Shown here piece by piece: positions 1-64,000 of a stretch of 64,000 nucleotides of DNA. A program made the position numbers and the translations under genes. The first letter of the stretch is position 1. Every line of letters starts with the position of its first letter. Location: assembly GCA_000310025.1 (NCBI GenBank), contig FN649744.1:1528824-1592823 (forward strand), written 5' to 3'. Origin of the DNA: Ectocarpus siliculosus (lineage: Eukaryota; Sar; Phaeophyceae; Ectocarpales; Ectocarpaceae). The notes beneath the pieces are model-generated. The model made no database searches. It had not been told where the DNA came from and saw only the letters and a program-made list of their open reading frames with translations.

Positions 1-2716
1 ACAGAAGCAGGACGAGGTCGACGTCGTCTCCACGACGACCGCGGAAACCCCGATCACCACCGCCGTCATCGCTGTCGCGGTCACGGTCGCCGTTGCCATC
101 GCCGTCTCCCTCGGCAGCAGGAGGAGGAGGTTCAGGTTTCTCCGGTGGGGAGATCGCGAGGCACGAGGAGGAGGATGAAGACGGTCTACAAGTGACAGGG
201 TTTGATCTGCGTGCGGCTCTGAAAAGCGAGAGCATCTCGGAGACCAGGCGGTTTCTGCGCGTTTTGTACGACCTGGTGAGTCTCTGCGTCAATACGTTAT
301 TGGAACGTATTGTGTAGCGCTCTAAACCGAACCACCAAATAGAAATACCGTGTTTTCCGAGAGAGGAGATTTGGCACATGGTCTTTTCTGGTTCTCGCCT
401 TCCCTTGCAATTTTGGTGTGCTGTCGAGCTCACTGCCTCTCCGGGGGGCTGTGGTGTTGTTTGTTGCAACCGTATCGTGGGGAGTGCTCACTGCCCTGCT
501 GGCGTGCTTCAAAGGACTACTGTGTCACATGTGCCCTCGTTTTTGTTTCGTTTCTGTCGCTACGCCCTTCTCTGGTCTGCCCGTGAACTCAGGCGGCGCA
601 GCAGGAGCTGATGCTGGACGAGATGGCCAGGGAGGGAATGTACGCCATCGAACTCAACGACAAGCTATCGTTGAAACTCGCCGACAAGGTGCGTTTTTTG
701 TTTTTTCTTGGCATCATTTTTTGCCGCACGGGCGTTGCGGTGCGCGCTGTGACGTGTGGCTTGGCACTTCGGTCTCAAAAGGCGAACGGGGTTTCAACGA
801 AAGGCGTTCCAGCCAACCCATGACTCCAGGCAAGCGGACAAACAAGTGACCCCCTCTTCCCGCCACCACCCCCGCCCTCTCCCCCCCACCCACATCAGAG
901 AAAGGAGGTAGAGGTGCTGAAAAAGGCGTATTTCTTGGCGATTGAAACCGACCCAGCCGCTGCTTGGGACACGAGTGACAACAACAACAACGGTGCCGCC
1001 AAGATCACGGCGGCCACGACCGACTCTCCCGGCGCCGGCGCCGCTGAGTCCTTGCCCGGGGCCGAGCCCACCCTAGAAGCGGTCTCGTCGGGGATGACTC
1101 CGCCCCCGCCGCCCCGCCCGCCGCTCTCGGACTCCACGACTGCGGCGAGGCGGGAGCACTCTCGGGCGTTTTCGGGGATGGGTATCGCCGCTCCGGGTAA
1201 CGGTGGTGCTATTAGCCCCCGCGGCGGGGTGGAGGCGGCTTCGAACGGCGGTAGCCCCGGCGCGGGCGGCGGCCGCACCCGGTCGGGAAGCGGGGCGAGC
1301 GTCGGCAGCAGCAGCGGCAACCGCAGCGTTCGCGCGGAGCTGTTCCCGGCACCGGGGGCGGCGGGAGAGGGCAAGAGCAAGAAGACTACACCGGAGGTTT
1401 CGCCGCGGGGGGGAAATGCCAACAACGGCCACGCGATGCCGCCGCCACCGCCGCCCACCGCGTTCTTCCCTACCGGGCCGCCGCCGACGCTGTCGGGGCC
1501 GCCTGTGATGATGGGAGCGGGGGTGTCGGAGCTTGCTGCGCCGCCGACAATGGCGGCGGCTGCGGCGGGTGGAGGAGACGTGAGCAGCGGTAGTGCGTTT
1601 GGAGGACCGGGCCAAGGGGGTGGGGTCGTCGAAGACCCCCTCAAGGTAGATGATACCAGCAAGTAGAGGCGTTTATTTATTGCAGGCTAGCGCAGCTGTC
1701 GACTCTACCTCTCGTAGTGTCCCCGTACACCTTTTTTGCTTTTTGCCCGGTTTCAACTCTTGAAGTTGCTAGATGTGGTTGTGGTTTTATCTTTCGATTT
1801 CTCTTGTAGGCTCAGGCCGCGACCTCTTCCATCCGCACACCAACGCGCGCCTGCCTTTCCTCTTCCCCGACCGCAGGCGATGATGATGCCGCCGGCACCG
1901 CCCCAGATGAAGCAGCGCACGGAGACGGCTCGCCAGGATGATGCCGCCGAGGACAGCGGCGACTCCAAGAACGGAACCAACGCCCCGCCCGCGCTTGCCC
2001 CCCCGCCCGTCCTGCCGCACCCGGGGCAGGCGGTTTCCTACCGGGCCGTGCGGAAGGCTCCCGCCGGTGGCGTCGCGCCGCCGCTGACGGCGTTCGGCCC
2101 TTTCGGCGGCGGCGGCGTCAGCGCGTTTGGTGGAGGGGGTGCTGCGATGGGGGCGTTTGGCGGCAGGGGTGCCATGACCGCGCCGTTCGGCGGCGGAGGA
2201 GACAGCGGTAGCAGCAGCGTCGATGGCAGGGGGAGCGAGGGTACGGACGCCGCGGCGGCGACGTTGGGGGGCGGAGGTGACTGCGGCACGACGACGGCGT
2301 CGGGCGGCGGCAACAGCAGCACCACCTTCGGCAGCAGCGTCGGCTCGTTTACCGGAAGCTTTGGCAGCGGCCGCGGCGGTGGTGGGGGTGTTGACGCGGG
2401 CGTCGCACCGGCAGAGGCTGCGGCTCAGCAGCCGCCGCCGCAGATGCTGCCGGGGGTCTCCTGCGGCGGGAGCGACTGCAGCGGAGCAGGGGTAGGCGGA
2501 GAGGCAGACCCTTCCGGCGACGGTCCGGCCGCCGCCGCCGCCGCCGCCGCCGCTGAGGGCGAGGAGGCGGCGATGATGCAGGGCAACGGCTTCCCCGATG
2601 GCGGATCGGCCGCGCCGGGAGTCGGAGACGAGAGCAACGGCGGCGGTGGGCAAGGCTTTGGGGGGCCGTCGTGGGCGAGGGAGGAGGAGACAAACGAGTT
2701 CTTCGCCGGCGTTTGA
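1..2716 (+). CDS. 3' part of an unrecognised Gly/Pro/Ala-rich protein, four exons visible
   Basis: Exons: <1-275, 593-688, 899-1645, 1877-2716 (stop TGA). All three introns are GT-AG (donors gtgagt, gtgcgt, gtagat) and all lie in phase 0, so the four pieces form one open frame of about 651 residues, open at the 5' end. The first acceptor is ambiguous: 593, 602 and 605 all keep frame. The visible protein starts with a Ser/Arg/Pro tract. It then has an acidic stretch and a predicted helical block of about 85 residues (LRVLYDL, QELMLDEMAREG, ELNDKLSLKLADK, EVEVLKKAYFLAIE). A long disordered tail rich in Gly, Ala and Pro follows, with repeated FGGGG motifs in the last exon. I do not recognise a family. 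Disordered FG/GG-rich tails occur in adaptor and RNA-binding proteins, but nothing here proves either. The exon chain is well supported; function is unknown. Confidence 0.62.
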
Positions 2717-5520
2717 GAAACGCAAGCCAAAGCTCTGTTCATCTTGAGTCATGTCCCCTTGAGTACGCGAGCGCAGCGTTAGGTCAACCGTTGGAAGGGT
2801 TAAATGCCAAATCTTGACGACGGTTGCGCGCTTCTTTCCTTGATAGACGTGTTCGCGCTGGGCGCGAGTCTGTTGCCCAGAAGGCGCCGCGTTGCTACGG
2901 CAGTAGTAGCTGTAATGTACGAAGGATTGGATGCAAATTTTTGACGGGTGCACGGTTCGTCCCCCGATAGATGTGTTCGCGGTGGGCGGAAGGTCTATCG
3001 CCTCGAAGGCACTAGTGTCGCTTCGCTTGCATCGGACGTTGATTGGACGAGGCGGGGCTGTTGCCCTGCAGCTCGCATCACGGTACGGGCTTGCTCCCCC
3101 CGTAGGGGATGAAGAATGGCGGCGTCGTTTCTCACTTGTGAGTCTGTCTGTGCTGATAGTATCTATGAGTTGGTGCCAAAGACAAACCGCCCTTTTTCCG
3201 GGCGGAATAGATGCCGGTATGTGTCGGTGCGTCGGTGCCAAGACAGACCGCTTTTTTGCGGCAGAATAGGCGCGATTTGTTTGCCTTGTCGGGAATTCCG
3301 CCATGTACCCCGGCGTTGTTCCATGACCCTAGAAACCTGTTTCTTCGTGTCGACACATGCTGGAAGAGCCCACGCGTGCATCGAAAGCATGCTCGTCTAC
3401 CTGTGTACACCGGTTCGCTTTGGAGTCGATAGAGGCTTGCCGGGTTGTTCAGCCTCCTGTAGTAAATTGTTCATGTTCATCTTCTACGGACATGTGTTCT
3501 TGGCAGGCCCTTGATTGGTAGTGGGTGGGATTTGCTGCGCGGGACCCGCTGGGCGGCGACTGCGTTAGTGCTGTTACTTTGGACCCGTGCCTATCTCTCT
3601 CTCTGCGCTCCTCGTCGCGCCTAGTGTTTTGGATCTGGGCAAACAAGGGGCTGTGCAAATTTTCTGAATTTCGTCACAGGTGTGTAGTCTGTGTCGCTCT
3701 CCGTTATCTGGCCAGAGTTTTTTTGTCACAGGGAGAGGGAAATGATACCATTATTTAGTAGAAGTAAAAACAAAGTGCACCCGTGTATGTAGACGTTTCC
3801 ATCTAGTGTTTCCCTCACGGACGAGTACGATGCACGTGGAGTTTCGTAGTCTAGAAGTTGACGTGTGTGGCTTTGTGATCCGCACCATCAAGCGGGCTTG
3901 CAAGCCGGGTTCTTGACAAATGCCGGCCTGATTTGGAGTCAGAAGATGCGCTGTTTGTGGTTCCTCGGGCGTCAGCATGCACGTCTTTACTTTGGCTCGT
4001 TCAAGACCCCATTTTACCCTCAATATTATCTTACGCCGACCTGCCTCGTTGAGGCGCGCGTTGCAAAGAACAACAGCCGCGGCCTTTGCCTTGCAAGGAA
4101 AAAACTGCTCCGACCTGGCTCATCACGACTCCGCGCTGTCACTCTCTACCCATGGCACGGAATACGAAGATAAACATGTTGAAATCAAAATCAAACAGCG
4201 AGGACCACCGACCACCCAGGGCGTGAACCAACGGAGCTTGAATCCTTTTTTTACACGCAGTGAAGTTCCGTGATGCCGGCCCAGCCGGAACATTAATACA
4301 ACAATGACACCTCTACATCTCCCAACAAGACACATATCTACAGAGAGAGAGAGGTGGAATGTAGGACCTCTCCGGCGCAGACTCTTTGCGTAAAAAAACA
4401 TCCAAAGATTAGTCTTATTTGTTGTGTCATGCGTGCCACAATAAAAAAATCATTTTCTCTGCAGGAATAACTTCCGCGGATGGTCTTCGGCGTGGGCGAT
4501 GTGGTGGGGGTGTTTAAGACCCTGCTTATCTATTTTCCCAAGGACATCGTCACGGTAGAGAAGTGAGAGGCGCCAACGATCCCCGAATGGTATAGTCTAA
4601 AGCCCAAGCACCCATCGGAGTACTTGTTGCTTGTTGACCGCTGGCAACTAAGGGCAACCAATTATGTAGCCTACTCTAATTAGTAGAATGCTCTGTTTTG
4701 GTGACCCATTGCGAACAAATATATACAAATGAGCACATTTCTCTGTAATATTGAGAGTATCGGAATAGTGCATGTTTCTGCCAGCGAAATTAGAGGGGAT
4801 AACACAACTGAGCGAATCATTACCTATTGCTAAGTATCCTACAACTACAGTACATACCTACGACTGGCTGCGCATTGCGTCATACGGAGGAAATATCCCC
4901 GACATAAGCAAAGACGGACGGACAACCATCGGCTACTCAATCTCATGTTGTACATATGTAGAGAGTACAGACGAGAAAAGATTCGCACATGCGCATGTAC
5001 AACCGCCATCAATCCGTGCTGCGTACAAAACAAGTTGAAGACGTCCAACCCGACGACCATCCAGCTTTCACAACCAAGCACACGAGCACTACTCGGTGGA
5101 GAAGGCTCTTCTTTCGTATGCACACACATACCCATACCCGAGTGGGGCACACGGGATGTCACGTAGATAAAGAACGTCTGTTCGATTCTCGCAGTGAAGA
5201 GATGAAGATTCGCACAAAAAGTAGCCTGGTAACTCTTGTTGCATCCGATCCTAAGGACGACGGTCAGGGCAAGAAACAAGCGTGAAGTATATACTGGAGT
5301 ACATAGTTTGGATGGACAACGCCTCATACATACTCAGTCTGATGTAGAGGGAACAGACGAGGATAAGGTTTCTGTGCTGCGTGCAAAACTACGCGAATTG
5401 GGTTGTTACGGAAGAATTGGAGAACAACAGATCAGATGGTGTGACAACCCGCCTTGGACTGAGGGAACGCGTGATTTCCATGTCCTCGCGCGTACAACAC
5501 CCACACACGTAGTTTGGGCT
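2717..5520. other. Non-coding spacer downstream of the first gene
   Basis: No open frame here looks like protein. The first part is probably 3' UTR of the preceding gene, since long 3' UTRs are usual in brown algae. Two blocks look like diverged duplicates: 2,810-2,900 and 2,930-3,030 share the order (gatagatgtgttcgcg, then a GGGCG box). A second, better pair is annotated at 3,169-3,270. A 28-codon frame at 4,480-4,566 follows a possible acceptor, but the upstream frame is closed by TAA, so it is not called. Otherwise I see nothing recognisable. Confidence 0.5.
3169..3270 (+). repeat. Pair of direct repeats, each with a small hairpin
   Basis: Two copies, about 3,169-3,213 and 3,232-3,270, share the order GGTGCCAA, GACA, ACCGC, a T run, and a GCGG..GAATAG end. 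In each copy the ACCGC and GCGG parts pair around the T run (copy 1 ccgccctttttccgggcgg, copy 2 ccgcttttttgcgg), so both could fold into short stems. The compensating changes between copies keep the stem. In a eukaryotic spacer this is not a bacterial terminator. Its meaning is unknown. Confidence 0.5.
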
Positions 5521-7746
5521 TGCTCACCGTGAGGTGGATACCATGGTGGTGCACGGTGGAATGAAAGATCGCCCCGGATCGCGGATGAACGCGGATGAAC
5601 ATTTACCCGTCGTCGTCGTCGTTGGATCCTGGATCGTGGATGGTGACGAACTTCGTTCATGCTACTACAGAGTACTGCTTGGGACCGTTACAAGCACGGC
5701 CATGTCTTCAATGCACACCCGCTGGCCAATTTGCATGAACGCGTGTACTGAGGCGAGGTGGACATAGGATGGATATGGTAATGTCACGGTTCCGGTTTAG
5801 TGGTGTGGTGGTATGTGGTGTTGTGGTGTTGTGGTGTTGTGGTGTTGTGGTGGGGGAGTTGGATACCCCCCGGGTTGTTTGATGTTTGAGTTTGGGGGAA
5901 GAATGAGAGACAGACATGCTGTAAGACTGAAACACTTTGTGCCAGCCAAACTCCCAATCAATCAAGACCACCGCTGGAAGAGATAGATAAATCTGTAAGA
6001 CTGAAAAACTTTGTGCCAGCCAAACAATTCCAGGGTCGTCTGCTGTTATCCACGGTGCTCACCTTGTTTCTATACCCCATCGCTCAAAACTCACCTATTT
6101 GGTCCGCGCCAACACGACGAAGAAACTGGCCAGCGTTCTGTGTGGGACCACCGATTGAGGTTGACTGCCGTGCCAACGGTCGTGCCAACGGTCGTGCCGT
6201 GCCAATGAATGGTGTGTTCGATCTTACAACGTACAACGGCGTGCAGCAATCACCCAGCCAGGCTGTAGTGGTGTGCCCGAGCATCAGCATGGCCAAACGG
6301 CCCCGTTGTGCGATACATGCCTTGGTACGCTAATATGCATGTCCGCCCGCGCCACGGTCCGCTGTAGAATGAAACGTGTACCCGTCGGATCATCCGTGGA
6401 TCCGTCCACCCCTCCACTTCTCTTGTTGCTGAAGGCATGTTGTTTGAGACCGCCACCACACTGGCATGTCTTCAGAGCACACTCGCTGGCTAATTGGCCA
6501 CACACCACACACCCACACACACACACGTACACGTACATATGCAGTTCGGGCTTGCTTGCCGTGAGGTGGACACCATGCATGGTGGTGCACGGTGGAATTA
6601 AAGATCGCCCCGGATCGCGGATGAACGCGGATGAATATTTACCCGTCGTCGTCGGATCATGCCGAATTTCGTTCATGCTGTCGACATACTACTGCTTGGG
6701 ACTATCCACCTCGCCGTGTCCATGCACATACATATATACGTTGTTGCCAATTGGCCAGCGGGTGTGCGTTGAAGACATGGCCGTGCTGTAACGGTCCCAA
6801 GCAGTAGTCCATGTCGACAGCATGAAAGAAGAACTTCGGCACGATCCACGATCCATGATCCGGCGACGGGTATATGTTCCTCCGCGTTCATCCGCGATCC
6901 GGGGCGATCTTTCATTCCACCGAGCACCAACATGGCATCCACCTCACCGCAAGCCAAACCTACGTGTGTGGTGTGTGGTCACTTGTCTGACGACATGCCA
7001 GTGTGGTGGCGGTCACAAACAACATGCCCTCAGCAACAGCAGAAGTAGCGGGGTGGACGGAACCACAGATCCGACGGGTACACGTTTCATTCTTCAGCCT
7101 ACAAGTGACGCCGACCAGTGACCAGCGGACCATGGCGCAGGCGGACATAGCATACCAAGGCGTGTGTCGCACAACGGGACCATTTGGCCATGCTCATGCT
7201 CGGGCACATCACAGTCTGGGTGATTGCTGCACGCCATGGTACAATGTGTTGTACGGTCGAACCCGTACGTTGGCACGGCAGTCGACCTCAATCGGTGGTC
7301 CCGCAGCCCAATCGGTGGTCCCACACAGCACGCTGGCCACCAAATTGGTGAGCTTTGAGCGACAGGGTACACAGAAACAAGGTGAGCACCGTGGATACCA
7401 GCAAACAACCCTGGAATTGTTTGGCTGGCACAGAGTGTTTCAGTCTTACAGATTTATCTGTCTCTTCCAGCGGTGGTCTTGATTGATTGGGAGTTTGGCT
7501 GGCACAAAGTGTTTCAGTCTTACAGCAGTGCCTGTCTCTCGTTCTTTCCCCAAACTCAAACCAAAAACACCCGGGGGGGTATCCAAACAACCCCCCCACC
7601 CCCCACCACACCACCACACACCACCACACCACAGAACCGGAACCGCGACATATTGCGATATCCTATAGACTATGCATACGTGCCCATGCACATAAACATA
7701 AGTACATACGTACGTTGTTGGCCAATTGGCCAGCGGGTGTGTTTCG
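5521..7746. repeat. Large nested inverted repeat (foldback), about 1 kb per arm
   Basis: The left arm (about 5,700-6,705) reappears in reverse complement at about 6,790-7,746. The same landmarks occur in mirrored order: GTTCCGGTT near 5,790 against AACCGGAAC near 7,633; the CTGTAAGACTGAAAC boxes near 5,920 and 5,995 against GTTTCAGTCTTACAG near 7,520 and 7,440; CCACCGATTGAGGT near 6,150 against ACCTCAATCGGTGG near 7,290; GATCGCCCCGGATCGCGGATG near 6,605 against CATCCGCGATCCGGGGCGATC near 6,885. The outer block 5,521-5,700 is also a direct copy of 6,551-6,705. A CACACCCGCTGGCCAATT-type module occurs four times, two per orientation (near 5,715, 6,475, 6,760, 7,725). Arms differ by substitutions and small indels. 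No transposase is visible. It could be a foldback-type element or a local inverted duplication. A transcript across it would form a long hairpin. Confidence 0.85.
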
Positions 7747-9557
7747 TGCTTGAGAGCGCCGGTCATCGACACATCCAACCGTCAACAACGTAAAAGGCAC
7801 CAATCAAGCTGATTCTTGCGGAAGACTTCTAAAGCAGTGCAGGACGGCCGATGGGGTGATTTCTCGCGTCTCGGGCGTTCGGCTTGAAAAAGTGCGTGGT
7901 TCAGGCTTTCGGAGTAAAAGTGATCATTCATTCACATTTTTTTTTCCGTTCTGTGAGACCTCTAGAGACCGTATCGGTCTCTTAGAGTCAACCGGATCTG
8001 GAAGGAAGGCCATTTTTGTCGTTCGATGATTGATTTGATGTCGAACGAAGCGAGTTTTGGCGGGGGGGGGCGTGCAGTCTGCACAATCAAAACAAAAGAG
8101 AGTTTGTTTTACGTGTAGTGGTTGACAACTGCGAAACCCGTGTTGAAGCCGTGTCCAGCGATTTGCAAGATCGTTGTTCCCCCACTCAATGGAAGACTGT
8201 GACCATCATTACTCGGGTACTACAGCGGACACACGTCGAGAAACTCGAAACAACGTGGTGCTGGGCAAGTACGACAAATTCTCAAGTGCACATGACTCAA
8301 ACGTGTTTTTGTGCTAGCGAAAGTACAAAGCACGTTACTGCTACTCGTGATGATGAGCTGCCGCCGCGAACAAGTCGCCTGTCTCGACGGTCAGCAGGTT
8401 TTCGAACTGGTGCATTGCTTTGTCTCTTCCAGCGCTGCGCGCGCGGCTCATCAGAAGCATGCGGGCATCCCTGCCGCCATGGAAGGCAAACAGACAAGGT
8501 TGGGCACAGGAGGGGAAGACGACGGGGATGGGTGGGTACACACCGACATTGCGCCAAACAGAACTAACTGTCATCCCAAAGGCCAAGTCTGCCAAGAAAG
8601 GAAGAACAACCGAGCAACACAACCTGGAATTTTGTCTGCTTTGCGAAGCATGGGAGGGTGTATCCATAGACTATCGTATTCACGAATTAAGCCCCCGTCA
8701 TATGTTTGACCAGACCTTGCATATCAACAAATCCTGACACAGGAACGCACCCCAGGGCTTCACCGGCGACGATCGCACCGCGCGAAGGACGAGGTGGTTT
8801 GAGGTGTCTACCGAGGTGCCTAAAACGTGACCTGCATCCGGTGATATTCGATGTGCAGCGGACTCAGGCACTGCTGTCCGGCGGCCGACTTCTCGCAGAG
8901 GTTACCTGGTGTCGGTTAATGAGATCGGAAGGGCTCTGCGTGCCAAAAGCCGTCCGAGGCTGGCGGCTTTAGCGGCAAGCGTCTGTCGAGCCTTTACCGC
9001 CGCCAGAAGAATCTCCATCTTTAATGGTTCGAGAACGCCGAAATCGAGTTTGCGCAGGGCAAAGAAAGCGGAGCAATCGGGGCGTTAAATCGCGGCCACG
9101 ATCGAATCGTTCCACCGAGAACGCGCAGAACAGATTACGTGCACAGAATGAAGATCTACATATTTTCTTATGCTCTTTGTGCTGAAGGCAAAGCCTATGG
9201 CTGGTATTCGCCGTTAACGGCCAACGGTGTGTGCTAATCGAAAAAACGGACCTTCTCCCCATTTCAAAAGTGGCCATTGCCAGTTTTTGGGACGATGAAG
9301 ACCGACCGGATCATCACCATCAAGTAACTGAAACCTCGGCATTTTTTCACGTGTATTCGTGGGACTCTCACTTAAGTTGACGCCCGACGGGCGGGTACAG
9401 CCTGGGATGGCCAAAAGAGACACCTCTCGATTGTAATCGATACCAAATGACATGTGACCCACACATGAAGACGGCAATAGTCATGCGGACAACAAGCTCG
9501 AACTGAGATGCTTTACTATCAGGTAAACCAGTCTCGTTTCACACCACCCCCTCTACT
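7747..9557. other. Non-coding spacer between the inverted repeat and the EF-hand gene
   Basis: No convincing coding exon on either strand. The last part, immediately below 9,558, is presumably 3' UTR of the minus-strand EF-hand gene, whose stop codon is at 9,558-9,560. A short mirrored GAGACC/GGTCTC box lies near 7,957-7,982. Nothing else is recognised. Confidence 0.5.
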
Positions 9558-12500
9558 CTATCTCCCTGCCAGGACCGAACACACCTCGCCCAGCTCGAAA
9601 CCCTCGTCGTTGGTGACGTCATCCACCATGTCCATATCCACCGAAAACTGTCCATCGCTGCCGTGATCATCGCTTTCACGCCCGTCATCTTCTTCGCCGC
9701 CGATACACGCGTCCCCTCCTTCCCCATCGAGATCGTCACCTCGGTCCTCTTTCTCCCCCGCCTGGCTCGGCGGTGACTCCGGTCCCACAACGATCGGGCC
9801 GACGACAACAGCATTGTCATCGCCGTCGTCCTCGTTGGTCGGACACACTCTGGCGGTTCCACCAGTGCCGGTGTTGCCCTGCTTCTTGGCCCCGCCAGGA
9901 CCAGCGCCGCCGCCGATTTTCAGGAATCTTGATACCGCGTTCCGCGGATGCCTCGGCGGTGGTGTCACTTGTCTACCTGGAGGCGGCTGGCTCCGACTTG
10001 GCCCTTTGGCACGCCTTCCTCGCCACGGCCACCGCCGCTGACGCCGGCGCCGGCGCTGGCTCTTGGGTGTTTGAGATGGTTGCCCTCCGGAATGCTTGCT
10101 TTCTTCCAGGAGAGGAACTCGTACCCGACCGGTCGCCGCCAACGTAGTCTGTGTTTCGTGGCCGCCATGAAGAACGTGCCGTCCATTTGTGTTTGTTCCG
10201 TTTTATGGAGGGTAGAGGCAGGAGCGAGGTGAGTGCGCGAGGGTCGTGGATAAGAGGGGGTGGGCCCAGTTGAGGTGCGGAGGAAGGAAAAACTCTGCGA
10301 ACAGAGCTAGTTTCACCCTAACCTACCGTGCTGCATCATCCCACTCTTGATAAACGGACGGTGGGTATCTTATATCTTCGCGCGTTCTTCCTGAGCTGTT
10401 GCTTGGTGATATGCTCGGTTTCGTGTTGAGCATCTACTTACTCGTTTCCCGTGCCCATGGTAGGCGCGATCATACGGACTGCTAAGTCGTAGGGAGTAGA
10501 TCGCACTTGACGATGGTTTACCGTTGGTTGCACCAAAAACGCTCACTGACTCTCACGTGCCGCCTATGCGTTAGTCTTAACGGTGCAGTACCTGAGGAAT
10601 CCCCGCGAAAGAGAGCACATGCGCCGCTTCCGCCCTGCTTATCTCGCCGGGTACCCCGTCAGCCTTCACAAAAAAACGAGACAATAAGAAGAAGAGACGA
10701 GAGCAATGTTTTGGCAACAGAACAGCCGCTGTCACCGAATTCCTGTGGGACGATCAAGCCAAGGGCGTCTCGGGTGTTTTCTACGCACCTCGCAAAGCGC
10801 AAAAGCGCGCCGGAGTTCATCCCGAGCAAGATTGTTCATCGCCGAGGCTATCCGCCTGCAGTTGGGACGAAAGTGAGAGTCGAGAGAGTTGATGGCGGCA
10901 GTTAGGGACGTCCGTCGTAGGGTTATTGGGAGACAGGCGTCGGCGTGATTTTCGGGCGAACATGTTTCGGTAGCTTTTCGTACTTACAACCAATCCTCCT
11001 TGCCGTCTTGCTTGCAACATTGTTCTAGAACAGCGCCGGAGCGCCCAGAGTAAGGCCACGTGTCGAATTATATGTACTTGGAGTCATTCACCGATTGTAC
11101 ACGAGGGACGAGTCTCGAAACACGCTTGGACCATCAACCCCCCCCCAAACGCCTCTGTACTTTCCCAACGGCGGGTTGTTGATCTCACCTAATTGTCCTC
11201 ACTCCAACCATGGATTTTCTCCACGGATCGACCGCCACCGCTGTTCTGGCGGCCGTGTGCTGTTTCTGCTGTCGACGTTGGTCTCTCACCGTTGCAGTGG
11301 TAGCCCTGAGCTCCTCGCGGCCTGCGGACGTCTTCAGGAATGACCGACATTCCGCGGCAGCCAATTCCTGTCAGATGCACAGAAAATCGTAGACGGTTGG
11401 GTGAACAAACTTACACATTGGACACATATTCGTAGCAACACCGACTTGTGTTGAACACGATGCTACTCAGCCCAAGCGAGCTGTTTCGCGCTCGTATAGC
11501 CGAGACATGCGTATTGTCATTGATCAGCCGAACATCAAGAAAAATGTCGGCAAACCAAACACTTAAAAAACGTTTTCCTTGCGTGTCCTGTCTAACCTCA
11601 CTTCGTTTTAGTTGTCAGCCGGCCAGCGCGATTGATACTGACCGCTGAAACACGTACGTACACGTATACAGACAAACACCAGCGCATTCAATGTCCGCGG
11701 GTTTTCTTTCCCGCTCCAGATGGACTCTTTCACTGGCAAACCAGCTAGCGCGGTCGGTGCAAATTACGCAAACACACACACACACACGTGCACACCTCGC
11801 CCAGCGCGAGCGCTCGGCCAAGCTTGGCGGCACCCATCGTCATAGCCCTGAGACGGTCCACGTCGGCCGGCGTAGCGCCTCCGGCTGATTCTATGCCTCG
11901 CTTCGTTTCTGCAGCCTCGGCTAGGCGCCAGGGCTCGCCATCCTCCAAGGCGATGGCGCGAGCAAGTTCATGCCTACCGAACGGGGGACGCGGGCATCCA
12001 GTATCTCGATGGAATGCACGGTCAAAAGTGGCTTAAGTACTCAAAGCAAGTTCATGCCCAGGGGTGGGGAGCGCCGTGGCACGTGAGTCGCACCGGGAGT
12101 CTGAATCTGGTAGCACGTTGAAAGGCTGCTCGGGAGTGAACCTTGGGTTGAGTAGGTTATCAACCAAGGAGAGGGTGCTACAGTTGTGAGCAGGAGGAAT
12201 TGTACATTTTACCCAATTTGTAGACAGGCGGTTTCACGCACCTCTCGAAGGCCCTCCCTTCTGCTAGCAGAGCCTGTTTGGCCAGCTTCCGGAAAGCACC
12301 TGGCGTGAAGAACATTTTCAACTTTAGTTTCGCGATGGTCGCGAGGTCCGCCCGGATCTGAGCCTTTGTCCGAGGTCGCCTCTCGCCTTCCGCAGCGCTT
12401 CCAGCTGAGTTGGCCAAGGCCGAAGACGAGGGGCGATGCAGCGAAGCCAATACGTCTGCAAGGTCGACCCTTGTCGAGCGGAGAGAACGGAGCGGTAGGG

Positions 12501-14534
12501 TTAGCACGTCAAGAGAGGAGAGAGGTTGAAAGTGTTTCCCGTCAGCAGCAGATACGCGTTGTTTTTCGATTGATTGATGCAAGCAGGAGCGGCGCTGATG
12601 GTTGGCTCTTGTTCGTGTTTGGTTCGGCAAGGCCCCGGGAGGTTCTTGTCGAACGAACGAGCTTGGCCTTTGGGGAGGTACGCCACTGGTACGTTCGTCG
12701 TTGGTGACGTTTCACGAACAATACACTTCGACGGCGCGGCGGGGTGGGTGGGGGCGTCGAGAGCGCTACCGAGTGCCTTCGAGAGCATGTGAGAGGGCGA
12801 TCGGTGTCTTTTGAACACTTTTCCCAATACTTTTCTATCCACCACGGTAGTAGAAAGCTCGCATGACGGCTACAAAAGGCACGGAAAAAAGGAAAAGGGT
12901 GTGTCGGTCTGGTGATGTTGGAAAGATCTGTTCGTTTGGTACCAAGAAATTGCTGTGTTGGAAGGCCTTATTAAAACAGGGCTTTAGAAACGGTTGTTCG
13001 ATGAAGAAGGTGAAAAAATATGACCGCACGAGTGAATTGCATGGTGGTGGATATTGACTACCACCATTGCCTTTGTCGATCGAAGGTATGACAGTGAACG
13101 CTCAGGCTAGACCTCGCTGAATAAGTCCGACACCGGAAGAAGGATGAAGAAATGATACCCAAGAGAAGTCAGTTTGGGAGTGAATGGGCGTTGAAATATA
13201 TGAAGTGGTGGTCTTTCGACGACGTAGTTTGTGGAACGGACGGAATGGAACGGAGCAACTTTGGACGCGGTTTGAAAGTAGGTTACTCAAGATTATCGTG
13301 GGAAAAAAGTCTTACATTAGCATAGGTCATTAGTCAAAACATTCGTTACCATTCGCACAGCACACACGGTACCTCGTCAGGGTCTTGAGGTCTCGAATTT
13401 CGTCGTGCGCATGGTCGTCGAAGATTGTGCTCAGGCTCAACGCATCTCCTGATTCCACACCCGCTGTACGAGCAGCATTTGGCAAGGTCGCTTCTTCTTC
13501 GGCTTGGGGCGGTAGCCCGAAATCAGCACTTGTACGAACGATGTTGGCGGTACGCCCCGCCGTGCCCTTTGCGAGGGTTGAACCTAGAAGCGTGACCTGC
13601 TTCCAACCGGATAGTCCGACGTCAGAGTAACGAGGCACTTGGACGCAGAGAGTCCTTGGTCGATATGGCAATCCTTTCACTTCCGAGACAAACCTGGAAT
13701 TACTTCCTTGAGACACGCGTAAAGCCTACCACAGGCTAGAAGCATTGGGTATATTGTTGAATTCGCTGATGACATTAGTGAGTTGCATTTCTTCACCTTC
13801 CTTTCTTCCCACCCTCCAGTGTGCCATACGAAACGACTCTTTCACAGCATTCCTTGATTTTTTTTCTTACGTCAACTCATGTGATGACATTCCGAATATA
13901 CATCTGTCCTTCCATATCGGCTATACTTCTTCCAGGTGTTCAAACAGGAATGAAGGCCAGCAAGCGCACCCGTACACCTGACTTTTCGCTCACGGCTCTT
14001 CGACGTGATGAACGTGGCATCACCTTGTACATCTGCACGCTCCATCGTTATTTTCTCTCTACCATAACCAATTGGTAAGGTCCCCACACAACAGGGTTGA
14101 TACCTCACCTGACTCCCCCATATTCTCCGGTTGGCCCCTCCTACCAACGTGCTGCGCAGACTAGCGCCAACGTACTTGAGTTCCGACGGCTCGACCCCCG
14201 CACTCGCCCCCGCCGTTTCCAGCGTTACCCCCGCCGCAGTACTGCGATGCAAGCCCCACAGAAATCGCAGGATGGGTGCCTCCACAAGCGGAATACCGGA
14301 GGTATCGGTGGAAGTAGCGTGCTGTCGCTGTTCTTTTCGCTGTGTTCGTTGCTCCTCCTTGTCGTGGCTGGCCCCTTCGTACGAGTAGTCAGCTGATCCT
14401 GCGGTGCCCAACTCTCCGCTTCCACTTTCCCGAGCGATGCTTGTGGCGGTCCTTATGGCAGCGCTCCATTCGAGGCGCAAGTCGCGGGTCCGCCGAGCGA
14501 GCTCCCGCTTTCCAGCTTGTGTGAGGATCATGGC
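9558..14534 (-). other. EF-hand giant, segment 6: C-terminal region, exons 29-33
   Basis: Exons: 14534-14176, 13693-13373, 12469-12242, 11973-11796, 10148-9558 (stop TAG). Exons 29-32 interlock in phases 2, 2, 2 and 0, which supports the chain: SELK|FVSEVKG, TLTR|VDLADVL, FER|HELARA. Exon 30 holds a non-repetitive block (GLPYRPRTLCVQVPRYSDV, GLSGWKQVTLLGSTL) that could be a small folded domain I cannot name. Exon 31 has helices (ADLATIAKLKLKMFF). Exon 33 starts with a basic Arg/Pro-rich stretch and ends in an acidic tail of about 80 residues rich in Asp, Glu and Gly. Confidence 0.75.
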
Positions 14535-17500
14535 CTAGGTTCAGGAAAGATCGTTTCATTTTTCCCGAAGAGCCATGCTGGTTGGTGGGACGAGGGGCTA
14601 TAAACGGCTTCTTTGAATGTCTGATGACTACGTCTAGGTACTGCGCCAAAATCACGCTTTCCCCAATAAAACAAACGGAAAAGAGCAAGGGTATCACAAT
14701 AATAATAGAATACGCGTCATCACCACCTGCACATCGGCGTAGGCCTCAGCTTCCGCCCTGGCCAGCTTGGACGATCTAGCAGCCGCCAGCCTCTTGGCAT
14801 TAAGCCTATCTCCTCGTCCCTCTCCCCCTTCGCCGACACCACTACCTTCGCCACCAAGGCCCTCGGTACCATCCTTCAGCAGCGGCTTGCCTGGTGGAGC
14901 GCTACTAGTACCACCACACTCGCGGCCAACTCTTGTTTCAAATGCCACGAAGTACTCGCCCGCGGCATCGGCTGCAACAGCACTAGCAGTGTTGCCAGTG
15001 GCGATCTTCGCGAGACGTAGCGCCTCCTCGTCTTCATCTTCGAGGCGAAGAACGTTCTTCACCTACGGTGGTGTTGGAACACGTCGGCAAGGCAAACGTT
15101 GGTAGGTAGCGGCTACGGTGTAAGAGGGTTGGGACAAGCCAACAACACTCTCTAATTACCGCTCGTCTCTTAACCCGTGCTGAATAATATATGTATTTCT
15201 CATGGTCGGGACCAGCCAAAAACACTCTCTGAATGATTCGATTTTTTCTTCAATAGTCTCTCGCAAGCCGTAGCCTCTACTGTATTGAGCAAATGATCGG
15301 TTGAACAGCCACGGAAGCCCAATCATGATCAGAAGTCATAGGGGATGCCACTTCCAGCGCCTTTGCGGCGATTCACGTAAATTTTGCGCTTACGTTTCAT
15401 TGCGGACGGCGCAAACCACGAACATCAACCACAGTACATCCGATCATAGAGCCAAGCGCAGACACGTTACAATTTGTGGTGAAACGGTAACATCATGCAG
15501 ATGGGGCGGTCGGACGGGGGTACACTCGGTGCGTTCGAACAAACGAAGGGAAAGCGTCGACATCGACATCCCTGCACTACCAGGGCCGAGCATCCATCGG
15601 CACCTTTGTTGGTAAACAAGCAAATGAAATGGTTAGAGAACATCTGAGACTACAAAATACATCAAATCTTAGGTCGTTTGAGAGTTTGACGTCAACCGGA
15701 AAGACCACCGGAGGTTGTTGCAAAGGGAAACAACAACCCTTCCTACATCAGGCCTTCACTTCGTCTCACAAACGTTCCCGATTGATGTACCCCTGTCCTC
15801 TTGACATCGAAAGTACACGTGTTGCATCCAAAGGGACGTATCGTCTGAAACCTACATGTCACACGACCCCAAAACTTTTGTCCCCCTCGGCCCACCACCC
15901 CACCTCAGCTCTCGCTTCTGCTCGCGCCCTGCTAATCAAGGCCCGTCGAGCGTCTCTCCGTGCTGCCGTTATCGGGGCCACCTTGGCCACCAGCGATGAT
16001 GCCGCCGAGCGGATCAGAGCTGCCGGGCGATTGGATCGCTTCAGCCCGTCTTTGTGCCACCAAGCCGAGAACTCGCAGAAGTCTACGTCGCCGCTGCCGT
16101 CTCTGAGAGCGTTCGATTTTGTTGCAACCCAGGGAGGGGCAAAAATCGCGGTGGGATCTAGCTTCTTTTTTTTTGGAAAGAGGGGGTTTCGGTGGGTGAG
16201 TACATGGGTACACACAGAATGGGTTGGGGGGGGCGCTCAACGGTACGGTTCGAAGTGGTTGTTTTGAGAGAGGAAAAGTGGAAGGGCGCCACACGGACGG
16301 GGGGGACGAATGTGACGAACGATCACATGTCGTTCGGGGATACAAGCCGCTGGGAACGAGCAGGTGGGGGAAATACCCTAACGACAGTGATCGAGATACA
16401 CGACGATGGCGTAGAAGGGGTGGGGGGTCGCACGCGTTGCTGGGCTTGACACGGTGGCGGGGTTTTCGCTCTCTGCCTACGGGACTTTTCTCCTTTGTTG
16501 TCGGCGTTTTTCTATTACTGTAGGCACGACGTTGATGCTTGTTTCATTCTCCGCGGTTGGCAAGACCGACGGTCACTTGCCTGTCCATCTCATGGAGCAG
16601 ACCCACGATCTCTGCCTCGGACATCGGCACGTTCATGCGAGACAAGAGTCTCCCCAGCTCCTCCGCGTGGATGCAGCCGTCGCACGACACGTCGAACAGC
16701 CGGAACATATGGCGCAGCTTCTCCTGAAAAGCAATGCACACCAAGATTATTGATGAGAGTCGGTTGACGGGTGGAACTCCAAGCCGCGGAAGGTTTGCAG
16801 AGTTATTGCCGTTAACAGTCGCTATGTCCCTTGAGCAAGCAACACCGTCGATAGTCGCGGCCGAAGAAGGCTTGAACACATGTGTGAGTCCAGTGTTCCA
16901 TCTTTGGATGATCCCTACAACAGGAAACTCAACAGACTACAATTTTCACCCTCGTGCATTTCGTTCGACGAGCTATTGCATTCAACAACAACAACACCTT
17001 CTTCTAGCCCTCTCAATAACATGGACCTGATCGCCCTTGCACATTCAACGCGCACAACACCACAACTACCTCTGCCCGTTTTGTCTCTCTCAGCGCTGAA
17101 GCATCTGTCTTTGTGACGCCTGCCTCCTCCTTTGCGAAGCTAACACCCGCATCCCAGGCTCGGAGGGTCAGGTTCAAGGCCTCCTCCGCTCCGCGTATCC
17201 TGTCCCGTTCCCGCTTGAGTTCTGCTGCCCCGGCTTGGGTTCTCCATTGTCTGAAAGGCAGTGGTTGTTGGGGTAGTTGAATCGCTCGTCTTCGAAGCAT
17301 CTACTTTCAACAGAAGCAACTACAATATCTCTTGGCCTCAGGGGGATACTACATTACGTGGAGGCGGATCCTGTTGGCTCGGGCTTGGAAACGGATATTT
17401 GAGGCACTGATTGTAATGGATCCGTGCAAACATTTGCTGAAACAAGTTATCCTTCAGCGAAACCTTCACTCGTGACAAACGGAAATTCGTACAACCGTGA

Positions 17501-20500
17501 TGAAAATAACTCATAAGAATAAAAGAGGTTCTTGGTTGAGGAAACTCTATTTAGTAGTCAGCGCCACAGAACACCATACCAACACATCCTGCAGAAAACG
17601 GCATGACATATGATGTGATTTACTCAAGTAATGGACGTGCGTGCGTGTGCACCTACCTCTTGATGCGCCGCTCCGCCACGTCCTCGGCCCGCTTCACCAC
17701 CAGCTCCCGCTCAGCGTCCCTCTCCTCTTCCTCGAAACGCCGCCTCCTCCCCGTGGCCCTCGTGGCCAAGACCCGTCCCCGTTCCTTCCCTCCTGTCACC
17801 TTCACGGCCAATGCCGGCTCCTTCCTTGCCGTCGCCGCCTCCACCGCCACGGCGTCTTCGTCTATAACTTTCTTTTCTTCTTCGCCTCGTTGCTGATGCT
17901 GCTCCTGTTTTTGAGGATTTGGATCTTCTTGCTTGGCTTGTTCGTGGGGTCCGTCGATCGCTGCTGTCGATGCTGTCGTGGCTACCACCGCCGGTGCTGC
18001 CGCGGGTACTGGTGTAACGCCCGATGATGCCCACACTTCCGCCCTCGCGGCGGCCCTTGATCTCGCTACTATCGAGGCTCGAACCTTAGACAGAGAGACA
18101 AACAAACCGGCAGACAGACAGAGAGACAGACAGACAGACACCGAGACAGACAGACAGACAGACAGCGACAGCGACAGCGACAGAGAGAAGGAGAGAGGGA
18201 GAGGGAGAGAGAATATGTATGGCGTGGGTGGGTGGGGGGTGGGTGGGGGGTGCGGGGAAGTGTCGCGTTCCTCATTTTCGGGAGGTTGCCCCAACGTTAC
18301 GCTTGCTTAACCTGGGAACGTTCAGTGCATCGATTCTCTCTTGTTTCTTGTGCGCACAAGAACGCCGTACAAACGCCTGGGGAAGGTTTCAGTTCCACTT
18401 GAGACATGTTTCAGACGATTTAATGAAGGGGCGAGAGTGGTAAATTCGCACTCGTGCAAAGTTTCCAACAGTCGGGCAGCGTACCATGGGCCAAAGAAGG
18501 TTTGTCGAAACATTGTCTCGCTCGAAACAACTTTGCTTCGGTGGGACTTCCTCGGGAATTGTGTTGACCTACTGTAGATATCTACTTGTGTGTGCGCGTT
18601 TGTTAATTTTACCTGGCTTTCTAGTCGGCGTGTGGAGCTCCCACCAGCCTTGACGCTCTGTCCGGCCCGCAACATCTTGCTCAAGGGCGCCCGTCGGAGG
18701 TCCGCCCCCTCCTGCACGCAGATTGTTGGTTTGCCCGAAGAAACGCGGGACAAATGCCATTGGGTCAGCGTCTATGTTGCAGCAACTCCATATCAACCAG
18801 CGGCATACATATGCGTGCGTGCGTTTGTTCAACAGGAAGCAACATTCGCGCACAGTTGGTCTTCGGGCATCCGTGTACACGCACAGATGGTCAGAAAAGT
18901 AGCACATGGAGTGTACGGAAACCTTTCAGAACGTAGCGGTGGTCAAATACGACAACCACGCAAGCTGCTTCCTTGCTGAAGATGTATCAACAAAGCACAA
19001 GCCTCGATGAGCGCGTACATTTTCCAGCCACGTCACAAGTTCCTCCTGTCGGATGTCCCCGGAACAGTCGAGGTCTAGCCTTGGAAAGAGCTCGCTCGCC
19101 ATCTTCGCGGTCACCCAGATGCCTAGCTGTCCCAGCAGGGGAGCGAGCTCCTCGCGATCGATGGCTCCGGAGCCGTCAGCTGGCATGATTTCATCCCAGA
19201 GAGAGACGTGTGGAAATGAAGAATTGTCGTCACAGGACCCGTTGTTTGGCTGGTTTTAACCCTCCCGGTATACAAGCACTTGTGTGTATACACATGATGT
19301 GCATCCTTTTGCTATTCTACTGTTGTCTTGACGCCCAAACTAAGGACTGGTGACAACCATGGTACTTGCATGTGTTGTACATTCCGCCTGGTGCAAGTGA
19401 CTTAAACCGTCGTGTGATGATTCTTTGTAGACTGAACTCACCGTCGAAGAGCTGGAACAGCTGCTCCGCCTGCCCCACCAGAGGTGACCTCTTCTCCCGT
19501 TCCTCCACCCGGTCAACAGCACCAGCAACATTGAGGGAAGTAGAGAGTTTAGCCACTGATGCCGTATGTTTCGCCCCCGCGTCCTCGCTCAATCCCGCGT
19601 TGGCTGGCGCCCCCCACGTAGCTCCCTCGCTTACCGCTCCCGCCGCTGCCACCTGAGTCACCACAGTTTGTCTCTCCTCGTGGGTGCCTTGTGCTGTATT
19701 GGTTTGCGGAGCTTCTCCACCCGCTTCCGCCGCCGCCGCCACCGTGTTTGACGTCGCGGCAATAACGCGGCTAGCTTTCAGTCGTCGAACTGCTCTGGCA
19801 ATCTCGGCCCGCCCGGTGGGTGTCTGAAAGGCTCTGCGACGAGCGGCTGCCGCATCTCTCTGTGGTAACCGGCCAAGCACGAGACGAAGGGTGTGTGGGG
19901 TGAGAAAGACAGGGACAGAAAGAGAGAAAGAGCAAAAAGTGGAAAGGGGTGACGTGCGGACATTGGGTCCTTGGACGCACCGACGCTGTTTCGCGTTTTA
20001 CAAAGATCACCTCCATTCTGGGCAGAATCTATCACAACGATGCGTCTAACCTGAATGTTTTTGCACTAATAGCGGCGCGGAAATGTGGGGGCAGGATCGT
20101 AGAAAGGAAAACGGGTGCAAAACACAAACGGTGAAGAAAAGCGGCAATGGCAACCGACGACCGGGGAAGAACAAGTTGGTGTCCGAGGTTCGAATGTCGG
20201 CGACCGACCAGCTGGAGGGCACCTGTACCTACATGTTATCTGGTTTTTCTCCCTCACCTCCGCGGCCTTGACAGTCTCAGCGATATCAGCGGTCGGCTGT
20301 CGCTCTCCCCAGGTGCCAGGAGCATATACTTGAGTACCCGTGCCGCGACCGCCACCGCGGCGCCCCCACCACTTTCTTCCGCCTAACGACCAAGCCAAGC
20401 GGGAAGGCGAGGAGGCGAGGGCGCCGACGCTGCCGCCATCCACCCCAATGGCGGTCGCGAGATTACCACTCCCGTCGGAATGGAGAGCAGCAGCGGCAGC

Positions 20501-23500
20501 GGCAGTGGTGGCGTTGGCGGCGCTGATACCAGGGTCGGGCGGAGGCAAGGGCGACGGCACCGAGCGCTCCTTCGAAAGGCCGTGCTGAACCGCTTCTTCG
20601 GCCTCCCTTTGGCAGTTTGGATACGCGTAGGGCGACATCAAAAGGAGTACCATGTGCTGTCAAGATGAAAAGTGAAGAGGTCCGGGTGAAAATAGTGTTT
20701 TCTGTCGCAAGAAACAAACTAGTCACAATCGCGGTCTGACGCTGTGATGCACAGACTGGGGCGCGTCTTGTTCGTTCCTTTCTGCCGTAGAACTATGAAT
20801 GATCCAGCCTTTTCTAGAGTGAAGTCGGTAGTTGGTATTGACTGAGGCTGTCAACTCCCAGCAATTTCTGAATACATACGCGAACCAGCTCCGCAGTACC
20901 AGTTTCGCGACAACTGCAGCGTTCGTTGCTCAAACCTAGAATCCTTTGATGTACCCCCGTGCAATGCTACCCAAGCACTTCCCAAGGCCAGCAACCGTCG
21001 CGTCGATACCGTTGATGTGGAAAGGAAAGTTTCCCCGACTAAGGATGGAATCGGTGCCCTGTGATCTAGCCCAAAACATCAGCTTCCTTCAAGTCAGGTT
21101 GAGCCTCATCAAAACACGAGCCCCCTCTACCTTGGTGGAATCCCAATCCAAAGCTCGTTTGGCAGAGCACCACACTGGTTTGCTCCCCATTAACCGAGCC
21201 CCTCGAACCTTAGATTCCGGTGTAGGTTTTCCACGAAAATAGAGTCGGCATCTGCCGTTATCTCCGCCACAGTCTCTCTGTGCTTTTCCAGGAAGTCCGG
21301 CGAGCTCCATTCGTCGTACTCCGGTGGTCTTGTCGCCCGAAATCGAGCCAATTCATGAACCTGAGGTTGCCGGAAGGTCGCGGGCATTTACGGGATCCGT
21401 GTTCAATTGCGGCTACAATGATTGTGCCGGGTGTGGTCTGATAATTTTCCGCCGCTACCCTTCTGCCCCCCTGCTAGAAACAACCCCGAGAGCAGCGCCA
21501 ACAACGCTAAACGCGACGACCACGACAACTGCAACAACAGAACCAGTAACACCCATGAACAACGGTCCCATTCACCCCCAGCGCCGACGCGAGCGAAAAC
21601 CACGAAACGACACCACCGGTATACAGGGGCTCACCTGCGCCCTGAGTCTTGCTCTCCGAAGCAGTAGAGTCCTGGCCTCCTGCTCCGCCACCGCCCTTAA
21701 CGTCTTGGCGTGCCTTTTCCAAGGGTCGGCTGTGGATGAAGACCACCGGTCGCCCAGCAAGCGACGGGGGGAGAACGGTGCGCCTCTGGCGCGGGTTTCG
21801 GCAACGGAACGGTTCGCCGAAGATGGGGACGCGAACGAACCATCTCCGGTGTTGCTGCCCCCAACGCTGGGACGACGCCGTTTCTTTGCTCCGCTTTCTC
21901 CCTTCTCGCTGTCGCCACCGTCGGTCGAGTTCGATGTGTCTTCTTCCTGCTCTTCTTCCTTCTCGTCCCACCGCTTGCGCTTGGTTTGCTTGCGTTGGCT
22001 CCCGTTGGTTGTCGCCGGTGCCTTCCGTTTTAACCACGCTCGAACACGGAAAACGCCTCCTGCTGCCGGCCTTTTTTCGTTCTTGGCAGACTTGGGGTCG
22101 CCCGACGCACGTGCCCCTACCGTGTCATCTTCGTCGGCTGTTGACGCCGAAACCGATGACAAGGACGAAGAGTCGCTACTACCACCGCTACTGTCGCTAC
22201 CGCTACTGCCGTCGTCTGCGTCCTCTTCGTGGTTCGCTTCGCGATCTTCTTGCGCATTAGTCCCGCCGGTCGCGCCATTGCGCACGCCGAGGACTTTGAC
22301 GTAGAGCGGCTCCTCCGACTCCCTCCCACGCTGAGGTAGTTCTCCGGGTGCTGTCGACCGGTTAGCCCCGTCGTGTGCGTCGTACCCGTTGAACCACCGC
22401 ATGAACTCGTCGATATCGACCTGAAGGGAATCCATCAAGGGCAGGACGGGAAATCCCGGCACAGTAGTAGTGGGGGAAGGGGATGGGGTGAGACGGCCAG
22501 GGCTTCTTCTCCGGTGCCTTGTACAGCAATGGAACCTGATCACGGTGCAGCTACAGATAGATTGTCCTATATCGGCCTGGCTGTATCTCAATCCGTACCT
22601 GGCCGCTATGGTCTTCGTCCATCGCAAACATGGCCGCCTCAAGCCCGTACCCGGCTGCGGCAGCACCCGAACCCAAGGCCGTGCGTGCGGAGGGCGGCCT
22701 TCCCGCGATCCGCCGGAGCACCCCCAGCAGATCCGCGAGGTCGGACACATCGAGTTCGCCGTTCCCGTCTCGATCGAACGCCTGCGTTACCCGGTGGAGA
22801 AAGCGTCATTTTGGGACTCGAACTTGATGATCTAAGGGGCGTACTCATGCTTTTCATGCCTTAGTTCTGTGACCGTCGACCACGCGTCCTCGAGAGGACA
22901 GAGCATTGTGATAAGCTTAGGGGTGGTATTGGTTCAAAAACAACCGTTTCTGCTGAGAATTGCAGTTCACGTGTAGCTTTCTGGGTATGTTCGAGCGCCC
23001 GAAATCGACACACGGCGTTCTGTTCTCTGGCCAAGAGGCGCGCTTCCGTTCATTGTTCTAATTTTCCAGGTCCCATCCACGAAACCCCCCGTCTTACTGC
23101 GCACTGTAGCTTAATAATCTCACCCACCACCACCCCCTCATATGCGCCTATGCGTGAGCCTGTACGAAGCAAGTCTTACCCGTCTCGGTATTTAAACGTC
23201 CACCACCGATCTTCAAATCTGCGTACTAATGTACCCACAAGTCCCCTCGAAACCCTTCTTTTGTCCACACCTTTGTCCCGCGGCAATACTACTTCAAGTA
23301 GAGTTTCTTCCGACAATCGAACGCATTCCGCACCGAGCACGGATGAGGGGAAAGACAACTAAATGTAGCAACATTGGGAGAAAGGCCGACGCCCCCCCCC
23401 CGACACATACCTGAAAAGCTAGACGCGCAACCGTCGCCGTCGCCTCCTCAGTCGTTGGGACTGCTTCTTCTTCCGAGGAACCACTTTTACCCCCGCCACG

Positions 23501-26500
23501 CTTGAGGTCGGACGATAGGGCCGCAAGCAACCTTGCCCCGAGAGCTGCGTGCTCGTGCGCGCCAGCGCTACCCTGAAGTTTGGCATCACAGAGTTTTGTT
23601 TTAGTCTCGAAAGCCCGACGTGGGAACGGAACGAGCGAAGAATACAGCGATGGTGCGGTTGGCGGTGGTGTCAACACGCAGCTAGGGTCGTACGCTTGAG
23701 AGTGGAAACGTTCCGGGCACCAAGAACGTCTAGAGATGTAGCCAGTGCTAAATATCATGCTTGCTCGGTACACCACTATTATTGAACAAAGGTACATGTG
23801 ACACAGAGCATGTCGGGCATGGCGGTGATTTGCAACAACTTTCAAGGTTACACCATGAATGCGTTCATGTCTACGACCAACCCTCGACCAAATGAATCGT
23901 AAGATCCCATAGCTGACGAAAAGACTGCGATCGTTGTTCTTAGACCAAGAAGTCTTATGTCGTGCTTTCTCCGTCGCTTCCGATGTTATCGCTACTACCA
24001 CGGAGCATTTGTTGTTGTTGCCCGTCGACATCTTCGCCAGGTGTTGGGCATTTACTCGTGTCTACCTCGAATCATCGCGGCCATTTGTCAATCTCTTGGG
24101 AGCGTTGTCGTGAGCACGGTGCAAGGGCCATCGCACTCATTTTCCAACTTTCCTTCACACCTTTGGTGCGATTCTGGCTTCTTCGGCGGCCTCCGCCCTG
24201 AGCCCGGCGGCCGCCAGGCGGCTCCTCTCATCCAGCAGCCGCGCCCACTGCCGCTCCGCGCCCCGTCGTCGGTGCTGCTCTTCTCTGACGGCGGTAGTCG
24301 GGTCGAGAAACAGACGGCCACGCTGCAGACGTTGCTTCTGCTGCTGGTGGTGGTGGTGGTGGGGTTGCTGCTCCATTCTTCGCCGTTCCAGCGTCCCCTC
24401 GAGTTCTTTCCCGCATGTGAGACCGGCACCACGAGCGAGACTTGTAGTGGGTGGATCGTCCAGCGTAAAGGGTAAAACGAGAGAGAAGAAGAGGGTGGAG
24501 TTAACGAGAAGCAGGTGGAGCGTGCGTGGCTTGAGGGTCGAGGAGGCGGCGGTGCGAACGGGGGTGACGAGGGGGTGATCGCTCTTCAGTTACCGCATCC
24601 CTTGAAGAACCCTCAAGGATGCTCTTTGAGCTGGTGGACGTCGTCGCACTGAAGGATAGCCGTTTCGAATGGCTGGAGTCGTGTCCACCATCTCTCAACT
24701 GTTCTATGTAGCACTTGCTATCAACACCACTATTCAATCGGTTCGAGTGCGCAACAAAAACAAATTACTTCGATTGAGATTCAACCACTACGTGTTTGTT
24801 TCTCGGTACATTTTTTCGCCCTGTGTACCTGCCGCCCCCGAAGTGTCGCCAGTAGTCACCGTACAAAGCGAAGGCCTGGTGGCATGCCCAGCACTCCAGG
24901 GTAGGGGGCCAAGCCTCTCGGAATCGTACCTTCGGTGATAAAGAGGGAGTATTACGGAAAGGAGGGGGCGGGGGAGGAGTCGAAAAGTTCTTCACGAGAG
25001 TAGGCTATTGAGGACAATATGTTCAGAAGCCGAAAGCAGTGCGGCGTGTACGTTCAGAGACCTTTGCAATTAAATACCAAGCAGGTGGCATTCTCAGGCT
25101 CTTGGCTCGCTTGCTACTCAAGGAGTAGACCTCAGTGTACCAAAATGTTTGGTTTTGAGAAGCCTTGCAACCGTTAGAAGGCGAGTGGACGAAAGCCCCT
25201 AGCCATGAACCACTTGAAGCACTCACTCGCCGGCCACATTTACACAAAACCGGCATCTCAACTCTAGGCACTCGCGATTACAGGTTCAGCCGTCCCTCTC
25301 TTTCATTCAATACAAGTTACGCTATCGTTTGGAAGTCAAAACCTGCGGTACACAGTATGGGGGCATTCTGGATACCTGCGCTTCCCGGGCGGCCAAGGAC
25401 ACCCAACGACGGATGACGCTGCGACGGGCCCGGTCCTGCAAGGCCATGCCCGTGGCCGCTCGGAGGTTTCGGCGTGCCTGTCAAAGAGCACAAGTTGTAG
25501 GGCACGTGCTGGCGTGTGACCGGAGAGAAAGATACTTCGAAGGATCCGTTCGTGGGAGCAACAACCAAAACGGCAAGCGCGGTGAACCGGTATTGGGACC
25601 AGAGCAAATGCTTGGGGGTGCAGGCGTGGAGTGTAAATCGGCAGGGGAACCTTGGATTATGTTCTGAAAAAAATTCCTTAGGGTGAGGGACGGGGAGACA
25701 TTCACTTCAACGAAATTTGAAGGTCGGGATCGGTCCCCCCGGTATAGGTAAGAAAGGTAACATCCCGCTCGCGGTGTCTGACAGAATTCTAGACTAAAAC
25801 AGACGTACCTTCAGCAAGGAACGGAATTGTTCGTTCATTTTCAACTACTTCCACTTCTTGTCTAGGCAGCGAAGACAAAGCCGCTGAGAATGCCGTCGTC
25901 ATTTCTTCACCACGCCAACTACTACTTCTGATACAACAACCCTGGGCTTTCTTGGTCACCTTCACAAAAGTTGCGCGAGCCGTGTGTCTCGGCCCCCCGT
26001 TTCCCTCGGCTGATCGGTACCCGGACGTCAACGCCGCGGTGGACTCTTCCATTCCACTTCTCGCAGTGGAAAGGCTTGGACTGCTGCGAAGACTCCAGTT
26101 CTCTGATGTGTCGCTCGTCATACCACGAAACCCGAGGGCTTCACCCACGCCGTAATCACCGCCACCATGGAAGCCACCCCCACCGAACCAAGCGTAGAAC
26201 TCGGAGAAACTGATCTCCCCGCTACCGTCGGCATCGACGGCGGCCGAAGTTACCTTCAGTTCCGCGTTGGTGATCCCAACGCCCAGAGCGCCTAGGAGGG
26301 CCTTTAGCTCCGTGTGCTGAGTGGGTTTGAGGGCACGCAACACTTGCGAGGTCATTTTGTTTGGTATGGCTGGGTCCATCATTCTAGAGTGAAGAGGCAT
26401 GAACGATGGTCCATAGGGGTTCGACGGGGTATGGGAAGGGGGATGGAAGGGAACGACTCGGACGAACTGGTATCTTTGAGCCGATACGCCTTGACGCGAA

Positions 26501-29500
26501 CGCAACGCATCATTTATGCCTGACATCCCTGACATCCCGGTGCAATATTTCGCAAATAGTACTTGGCACCAACTGCGACTGTGGGAAAAAGTACCCCGGC
26601 AACGGTGGCCGAGAGTTTGCTCCCTCTTTCGCACTCCCCCTGACTCGAGACCCCCGTCTCACATCGATGGTGCCAGAGCCATCGAGGTCGAAAGAATCGA
26701 ACACATCGTGCGCGCTCGCTCGTCGCCGCTCCTCCGGAGACGCGCCTCGCATCAGGATCTTGGTTCGAACGACGGCAGCCTTCGCGCGCCTCATCTCCTG
26801 CGCTAGTTCAACTTTTCCTGCGTCTGTCTGCACGCAACCAGTTGCGGGGGGAAAAGGAGTAGATGTTTGTTGGGATTGTTGCTGTTGTTGTTCTTGTTCT
26901 TGTTTTGTGGTTCTGGGTGGGTGATGTGACAGTAGGCCATTGATGGACTTTGGGCAAACGTGGGTGCCGTCAATGGGTGATGACCATGCGCCTGGTCTCC
27001 CTCCTATGCAGCACTCTCTTACCGTCAAGTACATGTCGGCCCTCGTGGTCGCCAGTCGCACAGCTCCTCCTACCGCCGCCGCTTCCGCCTCGCACCGGGT
27101 TATCTCCCCGTCCACGGCGAACTGCCTCACCATCCCGGCGAAGCGCCGGTGCAAGAAGCCTCGGGCCACGCGGTTGAGCCCTGCAACTCGTATTTGTGAC
27201 GACACGACAGAGAGCATCGTGGGGCTACGTAGACGCGTTTGGTTGTCACACGCACAGAGGGCCAGCCCTCGATGCGTCCGGGCGAACACCGGAGTGAATG
27301 TTTCTGGGAGAGAAGGGGGTGGTGGCTTAGTTAAAGGTGGGCCCCTGACAATCGCTGTGTTGTGACAAGATAGGTATATTACATGAGGTGGTACGCCATA
27401 TAAAGCGTCTAAATTTGAATCTTGAACAAGTGATGGTGGTAGGAGGGGCGCGCGCCCTTATGTCCTGATGCACAAAAGCGGTTCCGCAACACGGAAGAAC
27501 CAGACATGTTGCCGCATACAGTGACACACGGAGCCAAGTGCTTATCACGTATCAAAGCCAACATGCCTCCCTCATCAATACACCCTTTGAAGGCCGAGGG
27601 GGGATGGGGAAGTAGTGACATCACCATAGTGTGGCTAACGACTACGTCATGCCGTGTGGGAAACCAGGGGGTTGGTACTATGTGGCAGTAGCACGTGCAT
27701 GTGTTGAGTCAGGCCTTGGCTCGGGCCGTTGCTGCAGTCCGAACGGGATCTGTCCTGTTATCTCCCTTGCTAGCCTGGGGTCAGTCATGAAGACATGGGA
27801 GATCCTGAAAGCGAAGACATCGACACCAACGACAACTTCAACAACGACAGCCAGAGGCATCCTCTGAAGAACCGACGCACAATCGAAGAAGTGCCTGTGT
27901 GTACAACAAATAAAGGCAGGCTTTATTACCCGAAAAACGATGTGTGCACGTACCTAGGGCCGCCCGCCACAGGCTAGTGTGAATCTCCGAGATCGCCGTC
28001 GCCCTCACCCTCCTCAGGACGAATCCCCTGTGCAAGGCCTGCAGGAGTCCAGCGGAGGCCTCCTCAAGGCGCATTCGTTGGGTCGTTCGCTTCGCCAGGA
28101 ACATTCGGACCTGTTTCCAAGTCCAACGTTCCCGGAACCGATATGTCGTATGGCTAGACAAAGGAGGTTGGGCCGGGACCCCCGCCATCTCAGCTAGGGG
28201 CATGGCCAAACTCTTTTCATCCGCAGAGGGTGGTGGTTCACATACTGTCGCGCCTAGACTGTGCCGAAACATTTTCCAGCTCTCTCTAGGTTTGGGTGGA
28301 CGCGTTGCGCATCGCTCAGACCCAACACCCTCACGTCCCTTCAATACCCCACTCTCTTCCTCACCACCGACTGCGCCGAGATGGTGTGCCGGATCAAGAT
28401 CCGAATCTCTCTAGCCTTGCGCCTTCCGTGGGCCCCTCGTATGATCGCTTGAAACTTCACAGTCGCGAGGCCTAGCCGGTACATCCGCCGGCGCCAAGCC
28501 CTCGCCACGAACGTTGCCGCGCTGCTCCGGTGAGTTTTGTCCTTCCGGGCGCCGACGCGGGCCAGGTGCCCACGGAACGCAGCGGCGGCGAGCGTCTGGG
28601 CGGCGGTTCGTCTGTTTCACGCGCGGGAGGTTTCGCGTGGTTTGGCATTTTGAGGGTTAGTCGGTAATCTCGTATTTTTCGTTCTTCCTGTTCAAGGGTT
28701 ATTAAAGGAAGCCTGGGCCGAGGCAACAGGGTTATGGTACTTCACGTTCGAGTCGCGCACTGCCTGCGCAGTTTGGTCCCCGATGGAAATGTGACGTGCC
28801 TGAGGAAGTGTCGGCGATAGGTGCGCTCGATGATAGAAGCGAGGTAGTGGGCTCTAGCAGAGTACGGGAACAAATCCGGGCCGGCTCCAGCACCAACGCC
28901 GCGATCGCCGCCCCCGAGTTGGGCGGAGCGACCCTTTCCTGCAGCAGGGGGGCATGGGCTCGCAGTGCCACCACTACCGTCCCGAGAGCCAATGCGACTG
29001 GCGCCTTCTCTTTTCCCCGTGAGCTCTGCCGCCGCCTCCCCGTAGAGCCGGACCGCCTCGTCCCGGTCCCCCCTGGCCTCCATCACCGCCGCGACCTGCC
29101 CCAGCCAGACCGCGCGGGGCGCCTCCTCGGCGGTCCCGCGCTCCATCGTGACGGTGAGGAGCGAAGACGCAGCAGTACCGGGCGCCGAAATACACGCGGC
29201 TCCTTGCGTTGTTGGGCCTCTTCCGGCTCCGGTTGGCGCCGCTTTGATGCCGCTGGTCGTTGTCGCCGTCGCTGTTGCTGTCTTCTTCTTCCTCCCGTCC
29301 GGGGATGTTGCGTGCGCCGCGGAGGGCTCATTGTCCGGGGGGAGGTTCGCTTCGGCTTCGTGGCTGCCGCCGGGGGGCGTGAAGCGACGGCCAGACTCAT
29401 CGAACAGCTTTCGTTGACGTAATTGGAAGGGTCAGGGTTGGGGAGAGGGAGACAGGAAACTCAATTTATCGTCTTAGTGAAGGTATGTTTCTCGCTTGAA

Positions 29501-32500
29501 ATTGTTTCCAAAAGCAAAGAGAAGGGGGTTGCCAACACAATGAACAACAGTAACACGTGTGGTTTTATGTCAAAGGATTTGCTGGGGCAAGGGCGCGAAG
29601 AAGAGATATTACACCCTGCAGAACGTCTCTCGACAAAAGAAGAGAATCTTTGCCCAGCGGAGCGACGTGTTCTTGTCAACACCCCTCGAGCAGGTGGTTA
29701 TTGGGCAGCGCCGAACGTGTACCTGTTCAGGTCGCCTCCCCTTTGGCTTTCGGTGGGAGCTGCGTCGGATACAGGTATACTTCCACAACGTCGCTGCCTG
29801 CACCGAACGCTAGCTCTGAGCAGATTTCCGCGACGTTTTCGAAATGGTAGTAAGCCGAGCCTTGTGATTGCCTCTCCGCAGCACCGGGGAGGAGGGCATC
29901 GCATTCGGTATCCGCCAACCATTCAAGTCTTGTCTAGCCCCTACCCCAACCAACCACCCAATTAGCTCAGTCTCAGCCCGGGTGCCAAGATGCTCACCCG
30001 CACTTGCCCTTCAGAACACGTCAAGCGAGAACTCACACGGGTTCTCCTGACTCGCATCGAGTTTGTTGTCACCGCACAAAAGCACAAGCCTAAACCTGAA
30101 GGTGGCACGACAACAAATCCTCCCTTACCCGTGCGCCCTCCGGAGGAAGGTAGGCGAGAACGGCGTTCAGGGGTCTCGCCAACTGGGATGCGACGGGGTC
30201 GGTCCACACGCCGAGGCCGAGCGAGCCCTCGAGGAGGCCGACAAAGTTGGCGGTCATGCTCTCGGAGGGGGGGGTTGGCTCCAGCGCGTCCCCCCCCAGC
30301 CCGAAGAAGGTTTGGTCCTTGCGCCCGGCGGTGACGGCGCTGGCGGCGATTTGAGGCCAAACAGAGAAAGCAAACAAAAAAATTGAAATGAAGAGACGAA
30401 AAGGCGAGGGCGGTGTTTTGAACGAAACGATTTTGAACAACGAAACGTTTCTTCGAAGAAACAAGCGCAGCGGTGAAACAAACCGAAAGAGAGCATCGGC
30501 TTACCGCGGGAACACGCTTGGCGAGAAAACAAGCTTTGTCATCACAACGAAAGTGGCCAAAGAAACGCGATTGCGCCTGGCTCTTTTGTGGTTCCCATGC
30601 TCGTGCTCGCTGCACACACTCGCTGCAAGATTTCTAACGGTGCAATAGAATGAATCAATCTGGGCAGGGGGGAAAGATGGGCACACCATTGCCCACAACC
30701 AAGGGATATATCAGGGTGGAAAGACAGTAGTACTGTATGTCACAATGCACACAATCGTGTCCTCAGCACAAAGGCGCTTCCAAACAAGCCTGCAGGCTAC
30801 ACCACACCTGTTGCTCCCATCGCATGGCTGTCCTTCTTCGGCACGGCCACCACCTCCGACTGCGCCCCCGTCTGAACGGCCGCCACGTCCACCCGCAACC
30901 ATCGTTACGGCCCGGGGCGGGGACTTTGGCGACCCGGAACCTTGGCGTGCCGTACCTGCTGCCGCTGCCGTCGTGGACGAAGCCTGGTCTTCGAGAAAAG
31001 CAGCGAGACGACGTCGAGATCTCTCTCCGTTCCTCCTTTCGCCATCACCGCTGGCCGTGGCAGTGGCGGTCGCTCCGCGCTGGCGCTTTGGTCTTGACGC
31101 GTGCTGTTGTTGTTGGTCTGAGTAGGGCGGCCCGGAGGCCTTCGTCGGGAGGCCTCTCTGGTGGGCGGCGCCAGCCACAACGCAGTCACCACCTCCAGTA
31201 GCAGCAGGGGCAGCTAGCGAAGAGGAAACATCTCTGCGACGTCGCGAGATGCAAATGATACGCGTAGAGCGCACACGTTCGCATAGGTTGTCAGCGCTGT
31301 ACTTCAGTACTTCTGGAGCAGAGCAGAAGACAGGCTTCGACCGGCTGGAATACCATTCCAGTTAACAAGGCTACTTCAACTCATAGAAAAGGTAATATTA
31401 AACACCGCGTAAGAACAGACTCCAAGAGAGCATTGGCAAAGGTGACTGAGGCTGCTGTGTCGCCATGAAAGAGTACGACAAATTGGTGTTTCTCAACATT
31501 CACAACCAATCTTCTCCTGACTCCCATCAAGAGCCGCCCTGGATAGTAGCTATGCAGTGGTTGTCTCCGGCGCATCCCTCTATGATCAACGCGAACACCC
31601 TCCAGCCTAGAGCATTCAACCGTTACAAGGATGTTGCATGCTCAGCGACCAAAACGAGCAAATCAATACACCAACCGAGTCATTCCCCACCTTGAGCCGG
31701 TCGTAGCAGAACTTTCCACAGCGATCTTGATCGGCCGTCGCCCACTTCCCGCGCCATCGGCGGCATCCTCTGCGCTATTGGTTGCCCTCGCTCCTGCTGC
31801 CACAGTCACTGCTTTCAGCGACGACGACGACGACGACGGTTCTACCGCTGGCGGTGCGTCACGACAAAACTCCTCTGGAACGACGCCAAGCAGACTCGTG
31901 GACACCTGTGACGGTAAGAAGTACGTCAAACGCATGACGGACAGTCCGACAAGGGACGTTGTGTGATGGAGTTCGGGGGAGCACGGCATGCAGCAGGCTG
32001 GACGTATAAGGCTATCGTATTCTCCAACCCGAGCAAGAGACGAAAGACGACTGGTGACATAACCTACCCTTGCTTTCGGTGGGTAGACTCGCTTGCGTTG
32101 GTCAGTGTGTCGAAGGGGATCGTTCTGCCAGCTCCTGAACTAGCGAGGGACAAACAACACAAGAGGCTCGTGGGACGTAACCTCGTTCATGCCAGCCGTA
32201 TCCGCAGCGGACCCGGAGTAGTCGACTTTTAAACCCAGTATTTCCAGACTTCGCACAAGGTTCTTAGGAACATACCCCGCCGTTGGACAGACCGGAAACT
32301 TGAAAGCCTTCATTACGGACGCAACTTGCAGTTCTGAAAGCGTCTAGCTAACGGCTCCTAAATCGTGTCCCTACATGCGCTCTAGGAGTGCTGGCACACA
32401 AGGGCGAAGCGACGTGGAGCCCACCCGTCGCTGCCAAATTATCCCAACATCTTGCACCACGTCACGCAATATAGTACGCAGCACAACACATCAAAATAAC

Positions 32501-34487
32501 GAGCAGCAAGAGAACCACAGCGGACCGCATTTTTCGCGCACACCTTCTCTTCAATCTCCGCTCGAGCGTCCGCCGCTGTGGACGCCCCCCTCTCGGCCCT
32601 GGCCCGTCTTCCCGCCCGCGCCTTCGCCGCCGCCTCCGCCGAAGGACGGGGGCGAGGCCAAGGTGTGTGGTGCCGGTACTGCGGCAGACGGTAGCAAGTA
32701 TCTCTCCCTTGTCCCCTCCGGTCTGTGCGTTGCTCGGTGGCTGCTCGACGGCTGGCGCCGCGGCTGCCGCCAGTGGGTCTGGGTGATATCGGTGCTGACG
32801 AAGAATTTGGCAGCAGAAGTGGCGCCTGTGTTGATGGGTGGCGTTGGTGGCCTTGCCTGTACTGTTGTTGCCCGGCAGTGTTGGCTGGCGGCGACGAAGC
32901 CATCTAGGAGACAAGAAGACGGGAATGTATTCATCGTTGGAGAGTGGGTGTAGCGATAAGGTTCTTTTGCCGACATGGCGCTTACTTCACCGAGGGCCAC
33001 GTACGGCAGGGCATGCCATGCGCCAAAGCTACACAATTCCCAGAACCCCAGTTCGGCTAGGCGATCTTTTCTCACACAACTCGTTTGCCCCTCCCACATG
33101 TACGCCGAAAAGCACAGAGGGAAATGGATTGGACATGGAGAACCAAGAGGGTAAAACATCTACTACGCATGGAAATTGAGCCCCGTAGAAATGTCGGGGC
33201 GTTCTCCCCCCCGAAGCTGGGTGGGACAACGTGCCCTGCCGACACAAGAAATAATACATCTGTGGCACATCCTTCACGGGCTCCTTCAATTCTAGAGAGG
33301 GGTGATATCTACGAATACCGAGGGCGAGGACACCTTTCGCCTGAGCTCCGTCATCGGGTAGTCATGGTTACACTTGTCGGCATTCGTTCCGAGCAGGCTC
33401 AGCATGTCATCCGCCTCCTTTTTCCAGCGCCTAATATCTGGTGTGGCCGGTGTGGCTGTTTCACACCGGCCACTGTTTGCAGTAATCGGCCTAGCGCGAC
33501 CACTACCGTCGTCCACATTCGCCTCGTCTTGCCCGCTTGGGGCACCATGCCGTTGGCCTGAGCGTCGTTGCCCATGTGGCTCGAATTCTTTCTCGGATTC
33601 AAAGGCTGCGGAGACTGGCAGGAGATCGTCGGTGGTGATACCTAGCTTTGTGCGAAGCTTGAGCATCTTTCGAGCGACCACCTCCTGCACAGTGATGACT
33701 GGTTGCTCCGGGACCGGCGCCACATTCTGCGAAACAACGTTTGCGGCGACCGAAAATATATGCAATACACCGAGACTCTAGACTGCAGCCTAGTCTTGTC
33801 AATACGTGGGCAAAGGCACGTCGACTCCGGGAAGGTATGGCGTTCCGGTGGTTGCGTGTGTACATACATCCTTAGAAATACACATACGTTCACGGAAAGA
33901 CTGTCCACATCCTTTCACCGCCACAAGATGCTGCAAATAAGGGAAGAGGGTCCATCGAGCAATGTAGAGAAGCCGACGTCCGTTTGACAGCGCCGTTCTT
34001 TTGATCGTGTATTGAGACTGGATTTTTAGCGGCATCCAAACTGCGTGCGTTCAAAGCAGTGGATTTCGCCCCAACGATGGGCTACAGGTGCAAATGTGCG
34101 CGGTGAGCGGAGAACCGCTATGATATCCGCACGTGCGCTTAATCACATCCCGTTGACTACATAAATATGTATGACTGCTCGGCTTCCAAAGGTTACGGTT
34201 TCGTGCTCGCTTACCTTATTGTAGGGGGACGCCCCAATGACGAGCTCCCGCCAGTCTTCACCCCACCGCCGCTTCCGAGGACGGGCTTTCTTGTCAACGG
34301 GGAAGGTCTGAGTCTGCGTGAGATCGACCCCGGACAGACCCGGGAAACCGATCCACGCCGGCGCTGTCGATAAGTCTCGCTCGCGGCCGAGCTTGATGAG
34401 CCTTGCGTCGTCGTCGTTTTGGCGGCGTTTCTTGGCGGCGGCGTTGGCGGCAGCGGCCGTAGCGATGGGAGTGGCAGTCTTACTCAT
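9558..34487 (-). CDS. Giant EF-hand/IQ-motif protein, 33 exons, about 3,032 residues
   Basis: A putative calcium-binding scaffold. Thirty-three minus-strand exons chain from ATG at 34,487 to stop at 9,558 without a phase break (sum 9,099 nt). Exon coordinates are given in the six segment entries that follow. Eight EF-hand loops are visible, in four pairs, at about residues 1009, 1045, 1332, 1384, 1958, 1994, 2259 and 2295. Each has Asp at position 1 and an acidic residue at position 12. Two IQ-like motifs (about 878-888 and 911-921) could bind calmodulin or an EF-hand partner. Long Ala/Arg- and Glu-rich helices separate the pairs. There is no kinase, protease or membrane segment, so a structural or sensory role is inferred. 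The closest architecture I can name is that of large multi-EF-hand proteins such as EFCAB6, but orthology is not shown. A few splice choices (exons 12, 14, 19, 20) are alternatives. It could in principle be two genes, but no internal start or stop suggests that. Confidence 0.78.
14727..16723 (-). other. EF-hand giant, segment 5: EF pair 4, exons 26-28
   Basis: Exons: 16723-16581, 16102-15904, 15062-14727. Exon 26 gives EKLRHMFRLF and EF loop 7, DVSCDGCIHAEE, a weak loop (Ser and His at coordinating positions 3 and 9). EF loop 8, DRDGSGDVDFCE, is canonical but split by an intron after its first Asp. Only a GC donor (ACAG|gcaagt, 16,581/16,580) gives the right phase; the nearby gtgacc donor would break the loop. 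Loop 8 is followed by FSAWW and the basic helix ending RARAEARAE. Exon 28 is acidic then Gly-rich (LEDEDEEALRLAKIATG, later KLARAEAEAYADVQ). Confidence 0.82.
15131..15236 (+). repeat. Short direct repeat in the flank of exon 28
   Basis: Two imperfect copies of about 27 bp at 15,131-15,156 and 15,208-15,236 share GGGAC, AGCCAA, then AACACTCTCT. They lie in the intron between exons 27 and 28 of the EF-hand gene. Function unknown. Confidence 0.55.
17070..19859 (-). other. EF-hand giant, segment 4: EF pair 3 and basic helices, exons 21-25
   Basis: Exons: 19859-19442, 19179-19019, 18711-18613, 18084-17657, 17250-17070. EF loop 5 is split by the exon 21/22 intron after its first Asp (LFD | ADGSGAIDREE). 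EF loop 6 is DLDCSGDIRQEE, with Arg at position 9, followed by LVTWLEN. Exon 24 begins with an Arg/Ala helix (VRASIVARSRAAARAEV) that resembles the helix after EF pair 4 (RRALISRARAEARAE). It ends in a charged coiled-coil-like stretch (FEEEERDAERELVVKR) that runs straight into exon 25 (KRQWRTQAGAAELKRERDR). The acceptor of exon 24 lies beside a pyrimidine simple repeat on the minus strand. Confidence 0.8.
18090..18215 (+). repeat. Compound (CAGA/GACA/GAGA) simple repeat at a 3' splice site
   Basis: About 125 bp of CAGA, GACA, GACAGC and GAGA units. On the minus strand it is an almost pure pyrimidine tract that ends a few bases before the acceptor ctaag|GTTCG of exon 24 of the EF-hand gene (18,084). 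It therefore probably serves as that intron's polypyrimidine tract. Confidence 0.8.
20258..24929 (-). other. EF-hand giant, segment 3: EF pair 2 and long acidic linker, exons 14-20
   Basis: Exons: 24929-24860, 24405-24161, 23572-23411, 22781-22599, 22420-21635, 21360-21209, 20606-20258. Exon 15 is a helix with a His/Gln tract. EF loop 3 is DRDGNGELDVSD (Asp at position 12) in exon 17. EF loop 4 is split by the exon 17/18 intron (DEDHSGQ | VDIDE) and is followed by FMRWF, the same Trp-Phe exit seen after EF loop 2. Exon 18 (262 codons) carries a Ser/Asp/Glu-rich disordered stretch and ends in a basic helix (EARTLLLRRARLRAQ). The exon 19/20 junction is chosen as NLR|EAEEAV (donor gttcga). A phase-0 alternative exists with donor gtggaa and acceptor at about 20,646. 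Exon 20 is Ala/Gly/Pro-rich. Confidence 0.7.
22855..22899 (+). repeat. Dispersed repeat, copy 1, with a GCGTCCTCGAGAGGAC palindrome
   Basis: CATGCCTTAG at 22,855 is followed 20 bp later by GCGTCCTCGAGAGGAC. The same two blocks in the same order and strand recur at 61,001-61,042 in the intron of another gene. This copy lies in the intron between exons 16 and 17 of the EF-hand gene. It is probably a remnant of a dispersed short repeat. Confidence 0.5.
25376..28110 (-). other. EF-hand giant, segment 2: IQ motifs and EF pair 1, exons 9-13
   Basis: Exons: 28110-27954, 27186-27023, 26827-26663, 26316-25960, 25477-25376. Exon 9 holds an IQ motif (LQALHRGFVLR); its donor is the strong gtacgt at 27,953, which gives the phase exon 10 needs. 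Exon 10 holds a second IQ-like motif (LNRVARGFLHR, Asn for Gln). EF loop 1 is split by the exon 11/12 intron after its ninth residue (DLDGSGTID | HTE). EF loop 2 is DADGSGEISFSE, followed by FYAWF. Exon 12 is ended at VK|gtgacc because exon 13 (ARRNLRAATGMALQDRARR) then continues a helix. A later donor at 25,8xx would put exon 13 in a Pro/Gly frame and is less likely. Confidence 0.75.
28796..34487 (-). other. EF-hand giant, segment 1: N-terminal region, exons 1-8 (residues 1-855)
   Basis: Exons: 34487-34215, 33726-33334, 32825-32544, 31905-31691, 31233-30808, 30339-30129, 29933-29781, 29407-28796. The start ATG at 34,487 opens MSKTATPIAT and is the only in-frame Met before the basic stretch KKRRQ. 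The first donor is ataag|gtaagc. Exon 3 was placed in the frame ending in a helix (ADARAEIEEK) because both neighbours are phase 0. Exons 4-5 are Ser/Ala/Gly-rich. Exon 6 holds a compact block (GRKDQTFFGLGG through LAYLPPEGAR). Exon 8 contains one TPR-like helix pair at about residues 749-781 (AVWLGQVAAVMEARGD, then EAVRLYGEAAAEL) and ends in IIERTYRRHFLRH. No named domain apart from the single TPR-like unit. Confidence 0.68.
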
Positions 34488-35520
34488 GGTACACCCCTGG
34501 CAATAATGCAATCGCGTTGTTCTCAGCTGCACTCAGATGAACAATAGAGCGTCGAGGTCCGAATGGTGTAACATGTTTGCGTGAATGTATGGCAAACTGG
34601 AGAGTGATTGTACTTCAACTTGTTGTAGATAGGGCATGCATCGCAGTCCTCAATGGGAGGCTTCCTTACGGCAGTGGGGACCCTGTGACGCCTGCCTGAT
34701 ACTGAACGTACCAGCAACCAGCACTGAAAGTTTCCCGGGGACCTACAGCGCGTAATAGTGTCGAGACGAACAGACTGGTTCGGACATGCGAAGTGCGGCT
34801 TGAGTTGCCCTTCGCAACGGCTCGTCCCCTCTATTTCGCCGCGTCACGGTCCAACTCCCTCCCTGGAGCATGTCGACAACCCTCCTGACTGCCGTCCGCT
34901 CCAACGCCGGCGGGATACCCAGGCGCACGGCTGGCTTGCTACACAACCTATGAAGTACTCTCCCGTCCCGGTATACCTGCTGCACGTCCTTACCTTCCTC
35001 GCTGTTCGGGCTGCCGCATTGTGAGTAGTTCAGCCATGCGGCATTGATCATTGCTTCGCAACATCAACGCGGCATCAGACGCAGAAGTTGACAGTTAGTG
35101 TGTAGGTGTGCAGTTCCTGGACCTTTGCTGTGTGCTGGCGCCGGCTATTTGCCTTATCCTGCAATTTGAGGAGGGGCGGGGAGGGGGACGCGGGCGGGGC
35201 GGGGCGGATTCGTGAAGTCAATAGCCCCTTATACTCCTTTGGTACGGACTGCACTGTAGCCTACAGCCAATGAGGAGTAGCGGCATCTCCTACTTTCTAC
35301 CAGCCTAACCATCTCGCTCAACTGCGGTACAGCACATCTGTTACTTTCGAATTTGTGCGGCGGCCATCATAACTCGTGTTTATGTACGTGCTTTGAACAT
35401 GTTCTTCAACAACAACTTGGGGTAGAGCGGATTCGTGTTGTCCACACACCTTCAAAATACGGCTCGGGTTTTACGTTGCTGCAGTGATATTTTGCGCATG
35501 GAACGTGTATATTCACAGCG
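34488..35520. promoter_or_regulatory. Divergent spacer between the EF-hand giant and the DUF676 esterase
   Basis: Start codons of two genes point away from this 1,033 bp spacer, so both promoters and 5' UTRs should lie here. I see no TATA box at a convincing distance. There is a GC-rich block (gaggggcgggg, ggcggggcgggg) near 35,168-35,205 that could be an Sp1-like or CpG-type promoter element; that is inference from base composition only. No coding exon recognised. Confidence 0.45.
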
Positions 35521-38500
35521 ATGTATCGAAACACCAGACTCCCGCAGATGCTGTCCCAATCGCACAAGAGGGCGTTCAACACGTTTCACCATCATGTGGT
35601 ACACCACACATGTAAGCCGGACTTGGCTATCCCGCTAACGCGCTCGGCCCTAACCTCCCGTCTCGTTGGATATAACGCCTATGCCATCTCTGCCTCCCGA
35701 TCGATGGACACACACAACCTGGTTCCTGTTGCTGCTAGCCCGATGAGCGCGACACCGCCGCCACCGCCACCGGCCGCAGCAGCAGTAACACGGGCAGCCA
35801 AACCCGACGTGGCTGATGCGACCGTGGCGGGGTCGGAACGACCTCATCTCCCGCCCCCGGCGCTGGCAGCAGACGCCACTACGGCAGCAGCTCCCGGTGT
35901 CGACACGAAGGTTGACGATAAGGGTTTGCCGGCACACCTTGTGGTCCTCGGTGAGACATGCAGTGACTCGATGTTTGTCCATTTTACGTACTGCAAATGC
36001 CGCCACCATCGCGTTGTTGTGAGGGTCGGTCGAGATCAACATCGCTCCGGCGGTGGTCAACGTGTGTGTGTTCATTCAAGTGGTGTTTTTTCACCCCCCG
36101 CCTCCCCCACGCGCGCGCCTGGTAGTACCCAAGTTCTGTCTGACAAGCCATCCTCGTATGCAGGCCATGGCAATCTGCAGGACTAGGGCGGACGCCTATC
36201 GGACGCAAAAGTTGAAGTTTGTTCCTCGAACATACCAAGATTTATCCTCGAGCGTACCAAGTGTTAGCTCGAACGCCACGCCACGCCCACCTTCCCGCCG
36301 GCAACCCCGCCCCAACAAACAACTCCCCCCCAAAAAAAACAATATCTCCTTGCGCTGCCTCGCATGTACGTAGCCCACGGACTGTCCGGTACACCCGAGG
36401 ACCTAACCTATCTCAAGCAGAGCTTGGAACGGGAGGGCGGCTCCGAGATTCTGGTGCACTCGGCGAGGCGGAACGAGGGGAAGACCAAGGATGGCGTCGT
36501 CGAGGGGGGTTCGCGCTTGGCGGAGGAGGTCCGTCGGTTTGCGGAAACGACGACTGACTGTGTTTCTTTGATTGTAGGAGCGCTTGGTGCTGCTGTGTGT
36601 ATTCGTTTTGCCTCTGGTTGGAAACGGTTCTTGATCGGGGTGGGCGGCAAGAGTGCTTCCGGTGTTCGTGACGAAGACCTCGAACAAGTTTCAGAATATG
36701 ATAGGCAGGATGCGCTTGAAGTTCGAGTGTGTGGGTTCAACGTGTAGCAGCGCGTTAATGACGAAACAGACCAAGGAGGCGCAGCACAGATTGTCGGCGG
36801 CGCCTGCGGCACGACATACGGCAGATTTTCGATTCAGTTCGATTCGCATTTGCATTTTATTCCTCATGCCCACCCCCTTTCCCCCGACCGCCCCGCAGAT
36901 CCTCGAAGTGGTGCAATCCACGCCGTCCCTCTCCCGCATTAGCCTGGTGGGAAACAGCCTGGGGGGGCTGTACGTGCGGTACGCGGCGAAGCTCCTCTAC
37001 CGCGATGAGACCACCGGCGGCGACGGTGGCACCGGGGCGACGGTAGCCGGCTTGTCGCCATCGGTCTTCATGACGATCGCCACGCCGCACCTGGGCGTGC
37101 GGAGGTTCACCTACGTCCCGTTGCCCTCTCCGCTGCACTCGCTCGCCGGCGTGTTTGTCGGGAAGACCGGCCACGACCTCTTCCTCAGCAGAAAGAAAGG
37201 AGGCAGCGGCGGCGGCGGCGGCGAGGCAGGGGGCGAGGCTGCCGCGACGGCGCCAGCGGCGGCGGCGAAGGACGGCCGGGAAAACTCCCTCCTCTACAAC
37301 ATGGCCACGACCAAGGACTTCCTGCGGCCGCTGAAGGCCTTCCGGTGGCGGCGAGCCTACGCGAACCGCCGCGGGGACTTCATGGTGCCGTACGGAACGG
37401 CGGCGTTCGTCGAGCCCGATGAAGGGGACGGCTCCGACGCATCCCCTTCAGGTCGAGACGGCGCCAAGACGGGGGAGGAGGAGGAGGAGGAGCAGGACGT
37501 GTCCGAAAGCGACGCCGTCGTCTCGAGAGGCGTGTCGTCGCCACCGGATGGCGCCGCGGCCGCCCTTGCTGACGGAACGGAGTCGTTTACCTTCGCGGAT
37601 CGCTTGCTGGGCGCGAAGAACGCGGCGATCGTGGGGGTATCCCGCGTTTCCGCAGCGGGGGCGGCGGCGGCGGCGGCGGCAGCAAGGACCGACAGCGACT
37701 CAGGAGTGGGAGATAGGGCTGGCGCTGCTAAGAAGGAGGAGGCGCTCACGAGAAAGAGCATGGAGGAGGAGATGGCCGCCGGGCTGAACTCGTGCGGGTG
37801 GGAGAAGGTGAGGCTATTGTTTGTAGGATTTCTCGCATGAATGCTGCTGAAAGGACAGGCAGGAATGGCGATGCGGCGGAGAGCTTTGGGTAGCATGATC
37901 CCAACCCCCACGGTACTTGCGTTAGCCGTTGTTTTGTGTCTCGGTACGATGTCACGAACTGACAAAGAAGGTATTTACTGCTTCTTGGGTTGCGAGGTGA
38001 CGCAGGCTTACTAAGGTACACAGAACGCGCCCGCACTTAGGAACCTCTATTAATAGTTTCCGCCGAGGCTGGAGTTCTTAGTTCTGAGGGTAATGCTACG
38101 AATGGTCGCTATATAGGTTTTAGTGTGGGGGTTCTTAACCGAGCTCATCAACGGTGCTCAAGTTCTTAAATTTTGATATTTGTTTTAGTCTCAATTTTTT
38201 ATTAGCTCCTGGGTTCTTGAGTGCGGGCGCCTTCTGCATTTGTCAGCGTGTGTATCTATGGGAATCCGATGGCGGGCGCGTGAGCCCTCGTATAGGTATT
38301 ATCGATCACGCCTTCCACCCCACCGTTCGCTGCTGATGCAATGTCACGGGGGGCACGACGGGCAGGTGTCGGTGGATTTCGGCGGCGTCGCTCCCTTCTC
38401 CCACAACAAGATCTGCGCGCTGTCCAGGACAGCCATCACGACCGCCTTGTACGGGTCCGGAAGGTCGGTCGTCGACCACGCCGCCGCCTTCCTGGTGAAG

Positions 38501-38554
38501 CGCGACCGTGAGACTAACGACGATGACGACGACGATCGAGGCAACCCTTCCTGA
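35521..38554 (+). CDS. DUF676 (ROG1-type) putative serine esterase/lipase
   Basis: An alpha/beta-hydrolase predicted to cleave acyl esters of lipids. Exons: 35521-35950, 36374-36528, 36899-37807, 38366-38554; phases interlock (G|CC gives the Ala of VVLAHGLSG). Product about 560 residues if the first ATG is used. Visible family features: oxyanion motif HGLSGT (about 145-150), nucleophile elbow GNSLGG with Ser215, TPHLGV, a candidate catalytic Asp355 in RRGDFMVPYG, and a candidate catalytic His511 in FSHNKIC near the C-terminus. Two low-complexity insertions (a Gly/Ala loop around 300-325 and an acidic/Ala-rich loop around 370-480) separate the catalytic residues. The start is uncertain. The leader of about 60 residues is Arg/Ser/His-rich with few acidic residues and might be a targeting sequence, while ATGs at 35,704 and 35,743 would give shorter forms. 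Substrate unknown; yeast ROG1 acts on monoacylglycerol. Confidence 0.9.
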
Positions 38555-39261
38555 CTTCTCCTACCCCCCCCCCCCGCCGGCGATGGAGGCAACCCTTCTT
38601 GACTTCCTCTCTTCCCCCACTTGAAAGGGCATTGGTTTCGCACGACGATGGTTGAGAACTGGCTGCCTTCCGGTGGTGATGTGGCAGTATTGGCTTCTTT
38701 TGGTGGTGAACTCGTCAACGCCTATTAGTACGATATTGATGTTGACCGACAGCCAGTGAGCCCCCGGGTTCTGGTTCGGCGAAAAACTCGACAAGGAACT
38801 TTACTTCGTCGTATGTACAAGCGTAGTGTCCAAGTGAACTTTATGACGTCAAGAAACGATAGGCGGTTCTAAATATTTACTTCTTAGTGTCCGCTGACGA
38901 ACCTAAGGCTTGGCTGAACTGTTGCTACGGCGCGGCTTCTTGACCTAAGGACAATTCTACAGTTTGTCCTTTTGCCCGACTTGTCGCCGCGACGCCTGAC
39001 TTTCGTGGGCCTCAATTCTCCCCTATATGCTACCACACTGTATCGCGTGGTTGTCTGGATCATTTCATTTTCTCTTGGTTGCACACTTTTCGGAGTGCGG
39101 CTCGCCTGTGGCCACGGCAGGCGTCCGGGTCAGCTAGACGAGTACGGATGTCAAAAAGCATTAAGCACAGAGACCGGAATTTCAGCGTGGCCCATAGCAT
39201 AACAGCCAACAAACAAGCGGAACAACCAGCTAAACAACCGAAGAAAACGAAACGCCAAGCG
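38555..39261. other. Convergent 3' spacer between the esterase and D-lactate dehydrogenase
   Basis: The two stop codons face each other across 707 bp, so this holds both 3' UTRs. There is a C run at 38,567-38,577 and a short direct repeat: (gaggcaacccttc(t/c)tgactt) occurs at about 38,538 and 38,586. No coding exon seen. Confidence 0.55.
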
Positions 39262-42200
39262 TTACGCGCAGAGGACCAAGCGGCCCGTCTGGGGGTCCCT
39301 CCGATGCGCCAGCACTTTTCCCGGGTTCATAAGGCCTCCGGGATCAAGCCCCCGCTTGATGACCCTCATCGTGTGCATGGCGCCGTCTCCATGCTCCTCT
39401 GGTGACCGTTGTTGTTGTTATTGTTGTTGATAACGCCGTTGTCGTTGTGGTGGTTGTTATTGAGCGCAAGGTTTTCGTTGTTGAGTGGTCGAGCGAGGGG
39501 GCAAAGAGAACAGGCCGAGAGCGACATACGGGCGAATACGGTCGGGTGGACGGACGGGGGGGAGAGCGGGCAACGTTGGACGTCGATTCTTGCAAGACAA
39601 GGACCTAACGTCGAACGAATGAAATAAGACACGCCATGACGCTAAAAAAAACCGAAAAGGTACGCAATGGAGCTGTCTAGACACTTGATCGACCGCACGC
39701 TCAACTGCAGACCCCCCCCAGTTCATAGCTGATAATGTCAACCTTTACGTGAGGTGAATTCCTTGCCTCAGAGCGGGATCCCCGAATGGGAAGGATACAT
39801 CTATGGGGTGGGAGGGGAGAAAAGAGGTTATGTTCGGCCAAAAGCGGCTGACGACCGTATCCTGGTGAAACAACGCCACCCTATCATAGGTGCACGGAAA
39901 TTCTTCTACAAATTTCCCAAGCTTGGTAGGGCTTGGATCTCTATCAGCCTAAATTCACTTTTTCTGTCCCTGTCATTTTCATTCGCATAGCCCACCCCTT
40001 GCCCGACAGGGTCTCAAATGATGATCTCGAGCTGCAGTGCAAATCTCGTGGCGCCTCAAGAATGGTTCGGTAGGGAATTGCAACCCATGACCGGTAGGGA
40101 ATTGCAACCCATGACGCCTCCCCGAGTTTGAGCAGTTACCACCTCCTGTGGCCGACACGACCCGGCCTTGACTGTTCCTTGCACGTTTCGCCATGGGAAC
40201 GGCCGATTGAACAGCGAAAAGAAGGTCCTGCGTGCTGCGCGCCACAATCTTCCATTTTTGAATATCTGCGTTGTTTGTGGGTAATTTATTTCTTGCTGAC
40301 CTGAGTGATGCTCGAAATGTGCTGCAAAGCTCGCAAGGTAATCGTCTCTGTAGGTTGCGCGCGTTGCTACGGCAGCGAGTTGCTCGCGAATACGTAACGA
40401 CCCGCGTCTCTTGCTTTTTTGTCTGTGTCGTCATCCATGAACAACAACAGCAGTTCGAGACAAAGACTAACCACACGGACGGTCCGCCGCAAGCAAGCAT
40501 TGCATGTTGGCTGCGTACGTCATTGGGAGCTTGAGCGATAAGGTCGATGGCAGCACAATCTCTGCACTTGTGTACACACGTAGTATAGGTATGAGAACGG
40601 TCGACGCGTGTCTTGTAGACTAGAGGTGCACATCTAACACGGAAGGCAGGCGTATTGAGGTGGTTCTTCCGTGGTGCTTAGTCTCTTCTCTAGTCATGCT
40701 CATTGTTTTCGTTGTCACTGCAACAATACCACAAAAACAAAGAAAGTCCGTCCGTACATTCCGTAGTTTCGTTTGTTGCTGTCAGAGTAAACAAGGCTTC
40801 CGGTGCACCCGGCTGCTGCATGTGACCCGATGGGCGCTGCCAGGTAATGGGCGTGGCCATAATGTTTGCTGCAGCGCCTATGTGAGAGCTTCCGGGGGGT
40901 TGGAGCGGTGAGGGTGTTTTTTCTATGCTCTCTTCCGCCTCCTCGCTGAAACCTGTCGGGTTGGGGTCGGCTCTCTTTTGGTTGAATGCATATGCATTCA
41001 TATATATTTTGTATTCATTCATGCTTTGTTTTTTGGGGTCCTCCATCCGCCCACTCACCAATTAATGTTATTTTTTGTTGGCGAATGTTTTTCTCGCCAT
41101 GTATCGGGTTTGGCTGTGAGTGAGCTCGAGGGATATGGTCGACGGCAGCACACTCTCATCATGTGCATAGGAAGCAGTGCGAGGGGTTAACGCATTCCTC
41201 GTTCTCGGTAGCGATGCGCGCATCTCTGACGGCAAGCAAAATGGTACGTCAATCAACTAGGATATATATATATCATCATGATGTTCTTGTGACTGCAAAT
41301 GCAAGTTCGCCCGGGGGTATTATTTCGCTCTTGCCGAAAGCGCCGGACTAAACTACCGGTCCGCGTTCCGGTGCTCCTTCATTCGGGTGCGGTCGTGCGT
41401 ACTAGCCAGCCAGATCATCAGCGAGCACGACTAGCGAGATTGTTGAACAGCGTGAAGTAGGGAAGTTGTTGACAGCGTGGAGTCCCTCGCCACAAACAGT
41501 GCATACGCACGGATGGATGCGCGCTGCGAGAAGTGCCATTTTTTTTCTCTCCGCTGAGGGCCGGTCGAAGACTGTTTTTTTCGGGTGCGTGCGGGTCAGG
41601 GCTGGTCTTATCCACTTTGGTGCTCCCACACTTCACACCCACACCAACAGTTAGAACAGGAAGATCCAACAGTTACAACAGGAAGATCCAACAGAACTGT
41701 GGGAGTAAAATGGTGGCGGGTCCTAACCGCTTTGTATAAAAAAAACAGACCTAGAGTTTGAGTTGAGTAGTCATAACAACAAATAGGCCGTGGAGGTGTT
41801 GCGGTGCTGGTTTGCAATTGTGCGGAAATGGGTGGTTGGGGCAACGGCCAGTGGCCTCCTTAAGAACTGCGCGGGCCGGCAGTTGGGTGCGTCGATGTGG
41901 GGAGACAGGGCGGCCACGGCCAGTGAGCCCCTTGAGAGCTGGGCGGGTTGGGAACACCCTACCTTATTGCACGAACTCGATGGAAGGCTTGCACAGCCAT
42001 ATAGAAAGCGAGGGCACATACGCATATGCTGCGGTTACATCGTTGTGGCACTGGTGGCAGCTTGCTGCTGCTGCCACTTGTCGCGGTGCTGTTGGTCAGC
42101 ATGCGAGGAGGGTATCATCTTGTGCTCAAGGATTGATGGTGGAGCGTGTGTGGTGCGCGAGTTTGAAGACTGTACCTCGTGCTACATATGTTGCAACGTG

Positions 42201-42984
42201 GCGTGAAAGTGACATCAGTTGTGCACTCTTTGCCATCTTACCTCCAATAGACCGAATTTTGGTTGCCGTTGGGAACTCTGGGTTCCGTTTCGCTGAACTA
42301 TGATTTCAAATAAAATGATTTTTGAGTTATTTCAAACGTTAGTCCGGATGTTCCGGCCCAGTCTATTGCTTGCTGGAACTGCAGGTGGAAAAAAAAAAGG
42401 GTGGTCTTGTCGTTATTTCACCCAATCAAATAGAGACTTCTGTGCTGCGTCCCGTTTTAACTATTGGCGTGGGAGTGAAGTGTGGGACCGCCAATCTGGA
42501 TAAGACCAGCCCTCAGGTCGTCTCAACCGTCTTCGCGCGAAAAACCAGTCATGGTCTCCAACAACAATACTAGTCCATCTAGCAGCGGAGCAGGTACTGC
42601 TGGGTTCGTCCATGGATAGTTGTCAAGTGGAACGCGTGTTGTTGTTTTCCTTCGTTGGCGAAAAAGGTGTGTCCAGCATCACGCAAGAAAGAAAAGAAAA
42701 AAACAAGCTTGGGACTAGCACGCCGACGATATTCGTCGGCTTGCTTTTGAAACAATATGGGTGTTGCTGCGTTGCTTGAGCCCGACTCTGACAAGCAACG
42801 AGGTGCACATTGGCACGAGGAACAATCGAGGTGGGCCAACCGTCCAAATCGGTGTGTTGTTCTGCTACTGCTGTTATGCACAAGTGGCGAGAAGCTCCCC
42901 GTTGTTGGCACACGACCGTAGATGATTGAACCTAGGATAACTAACTCGCCTAGGTCACTCGCGACAAGTCACGACAACGAAGGC

Positions 42985-43031
<47 letters not shown>

Positions 43032-46000
43032 AACTGCAACAGCAATAAAGCAACCGGCAAATGACCTCACCAGGCAAGTACTTGATCTTCCCGACACCCA
43101 CTCCGTGCTCGCCCGTGCAAGTGCCCTCCATCTCAAGCGCCTTGTGCACCATGAAGGAGCTCAGCCGGTCGGCCTCGGCGACGTCGGCGGGGTTGGTCCT
43201 GTCGAACATTATCAGCGCGTGGAAGTTTCCGTCTCCCTGCAGCGACGAGAAGAAAACATCGAAGCAAAAAGAAAACAAGAAGACGGATGTTGTTGAGCAC
43301 TGCTGTACAGAGGAAACAGAAGTACACGAAAAAAACACATAATTCTTGATGAATGTACATGTTCTACCAACAAGTGAAACCAATGCAAAACACGCACGAG
43401 AGAAAATGCGAAGCTTCAACAAGTAGTAAGACCCCGATTTTGGGAACAAAATCTTGTCGACAAATCTTGATCTTGGCCAAGATCTGTCAGTTTCACGATT
43501 TATGGGAACAAAATATTCCGATATATCTTGGCCAAGATTTCTCGAGGCCCGAAATCTGCCCTTTCGAACAAATCTTGACCCAAGATTTGTCAAGTCGAGC
43601 CTTCCGACAAATCTTGAGGCGGCGTAATAAATCTTGCCTCAGTGCGGCGCGATCACCGAAGGTCAGTCAACCTAATCGTCCATAACGCCATGAAATCTGC
43701 ACGTGGCACACTCGCAAGGGTCTCTAACGCACCGTGGCGTCACTGTGTCGGCGCCACGGGCGCCGACAGCGAACGAAAACAACCAAGGCGCGCGAAAAAA
43801 AAGCGTATTTGCCCTGACTCGTTCCACGTGCGTCATCACCAGTCTGTGGAGGGACCGCTCAAAGAGTAGTTTATTTTGAAGTAGAAAAATAGAGGAGGAG
43901 GAACGTTTTGCCAACACTGCTCTGTCGTGTGCGACGCTTCTATCTGTTCATCGAATCACCCCACACCCAATCCGTTTGCACCCGAGCCAAATCCGTGGGT
44001 GCAGATGACAGTGCCGAAGGTTTGACCTCGGTACGCCTGCTACATCATGAGATACGTGCATGGGTGTCATCGGCCTCGGGTTGATGCACTTTCTTGTCAG
44101 TTGGACAGCAATGGAACAGTTTTGTTTCTCCGCTTGAGATGAGCTCGTGGGCAACGGATTCAATTTTGCACCCCAGGTAGGCGCCCATCGCTAGTATCCA
44201 CCCACAGTGTTGAGGCAATACAGCTGGGGGAGGGATGCCCCTTCTACAACTGCGTCATGCTCCCTTTTCGCCACACCTTGGCATTTTCTGTGGACCAAGT
44301 GGCCGTTGTGCCTTTTTCAACTTCAAGCAGAAGAGAGGAACAACACGCCGCATTTTCAACATTCAAGATATTTCCCCCATAAATCGCGATACTGCAAATC
44401 TTCGCGGAGATATATTGTGAGCAAATCTTGGGTCAAAATGCCAAGATATAATTGCAAGATTATGTTTCCATAAAGAAGGGTCTAATACTTGAAGGAGGCA
44501 AGGGACCGCATAAAGCAATTATTGACGGCATCAAACGAAAACGACAGTTTTCCTGTTGGACACGAACCGTATCAGTCTGTTGTCGGGCAAAGCACAGCGC
44601 CAACCAAACCGTACGAAAATAGAAAATGGTAGTACCGGTCGACACGTTTCACGGAGGCGTGGGGAGCTGTTCGGGAAAAAACACGCTAGACAACTTCTGG
44701 GGACAGTTCCGCCGCATCCGCGTCGATTCTTCACACGTCATTTGCTTGCCGCGTGACCACACGCGCGTTTGCACCCGCCACTAAAAAAAATACACGACAA
44801 AGAACGACCGCGGCATTCCGTGTCGTGACCCGTGTTCCGTGTTGCGTCCGCGGGGTGGCTAGCCGACCGGCCTGTCCCTTTGTTTTTCTTAATATAACAC
44901 AACAATATATCCATCTCTATCCACTATCCATAGAAAAGGGACTATAGGATAAATTGGTAATGAATTCATAGCACCAGCGGAGCACTAACAATGTTTTTCT
45001 TTTCTTTCTCTCTTACCGCGTGGGCGACGATGGGCGCGGGAAGTCGGGAGGCGTCGAGCTCCCTCTTGCTCTGCCCGATGAGGTCCGATAGCCGAGATAC
45101 CGGCACGCAGACGTCGGTGGTCATGCACTCCAGCTCCGGGTAGAGGCCCATCAGGGACCACAGCGCTTCCTTGCGCTGTCGCCACAGCTCTCGGCACTCC
45201 TTTTGTTTTGTTGGGGGGTGGGGGGTGGGAGGGGGGGTCTCGTCGTTGCGGCTTTTTCTGCCAAAGCATAATGGTGCAGTTTTCGCTGACATCGTTGACC
45301 CCGAGGTACATTGGTAGCACTACGAGGACGGAGGAGGGGGGGGCGTATTTGCTGACCAACCAGACAAGTTGGGGGGGGGCGGGGGGGGGGAGAAGACGGC
45401 CAGACTTTAAGTGTGAGTGGCGCGGGACGCCAGCCAGCTACAGGAAACACATCGGCGAAACGGTCAGCGCGTCCAAAACTATACTTGCGTCCGCACAAAG
45501 TGCACAGGGGCCGAGAGCACGTACGCAGGCAAATGCGTTTATTGCCTTTTGCTTTTTCGATGCGGAATCGCCCCCTCATCGGCAGGCCGACACCCATAAA
45601 AAACATTCCAGGTACTTGTACAGCATTCCGTAAAAAAGAAGAACTATACAAAATTCGCGTGAATGACGTTTTCCGAACCCAACAGCATGGTCAGCAGTGA
45701 CGGTTTCGTTCTTGGCACTAACCTCCGGGTTGGTGGCGACGTGAGGCTTCCCGCCCCCCCTCTTCTTGGCCAGCGCCAGAACGGCCCTCTGGGCGTCCGC
45801 AACACTACCCGGCGACTCGCCCTGTACATGTGGTGTGCAAGAACCGCCGAGGGTTGCACGGGACCCGCCAAAAAAATACAACACCGCAAGGTTAGAACCG
45901 GGGGGGGGGGGGGGNNNNNNNNNNNNNNNNNNNNNNNNNNNNNNNNNNNNNNNNNNNNNNNNNNNNNNNNNNNNNNNNNNNNNNNNNNNNNNNNNNNNNN

Positions 46001-49000
46001 NNNNNNNNNNNNNNGCGCTAGAAGAGAGCCAGGAGGGGGGGGGGGGGGGGGGGGGGTTGGTCATTCTGTCTCTCGATCGGCACGTCGATGATTTCCATTG
46101 TTCGCTGAACCCGTCGGGTCGCTTTGGGGTGGTCGGTCTAACAGTGCCACGTCGTCGGATCCTACCACCGGCTGGGTAACTCACGAGAGCGACAAACGGC
46201 CGTGAAACCGGCTTCTCCACTCCCACTCCCTCACCGACAGCTCGAACAGGAGGGTGGTAGCTTCCCGGTGCCTGGTGTTGTTGGCCTTGTTGAGCACCTG
46301 CACCATGGTATCGTCCAGGAGCTCGGCGCGACCGATCTGGATCCCCGCCTGAGTGACACGTAAGAGAAGAAAAAAACATGAGCACGAAGAGGAACATAAG
46401 AATGACAACACTTCGACACACATGGAATATATATCGAAAACGGCCGATTTTGAATGTAAAAGCATTTTGCTGTTGAAAGCATATCCGTCGTTGCACATGT
46501 AGAACAACAAAGGCCGACCACGCCTGTCTACCAGCAACATCAGAACCGTGTGTGATAAAACCTATCCACGGACGTAACCATGACTCCCCCCCCCCCCCCC
46601 CCCCCGGATTACAAAAAAAAAAAAAAATACTAATCAAGCAACCCATCAAACCCTACTAAAAAAAACAATAATGTTGAAACAAAAATATAAAATACAAGGG
46701 GGTCGGGGACGCGGGGGGGTACCGCCCCCCTCGTACCCCGTTTGAGAGTCGATGCGCATACCAACGAACGGTATAACCTATTTCGGTGATGAGGTGAGCT
46801 ACAATGCAGTTTTTTACAAATTTGAAACACGTACCAAGTGGGACGGGTGTTCGTTACAGCAAAAGAACGATAGACGCAGGTTCGACGTCGAGAGAAGCGT
46901 GCGTCATCATGCTCTCATGCTCTCCGTATACACTTAGGCTACCGGCTTCTCTGAAACAAATTGACAATTGTTGAACAAAGGTTGAAGCTTGTGGCGCACA
47001 CCCTGCTGTATGTGTGTGCACCTGTCTGTCTGTGTGTGTGCAAGTGTGGCATGTACCATGTAGCTATTTTAGCCGTGAGACTACAGCAACATACAGCAGT
47101 CATCGTTTCGCACACATACACACACCGTGTCGTCCTCCCGACTACAGCAGAGAGATCCAGCACACAGAACTGATGAGAGACATGAGCAAAATGCATGTGA
47201 TACGTGCTCCGAGTTCCGAGAGCCAGTTGCCGTCTTCCGTCTTCTCATTTATTTCCGGAAGAAATTATTCTCGGAATATCCTGCAAGTTGCCGTTCCTTT
47301 GACATTTTTGGTAGAGATGAGATGCTTGCCCGCGCGGTCGCACGTACATATTGCAAGTTAGCAGTGTTGCACAGCAGTCCCTAGCACACGATGGGAACAT
47401 GATGGATGGTGCATAAAGCGCTTACGTACCATTTCGTAGTAAGCAGACATGTGCGGGCTATGCATATGTGGTTGCTACATTCATTATAGACATGTTCCGA
47501 GTTTTGTGATAACTTCAAGTTCCCAAAAATACCCCGAAGACAGTTCCGTCCAGTAAGATCGCTTGTTCTTTACAGTCCCGAGCGGAGGGGTCCGAGGTGG
47601 AGACACAGGTGCGACGACGTGGTTTTGACCCGTCCCGCCGGCGCGGGCAGCTCGCTGAGAGAGGGCGTCCCGCGGTCTCCGCGGAGAAGGAGGGCGAGCG
47701 GCGGCCCCTGCGTCGCGGTCCGCGATTCGACGCTATCGTACCGAGTTGAGAGTAGGCGCAATCCCGCCGCTTCTCTCGGAGGGGCCGCTGCGAGGCCTGC
47801 GGTGCGCCCTCAGCCTGAGCTAAAATTCCCTACCTCTAGTGTGCGTACATTACAAAAAATAAAACATGCCTCACCGCGAGAGTGTCTTGCACCGTCTTAG
47901 CCGCCGCGTCGATCGAGTCGAACGAAACTCGCACCGAGTTGGAGTATGCCGGGATCTTGTGGATCTTCAGAGTCACCTCCGTGATGATCCCTGCGCAACG
48001 ACCACAGGAGCGAAGCACAACAAGCGACGTTTTGGCGGCCGTGGCGATGGCGAGTGTTGTTGTAGTGGCGATTGATTTGAACAGAGCGGTGGTCGATGGG
48101 CGGTTGTGCACTTGGTGCTGCACCTCATACGTACAAGCTCCTGCGTGTGATCTGTCTGCTTGCCTCTATGGATGTATCTCCCTCCTCCGTCTCCCGGTGT
48201 ATGTCACTTTTTCGTTCGTTCACAGCATACTTCGCATATACCCCCCTCTCTAACGCGATATCCCCCTCTTTCCCCATCGTCTCACCGAGGGTGCCCTCGC
48301 TGCCCACAAACAGCCGCGTCAGGTCGTACCCGGCCGAGCTCTTCTTGGCCCTGCTAGACGTCTTCACCTCCTGACCGTCCGCCAGGACCACCGTCATGCT
48401 CAAGACGTTGTCCTTCATCGTGCCGTAGCTGTCCCGGTTCCCGCGACAGACGGCGGCGGAGGGAGGCACAAAAAAAATCGGGCAGTGTGGGCTCTTTACA
48501 GCATCAGTGACTACTTTTACAACCTGGATGGCCTTGAAAATCTACTCCTGTTTGTCGCCATGAACGCGAGAGGCTGGTTCTACCTCCCCCGTCCGCGGCG
48601 CTACTCACAAGTTCGTCTCCTTTCACAGTACAGGACGGAAGGGCGAAAAAAAGAAAAACCTAAATCTACTGTTGTGCGTGCGTGCCCCGCAAGGTGCTTC
48701 GAGAGAGGGCGATAAGCAAGTACAGTACATACCGAACGGCGGTGGAGCCCGAACAGCTGCAAGAACACATGCCTCCGAGAGACGCACCCGGCCCTGGGTC
48801 GAGGGGAAACCACATCCCGTGCTCCTTGAGCATCTCGTTCAGCTCCAGGTACCCTGCGGGAAAAAAGTAACAGAAAGAACAATGAAAACAAGCACGTGTG
48901 CGCGCACACACAAGGCATGGTCTCTTTCTTGTAGCTTTCTTGACGAAATTTCAATGGTCAGCTGGTTGTGCACAGCGCGGTCGACGCCACTTGGATTGAG

Positions 49001-52000
49001 AGAGAGACACAGACAATGAGGGTGCGATGACATCGAGTCGCATGTCAACATGTTTTTGAGACGTCGTGAGCAAGCGACCCTCGCGACTGGTACGCGCGGC
49101 GGCTGCGGCAGTAGCAGTAGCAGCAGAAATGAAAGCGGGTCATGCCCAACAAAAAACTTCCAGACGGAAAAAATAGAGCGTCCAGATTTTCCGACCCGAC
49201 GGTGCATGCGCCGTGTTCCCAACCCGACTCTCACCCTGTCTCCCCCGACCACCCCGCTCACTCACTAATTCAAGAATAACCCCTCCCCACCTAGGTCACG
49301 GGACCCATAAGTTCAACTGCAGCAGTTGGGGGGGTGGCTTCATGAACCTACTTCAGCCGGTGTTGTCACTGACGTTTCCCCCCCTCCCCTTCCCCCCTTC
49401 GCGCTCGGTGATGTGAGAGCCTGGTTCGGTGAGAACCCGGGGTGCTCCGTCCTGGCTTGGTAGGGATGCGAGGTCAATGATCGAACGACTACGGCATGCA
49501 CGGCTACAAGTATACCCCTCCCCCTCTTTCCTTCCCTCCCAGATGGATGCATCATGACTCTCATGACTCCCGCCCGCTCTTTCTCCGCCACTCACCGAGC
49601 CCAGGCTGCACGGTGACGTCATGATCCTCCTTCGAAAGACGTTTCACGGCGTTCATGCGGCTGAAGTCGATGCTGCACCCCCCCAAGGGGGCGAGAAGAT
49701 GACCCTGTTCGTTTTCATGTCAAACGTCCGCGCTCATGTTCTCATCCAATCTGATTTGTTCACTTCCATGATTCTGTCTTCGTTTTAAACGACAGTTCCA
49801 AATTCGGGTTATATCTGTTATGCCCGTCTTCCTTTCCATTTTCATCTTCTTTCGTTTTTTTTGTCTCTTTTTTTCTCTCTGGTCTGATTACGCTGTGGCC
49901 AGAGTGCGAGAGGCAGTGCTTGCGTCGAAAGCCGCGCAAACGGTGTGCAAGGAAGGGCGCGCAAAAACTGCAAAAAAAATACCTTTCACACCAAAATTGG
50001 CTCCAACGACCATCAACAGGCTGTTGGCTGAACCAAACAGACTACCGCACGCACTGGACACTGCGCATCGCAGGGAGGGCTACAACTTCTTCACGTCAGG
50101 GTTTGCTATCCGTTTCTTATCTACTGCCGTCATCCTGAAGAACCAGGAACCATCAACCCTGCGTCTGTAACGGTAACCGTGTGCATGGCAGGGTCCCGCA
50201 ATGAACACAAACAACACCATAACACAAAAAAAACGAATTGGTTCAACCCCAAACAACTCTCTAGGGTGAGATGCAACACGACAACAGGGTCATCATACGA
50301 ACCATGCCTGTTAGTTTAAGGAGAATATTTTCCCATAAATTTTTGTTAGAGTACACCATGGCACTACCCTCCACCTCCCCATGACAAAAACACACGGACG
50401 AAATTCTTTCCTGCAACATCCGAGAAATAAAGTCAAACGTACTCACGGGGAACGTGCCGGGATTGGACAGCTCTAAGCCTGGTCGCGGTAAAATGAGACC
50501 GCTCTCACCTCGATGGACGTGGCTCCGCCGTACGGGATCATCGGGACCTGCATCTTCGAGCAGGTCTTCACTACCGCCACCACCTGTTTCCACCGGGTTA
50601 TGGCAGGCAGTCCGCACGCGCATCGGACGACAGAAGGTTTTGGCTCGACGACGGTATGGCTTGATTCGGTCTAGCGGCATCGGTGTGAATGTAGCTCGGT
50701 GGGATGGTGCGTCGGATGGGTGCCATCGGCTCCGTGCGATGGTTCGATTAGTTCCCTCCGGCTCGCTTTGGGTCGTTCGAACTCTGATCGGTCACTTGGT
50801 GTGCTGGCGCTCACCGGTCGGTCTATAGACTCCAATTGCTGATACATTGGCCGATTGGTGGGCCGAGTTATTGGGTGGATTGTTGATGGAGAGTAGGCCG
50901 TGTCAACGGCCTGTCGAAGAGTGGCTTTGGTGGTACAAGCAGCCGTTTTTCGTCAGAACCGCCGGTAATCTCCCGCACCTTTCCTCACGACCAACACGCC
51001 TGCAGAGGTCGACGAAACCCGCTGCCCTATGGTCGTATCTCGTCTCTGAGCCGTGGACACACTTCTTACCGAGTGGACCACGAACAGTCAGTCGGCCCCA
51101 CTTCAAAGCAACACAAGGTTTACTCGCCACTCGAAACTTGCTTCGCACGGGAAGTTCCCGTAATCTTCACTCGATGACAGTTTCATTTACTTAAGCGGAG
51201 TTGCTGTGGTACCGCCCTGCATGGAGTTCAAACCGGTTTTCGGCACGTTTGTTCGTGTAAGACGATGGTCTGATCACCTGCCTGGTCCACTGGTCCCGTC
51301 GTTTCGGATGAACAGTCCGTCCAACAAGGAAATGAAAGGTATACCAAGAGTGCATACGAGCGCCCCGCATAGGTTACCGCTAGAGGCGCTTACTCCTCCA
51401 CAACCTTTCTCCTGAAACCATTTTACGACCTTGGACCTGCAGCTAGAACAAGTCCCACAGCTAGCGAGTGTTAAGCCATACCAATACATACGACGACATT
51501 CAGCTGCAACTCTGAGAGGCACAAATCGTTGTCGAAAATCGTCGTCAAACCCCAGAGAAAAATACCATACAACGACATTCAGCTGCAATTCTTGAGAGGT
51601 ACAAACCGTTGTCAAAACCAGAGAGAAAATAGGACGAAATACAGGGGGGAGGGACAGCACAACACAGCAAGGAGAAAGGAAGCGTGCAATGTACAGCATT
51701 ACCTCCTGTGTGGTGGCGGGGCTGACGACGACGTCGGGCATGCGAACGCAGCGGTGGTGCGACCACTTCGGGGTGCCGTGGTCGTGGCAGCTGTACAATA
51801 GCGGAAAAGAAACAAGAACACCGCGAGAAAGCGCAGCCAGGGGCATTCGGAAGAGAGGAGGGGGGGGGGGGGCGGGCGGGCATGTTGGTGCTCGACGGGC
51901 GGGCGACTCAGAGCAATGTGTAGGAGTTAGGACACGTATGCTTGTGAGAACTACAGCAGTTCGCATTCGCGGATGTACGCGTCCAACTTTCACCGTGAGG

Positions 52001-53146
52001 CCGAACCGGTTTACGGCTACAAATGTGCAGCCACATATTAGCCCCAAGCCTGACTAGCCCATGTATGAAGACCCCTAGCCCGTGCTATGAATAGGCTCTG
52101 CCGTCGCAGGAAATCCACCCGTTTAAGCTTCTTTGCTGAGCCCGTGCGTTGATGCCCCTACATTGCTGGAGTTGGACTTTCATAAGAGGGAAATGTGTGT
52201 GCCTGTTTGAACGTTGGCGGAGAGACATCGTACGGAGGAATACTGCTGTCCGACACTAACCTTGTCAAGAACTCCCCCACCGCACCCTGGCACGCTCCTC
52301 TCGAGGTACGGGAGGTTGTTCCGAAGTTCAAGAGTGAACAGAAAAAATGGTGGGGCAAACTATTCAAGACTAAACGGATGTACCGTACCGCAAGGGGGGG
52401 GAGAAATGGCACCCTGCCTACAATAGACCGACTTTCCAAGCTCGATTGATTGCTCCACAACCAAGGGTGCGGAAAGAGCCCGATACATCCACGGAAAGCC
52501 CTCGACGAGATGTTTCCAAAACCACCATTTTTGGTGTTGGTTGTGGGTCAGTCGAGCTTTGAATGTAATCGGGTGCCATCGCTCCGCCTCTTACGGTTGG
52601 TCTAATTGTCGTGTGCGAACGAAACACACAATGTTTACTTTCTAACAACACACGTGGGTAAATAGGGAGTCCCGCTAGAATACAAAACAAAGCAGGGGTG
52701 CGCACTCACTCGTCCTCGTCTGTCGACACGTGCTCTTCACCCACGGCCTCGCCCAGAGCCGCGATGAATGTCTTCGTTTCCTCGACTGACCAGGATGATA
52801 CGCCGTTGCTCTTGCTGTCTTGCTTTAGAGCCGCCGCGTTGCTAGCAGTTCGGGGACCGCTGTTGTTGTTGTCGCACCCAAAGGACGCTGCGGCACCGGC
52901 CGTAGCAGCAGCGGTGGCAGCGGCAAGAGCCAGCGCAGCCTGCCATCCGTGGTTACGCGAGGCGATGGGCTCTGCGTGGTCCGCGAGAGCAGTAGTGCCT
53001 ACCGCACAGGCCGGAGCATGATGATGAGGTAGGTTGCTGCTGCTGCTGCTGCTGGTGGTTGAAGTAGACACTCGCCTGGTTTTGAGGGCACCAGCTCTCC
53101 TGCTGGCAACAGCAGCAGTGGCTCTACACCTTCTCGCGAGAATCAT
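39262..53146 (-). CDS. LDHD: Mitochondrial D-lactate dehydrogenase (FAD, cytochrome c type)
   Basis: Oxidises D-lactate to pyruvate, passing electrons through FAD to cytochrome c in mitochondria. Twelve exons: 53146-52710, 51790-51703, 50583-50509, 49704-49596, 48853-48733, 48428-48286, 47990-47875, 46348-46235, 45821-45723, 45199-45017, 43236-43071, 39398-39262; all phases agree, total 595 residues. The N-terminus is a basic presequence ([19 protein letters not shown]) followed by a hydrophobic Ala-rich segment, as in inner-membrane D-lactate dehydrogenases. FAD-binding (PCMH) domain: [51 protein letters not shown]-terminal FAD-oxidase domain: [58 protein letters not shown]. It is about 90 residues longer than human LDHD, all at the N-terminus. 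Glycolate dehydrogenase and D-2-hydroxyglutarate dehydrogenase are the alternatives; the motifs fit LDHD best. The assembly gap lies in the intron between exons 8 and 9 and does not touch coding sequence. Confidence 0.95.
40069..40115 (+). repeat. Tandem duplication of a 23-bp unit
   Basis: Two identical 23-bp copies (ggtagggaattgcaaccc, then atgac) at 40,069-40,091 and 40,093-40,115, separated by one base, inside the last LDHD intron. Perfect identity suggests a recent slip. Confidence 0.85.
41566..42547. mobile_element. Candidate non-autonomous element with inverted ends, in the last LDHD intron
   Basis: A block of about 56 bp at 41,598-41,653 (starting AGGGCTGGTCTTATCCA, through CCCACACTTCAC, to CAACAGTTA) returns in reverse complement at 42,458-42,513 (TAACTATTGGCG through GTGAAGTGTGGG to TGGATAAGACCAGCCCT). 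The outer flanks (GAAGACTG plus T run, and its mirror near 42,530) extend the match, so the unit spans roughly 1 kb. Inside, a segment with GGCCAGTG, CTTAAGAACTG and GCGGG is duplicated with changes (41,848 and 41,918). No transposase frame. Exact ends and target-site duplication were not resolved. Confidence 0.6.
42984..43032 (+). repeat. (AAC)16 microsatellite
   Basis: An uninterrupted run of AAC triplets, 39 bp downstream (in transcript direction) of the donor of LDHD exon 11. Intronic, so not translated. Confidence 0.95.
43420..44491. mobile_element. Candidate DNA-transposon-like element with AAATCTTG subterminal repeats
   Basis: The left end CAAGTAGTAAGACCC (43,420) mirrors the right end GGGTCTAATACTTG (44,478-44,491). 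Inside each end the octamer AAATCTTG or its complement CAAGATTT recurs, about nine times in 43,450-43,640 and four times (some imperfect) in 44,360-44,460. A TGGGAACAAAAT box on the left mirrors ATGTTTCCA on the right. Dense subterminal repeats in both orientations are typical binding sites for a transposase in hAT-like and related elements (family knowledge); here the 1.07 kb unit has no transposase. It lies in the LDHD intron between exons 10 and 11. Confidence 0.65.
45915..46014. other. Assembly gap of 100 N
   Basis: Exactly 100 N, the usual placeholder for a gap of unknown size. It is flanked by G homopolymers (45,901-45,914 and about 46,036-46,055), and a C run lies at about 46,587-46,605. 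It falls inside the intron between LDHD exons 9 and 8, so the intron length is unreliable. Confidence 0.97.
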
Positions 53147-53497
53147 TGCGGTCAGTGACCGCTGGGCACTCTACAGGGGGGAAAGGAGGACAGAGATCCT
53201 TCGGGTTGGGTGAGTGCTTGCGGGTGCTGCTCTTATTGTTTCTAGTCTGCTTACTGCATGCAGCATGCTGCGTGCTCTCTCTGTCTCTCACGGGACTGTT
53301 GGAGGCTTTCTTCTTCGAGCATGTTCCGCCGCATGTGAGCCGACCGACACTCCGACACTAGTGCTGTCTGCTGTCCATCCGCAAAAGCATCGAGCTCCTC
53401 TCTTCTACCGCAGTGGGCAAGTCTCTGGCCCCTTCCGCTGCCACGACTGCTAATTCTTCCACCGCCTCTTCTCAGGGCCGAGCTACTCGCGGACGAG
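53147..53497. promoter_or_regulatory. Compact bidirectional promoter region, LDHD / LYAR
   Basis: Only 351 bp separate the LDHD start (53,146, minus) from the LYAR-type start (53,498, plus), so both core promoters and both 5' UTRs must fit here. No TATA box is evident. CT-rich stretches (TCTCTCTGTCTCTC near 53,277) and CTGCATGCAGCATGC-like palindromic sequence near 53,254-53,270 are the only conspicuous motifs. Confidence 0.6.
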
Positions 53498-56400
53498 ATG
53501 GTGTACTTTGTGTGCGAGTCGTGCAATGAGGTGTGTGTGTGTGGCGAGGAAGGTCCGGTACACAGCAGGACAGCGAGGGCGGCAGCGAGAGGAGCTTCTT
53601 GTTTCGTAGCCCGCCGCGCGTGAACACTCAAGCTGACTTATCTGGTGTCCGTGAGACGTGCCTTCATGGTATGGTTGGTTATCCGAGTTGGATATGATGT
53701 GCTGTGTGCTGTGTACATGTAGTCGTACCGAAAACTCAGTGCTGGTCCGCTTCCCTGCCCACTGCGTTTTGCGTATCCTCGGCAACCTTTGGCGTACTGC
53801 TGTGCCTCAGACGCTGAAAAAGGCGCAGGTCGACAGGCACCTCTACTCGTGCAAGAGTTGCTGGGGCGTGACTTGCGTGGACTGCAACTTCACCTTCGAA
53901 GGCGATTCGTTCAGGGCGGTAAGGGCCGCGTGGGGGGGGGGTGAGGGCGAGACACAGAGAACGAGAGACAGAGAGAGAGAGAGAGAGAGAGACGCGTCAG
54001 GTAGCGTTGAAGCTACATAGTGCAAGAGGGTCCTCATGGGGAAATGGTCGATGCACGGACAGACAGATACCCAACTACCTGCACTCTTCTAGACAAGAAA
54101 GTCGTCCATATCCTTAACCCTTTTGAGTCTTCAGGCGTTCTCACTGATCATTGATTGATCATTTGCAAATGCTGGTGTAGTGGCAAGTCGTGGAGTTGCC
54201 GCCCTGCAGCCCTTCGCGCCGTGTATTGGCAAGTCCATAGGGTAGGTGTGTCTAGGTTATTAGCATCCACGCTAACCGGCTGACCAATGAAGAGACTTCA
54301 GTGACAGCGGGTAACATCAAGGTCTCGGGAATGGGAATGGGGCCAATCAATGCCAAATCATGAATCTCTCAACGTATGCACATGTCAATGAACGCGTGTG
54401 TGCATACAGTACATACATACATACATACATATATGTGTTCTTTCGAAGCACCACACATACACTCGCCCGAACGTAGGAAGCCACTGCTGCAAAGAGCAGA
54501 GGACAGCAAAAGGGAGGGGTATTGCAGTCCCTGCCGAAGCCCAGATATCGAGGATATCGTGGTTCCCAACAATTTGAAAATCGTTCCCAAGATCCAGCAG
54601 TCATTGTGTCAACAGCTACAACGAACGCTACAACAACACTACTACTACTGCTGTAGACGAGTAAAACATATCAGCAACACATCCACACTCGTAGCGCCAC
54701 ACATACCACCCTCGCCCGAACCTAGGAAACCACGAGGTACAGGTGTGTGCTGGTGGATGTGCTTGTTGTTTGAAAAACACAGGAGCTCTAGAGAGTTGGC
54801 AGGGCACATTTCGGGGGGGGACAGAGAACAGAGAAGTACAGAAGTACAAATACCAGCTATGGGTCTTCACTGATCATTTTGCCCTCTCTGGACTGATCAT
54901 TTACAATATACCGAAAATAGACTAGTTGAGGCAGCTAGACGACTGATCATTTCAAAGGCTACACAGCTAACCTGCCCTACTGACCGCAGCGCGACCACCC
55001 ACCAACCCTTGTACGACCCTGTCTGTGGCCACCACCCTGTCGCCGGCTTCTCTCATGGCCTACAGGTGGAGATAGCTGTTGCGTGTGCAGAAGTACACTG
55101 GTCTCTTTCTCTGCACTTCTCTCTCTCCCGCTCGCTCTCGCTCTCATTTTTTTTTTTTGGCGCCAAGTTGGCGCAAAAAAAAAAATCTGACAGTCCAGCC
55201 TAGACCCAAAGGGGTTAAGGTGGCAAGTACGTAGCCTGAGAGGCTCCCTGTTGGTCCGAGAGAAAGCAGAGTCTGCCGTACGTGATTGATCTTGTGTCCC
55301 CCTGTCGGCCGTGCGTGCAACAATCTTGGTCCCGATAACTACTGACTGCTGCGCTCTCGCTGTCCTTTTGCAGCACACCTCTTGCGTGTCCGAGGACCAG
55401 AAGTACCAAGGCGCTTTGTTCAAGGCTCCAAAGGTGCGAAACGCAACAACCCATCCGATACGCATGTATGGCATTACAATTCCACAGCATCACCGCAGAC
55501 TGACCTACCGCATGTGTGTGAAGGTGGCTCCACGTCTCGCGGGTATTCACGCGTTACCTCAGCGTATATTCCCACCGCCTACTGGAAACAATGGCATGCC
55601 AATCTAGCCCGGGCGGTATATTTGGTACATCGGTACACGAGACAGGGCACAAGGAGTAGTCAGCGCTGTGCGGTGTGGGCGTGCAGTGGCGATTGGCGTG
55701 GAGACGACCTTCATGAAGGTACAATCTCCCCAACGTCTGTCGAGGACGATTCCCTCTTTTCACAATGGCGTCGACGTGAGATGTCAAGGTTGCAAAAGAC
55801 ACGGGTTCAAAACCCGCTGCTCACCAATTTTTCTTCCGGACAACGGAAAAAGAAAAACGGTGGGTGGGCCAAGGAAGGACGCACTGGCTATCGAACTCGG
55901 AACTTCTGATGACGTGGCGGACGTAGCGAACCCGTGGAATCACGCACAGAGGATTGTGAAGAAAAGCGAATCGCCCTGCCGCCAGCCGGTTGGGTTCCGG
56001 TTACCCCTAGAAGGCTCGTCTTGCCTAGCAAACAAGAAGAAGTCTCGAGAAAGGGGGGGATAACGTGGAGATCACCTTCATAAAGGTACAATCTCCCCAA
56101 CGTCTGTCGAGGACGATTCCCTCTTCACGTTGGTTGTGTTTACCTCACCGGGGCGAAAGACAGCATTCGTACCGCAACCAAACGCATTCTCTTGCGAAGC
56201 CCATTCGCGTGCTTCGAAAGTAGTAGTGGTACTCGTTTGCCCTTCGCAAGCCACCGAACTGAAGACGAGGGAGACCCGGGTGCACTGCTGTGTATTCTGC
56301 ATGCTGGGCCCACTTCCTCACTCTAGTTCGCTACCCCCCCCCCGCCACCCCGGGTGCATGCGCACGTGTGCCAACAGGCCAAGCAGAAGAATCGCGGAGT

Positions 56401-58666
56401 GAACGAGATCTGGGCCGATTCTGTCCTGCTTGCCGCGAGCAACGCCTCTTCCGGTGTTGCTCCCAAGCCGCTGTGCGCCCACCTGGTTCGCATGGGAGAC
56501 CTCGGCAACGTGCCGCGCCAGGAGAAGAAATTCAAGGTGCGGAAGGACAACAGTAGCAGCAGCAGTAGGAGTCATGAAACTTCGCGCGCGGTATTTTGCA
56601 CAGTTTGCAGTGTTCTGCGTGTGCATATACATGGCTGATAATAATCACGCGGTTCATTGTACGCACGTGTGCGCCCGCAGGTATTTACGTGTGTCAATGT
56701 GTCGTATTACTTTGACGTGTTTCTTTGATTGGCATCGACCTCGGTAACCGGCTGACGCTAGAAAATTCGTCAGTCTTGCGTGTGCGTGTGCTGTTCATCC
56801 TCTAGCACTCGCTGTGTGTGTACACCGGTTGCCGTTGGCCGCTCGGAATTTTTCTCTTGACACGTGCTTGCTCTGCGGATGTGTTTTTTTTCGATGGTGG
56901 TGACGAAACAGAACTTCGTAAAGAACAGCCTTCGTGTGTTCGACGAGACCAGCGTCTCCAAGCTGTGGGCCTACGTTGACGGCGTCAAGAACGACCTGAC
57001 GGCAAAAGAGAAGGAGGCGACGGCGACGCCGGCAGCGGCGGCCGTGGCCCAAGTAACGGCTGTGGCCGAAGAGCCTAAGGAGAAGACAGCCGCGACAACA
57101 GAACCCGCACGAAAATCGTCCAAGAAAGGTATATCTTGTTTGACACGGACAGCAACGGTTGTGTACAATAGGCGGGCCGGCAGAAACGTTTGTGTAGAGG
57201 AGGAGCAGGAGCAGACTCTTTCTGTCGGGCATTATAGTGGGACGGGGATGGGGGTCACGGTTCACGTAAAAACCTCCGGGAAACTCCCCAAGAATCTTGT
57301 GTTTTGGCGTGTAGTAGGGTAGAGTACATGGCGGTACGCTGGTGGTTGTGTGAGAAACATTAACATTTAGCATCGCGATTTTTGTGTGTAAATGTTGTTG
57401 GAAACACAGCGTATTTCGACAATACCAATCCCTTTATTCCCCAGGGATTTTGATATCGATCCCACAGAATCCACAACTCTCATGCCGATGGCACCCCGCC
57501 CAATCTTTCAAGCATGCAATTATCACGGACCAGCCTTACGCCGCGCGTAAGTGGTGCGAACTCGTGCCGACAACCTGTGTGCGTTTGCACCCAACCTCCC
57601 TCCCCCCCTTCCTCCCTCCTGTTTCTCTTCCTGCACGCGTGACCGCTATCACCATCGCCACAGAGAAAAAGAGCAAAAAGCGAACGAGAGAAGAGGCGGC
57701 GGATACGGGGAACGGGGGGACTGCAGACGGCAGCGATAACGGTAGCGGTGGCGGTGAAAAGAGACCGCGAGGAAAGCAGTCAGAAGAGGAGAAGCAGCCG
57801 CAAGAGGCGACGACCGGCGAAGAAGCCGAGGGTGCGAGAAACGGTGGTGGGGTAGATGCGGCCACTCGCAAGGCGTTAGCCAAGGCGGCCATCGGCGCTG
57901 TGAAGAAGGTGGGCGGGGGGCGATGATGCCACACGAAGGGCAGTCGGCTGTGCTCTTCTATGGGTGTTTTGGCTCATGTGGTGTTTTGATCTAACCAAGC
58001 GCCCAAAACTATAGCGTCATGTCACGAGACACACAGCGGGTGCATGGCGGCAGCAGCAAAGCCACCCACAAACCTCAACACGCTCAGATAACCAAGGCGC
58101 ACGCCGTGTACCTACCCATCGTGTCCCGAATCTTGGCTTGAGTTCATCAATGTTTACCGCCAGCAGCAAGTTGGTCGGCAGCAAGGACATCGCTACCGTG
58201 TTGAAATTCGTCACCCTCTCTTCTCTGCAGCCAGTATTGATTGCTGGGTGGGTGTAAACGACGTCTCTACACGCGGGTGCGCTAAGAACGATGGTTTGAA
58301 AAACTGCGGGTGGCTTGTAGTATTCTGAATAGTTGCGCCCCGATTGGCCAGCCTTCCTCCTTGTTGCCGTTTTTTTTTCCGCTTGGTATCTTCATGTTTT
58401 TTTATTCCCAACCCTCTCTACCTCAACTGTTCTGTCTCAATTTCCACCAGGCTCAGGGCAAGAGGATAGCGGTGAAGGAACTTGTCAAGCAGGCGGCGGC
58501 GGCGGTGTTGGTGGCAAGAGGCACGGAGGGCAGCAGCAGCGGCAGCAGCAAGGAGCACCAGCCGGACGACCAGACGCTGAGGCGTGCCCTGAAGCAGCGG
58601 TTAAAGACCGGGGGGCTCCGCCACGTGACGGTGGAAGGGAAGGTGGCCGTCTACTCCAAGGGATAG
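53498..58666 (+). CDS. LYAR: LYAR-type cell growth-regulating nucleolar zinc-finger protein
   Basis: A nucleolar nucleic-acid-binding protein linked in animals to pre-rRNA processing and ribosome production. Seven exons: 53498-53530, 53811-53918, 55374-55433, 56378-56536, 56912-57128, 57664-57908, 58451-58666; phases agree, total 345 residues. The start ATG matches the family's fixed N-terminus (MVYFVCESC). The LYAR C2HC finger is complete: Cys6, Cys9, His21, Cys25, then Cys28, Cys33, Cys36, His48, Cys51, followed by SEDQKY as in the human protein. Further matches are DNVPR-like GNVPRQEKKFK, then NFVKNSLRVFDETSVSKLW at about 120-140. A Lys/Glu-rich disordered region follows, then a C-terminal domain (KRIAVKELVKQ, LRRALKQRL, VTVEGKVAVYSK) that aligns with the human C-terminus. 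Intron 2 carries a candidate transposable element and intron 3 a direct repeat. Confidence 0.95.
54112..55220. mobile_element. Candidate TIR element (about 1.1 kb) in LYAR intron 2
   Basis: A 19-bp end at 54,112-54,130 (CCTTAACCCTTTTGAGTCT) matches the reverse complement of 55,202-55,220 at 17 of 19 positions. Within it, CTGATCATT occurs repeatedly (54,143; 54,868; 54,891; 54,941), a diverged direct repeat (CACACATAC, CTCGCCCGAAC, TAGGAA) lies at 54,449-54,480 and 54,701-54,730, and a T12-GGCGCCA / TGGCGC-A11 hairpin sits near the right end (55,147-55,187). No coding frame. No clear target-site duplication, so the insertion is inferred from the inverted ends only. Confidence 0.55.
55696..56128 (+). 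repeat. Direct repeat of about 65 bp in LYAR intron 3
   Basis: Copies at about 55,696-55,762 and 56,063-56,128 share (acctt)CAT(g/a)AAGGTACAATC, then TCCCCAACGTCTGTCGAGG, ACGATTCCCTC, with only a few differences. They are about 367 bp apart in the same orientation. They may be long terminal repeats of a very small element or a simple segmental duplication. No coding content between them. Confidence 0.75.
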
Positions 58667-60622
58667 GGTTAGGCCCAATAGTTGTCGCCGTTGTTCATAG
58701 TCAAGGATAGCAGTGAAGGGTGCGGTCGCGGGCAGACATTGCGCGGGGGGCTCTTTTTCTTCGGTTGGAGTAAAGTCGAGTATCGTAGGTCTTGGGTACG
58801 ACAGAAACCAACAGAGAGGGAGAGAAGAAAATGCGAGCACCGCTCCGGCCGCAAGCAGCGATCGCCCGGGAAACGATGCGGGCGCGTGTGCTTTCGGAGG
58901 TCTGCCTAGTAGTATACCCGCCTGCTGGCGTTAATATATATCTTGGCTTCTGTATCGGAAGACGGAGCTCCATGTGTTTACCCGAAATAAATGCTCTTAG
59001 TCGCTGATGTTGTGGCATCACAGTACTCGTTCACTATCGACCAAGTAGCAACAGCATAGACCGAAGGTCCGGCGGCGTTCCATCAAGAGCGGCGCAAGTT
59101 TTAGCTTACGTCGGGTCTGTATTCTTATCTGTGGCTCCATCTTGCGTCTGAACCGATCGGACTTGTCAACGGTCGCGAGACCTATCATACAATATCCACG
59201 AAAACGAATCCGAAGCAACGAATAGAGCTTTCCGCTGGCGTGTAAATCCCGTGACACTTCAGATGCGTGAAAACCAAAATCCTAAAAGAGCGACCAATCG
59301 ACCAAGGTTAGAGCAAGCATACCACGCCAGATACGATAAGCTTAAGAGCACCGAGAGACAAAACAACCTCTCTTCAATGCAAGCGGCTGGGGTTGCTTGA
59401 GGAACGACCCAACGCAATGGCAGAAAGCCCGACAAAAGAGACAAGCTCGCCGCCCGCCTCTACGATGGTACCGATCTCCCGATACCAACCTCGGTAACTT
59501 CGCCAACTTCGAGTCCGAGGAAGTTCTCTCGATCGAATCACGGGTGTTTGCGATACTCTCCTCCGTCTAGTGGATCGCCAGCCCTTGATTGAGACACCGG
59601 CTATCCGGCGTGTCTAGAGCATGCCGAGAACACCTCTTGTGAAAACTATGAAACAGAGGGTAAATACGCCAAGACAACAACACCTCGTACCTACAAGCTA
59701 CCGCGCGCTGCAGGCGGCATTTACACACGATTGGGGTACCACTTACACTTGTACACACGAACGCTACCGGAGTTAGGGCGCGCGCAAAGATAGCAGCGAC
59801 CGAAAAATCGGTGTGGAAAAGAGTAGACAAACAGCATCACAGGCCTACACCGTCATCCCCCCTCCGCTACGGTTGGCGCAACGGTGCTTGATGAACTCGC
59901 CCGCCGCCCTAAAAACCGCTATCCCTGATGGCCCATGTACGCCCTGCACTCTCCACGCACCTTGCGCACCGACGCCGAAACTCGATCAGCACAGCACCAC
60001 AGCCGGACAAGTTCGATCAAACGTGGTTCGGAAAGAATCGAAAACATCCTGCCGCATTCTCCCATTGCGGTGGAGAGGGAAAGGGGCGTGCCACGCATCG
60101 TTATTCTTCGACCCAGACCCAGCGCAACAGCCCGGTGTTCTGCATCGCGTTGCCCTACGCCGAACCGTGTACGGCCCCTTACAGAGCGTGAGGTGGGCAG
60201 GTGGAGGGTAACGCCTGAGTCCGATGGGGGGGGGGGTGCGAAAGAACCCATGTCCGTCAGCCAGCACACACACACACGGCTTTCAGGCCCACTGGGTTGG
60301 GACACCCATCCATCGTCTTTTCGGGAAGAGGCATTTTTTCCCTCCACGCGGGCCGATCCCCATAAACAGTACTTACATGGCCATGTGCTATGGCCAAACA
60401 TAGCAACGAGAAGCATCAACACCAAAAGGCTGCACAAGACTACCGTAAGCAAGAAAAGGACAGATAGATACAACAACAGCATACCATCACATGCCGATCA
60501 GCACCAAAAAGACAAGACAGAGAACAAAACCCGACAAGCTTTCCCCACCCCAGTTCAACCCAGCAGTAACAACGAGACACAAGAGGCCACTGCTAGCAAT
60601 CCGCGATGCGTCCATACTTCTA
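58667..60622. other. Convergent 3' spacer between LYAR and the lipase maturation factor gene
   Basis: 1,956 bp between two facing stop codons, presumably two long 3' UTRs plus spacer. The long plus-strand frame running across its right half (59,935-60,840) has shadow-like composition and overlaps the last coding exon of the minus-strand gene, so it is not called. Nothing else recognised. Confidence 0.5.
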
Positions 60623-61461
60623 CTACGCCAAGCCGTGCTGCGCCAGGAACTGCCGCAGCGAGGGGTTATCCGGCCCAACCGGCGGCAGGTACTCCCGCAC
60701 GAAGCGGCGAGTCCACCACGCGCCCGTCTCTCGCCCATCGTCGTCGCCGCCGCCGCCACCGCCGCCGCCCAAGTTCGCGGAAGATGACGATGATGATGAT
60801 GATGATGACGATGACGATGATGATGAGGTTGTCTCCCTAGCTGGAGTCGTTTGTTGGTCTCCGTTCCCGTCTTCGTGGCCGCCGGTCCTTTCTTGGGCCT
60901 CTGGCGTCGTCGAGGCGGGCGTGCCGGCAAACCAGCCCCGCGGGGGGGTGAACCTGTTATTTTTGGGGGTGGGGGGGTGGGGGGTTGGAATCATGTTTTG
61001 CATGCCTTAGCGGTTAGACCGCGCGTCCTCGAGAGGACGCGCAGGAGGGGGGTCCGTATGCGGCACGTAGTATTCCGCCAAAATATGGGAGGAACGCTAT
61101 CAAACACATGTATACCAGGCTTGTGTGGGGAAGGTGTGAAATTTGTATCAATCTGTTGGGACGGGAGGAGCTCGGAAAATAACGCATGATCTCGGTGCAG
61201 GGGGGGGGACTCACTCGAATCATCGATGCGACAGTAATATCGTGGTGTCGTCATTCCTGTCGTACAAAAGCCCTGCCCCCACTCCTCGTGTATCATGCCG
61301 AAGAACTAGGTTCGCAACAAGAACCGGCGGCGAAACAAAACGACAACATACACCGGAGAAGAGTGATCGCCGCCGCTTCCGCCGCCGACCACAGCGCGCA
61401 ACTCACACTACCCGCAGAGACAAGGTGGGGACCTGAAGCGAAGAAGCAGCACCACAACGCG

Positions 61462-61503
<42 letters not shown>

Positions 61504-63292
61504 AACCGAGCCAAATGACTCACTCGTACAGGTAGAGATCCGCCTTGATGAACAGAGGACGCCCGCCACCGCCGTCTTCGCCATCGATCCCCGAATCGTC
61601 AGCGAACGGGTCGTAGTCCAGCAGCGATCCCACGAGAGTCCTGGTCTCGTCTTTTCTGCTCAAGAGCTTCGACACGAGGTTCACCAGCCACGGGTTGTGC
61701 CTGTAGGTCTGGAAAGCCGCGAACCACACTTGCTATGTTTCGCGAGAAAAGATTAAGAAACGTCGTCCACGTTTTTTTTTTTTTCAATTCATGCCGTCCA
61801 AAATCCAGCAGCCACCAGCGCAAACACAGAGAAATCGGACGAGCGAGAGAGGACGGGAGGGGGGAGGGGGAAGGATAAGTGACTGGTGAAGGGGAGCGTA
61901 TTGCATAGTCCCAAAAGGGCGCAGTGATTGTCTATGATCCTCACTGTTTTTTCGGGCGGGGGTGTTGCGTAGTATGTGCACTCCCCCGAGTTATTTTATA
62001 ACGTGATGCTTTCGTAGTGACCGGGGGCAGATTAGCGGGCATGCCGAGCTCCACCTACACGCGTGCCGCCACCAGAGTTGCACACAAGTTCGTCACTTCT
62101 ACGTTCGCGTGGTGCAACGGAACGGCCGTCATGCCCCACTTTCCCCCCAAGACTGCACCACAAGTCTGGCGCGGGCGATGCGGACTGCGGGTTTCTACCA
62201 TGCTAACGGCGTTTTCGGAGCGAGACGGCCTTAAAGGACCCCTTCTACGGACAACAGCACGCGTGTTCTCCTTCTCACCCAGTCAAGGCGGTAGTGGAGC
62301 GGGCTGATTACGCACGGCCGCCGGTCAACATCCCCAGGTTTGCACCTGAAGCCTGTCGATGTAGACGTACATAGCAACACCAGGACATCGACAGCAGCAG
62401 GAGCATCGTTGGCTTGGCGTAAATTTTATTGGTCCTACAATAGCGTGTTTCATTACTCTATACCACAGGCTTACATCTTCACTCCTACCTCTTCTAAATC
62501 ACACGTCGGCTGTTGTCAGCTGCGCACGATGATTTTTCTACCCTGTCGACCTACCTAGCCTACGTCAAACCCGAGCTCAGAGGTGCAATGTACCTTACCA
62601 GCAGTGGCGATGCAAGGTTGGTCGTGGGCACAAAACAGACCAAGCCCGAGCACGGAAATCGAGGGGCTTTCGGGATAGAAGGCCTGACAAGGGCTTACAA
62701 CACGTTCGTTGATGACGGGACAACGCTCTTCCCCGTGCGGATCGACCGGCCGAACGGTCAACAACTCTTCTCTTTTTCTCCTACAACATACAACTCGAGA
62801 AGGCACTACGTAGGCCGCCGAGAGGTCCGCAGCCGCCGCCGGTCTCCCAACTCAGCCGCACCCCGTTTTGGCGGTGGCGTGTGATGCCTGCGGGCTGCGC
62901 GTTCCGCGCGAAGAACGCCGCAAGATAAGCCGGCGAAATCCACACAATCTATTCCAGAAAACGAGTCACTTGTTCTGATATTTTTTTGTATACCACCACG
63001 CACGAAAAGAACCAAATTGCATGAGTCTGTACCGCCCCCCCAAAAAAAGATAGAGGCCGGTCTATTCAACGCCAGGTGCCTGTCAAAGGTCATCGAGGCA
63101 CTTGCCGTATTCTTTCCACTCCGCCATCGGGTCGAGAGGGTTGGAGTGCCGGGTGCCCTTGAGGACCACCTCTCCCCTCGTCTTTGTCACGCTCCCGAAA
63201 TTGCCGTAGGAGTTGACGATACGCAGGCTGTTCGTGGTGGCCAGGGGAGCAGGTAGACAAGAGAGGGAGAACAGAGATGAGAGGCAGGGAGG

Positions 63293-63370
<78 letters not shown>

Positions 63371-64000
63371 AGATACAAAGAGCAGGCAGACAAGAGAGAG
63401 AGAGAGAAATAGTAAGACAAAGAGAGAGAGAAATAGAAAGGGGAAGATGGGGGCCAGGGGTTCCAAGACATCAAGATAAGGATGCAGTCATATCAAGTGA
63501 GCATGCAAGAAGAGGTACGCGGGATTGGTGACGTACGCAAGGAAAGTGGGGGAAAAGAGAAGCAGCATGTCGACGTGGACGTGGAGCGAAAGATACCGAC
63601 AAGTAAACAGATAGACCGAGGGACGGACAGGCAACCAAGCAAGAAAGACCACAATCGAAGGGTCGAGGGATAGCGGCAATGCCGAGAAAACAACTGGGTT
63701 CTTGGGATCCGGTCGCGTCAAACACAAAGCGGAAGCCCTTAAGACAAGAGTCTCTTCACACTTCTCGTCTTGGGACACCCATCCTAGCCTTACACGTTAT
63801 TGACTTGTTACTTTTCTCTGGCCATCCGCTCGCGTCTTTCTCCCGGCGCACCCTTCCTCTACATGTACACCGCATCACCCCCCCCACCTGTCGAAGCTGC
63901 TGTTCATCTTCTGCCCCCCCCCCACGCCGGCCATGTTCTTAACCACGGGGATGGTCCCCTTCCCGACCAGAACAACGACCAGCCCGTGCGCCGCCCACCT
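60623..64000 (-). CDS. Lipase maturation factor family protein (LMF1/LMF2-like), 3' part
   Basis: In animals this ER-membrane family is needed for folding and assembly of secreted lipases. Exons: >64000-63888, 63227-63102, 62345-62279, 61732-61524, 60953-60623 (stop TAG); phases interlock, giving 281 residues of the C-terminal half. Family motifs in order: GTIPVVKNM, QKMNSSFDSL, IVNSYGNFGSVTK, EVVLKGT, EWKEYGKCKPGD, RRPCVISPLHYRLDW, WFAAFQTYRHNPWLVNL, LLSRKDETRTLVG, ADLYLYEF, then WWTRRFVREYLPPV and QFLAQHGLA at the end. These match the order in human LMF1 closely. The last exon inserts a low-complexity stretch of about 80 residues, with a poly-Ser run coded by a TCA/TCG repeat and a poly-Gly run, between ADLYLYEF and the WW motif. 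The 5' half, with the membrane segments, lies outside the window. LMF1 versus LMF2 cannot be decided here. Confidence 0.94.
61001..61042 (+). repeat. Dispersed repeat, copy 2, with two successive perfect hairpins
   Basis: CATGCCTTAG is followed by GCGGT-tag-ACCGC and then GCGCGTCCTC-ga-GAGGACGCGC, a perfect 10-bp stem with a two-base loop. The CATGCCTTAG and GCGTCCTCGAGAGGAC blocks recur at 22,855-22,899. The series of short stems is reminiscent of the 5' half of a Leu/Ser tRNA, so a tRNA-derived short interspersed element is possible; no T-arm or acceptor stem was found. It lies in the last intron of the LMF gene. Confidence 0.55.
61465..61501 (+). repeat. (AGC)12 microsatellite
   Basis: A run of AGC triplets beginning 23 bp downstream (transcript direction) of the donor of the fourth visible LMF exon. 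It reads CTG on the transcript. Intronic. Confidence 0.9.
63295..63366 (+). repeat. (GA)36 microsatellite, CT tract upstream of an LMF splice acceptor
   Basis: About 72 bp of GA, followed by further GA-rich sequence to about 63,437. On the minus strand it is a (CT)n tract whose end is about 67 bases before the acceptor aacag|C at 63,227 of the LMF gene, and no AG intervenes between the tract and the acceptor. Confidence 0.93.

Follow-up and report, generated by a model that had tools for sequence, protein, structure and literature searches.

Given that the minus strand of this Ectocarpus siliculosus window (the whole stretch of 64,000 nucleotides that was analysed) appeared to carry a very long, intron-rich EF-hand gene, the locus raises the question of whether a single giant protein is encoded here, where its gene ends and how its parts are arranged. 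The curated chain runs on the minus strand from 34,487 to about 8,341 and consists of 37 exons with 3,284 codons plus a stop and no internal stops (9,855 coding bases, stop included; product of 3,284 residues). Along this chain, we placed four EF-hand pairs and the copies (m1, m2 and so on) of two basic motifs, H1 and H2, which were defined by eye on the model protein. The features are as follows:

8,341–34,487, minus strand: whole coding span (curated 37-exon model; prediction 34,487–8,571 by the finder trained without the window)
34,215–34,487, minus strand: exon 1 with the start codon (ATG at 34,487; donor GTAAGC, score 6.6; start reproduced in other gene-finder runs)
29,781–33,726, minus strand: exons 2–7, low-complexity N-terminal region with uncertain limits (phase-consistent; exons 3, 5 and 7 with coding scores about zero or below)
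28,761–29,407, minus strand: exon 8, site of a formerly proposed TPR-like unit (coding score 32.5; TPR_7 E 0.11, not significant)
27,023–28,611, minus strand: exons 9–11, basic IQ-type segment (strict motifs by regular expression at aa 954 and 1006; charge +33; no Pfam IQ match)
26,771–27,040, minus strand: H2 copy m1 (aa 1124–1148), with the exon 11/12 intron inside it (leave-one-out profile match; junction within the copy)
25,960–26,827, minus strand: exons 12–13, EF-hand pair 1 (loop starts aa 1176 and 1212; EF-hand_7 E 2.3e-12)
21,635–22,781, minus strand: exons 17–18, EF-hand pair 2 (loop starts aa 1453 and 1505; EF-hand_7 E 6.8e-9) and the larger part of H1 copy m2 (aa 1754–1774; H1 profile)
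19,019–19,859, minus strand: exons 20–21, H2 copy m3 (aa 1913–1937; leave-one-out profile) and EF-hand pair 3 (loop starts aa 2045 and 2081; EF-hand_7 E 6.4e-9)
17,657–18,711, minus strand: exons 22–23, H1 copy m3 (aa 2128–2149) and the beginning of H2 copy m4 (aa 2270–2294) (curated model; profile)
15,904–17,241, minus strand: exons 24–26, remainder of H2 copy m4, EF-hand pair 4 (loop starts aa 2343 and 2379; EF-hand_7 E 1.2e-12; six-frame match at 16,583–16,723) and H1 copy m4 (aa 2424–2447)
14,109–14,534, minus strand: exon 28, H2 copy m5 (aa 2557–2581; profile), with no EF-hand recognisable by Pfam or our own HMM
11,189–11,367, minus strand: exon 32, H2 copy m6 (aa 2917–2941; leave-one-out profile)
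8,341–9,018, minus strand: exons 36–37, beyond the formerly proposed gene end, with H1 copy m6 (aa 3237–3260) over their junction (curated model; H1 profile; also in the hint-free prediction)

Coding span and limits of the gene

Genes were predicted with a small purpose-written finder combining a codon model with splice-site matrices, which was first trained on the window together with other DNA from the same genome (289,425 bases in total). Early predictions that fused genes and slid into tiny exons, or in one first round spanned 8,341 to 55,056 across the neighbours, were discarded; exon and intron costs were raised. Without hints, the finder trained in this way predicted a minus-strand gene of 49 exons (39,200–8,341) over the studied span. 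With splice-site hints at the EF loops and the region cut at 9,400, 40 exons were returned between 34,487 and 9,558, the limits given by the sequence-only reading of this DNA. After retraining on 200 kb outside the window, the finder yielded one gene of 41 exons with the same start (34,487–8,571), which overlapped 32 of the 37 curated exons and had 33 exon ends in common with them. The retrained finder scored the minus strand at 252.7, compared with 13.3 for the plus strand and 0 in all 20 approximate dinucleotide shuffles.

During curation, upstream exons between 39,200 and 35,535 were rejected as antisense to, intronic to or beside a plus-strand DUF676 esterase gene, and an IQ-like stretch at 36,195 was therefore left uncounted. 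The exons at 33,235–33,098, 24,929–24,829 and 12,869–12,727, as well as one of 11 bp and one of 3 bp, were dropped, the frame remaining intact without them. Exon 7 (29,933–29,781; coding score only 0.7) was added by hand, and exon 25 terminates at a GC donor. Several junctions within the EF loops were likewise placed by hand to restore the loop, with the motifs in mind. The assigned frame was the best-scoring one in 36 of the 37 curated exons (tied in exon 33), a count that includes selection since the exon limits were hand-chosen; for the same hand-chosen limits, the chain log-odds were +341 in frame and −406 and −357 in the shifted frames. Seven exons are weak, with coding scores about zero or below in the model trained without the window: exons 3, 5 and 7, discussed below, and exons 14, 32, 33 and 37 (0.7, −1.7, 0.3 and −0.7). 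Nine of the 36 exon junctions (11/12, 12/13, 16/17, 17/18, 20/21, 22/23, 23/24, 25/26 and 36/37) lie at least five residues inside an EF-hand or motif copy, and a further four (18/19, 21/22, 26/27 and 27/28) touch the edge of one. Junctions 11/12, 16/17, 17/18 and 36/37 were reproduced exactly in the hint-free run, whose training set included the window.

At the 3′ end, the frame of exon 35 reads on to a stop at 9,558 if the donor at 9,585 is ignored; this donor is strong (GTGTGT, score 7.4). Splicing from 9,585 to 9,018–8,906 and then to 8,470–8,341 preserves the frame, and the join of 8,906 to 8,470 recreates H1 copy m6, which resembles copy m4. The finder trained without the window also runs beyond 9,558, ending at 8,571 and not at 8,341. 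The stop at 9,558 probably lies within an intron. We prefer 8,341 as the gene end, its exact position being uncertain given the acceptor of exon 36 (ending in AAAG, score 3.2), the coding score of exon 37 (−0.7) and the rival end at 8,571. The sequence-only reading had described a 25-kb gene of 33 in-phase exons and about 3,000 residues; its intron-rich minus-strand gene starting at the ATG at 34,487 was recovered, whereas the exon number and the product length were revised to 37 and 3,284 residues and the end was moved beyond 9,558.

The finder might instead have merged two genes, namely an N-terminal gene (exons 1–7 or 1–10, of low complexity and possibly including the IQ segment) and a second gene for the EF-hand array. 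In keeping with this, coding scores from the model trained without the window are near zero or negative in exons 3, 5 and 7 (0.6, −3.3 and 0.7), the acceptors of exons 6–8 are weak (0.8, 0.8 and 0.2), and the first-round prediction illustrates that the finder is able to bridge neighbouring genes. However, the finder trained without the window still yielded one gene, and H2 copy m1 straddles the exon 11/12 junction, linking exon 11 to the EF-hand part. We consider a merger rather unlikely and hold with good confidence that this is one nuclear gene, coding for one giant protein with the domains described here. Such a gene may well be split by automatic pipelines.

The surroundings of the gene were also annotated. 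Its divergent neighbour (35,743–38,554, plus strand) encodes a putative serine esterase (DUF676, E 5.8e-29). A FAD-linked oxidase (FAD-oxidase_C, E 9.6e-28), D-lactate-dehydrogenase-like by eye, lies at 42,955–55,474 on the minus strand, and a minus-strand prediction at 60,623–62,132 matched the C-terminal domain of lipase maturation factor (E 1.4e-8, obtained with a query whose first 11 letters were mistyped). A Gly/Ala/Pro-rich gene was predicted on the plus strand at 611–2,716, where the local GC content (61 to 69 percent) is above that of most of the window. ARAGORN detected no tRNA in the window.

EF-hand pairs and the basic IQ-type segment

All four EF-hand pairs exceeded the 30-bit curated cut-off of Pfam EF-hand_7 (47.5, 36.4, 36.5 and 48.5 bits for pairs 1–4), which places them in the EF-hand superfamily. 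The count of four pairs and eight loops made from the letters alone thus held on the spliced product, for which a lack of EF-hand matches had been named as the outcome that would speak against it. Loop-to-loop distances are 36 residues except in pair 2, where the distance is 52. When the unspliced genome was searched in six frames with EF-hand_7, 41 places were listed, among them only pair 4 of the four pairs (E 5.3e-6); pairs 1–3 were absent, as expected for pairs interrupted by introns. When aligned, the pairs have 13 invariant columns common to all four; one of these columns is a tryptophan four residues past the last loop residue, as E-[FL]-x-x-W after loop 2.

Judged by eye, at least six of the eight loops are calcium-type by their ligands, and two are not fully canonical: P2a, with Asp at position 12, and P4a, with Ser, Asp and Cys at positions 3, 5 and 7. 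Degenerate EF-hands had been suspected by eye in the C-terminal part; they were dropped after an HMM built from the eight hands returned just its own eight and Pfam returned none, and neither method detected an EF-hand after H2 copies m5 and m6. The two unusual loops and the missing hands after m5 and m6 are consistent with a lineage-specific cytoskeletal protein whose EF-hands serve as structural helices without calcium switching. The calcium-type ligands of the other loops argue against such a protein, which we consider unlikely.

The IQ-type segment precedes the first pair. Its residues 900–1123 carry a net charge of +33 over 224 residues, and the strict motif [FILV]Qxxx[RK]Gxxx[RK] occurs twice in the protein, at aa 954 and 1006, surrounded by looser IQ motifs (expected 0.039 matches per shuffled protein in 2,000 shuffles). 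The two IQ-like motifs noticed from the sequence alone were therefore recovered by regular expression, whereas the Pfam IQ profile found no match at E ≤ 1 in the model segments scanned. A TPR-like unit noticed alongside them remained unsupported, the only TPR match being to TPR_7 at 13.1 bits (E 0.11) against a cut-off of 27.9. Across the exons, apart from a few residues at the joins, Pfam gave no family other than EF-hands above cut-off, in agreement with the initial impression that the architecture fits no named family; a match to DUF4148 (E 0.047) fell under the cut-off and was taken as chance. A canonical calmodulin exon is present elsewhere in the genome (locus L001, match at 1501–1686).

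Recurrence of H1 and H2 and the search for relatives

H2, a basic motif of the form T-x-x-G-x-x-E-[LI], occurs in five copies (aa 1124, 1913, 2270, 2557 and 2917) with the consensus T-x-A-G-x-x-E-L-A-R, in which T, G and E are invariant in all five. H1, a basic motif of the R-x-A-R-x-x-L-[ILM]-x-R-A-R type, occurs in four (aa 1754, 2128, 2424 and 3237). The order along the chain, with EF denoting a pair, is H2, EF, EF, H1, H2, EF, H1, H2, EF, H1, H2, H2, H1, that is, a cycle of H2, EF pair and H1 with members absent; the full cycle is seen twice, once at pair 3 and once at pair 4. In leave-one-out searches of the model protein, the held-out H2 copy was the top match outside the training set in five of five cases (domain E 1.1e-4 to 0.035), and in a set of 8,051 six-frame stretches drawn from the window plus 200 kb it came first outside the training set in three cases and second in two (E 0.035 to 2.4). 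H1 is less well supported: the held-out copy was the top non-training match on the protein in two of four cases (m2 and m6), with m4 second and m3 third, and none of the four was among the nine matches listed for the six-frame set.

A single-sequence AlphaFold2 model of exon 28 placed H2 copy m5 within a helix (residues 6–37), with means of 63, 70, 66 and 50 for the first four ten-residue blocks and a low overall mean pLDDT of 52, and only suggests that this copy is helical. The H2 profile found nothing significant among solved structures (best E 0.19). Among all 18-residue windows, H1 ranks at percentiles 23 to 92 in helical moment, which is ordinary and therefore lends no support to an amphipathic calmodulin-target helix. 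Both the recurrence of H1 and H2 and the likely 3′ extension are features absent from the sequence-only reading.

Searches of the genome itself (189 Mb, 492 contigs) with five protein queries found the studied gene plus 2, 0, 6, 10 and 3 other places, respectively. Six weak matches of one query (best E 0.066) were taken as chance, and the remaining places, which were not all inspected individually, were read as generic EF-hand places. No second copy of the gene was found within reach of these searches, which were run exon by exon with the best candidates scored and which a distant paralogue might escape. Ten EF-hand loci were scanned on their plus strands for the Trp motif and for a pattern resembling H2, and neither turned up (an EF-hand lay in the frame read at just six of the ten); a scan of viral contigs confirmed no relatives. 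As a separate observation, EsV-1-7 cysteine-rich repeats (PF19114) are greatly expanded in this genome, with matches in all 150 of the scored sequences out of 880 candidates, on contigs C30, C45, C476, C191 and others; the accessible part of an earlier report describes such an expansion for brown algae (PMC7457493). Residues 102–129 matched designed repeat proteins with a best E of 2e-6, none of the stretches passing by itself; this match was set aside as compositional.

Axonemes commonly contain EF-hand and IQ proteins, and the protein might be a ciliary or basal-body calcium sensor, the flagellum having been suggested as a possible site from the sequence alone. The brown alga Ectocarpus has flagellated gametes, as stated in the accessible text of a published study (PMC7457493). 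No protein of this architecture appeared among the titles and abstract openings listed in literature searches. Against such a sensor, this held for the flagella-related searches too, and the EF-free parts searched had no meaningful match among solved structures. We regard this role as improbable, and placements in the flagellum or at the cell cortex are guesses.

Proposed scaffold and comparison with known systems

As the best overall explanation, and at only slightly less than an even chance, we propose a single giant protein that carries an eroded array of H2, EF pair and H1 and acts as a calcium-responsive scaffold. Its N-terminal third is of low complexity and closes with the basic IQ-type segment; the C-terminal two thirds would be the eroded array, with a module of H2 (basic, predicted helical), a calmodulin-like EF-hand pair and H1 (basic). 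The parts look familiar and their order unfamiliar. Each EF pair would act as a calcium-sensing lobe, and the IQ segment might dock calmodulin or a centrin-like light chain. Calcium-loaded lobes could then present hydrophobic faces and hold on to basic helices of their own chain or of partners, calcium thereby altering the shape or the partner set of the long scaffold; that the lobes grip H1 or H2 is speculation. Judging from sequence features, this mechanism is plausible, if somewhat on the doubtful side. A calcium-controlled scaffold able to bind calmodulin had been suggested before: eight calcium-type EF-hands beside a basic IQ segment make such a scaffold, putatively calmodulin-binding, a reasonable interpretation, and the calmodulin exon in the genome fits it, whereas the TPR component finds no support. 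A calcium-driven mechanical protein of a new kind, a one-polypeptide counterpart of the centrin–SFI1 fibre in which calmodulin-like lobes would alternate with their own target helices and each lobe, under calcium, would clamp the helix next to it and so shorten or stiffen the molecule, seems very improbable.

Set beside known systems, the proposed scaffold recalls calmodulin and centrin (EF-hand_7, PF13499). Of the four pairs, 1 and 4 were compared with solved structures, and the segments holding them matched calmodulin chains, the best match being a calmodulin fusion chain (E 1.2e-20 and 2.2e-22, respectively), and the spacing of 36 residues seen in three of the four pairs is that of the calmodulin loops. 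Unlike calmodulin and centrin, it combines eight hands in one chain of 3,284 residues with long linkers, extra motifs and the Trp that follows loop 2 in every pair. With IQ-array proteins such as the myosin neck, IQGAP and SFI1, it shares a basic segment carrying IQ-type motifs; it differs from them in having only two strict motifs and no Pfam IQ match, and in that its chain also contains EF-hands. Multi-EF-hand cytoskeletal proteins such as EFCAB6 and alpha-actinin similarly hold several EF-hands within a long protein, whereas Pfam detected neither a spectrin repeat nor a calponin domain here at E ≤ 1, and H1 and H2 are not known from proteins of that type.

Brown algal calmodulin-like proteins are EF-hand calcium sensors of the same lineage. 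According to the accessible part of the survey that described them, Ectocarpus has 35 EF-hand proteins, and only those with EF-hands alone and fewer than 400 aa were retained, longer or multi-domain ones being excluded (PMC10222329); with its 3,284 aa, IQ segment and long linkers, the studied protein falls outside that definition. The present analysis yields a testable recurring module of H2, EF pair and H1, together with the corrected gene model. Should the array function in the proposed way, brown algae would possess a long scaffold that responds to calcium, a type of protein removed by the length and domain filters of that survey (PMC10222329).
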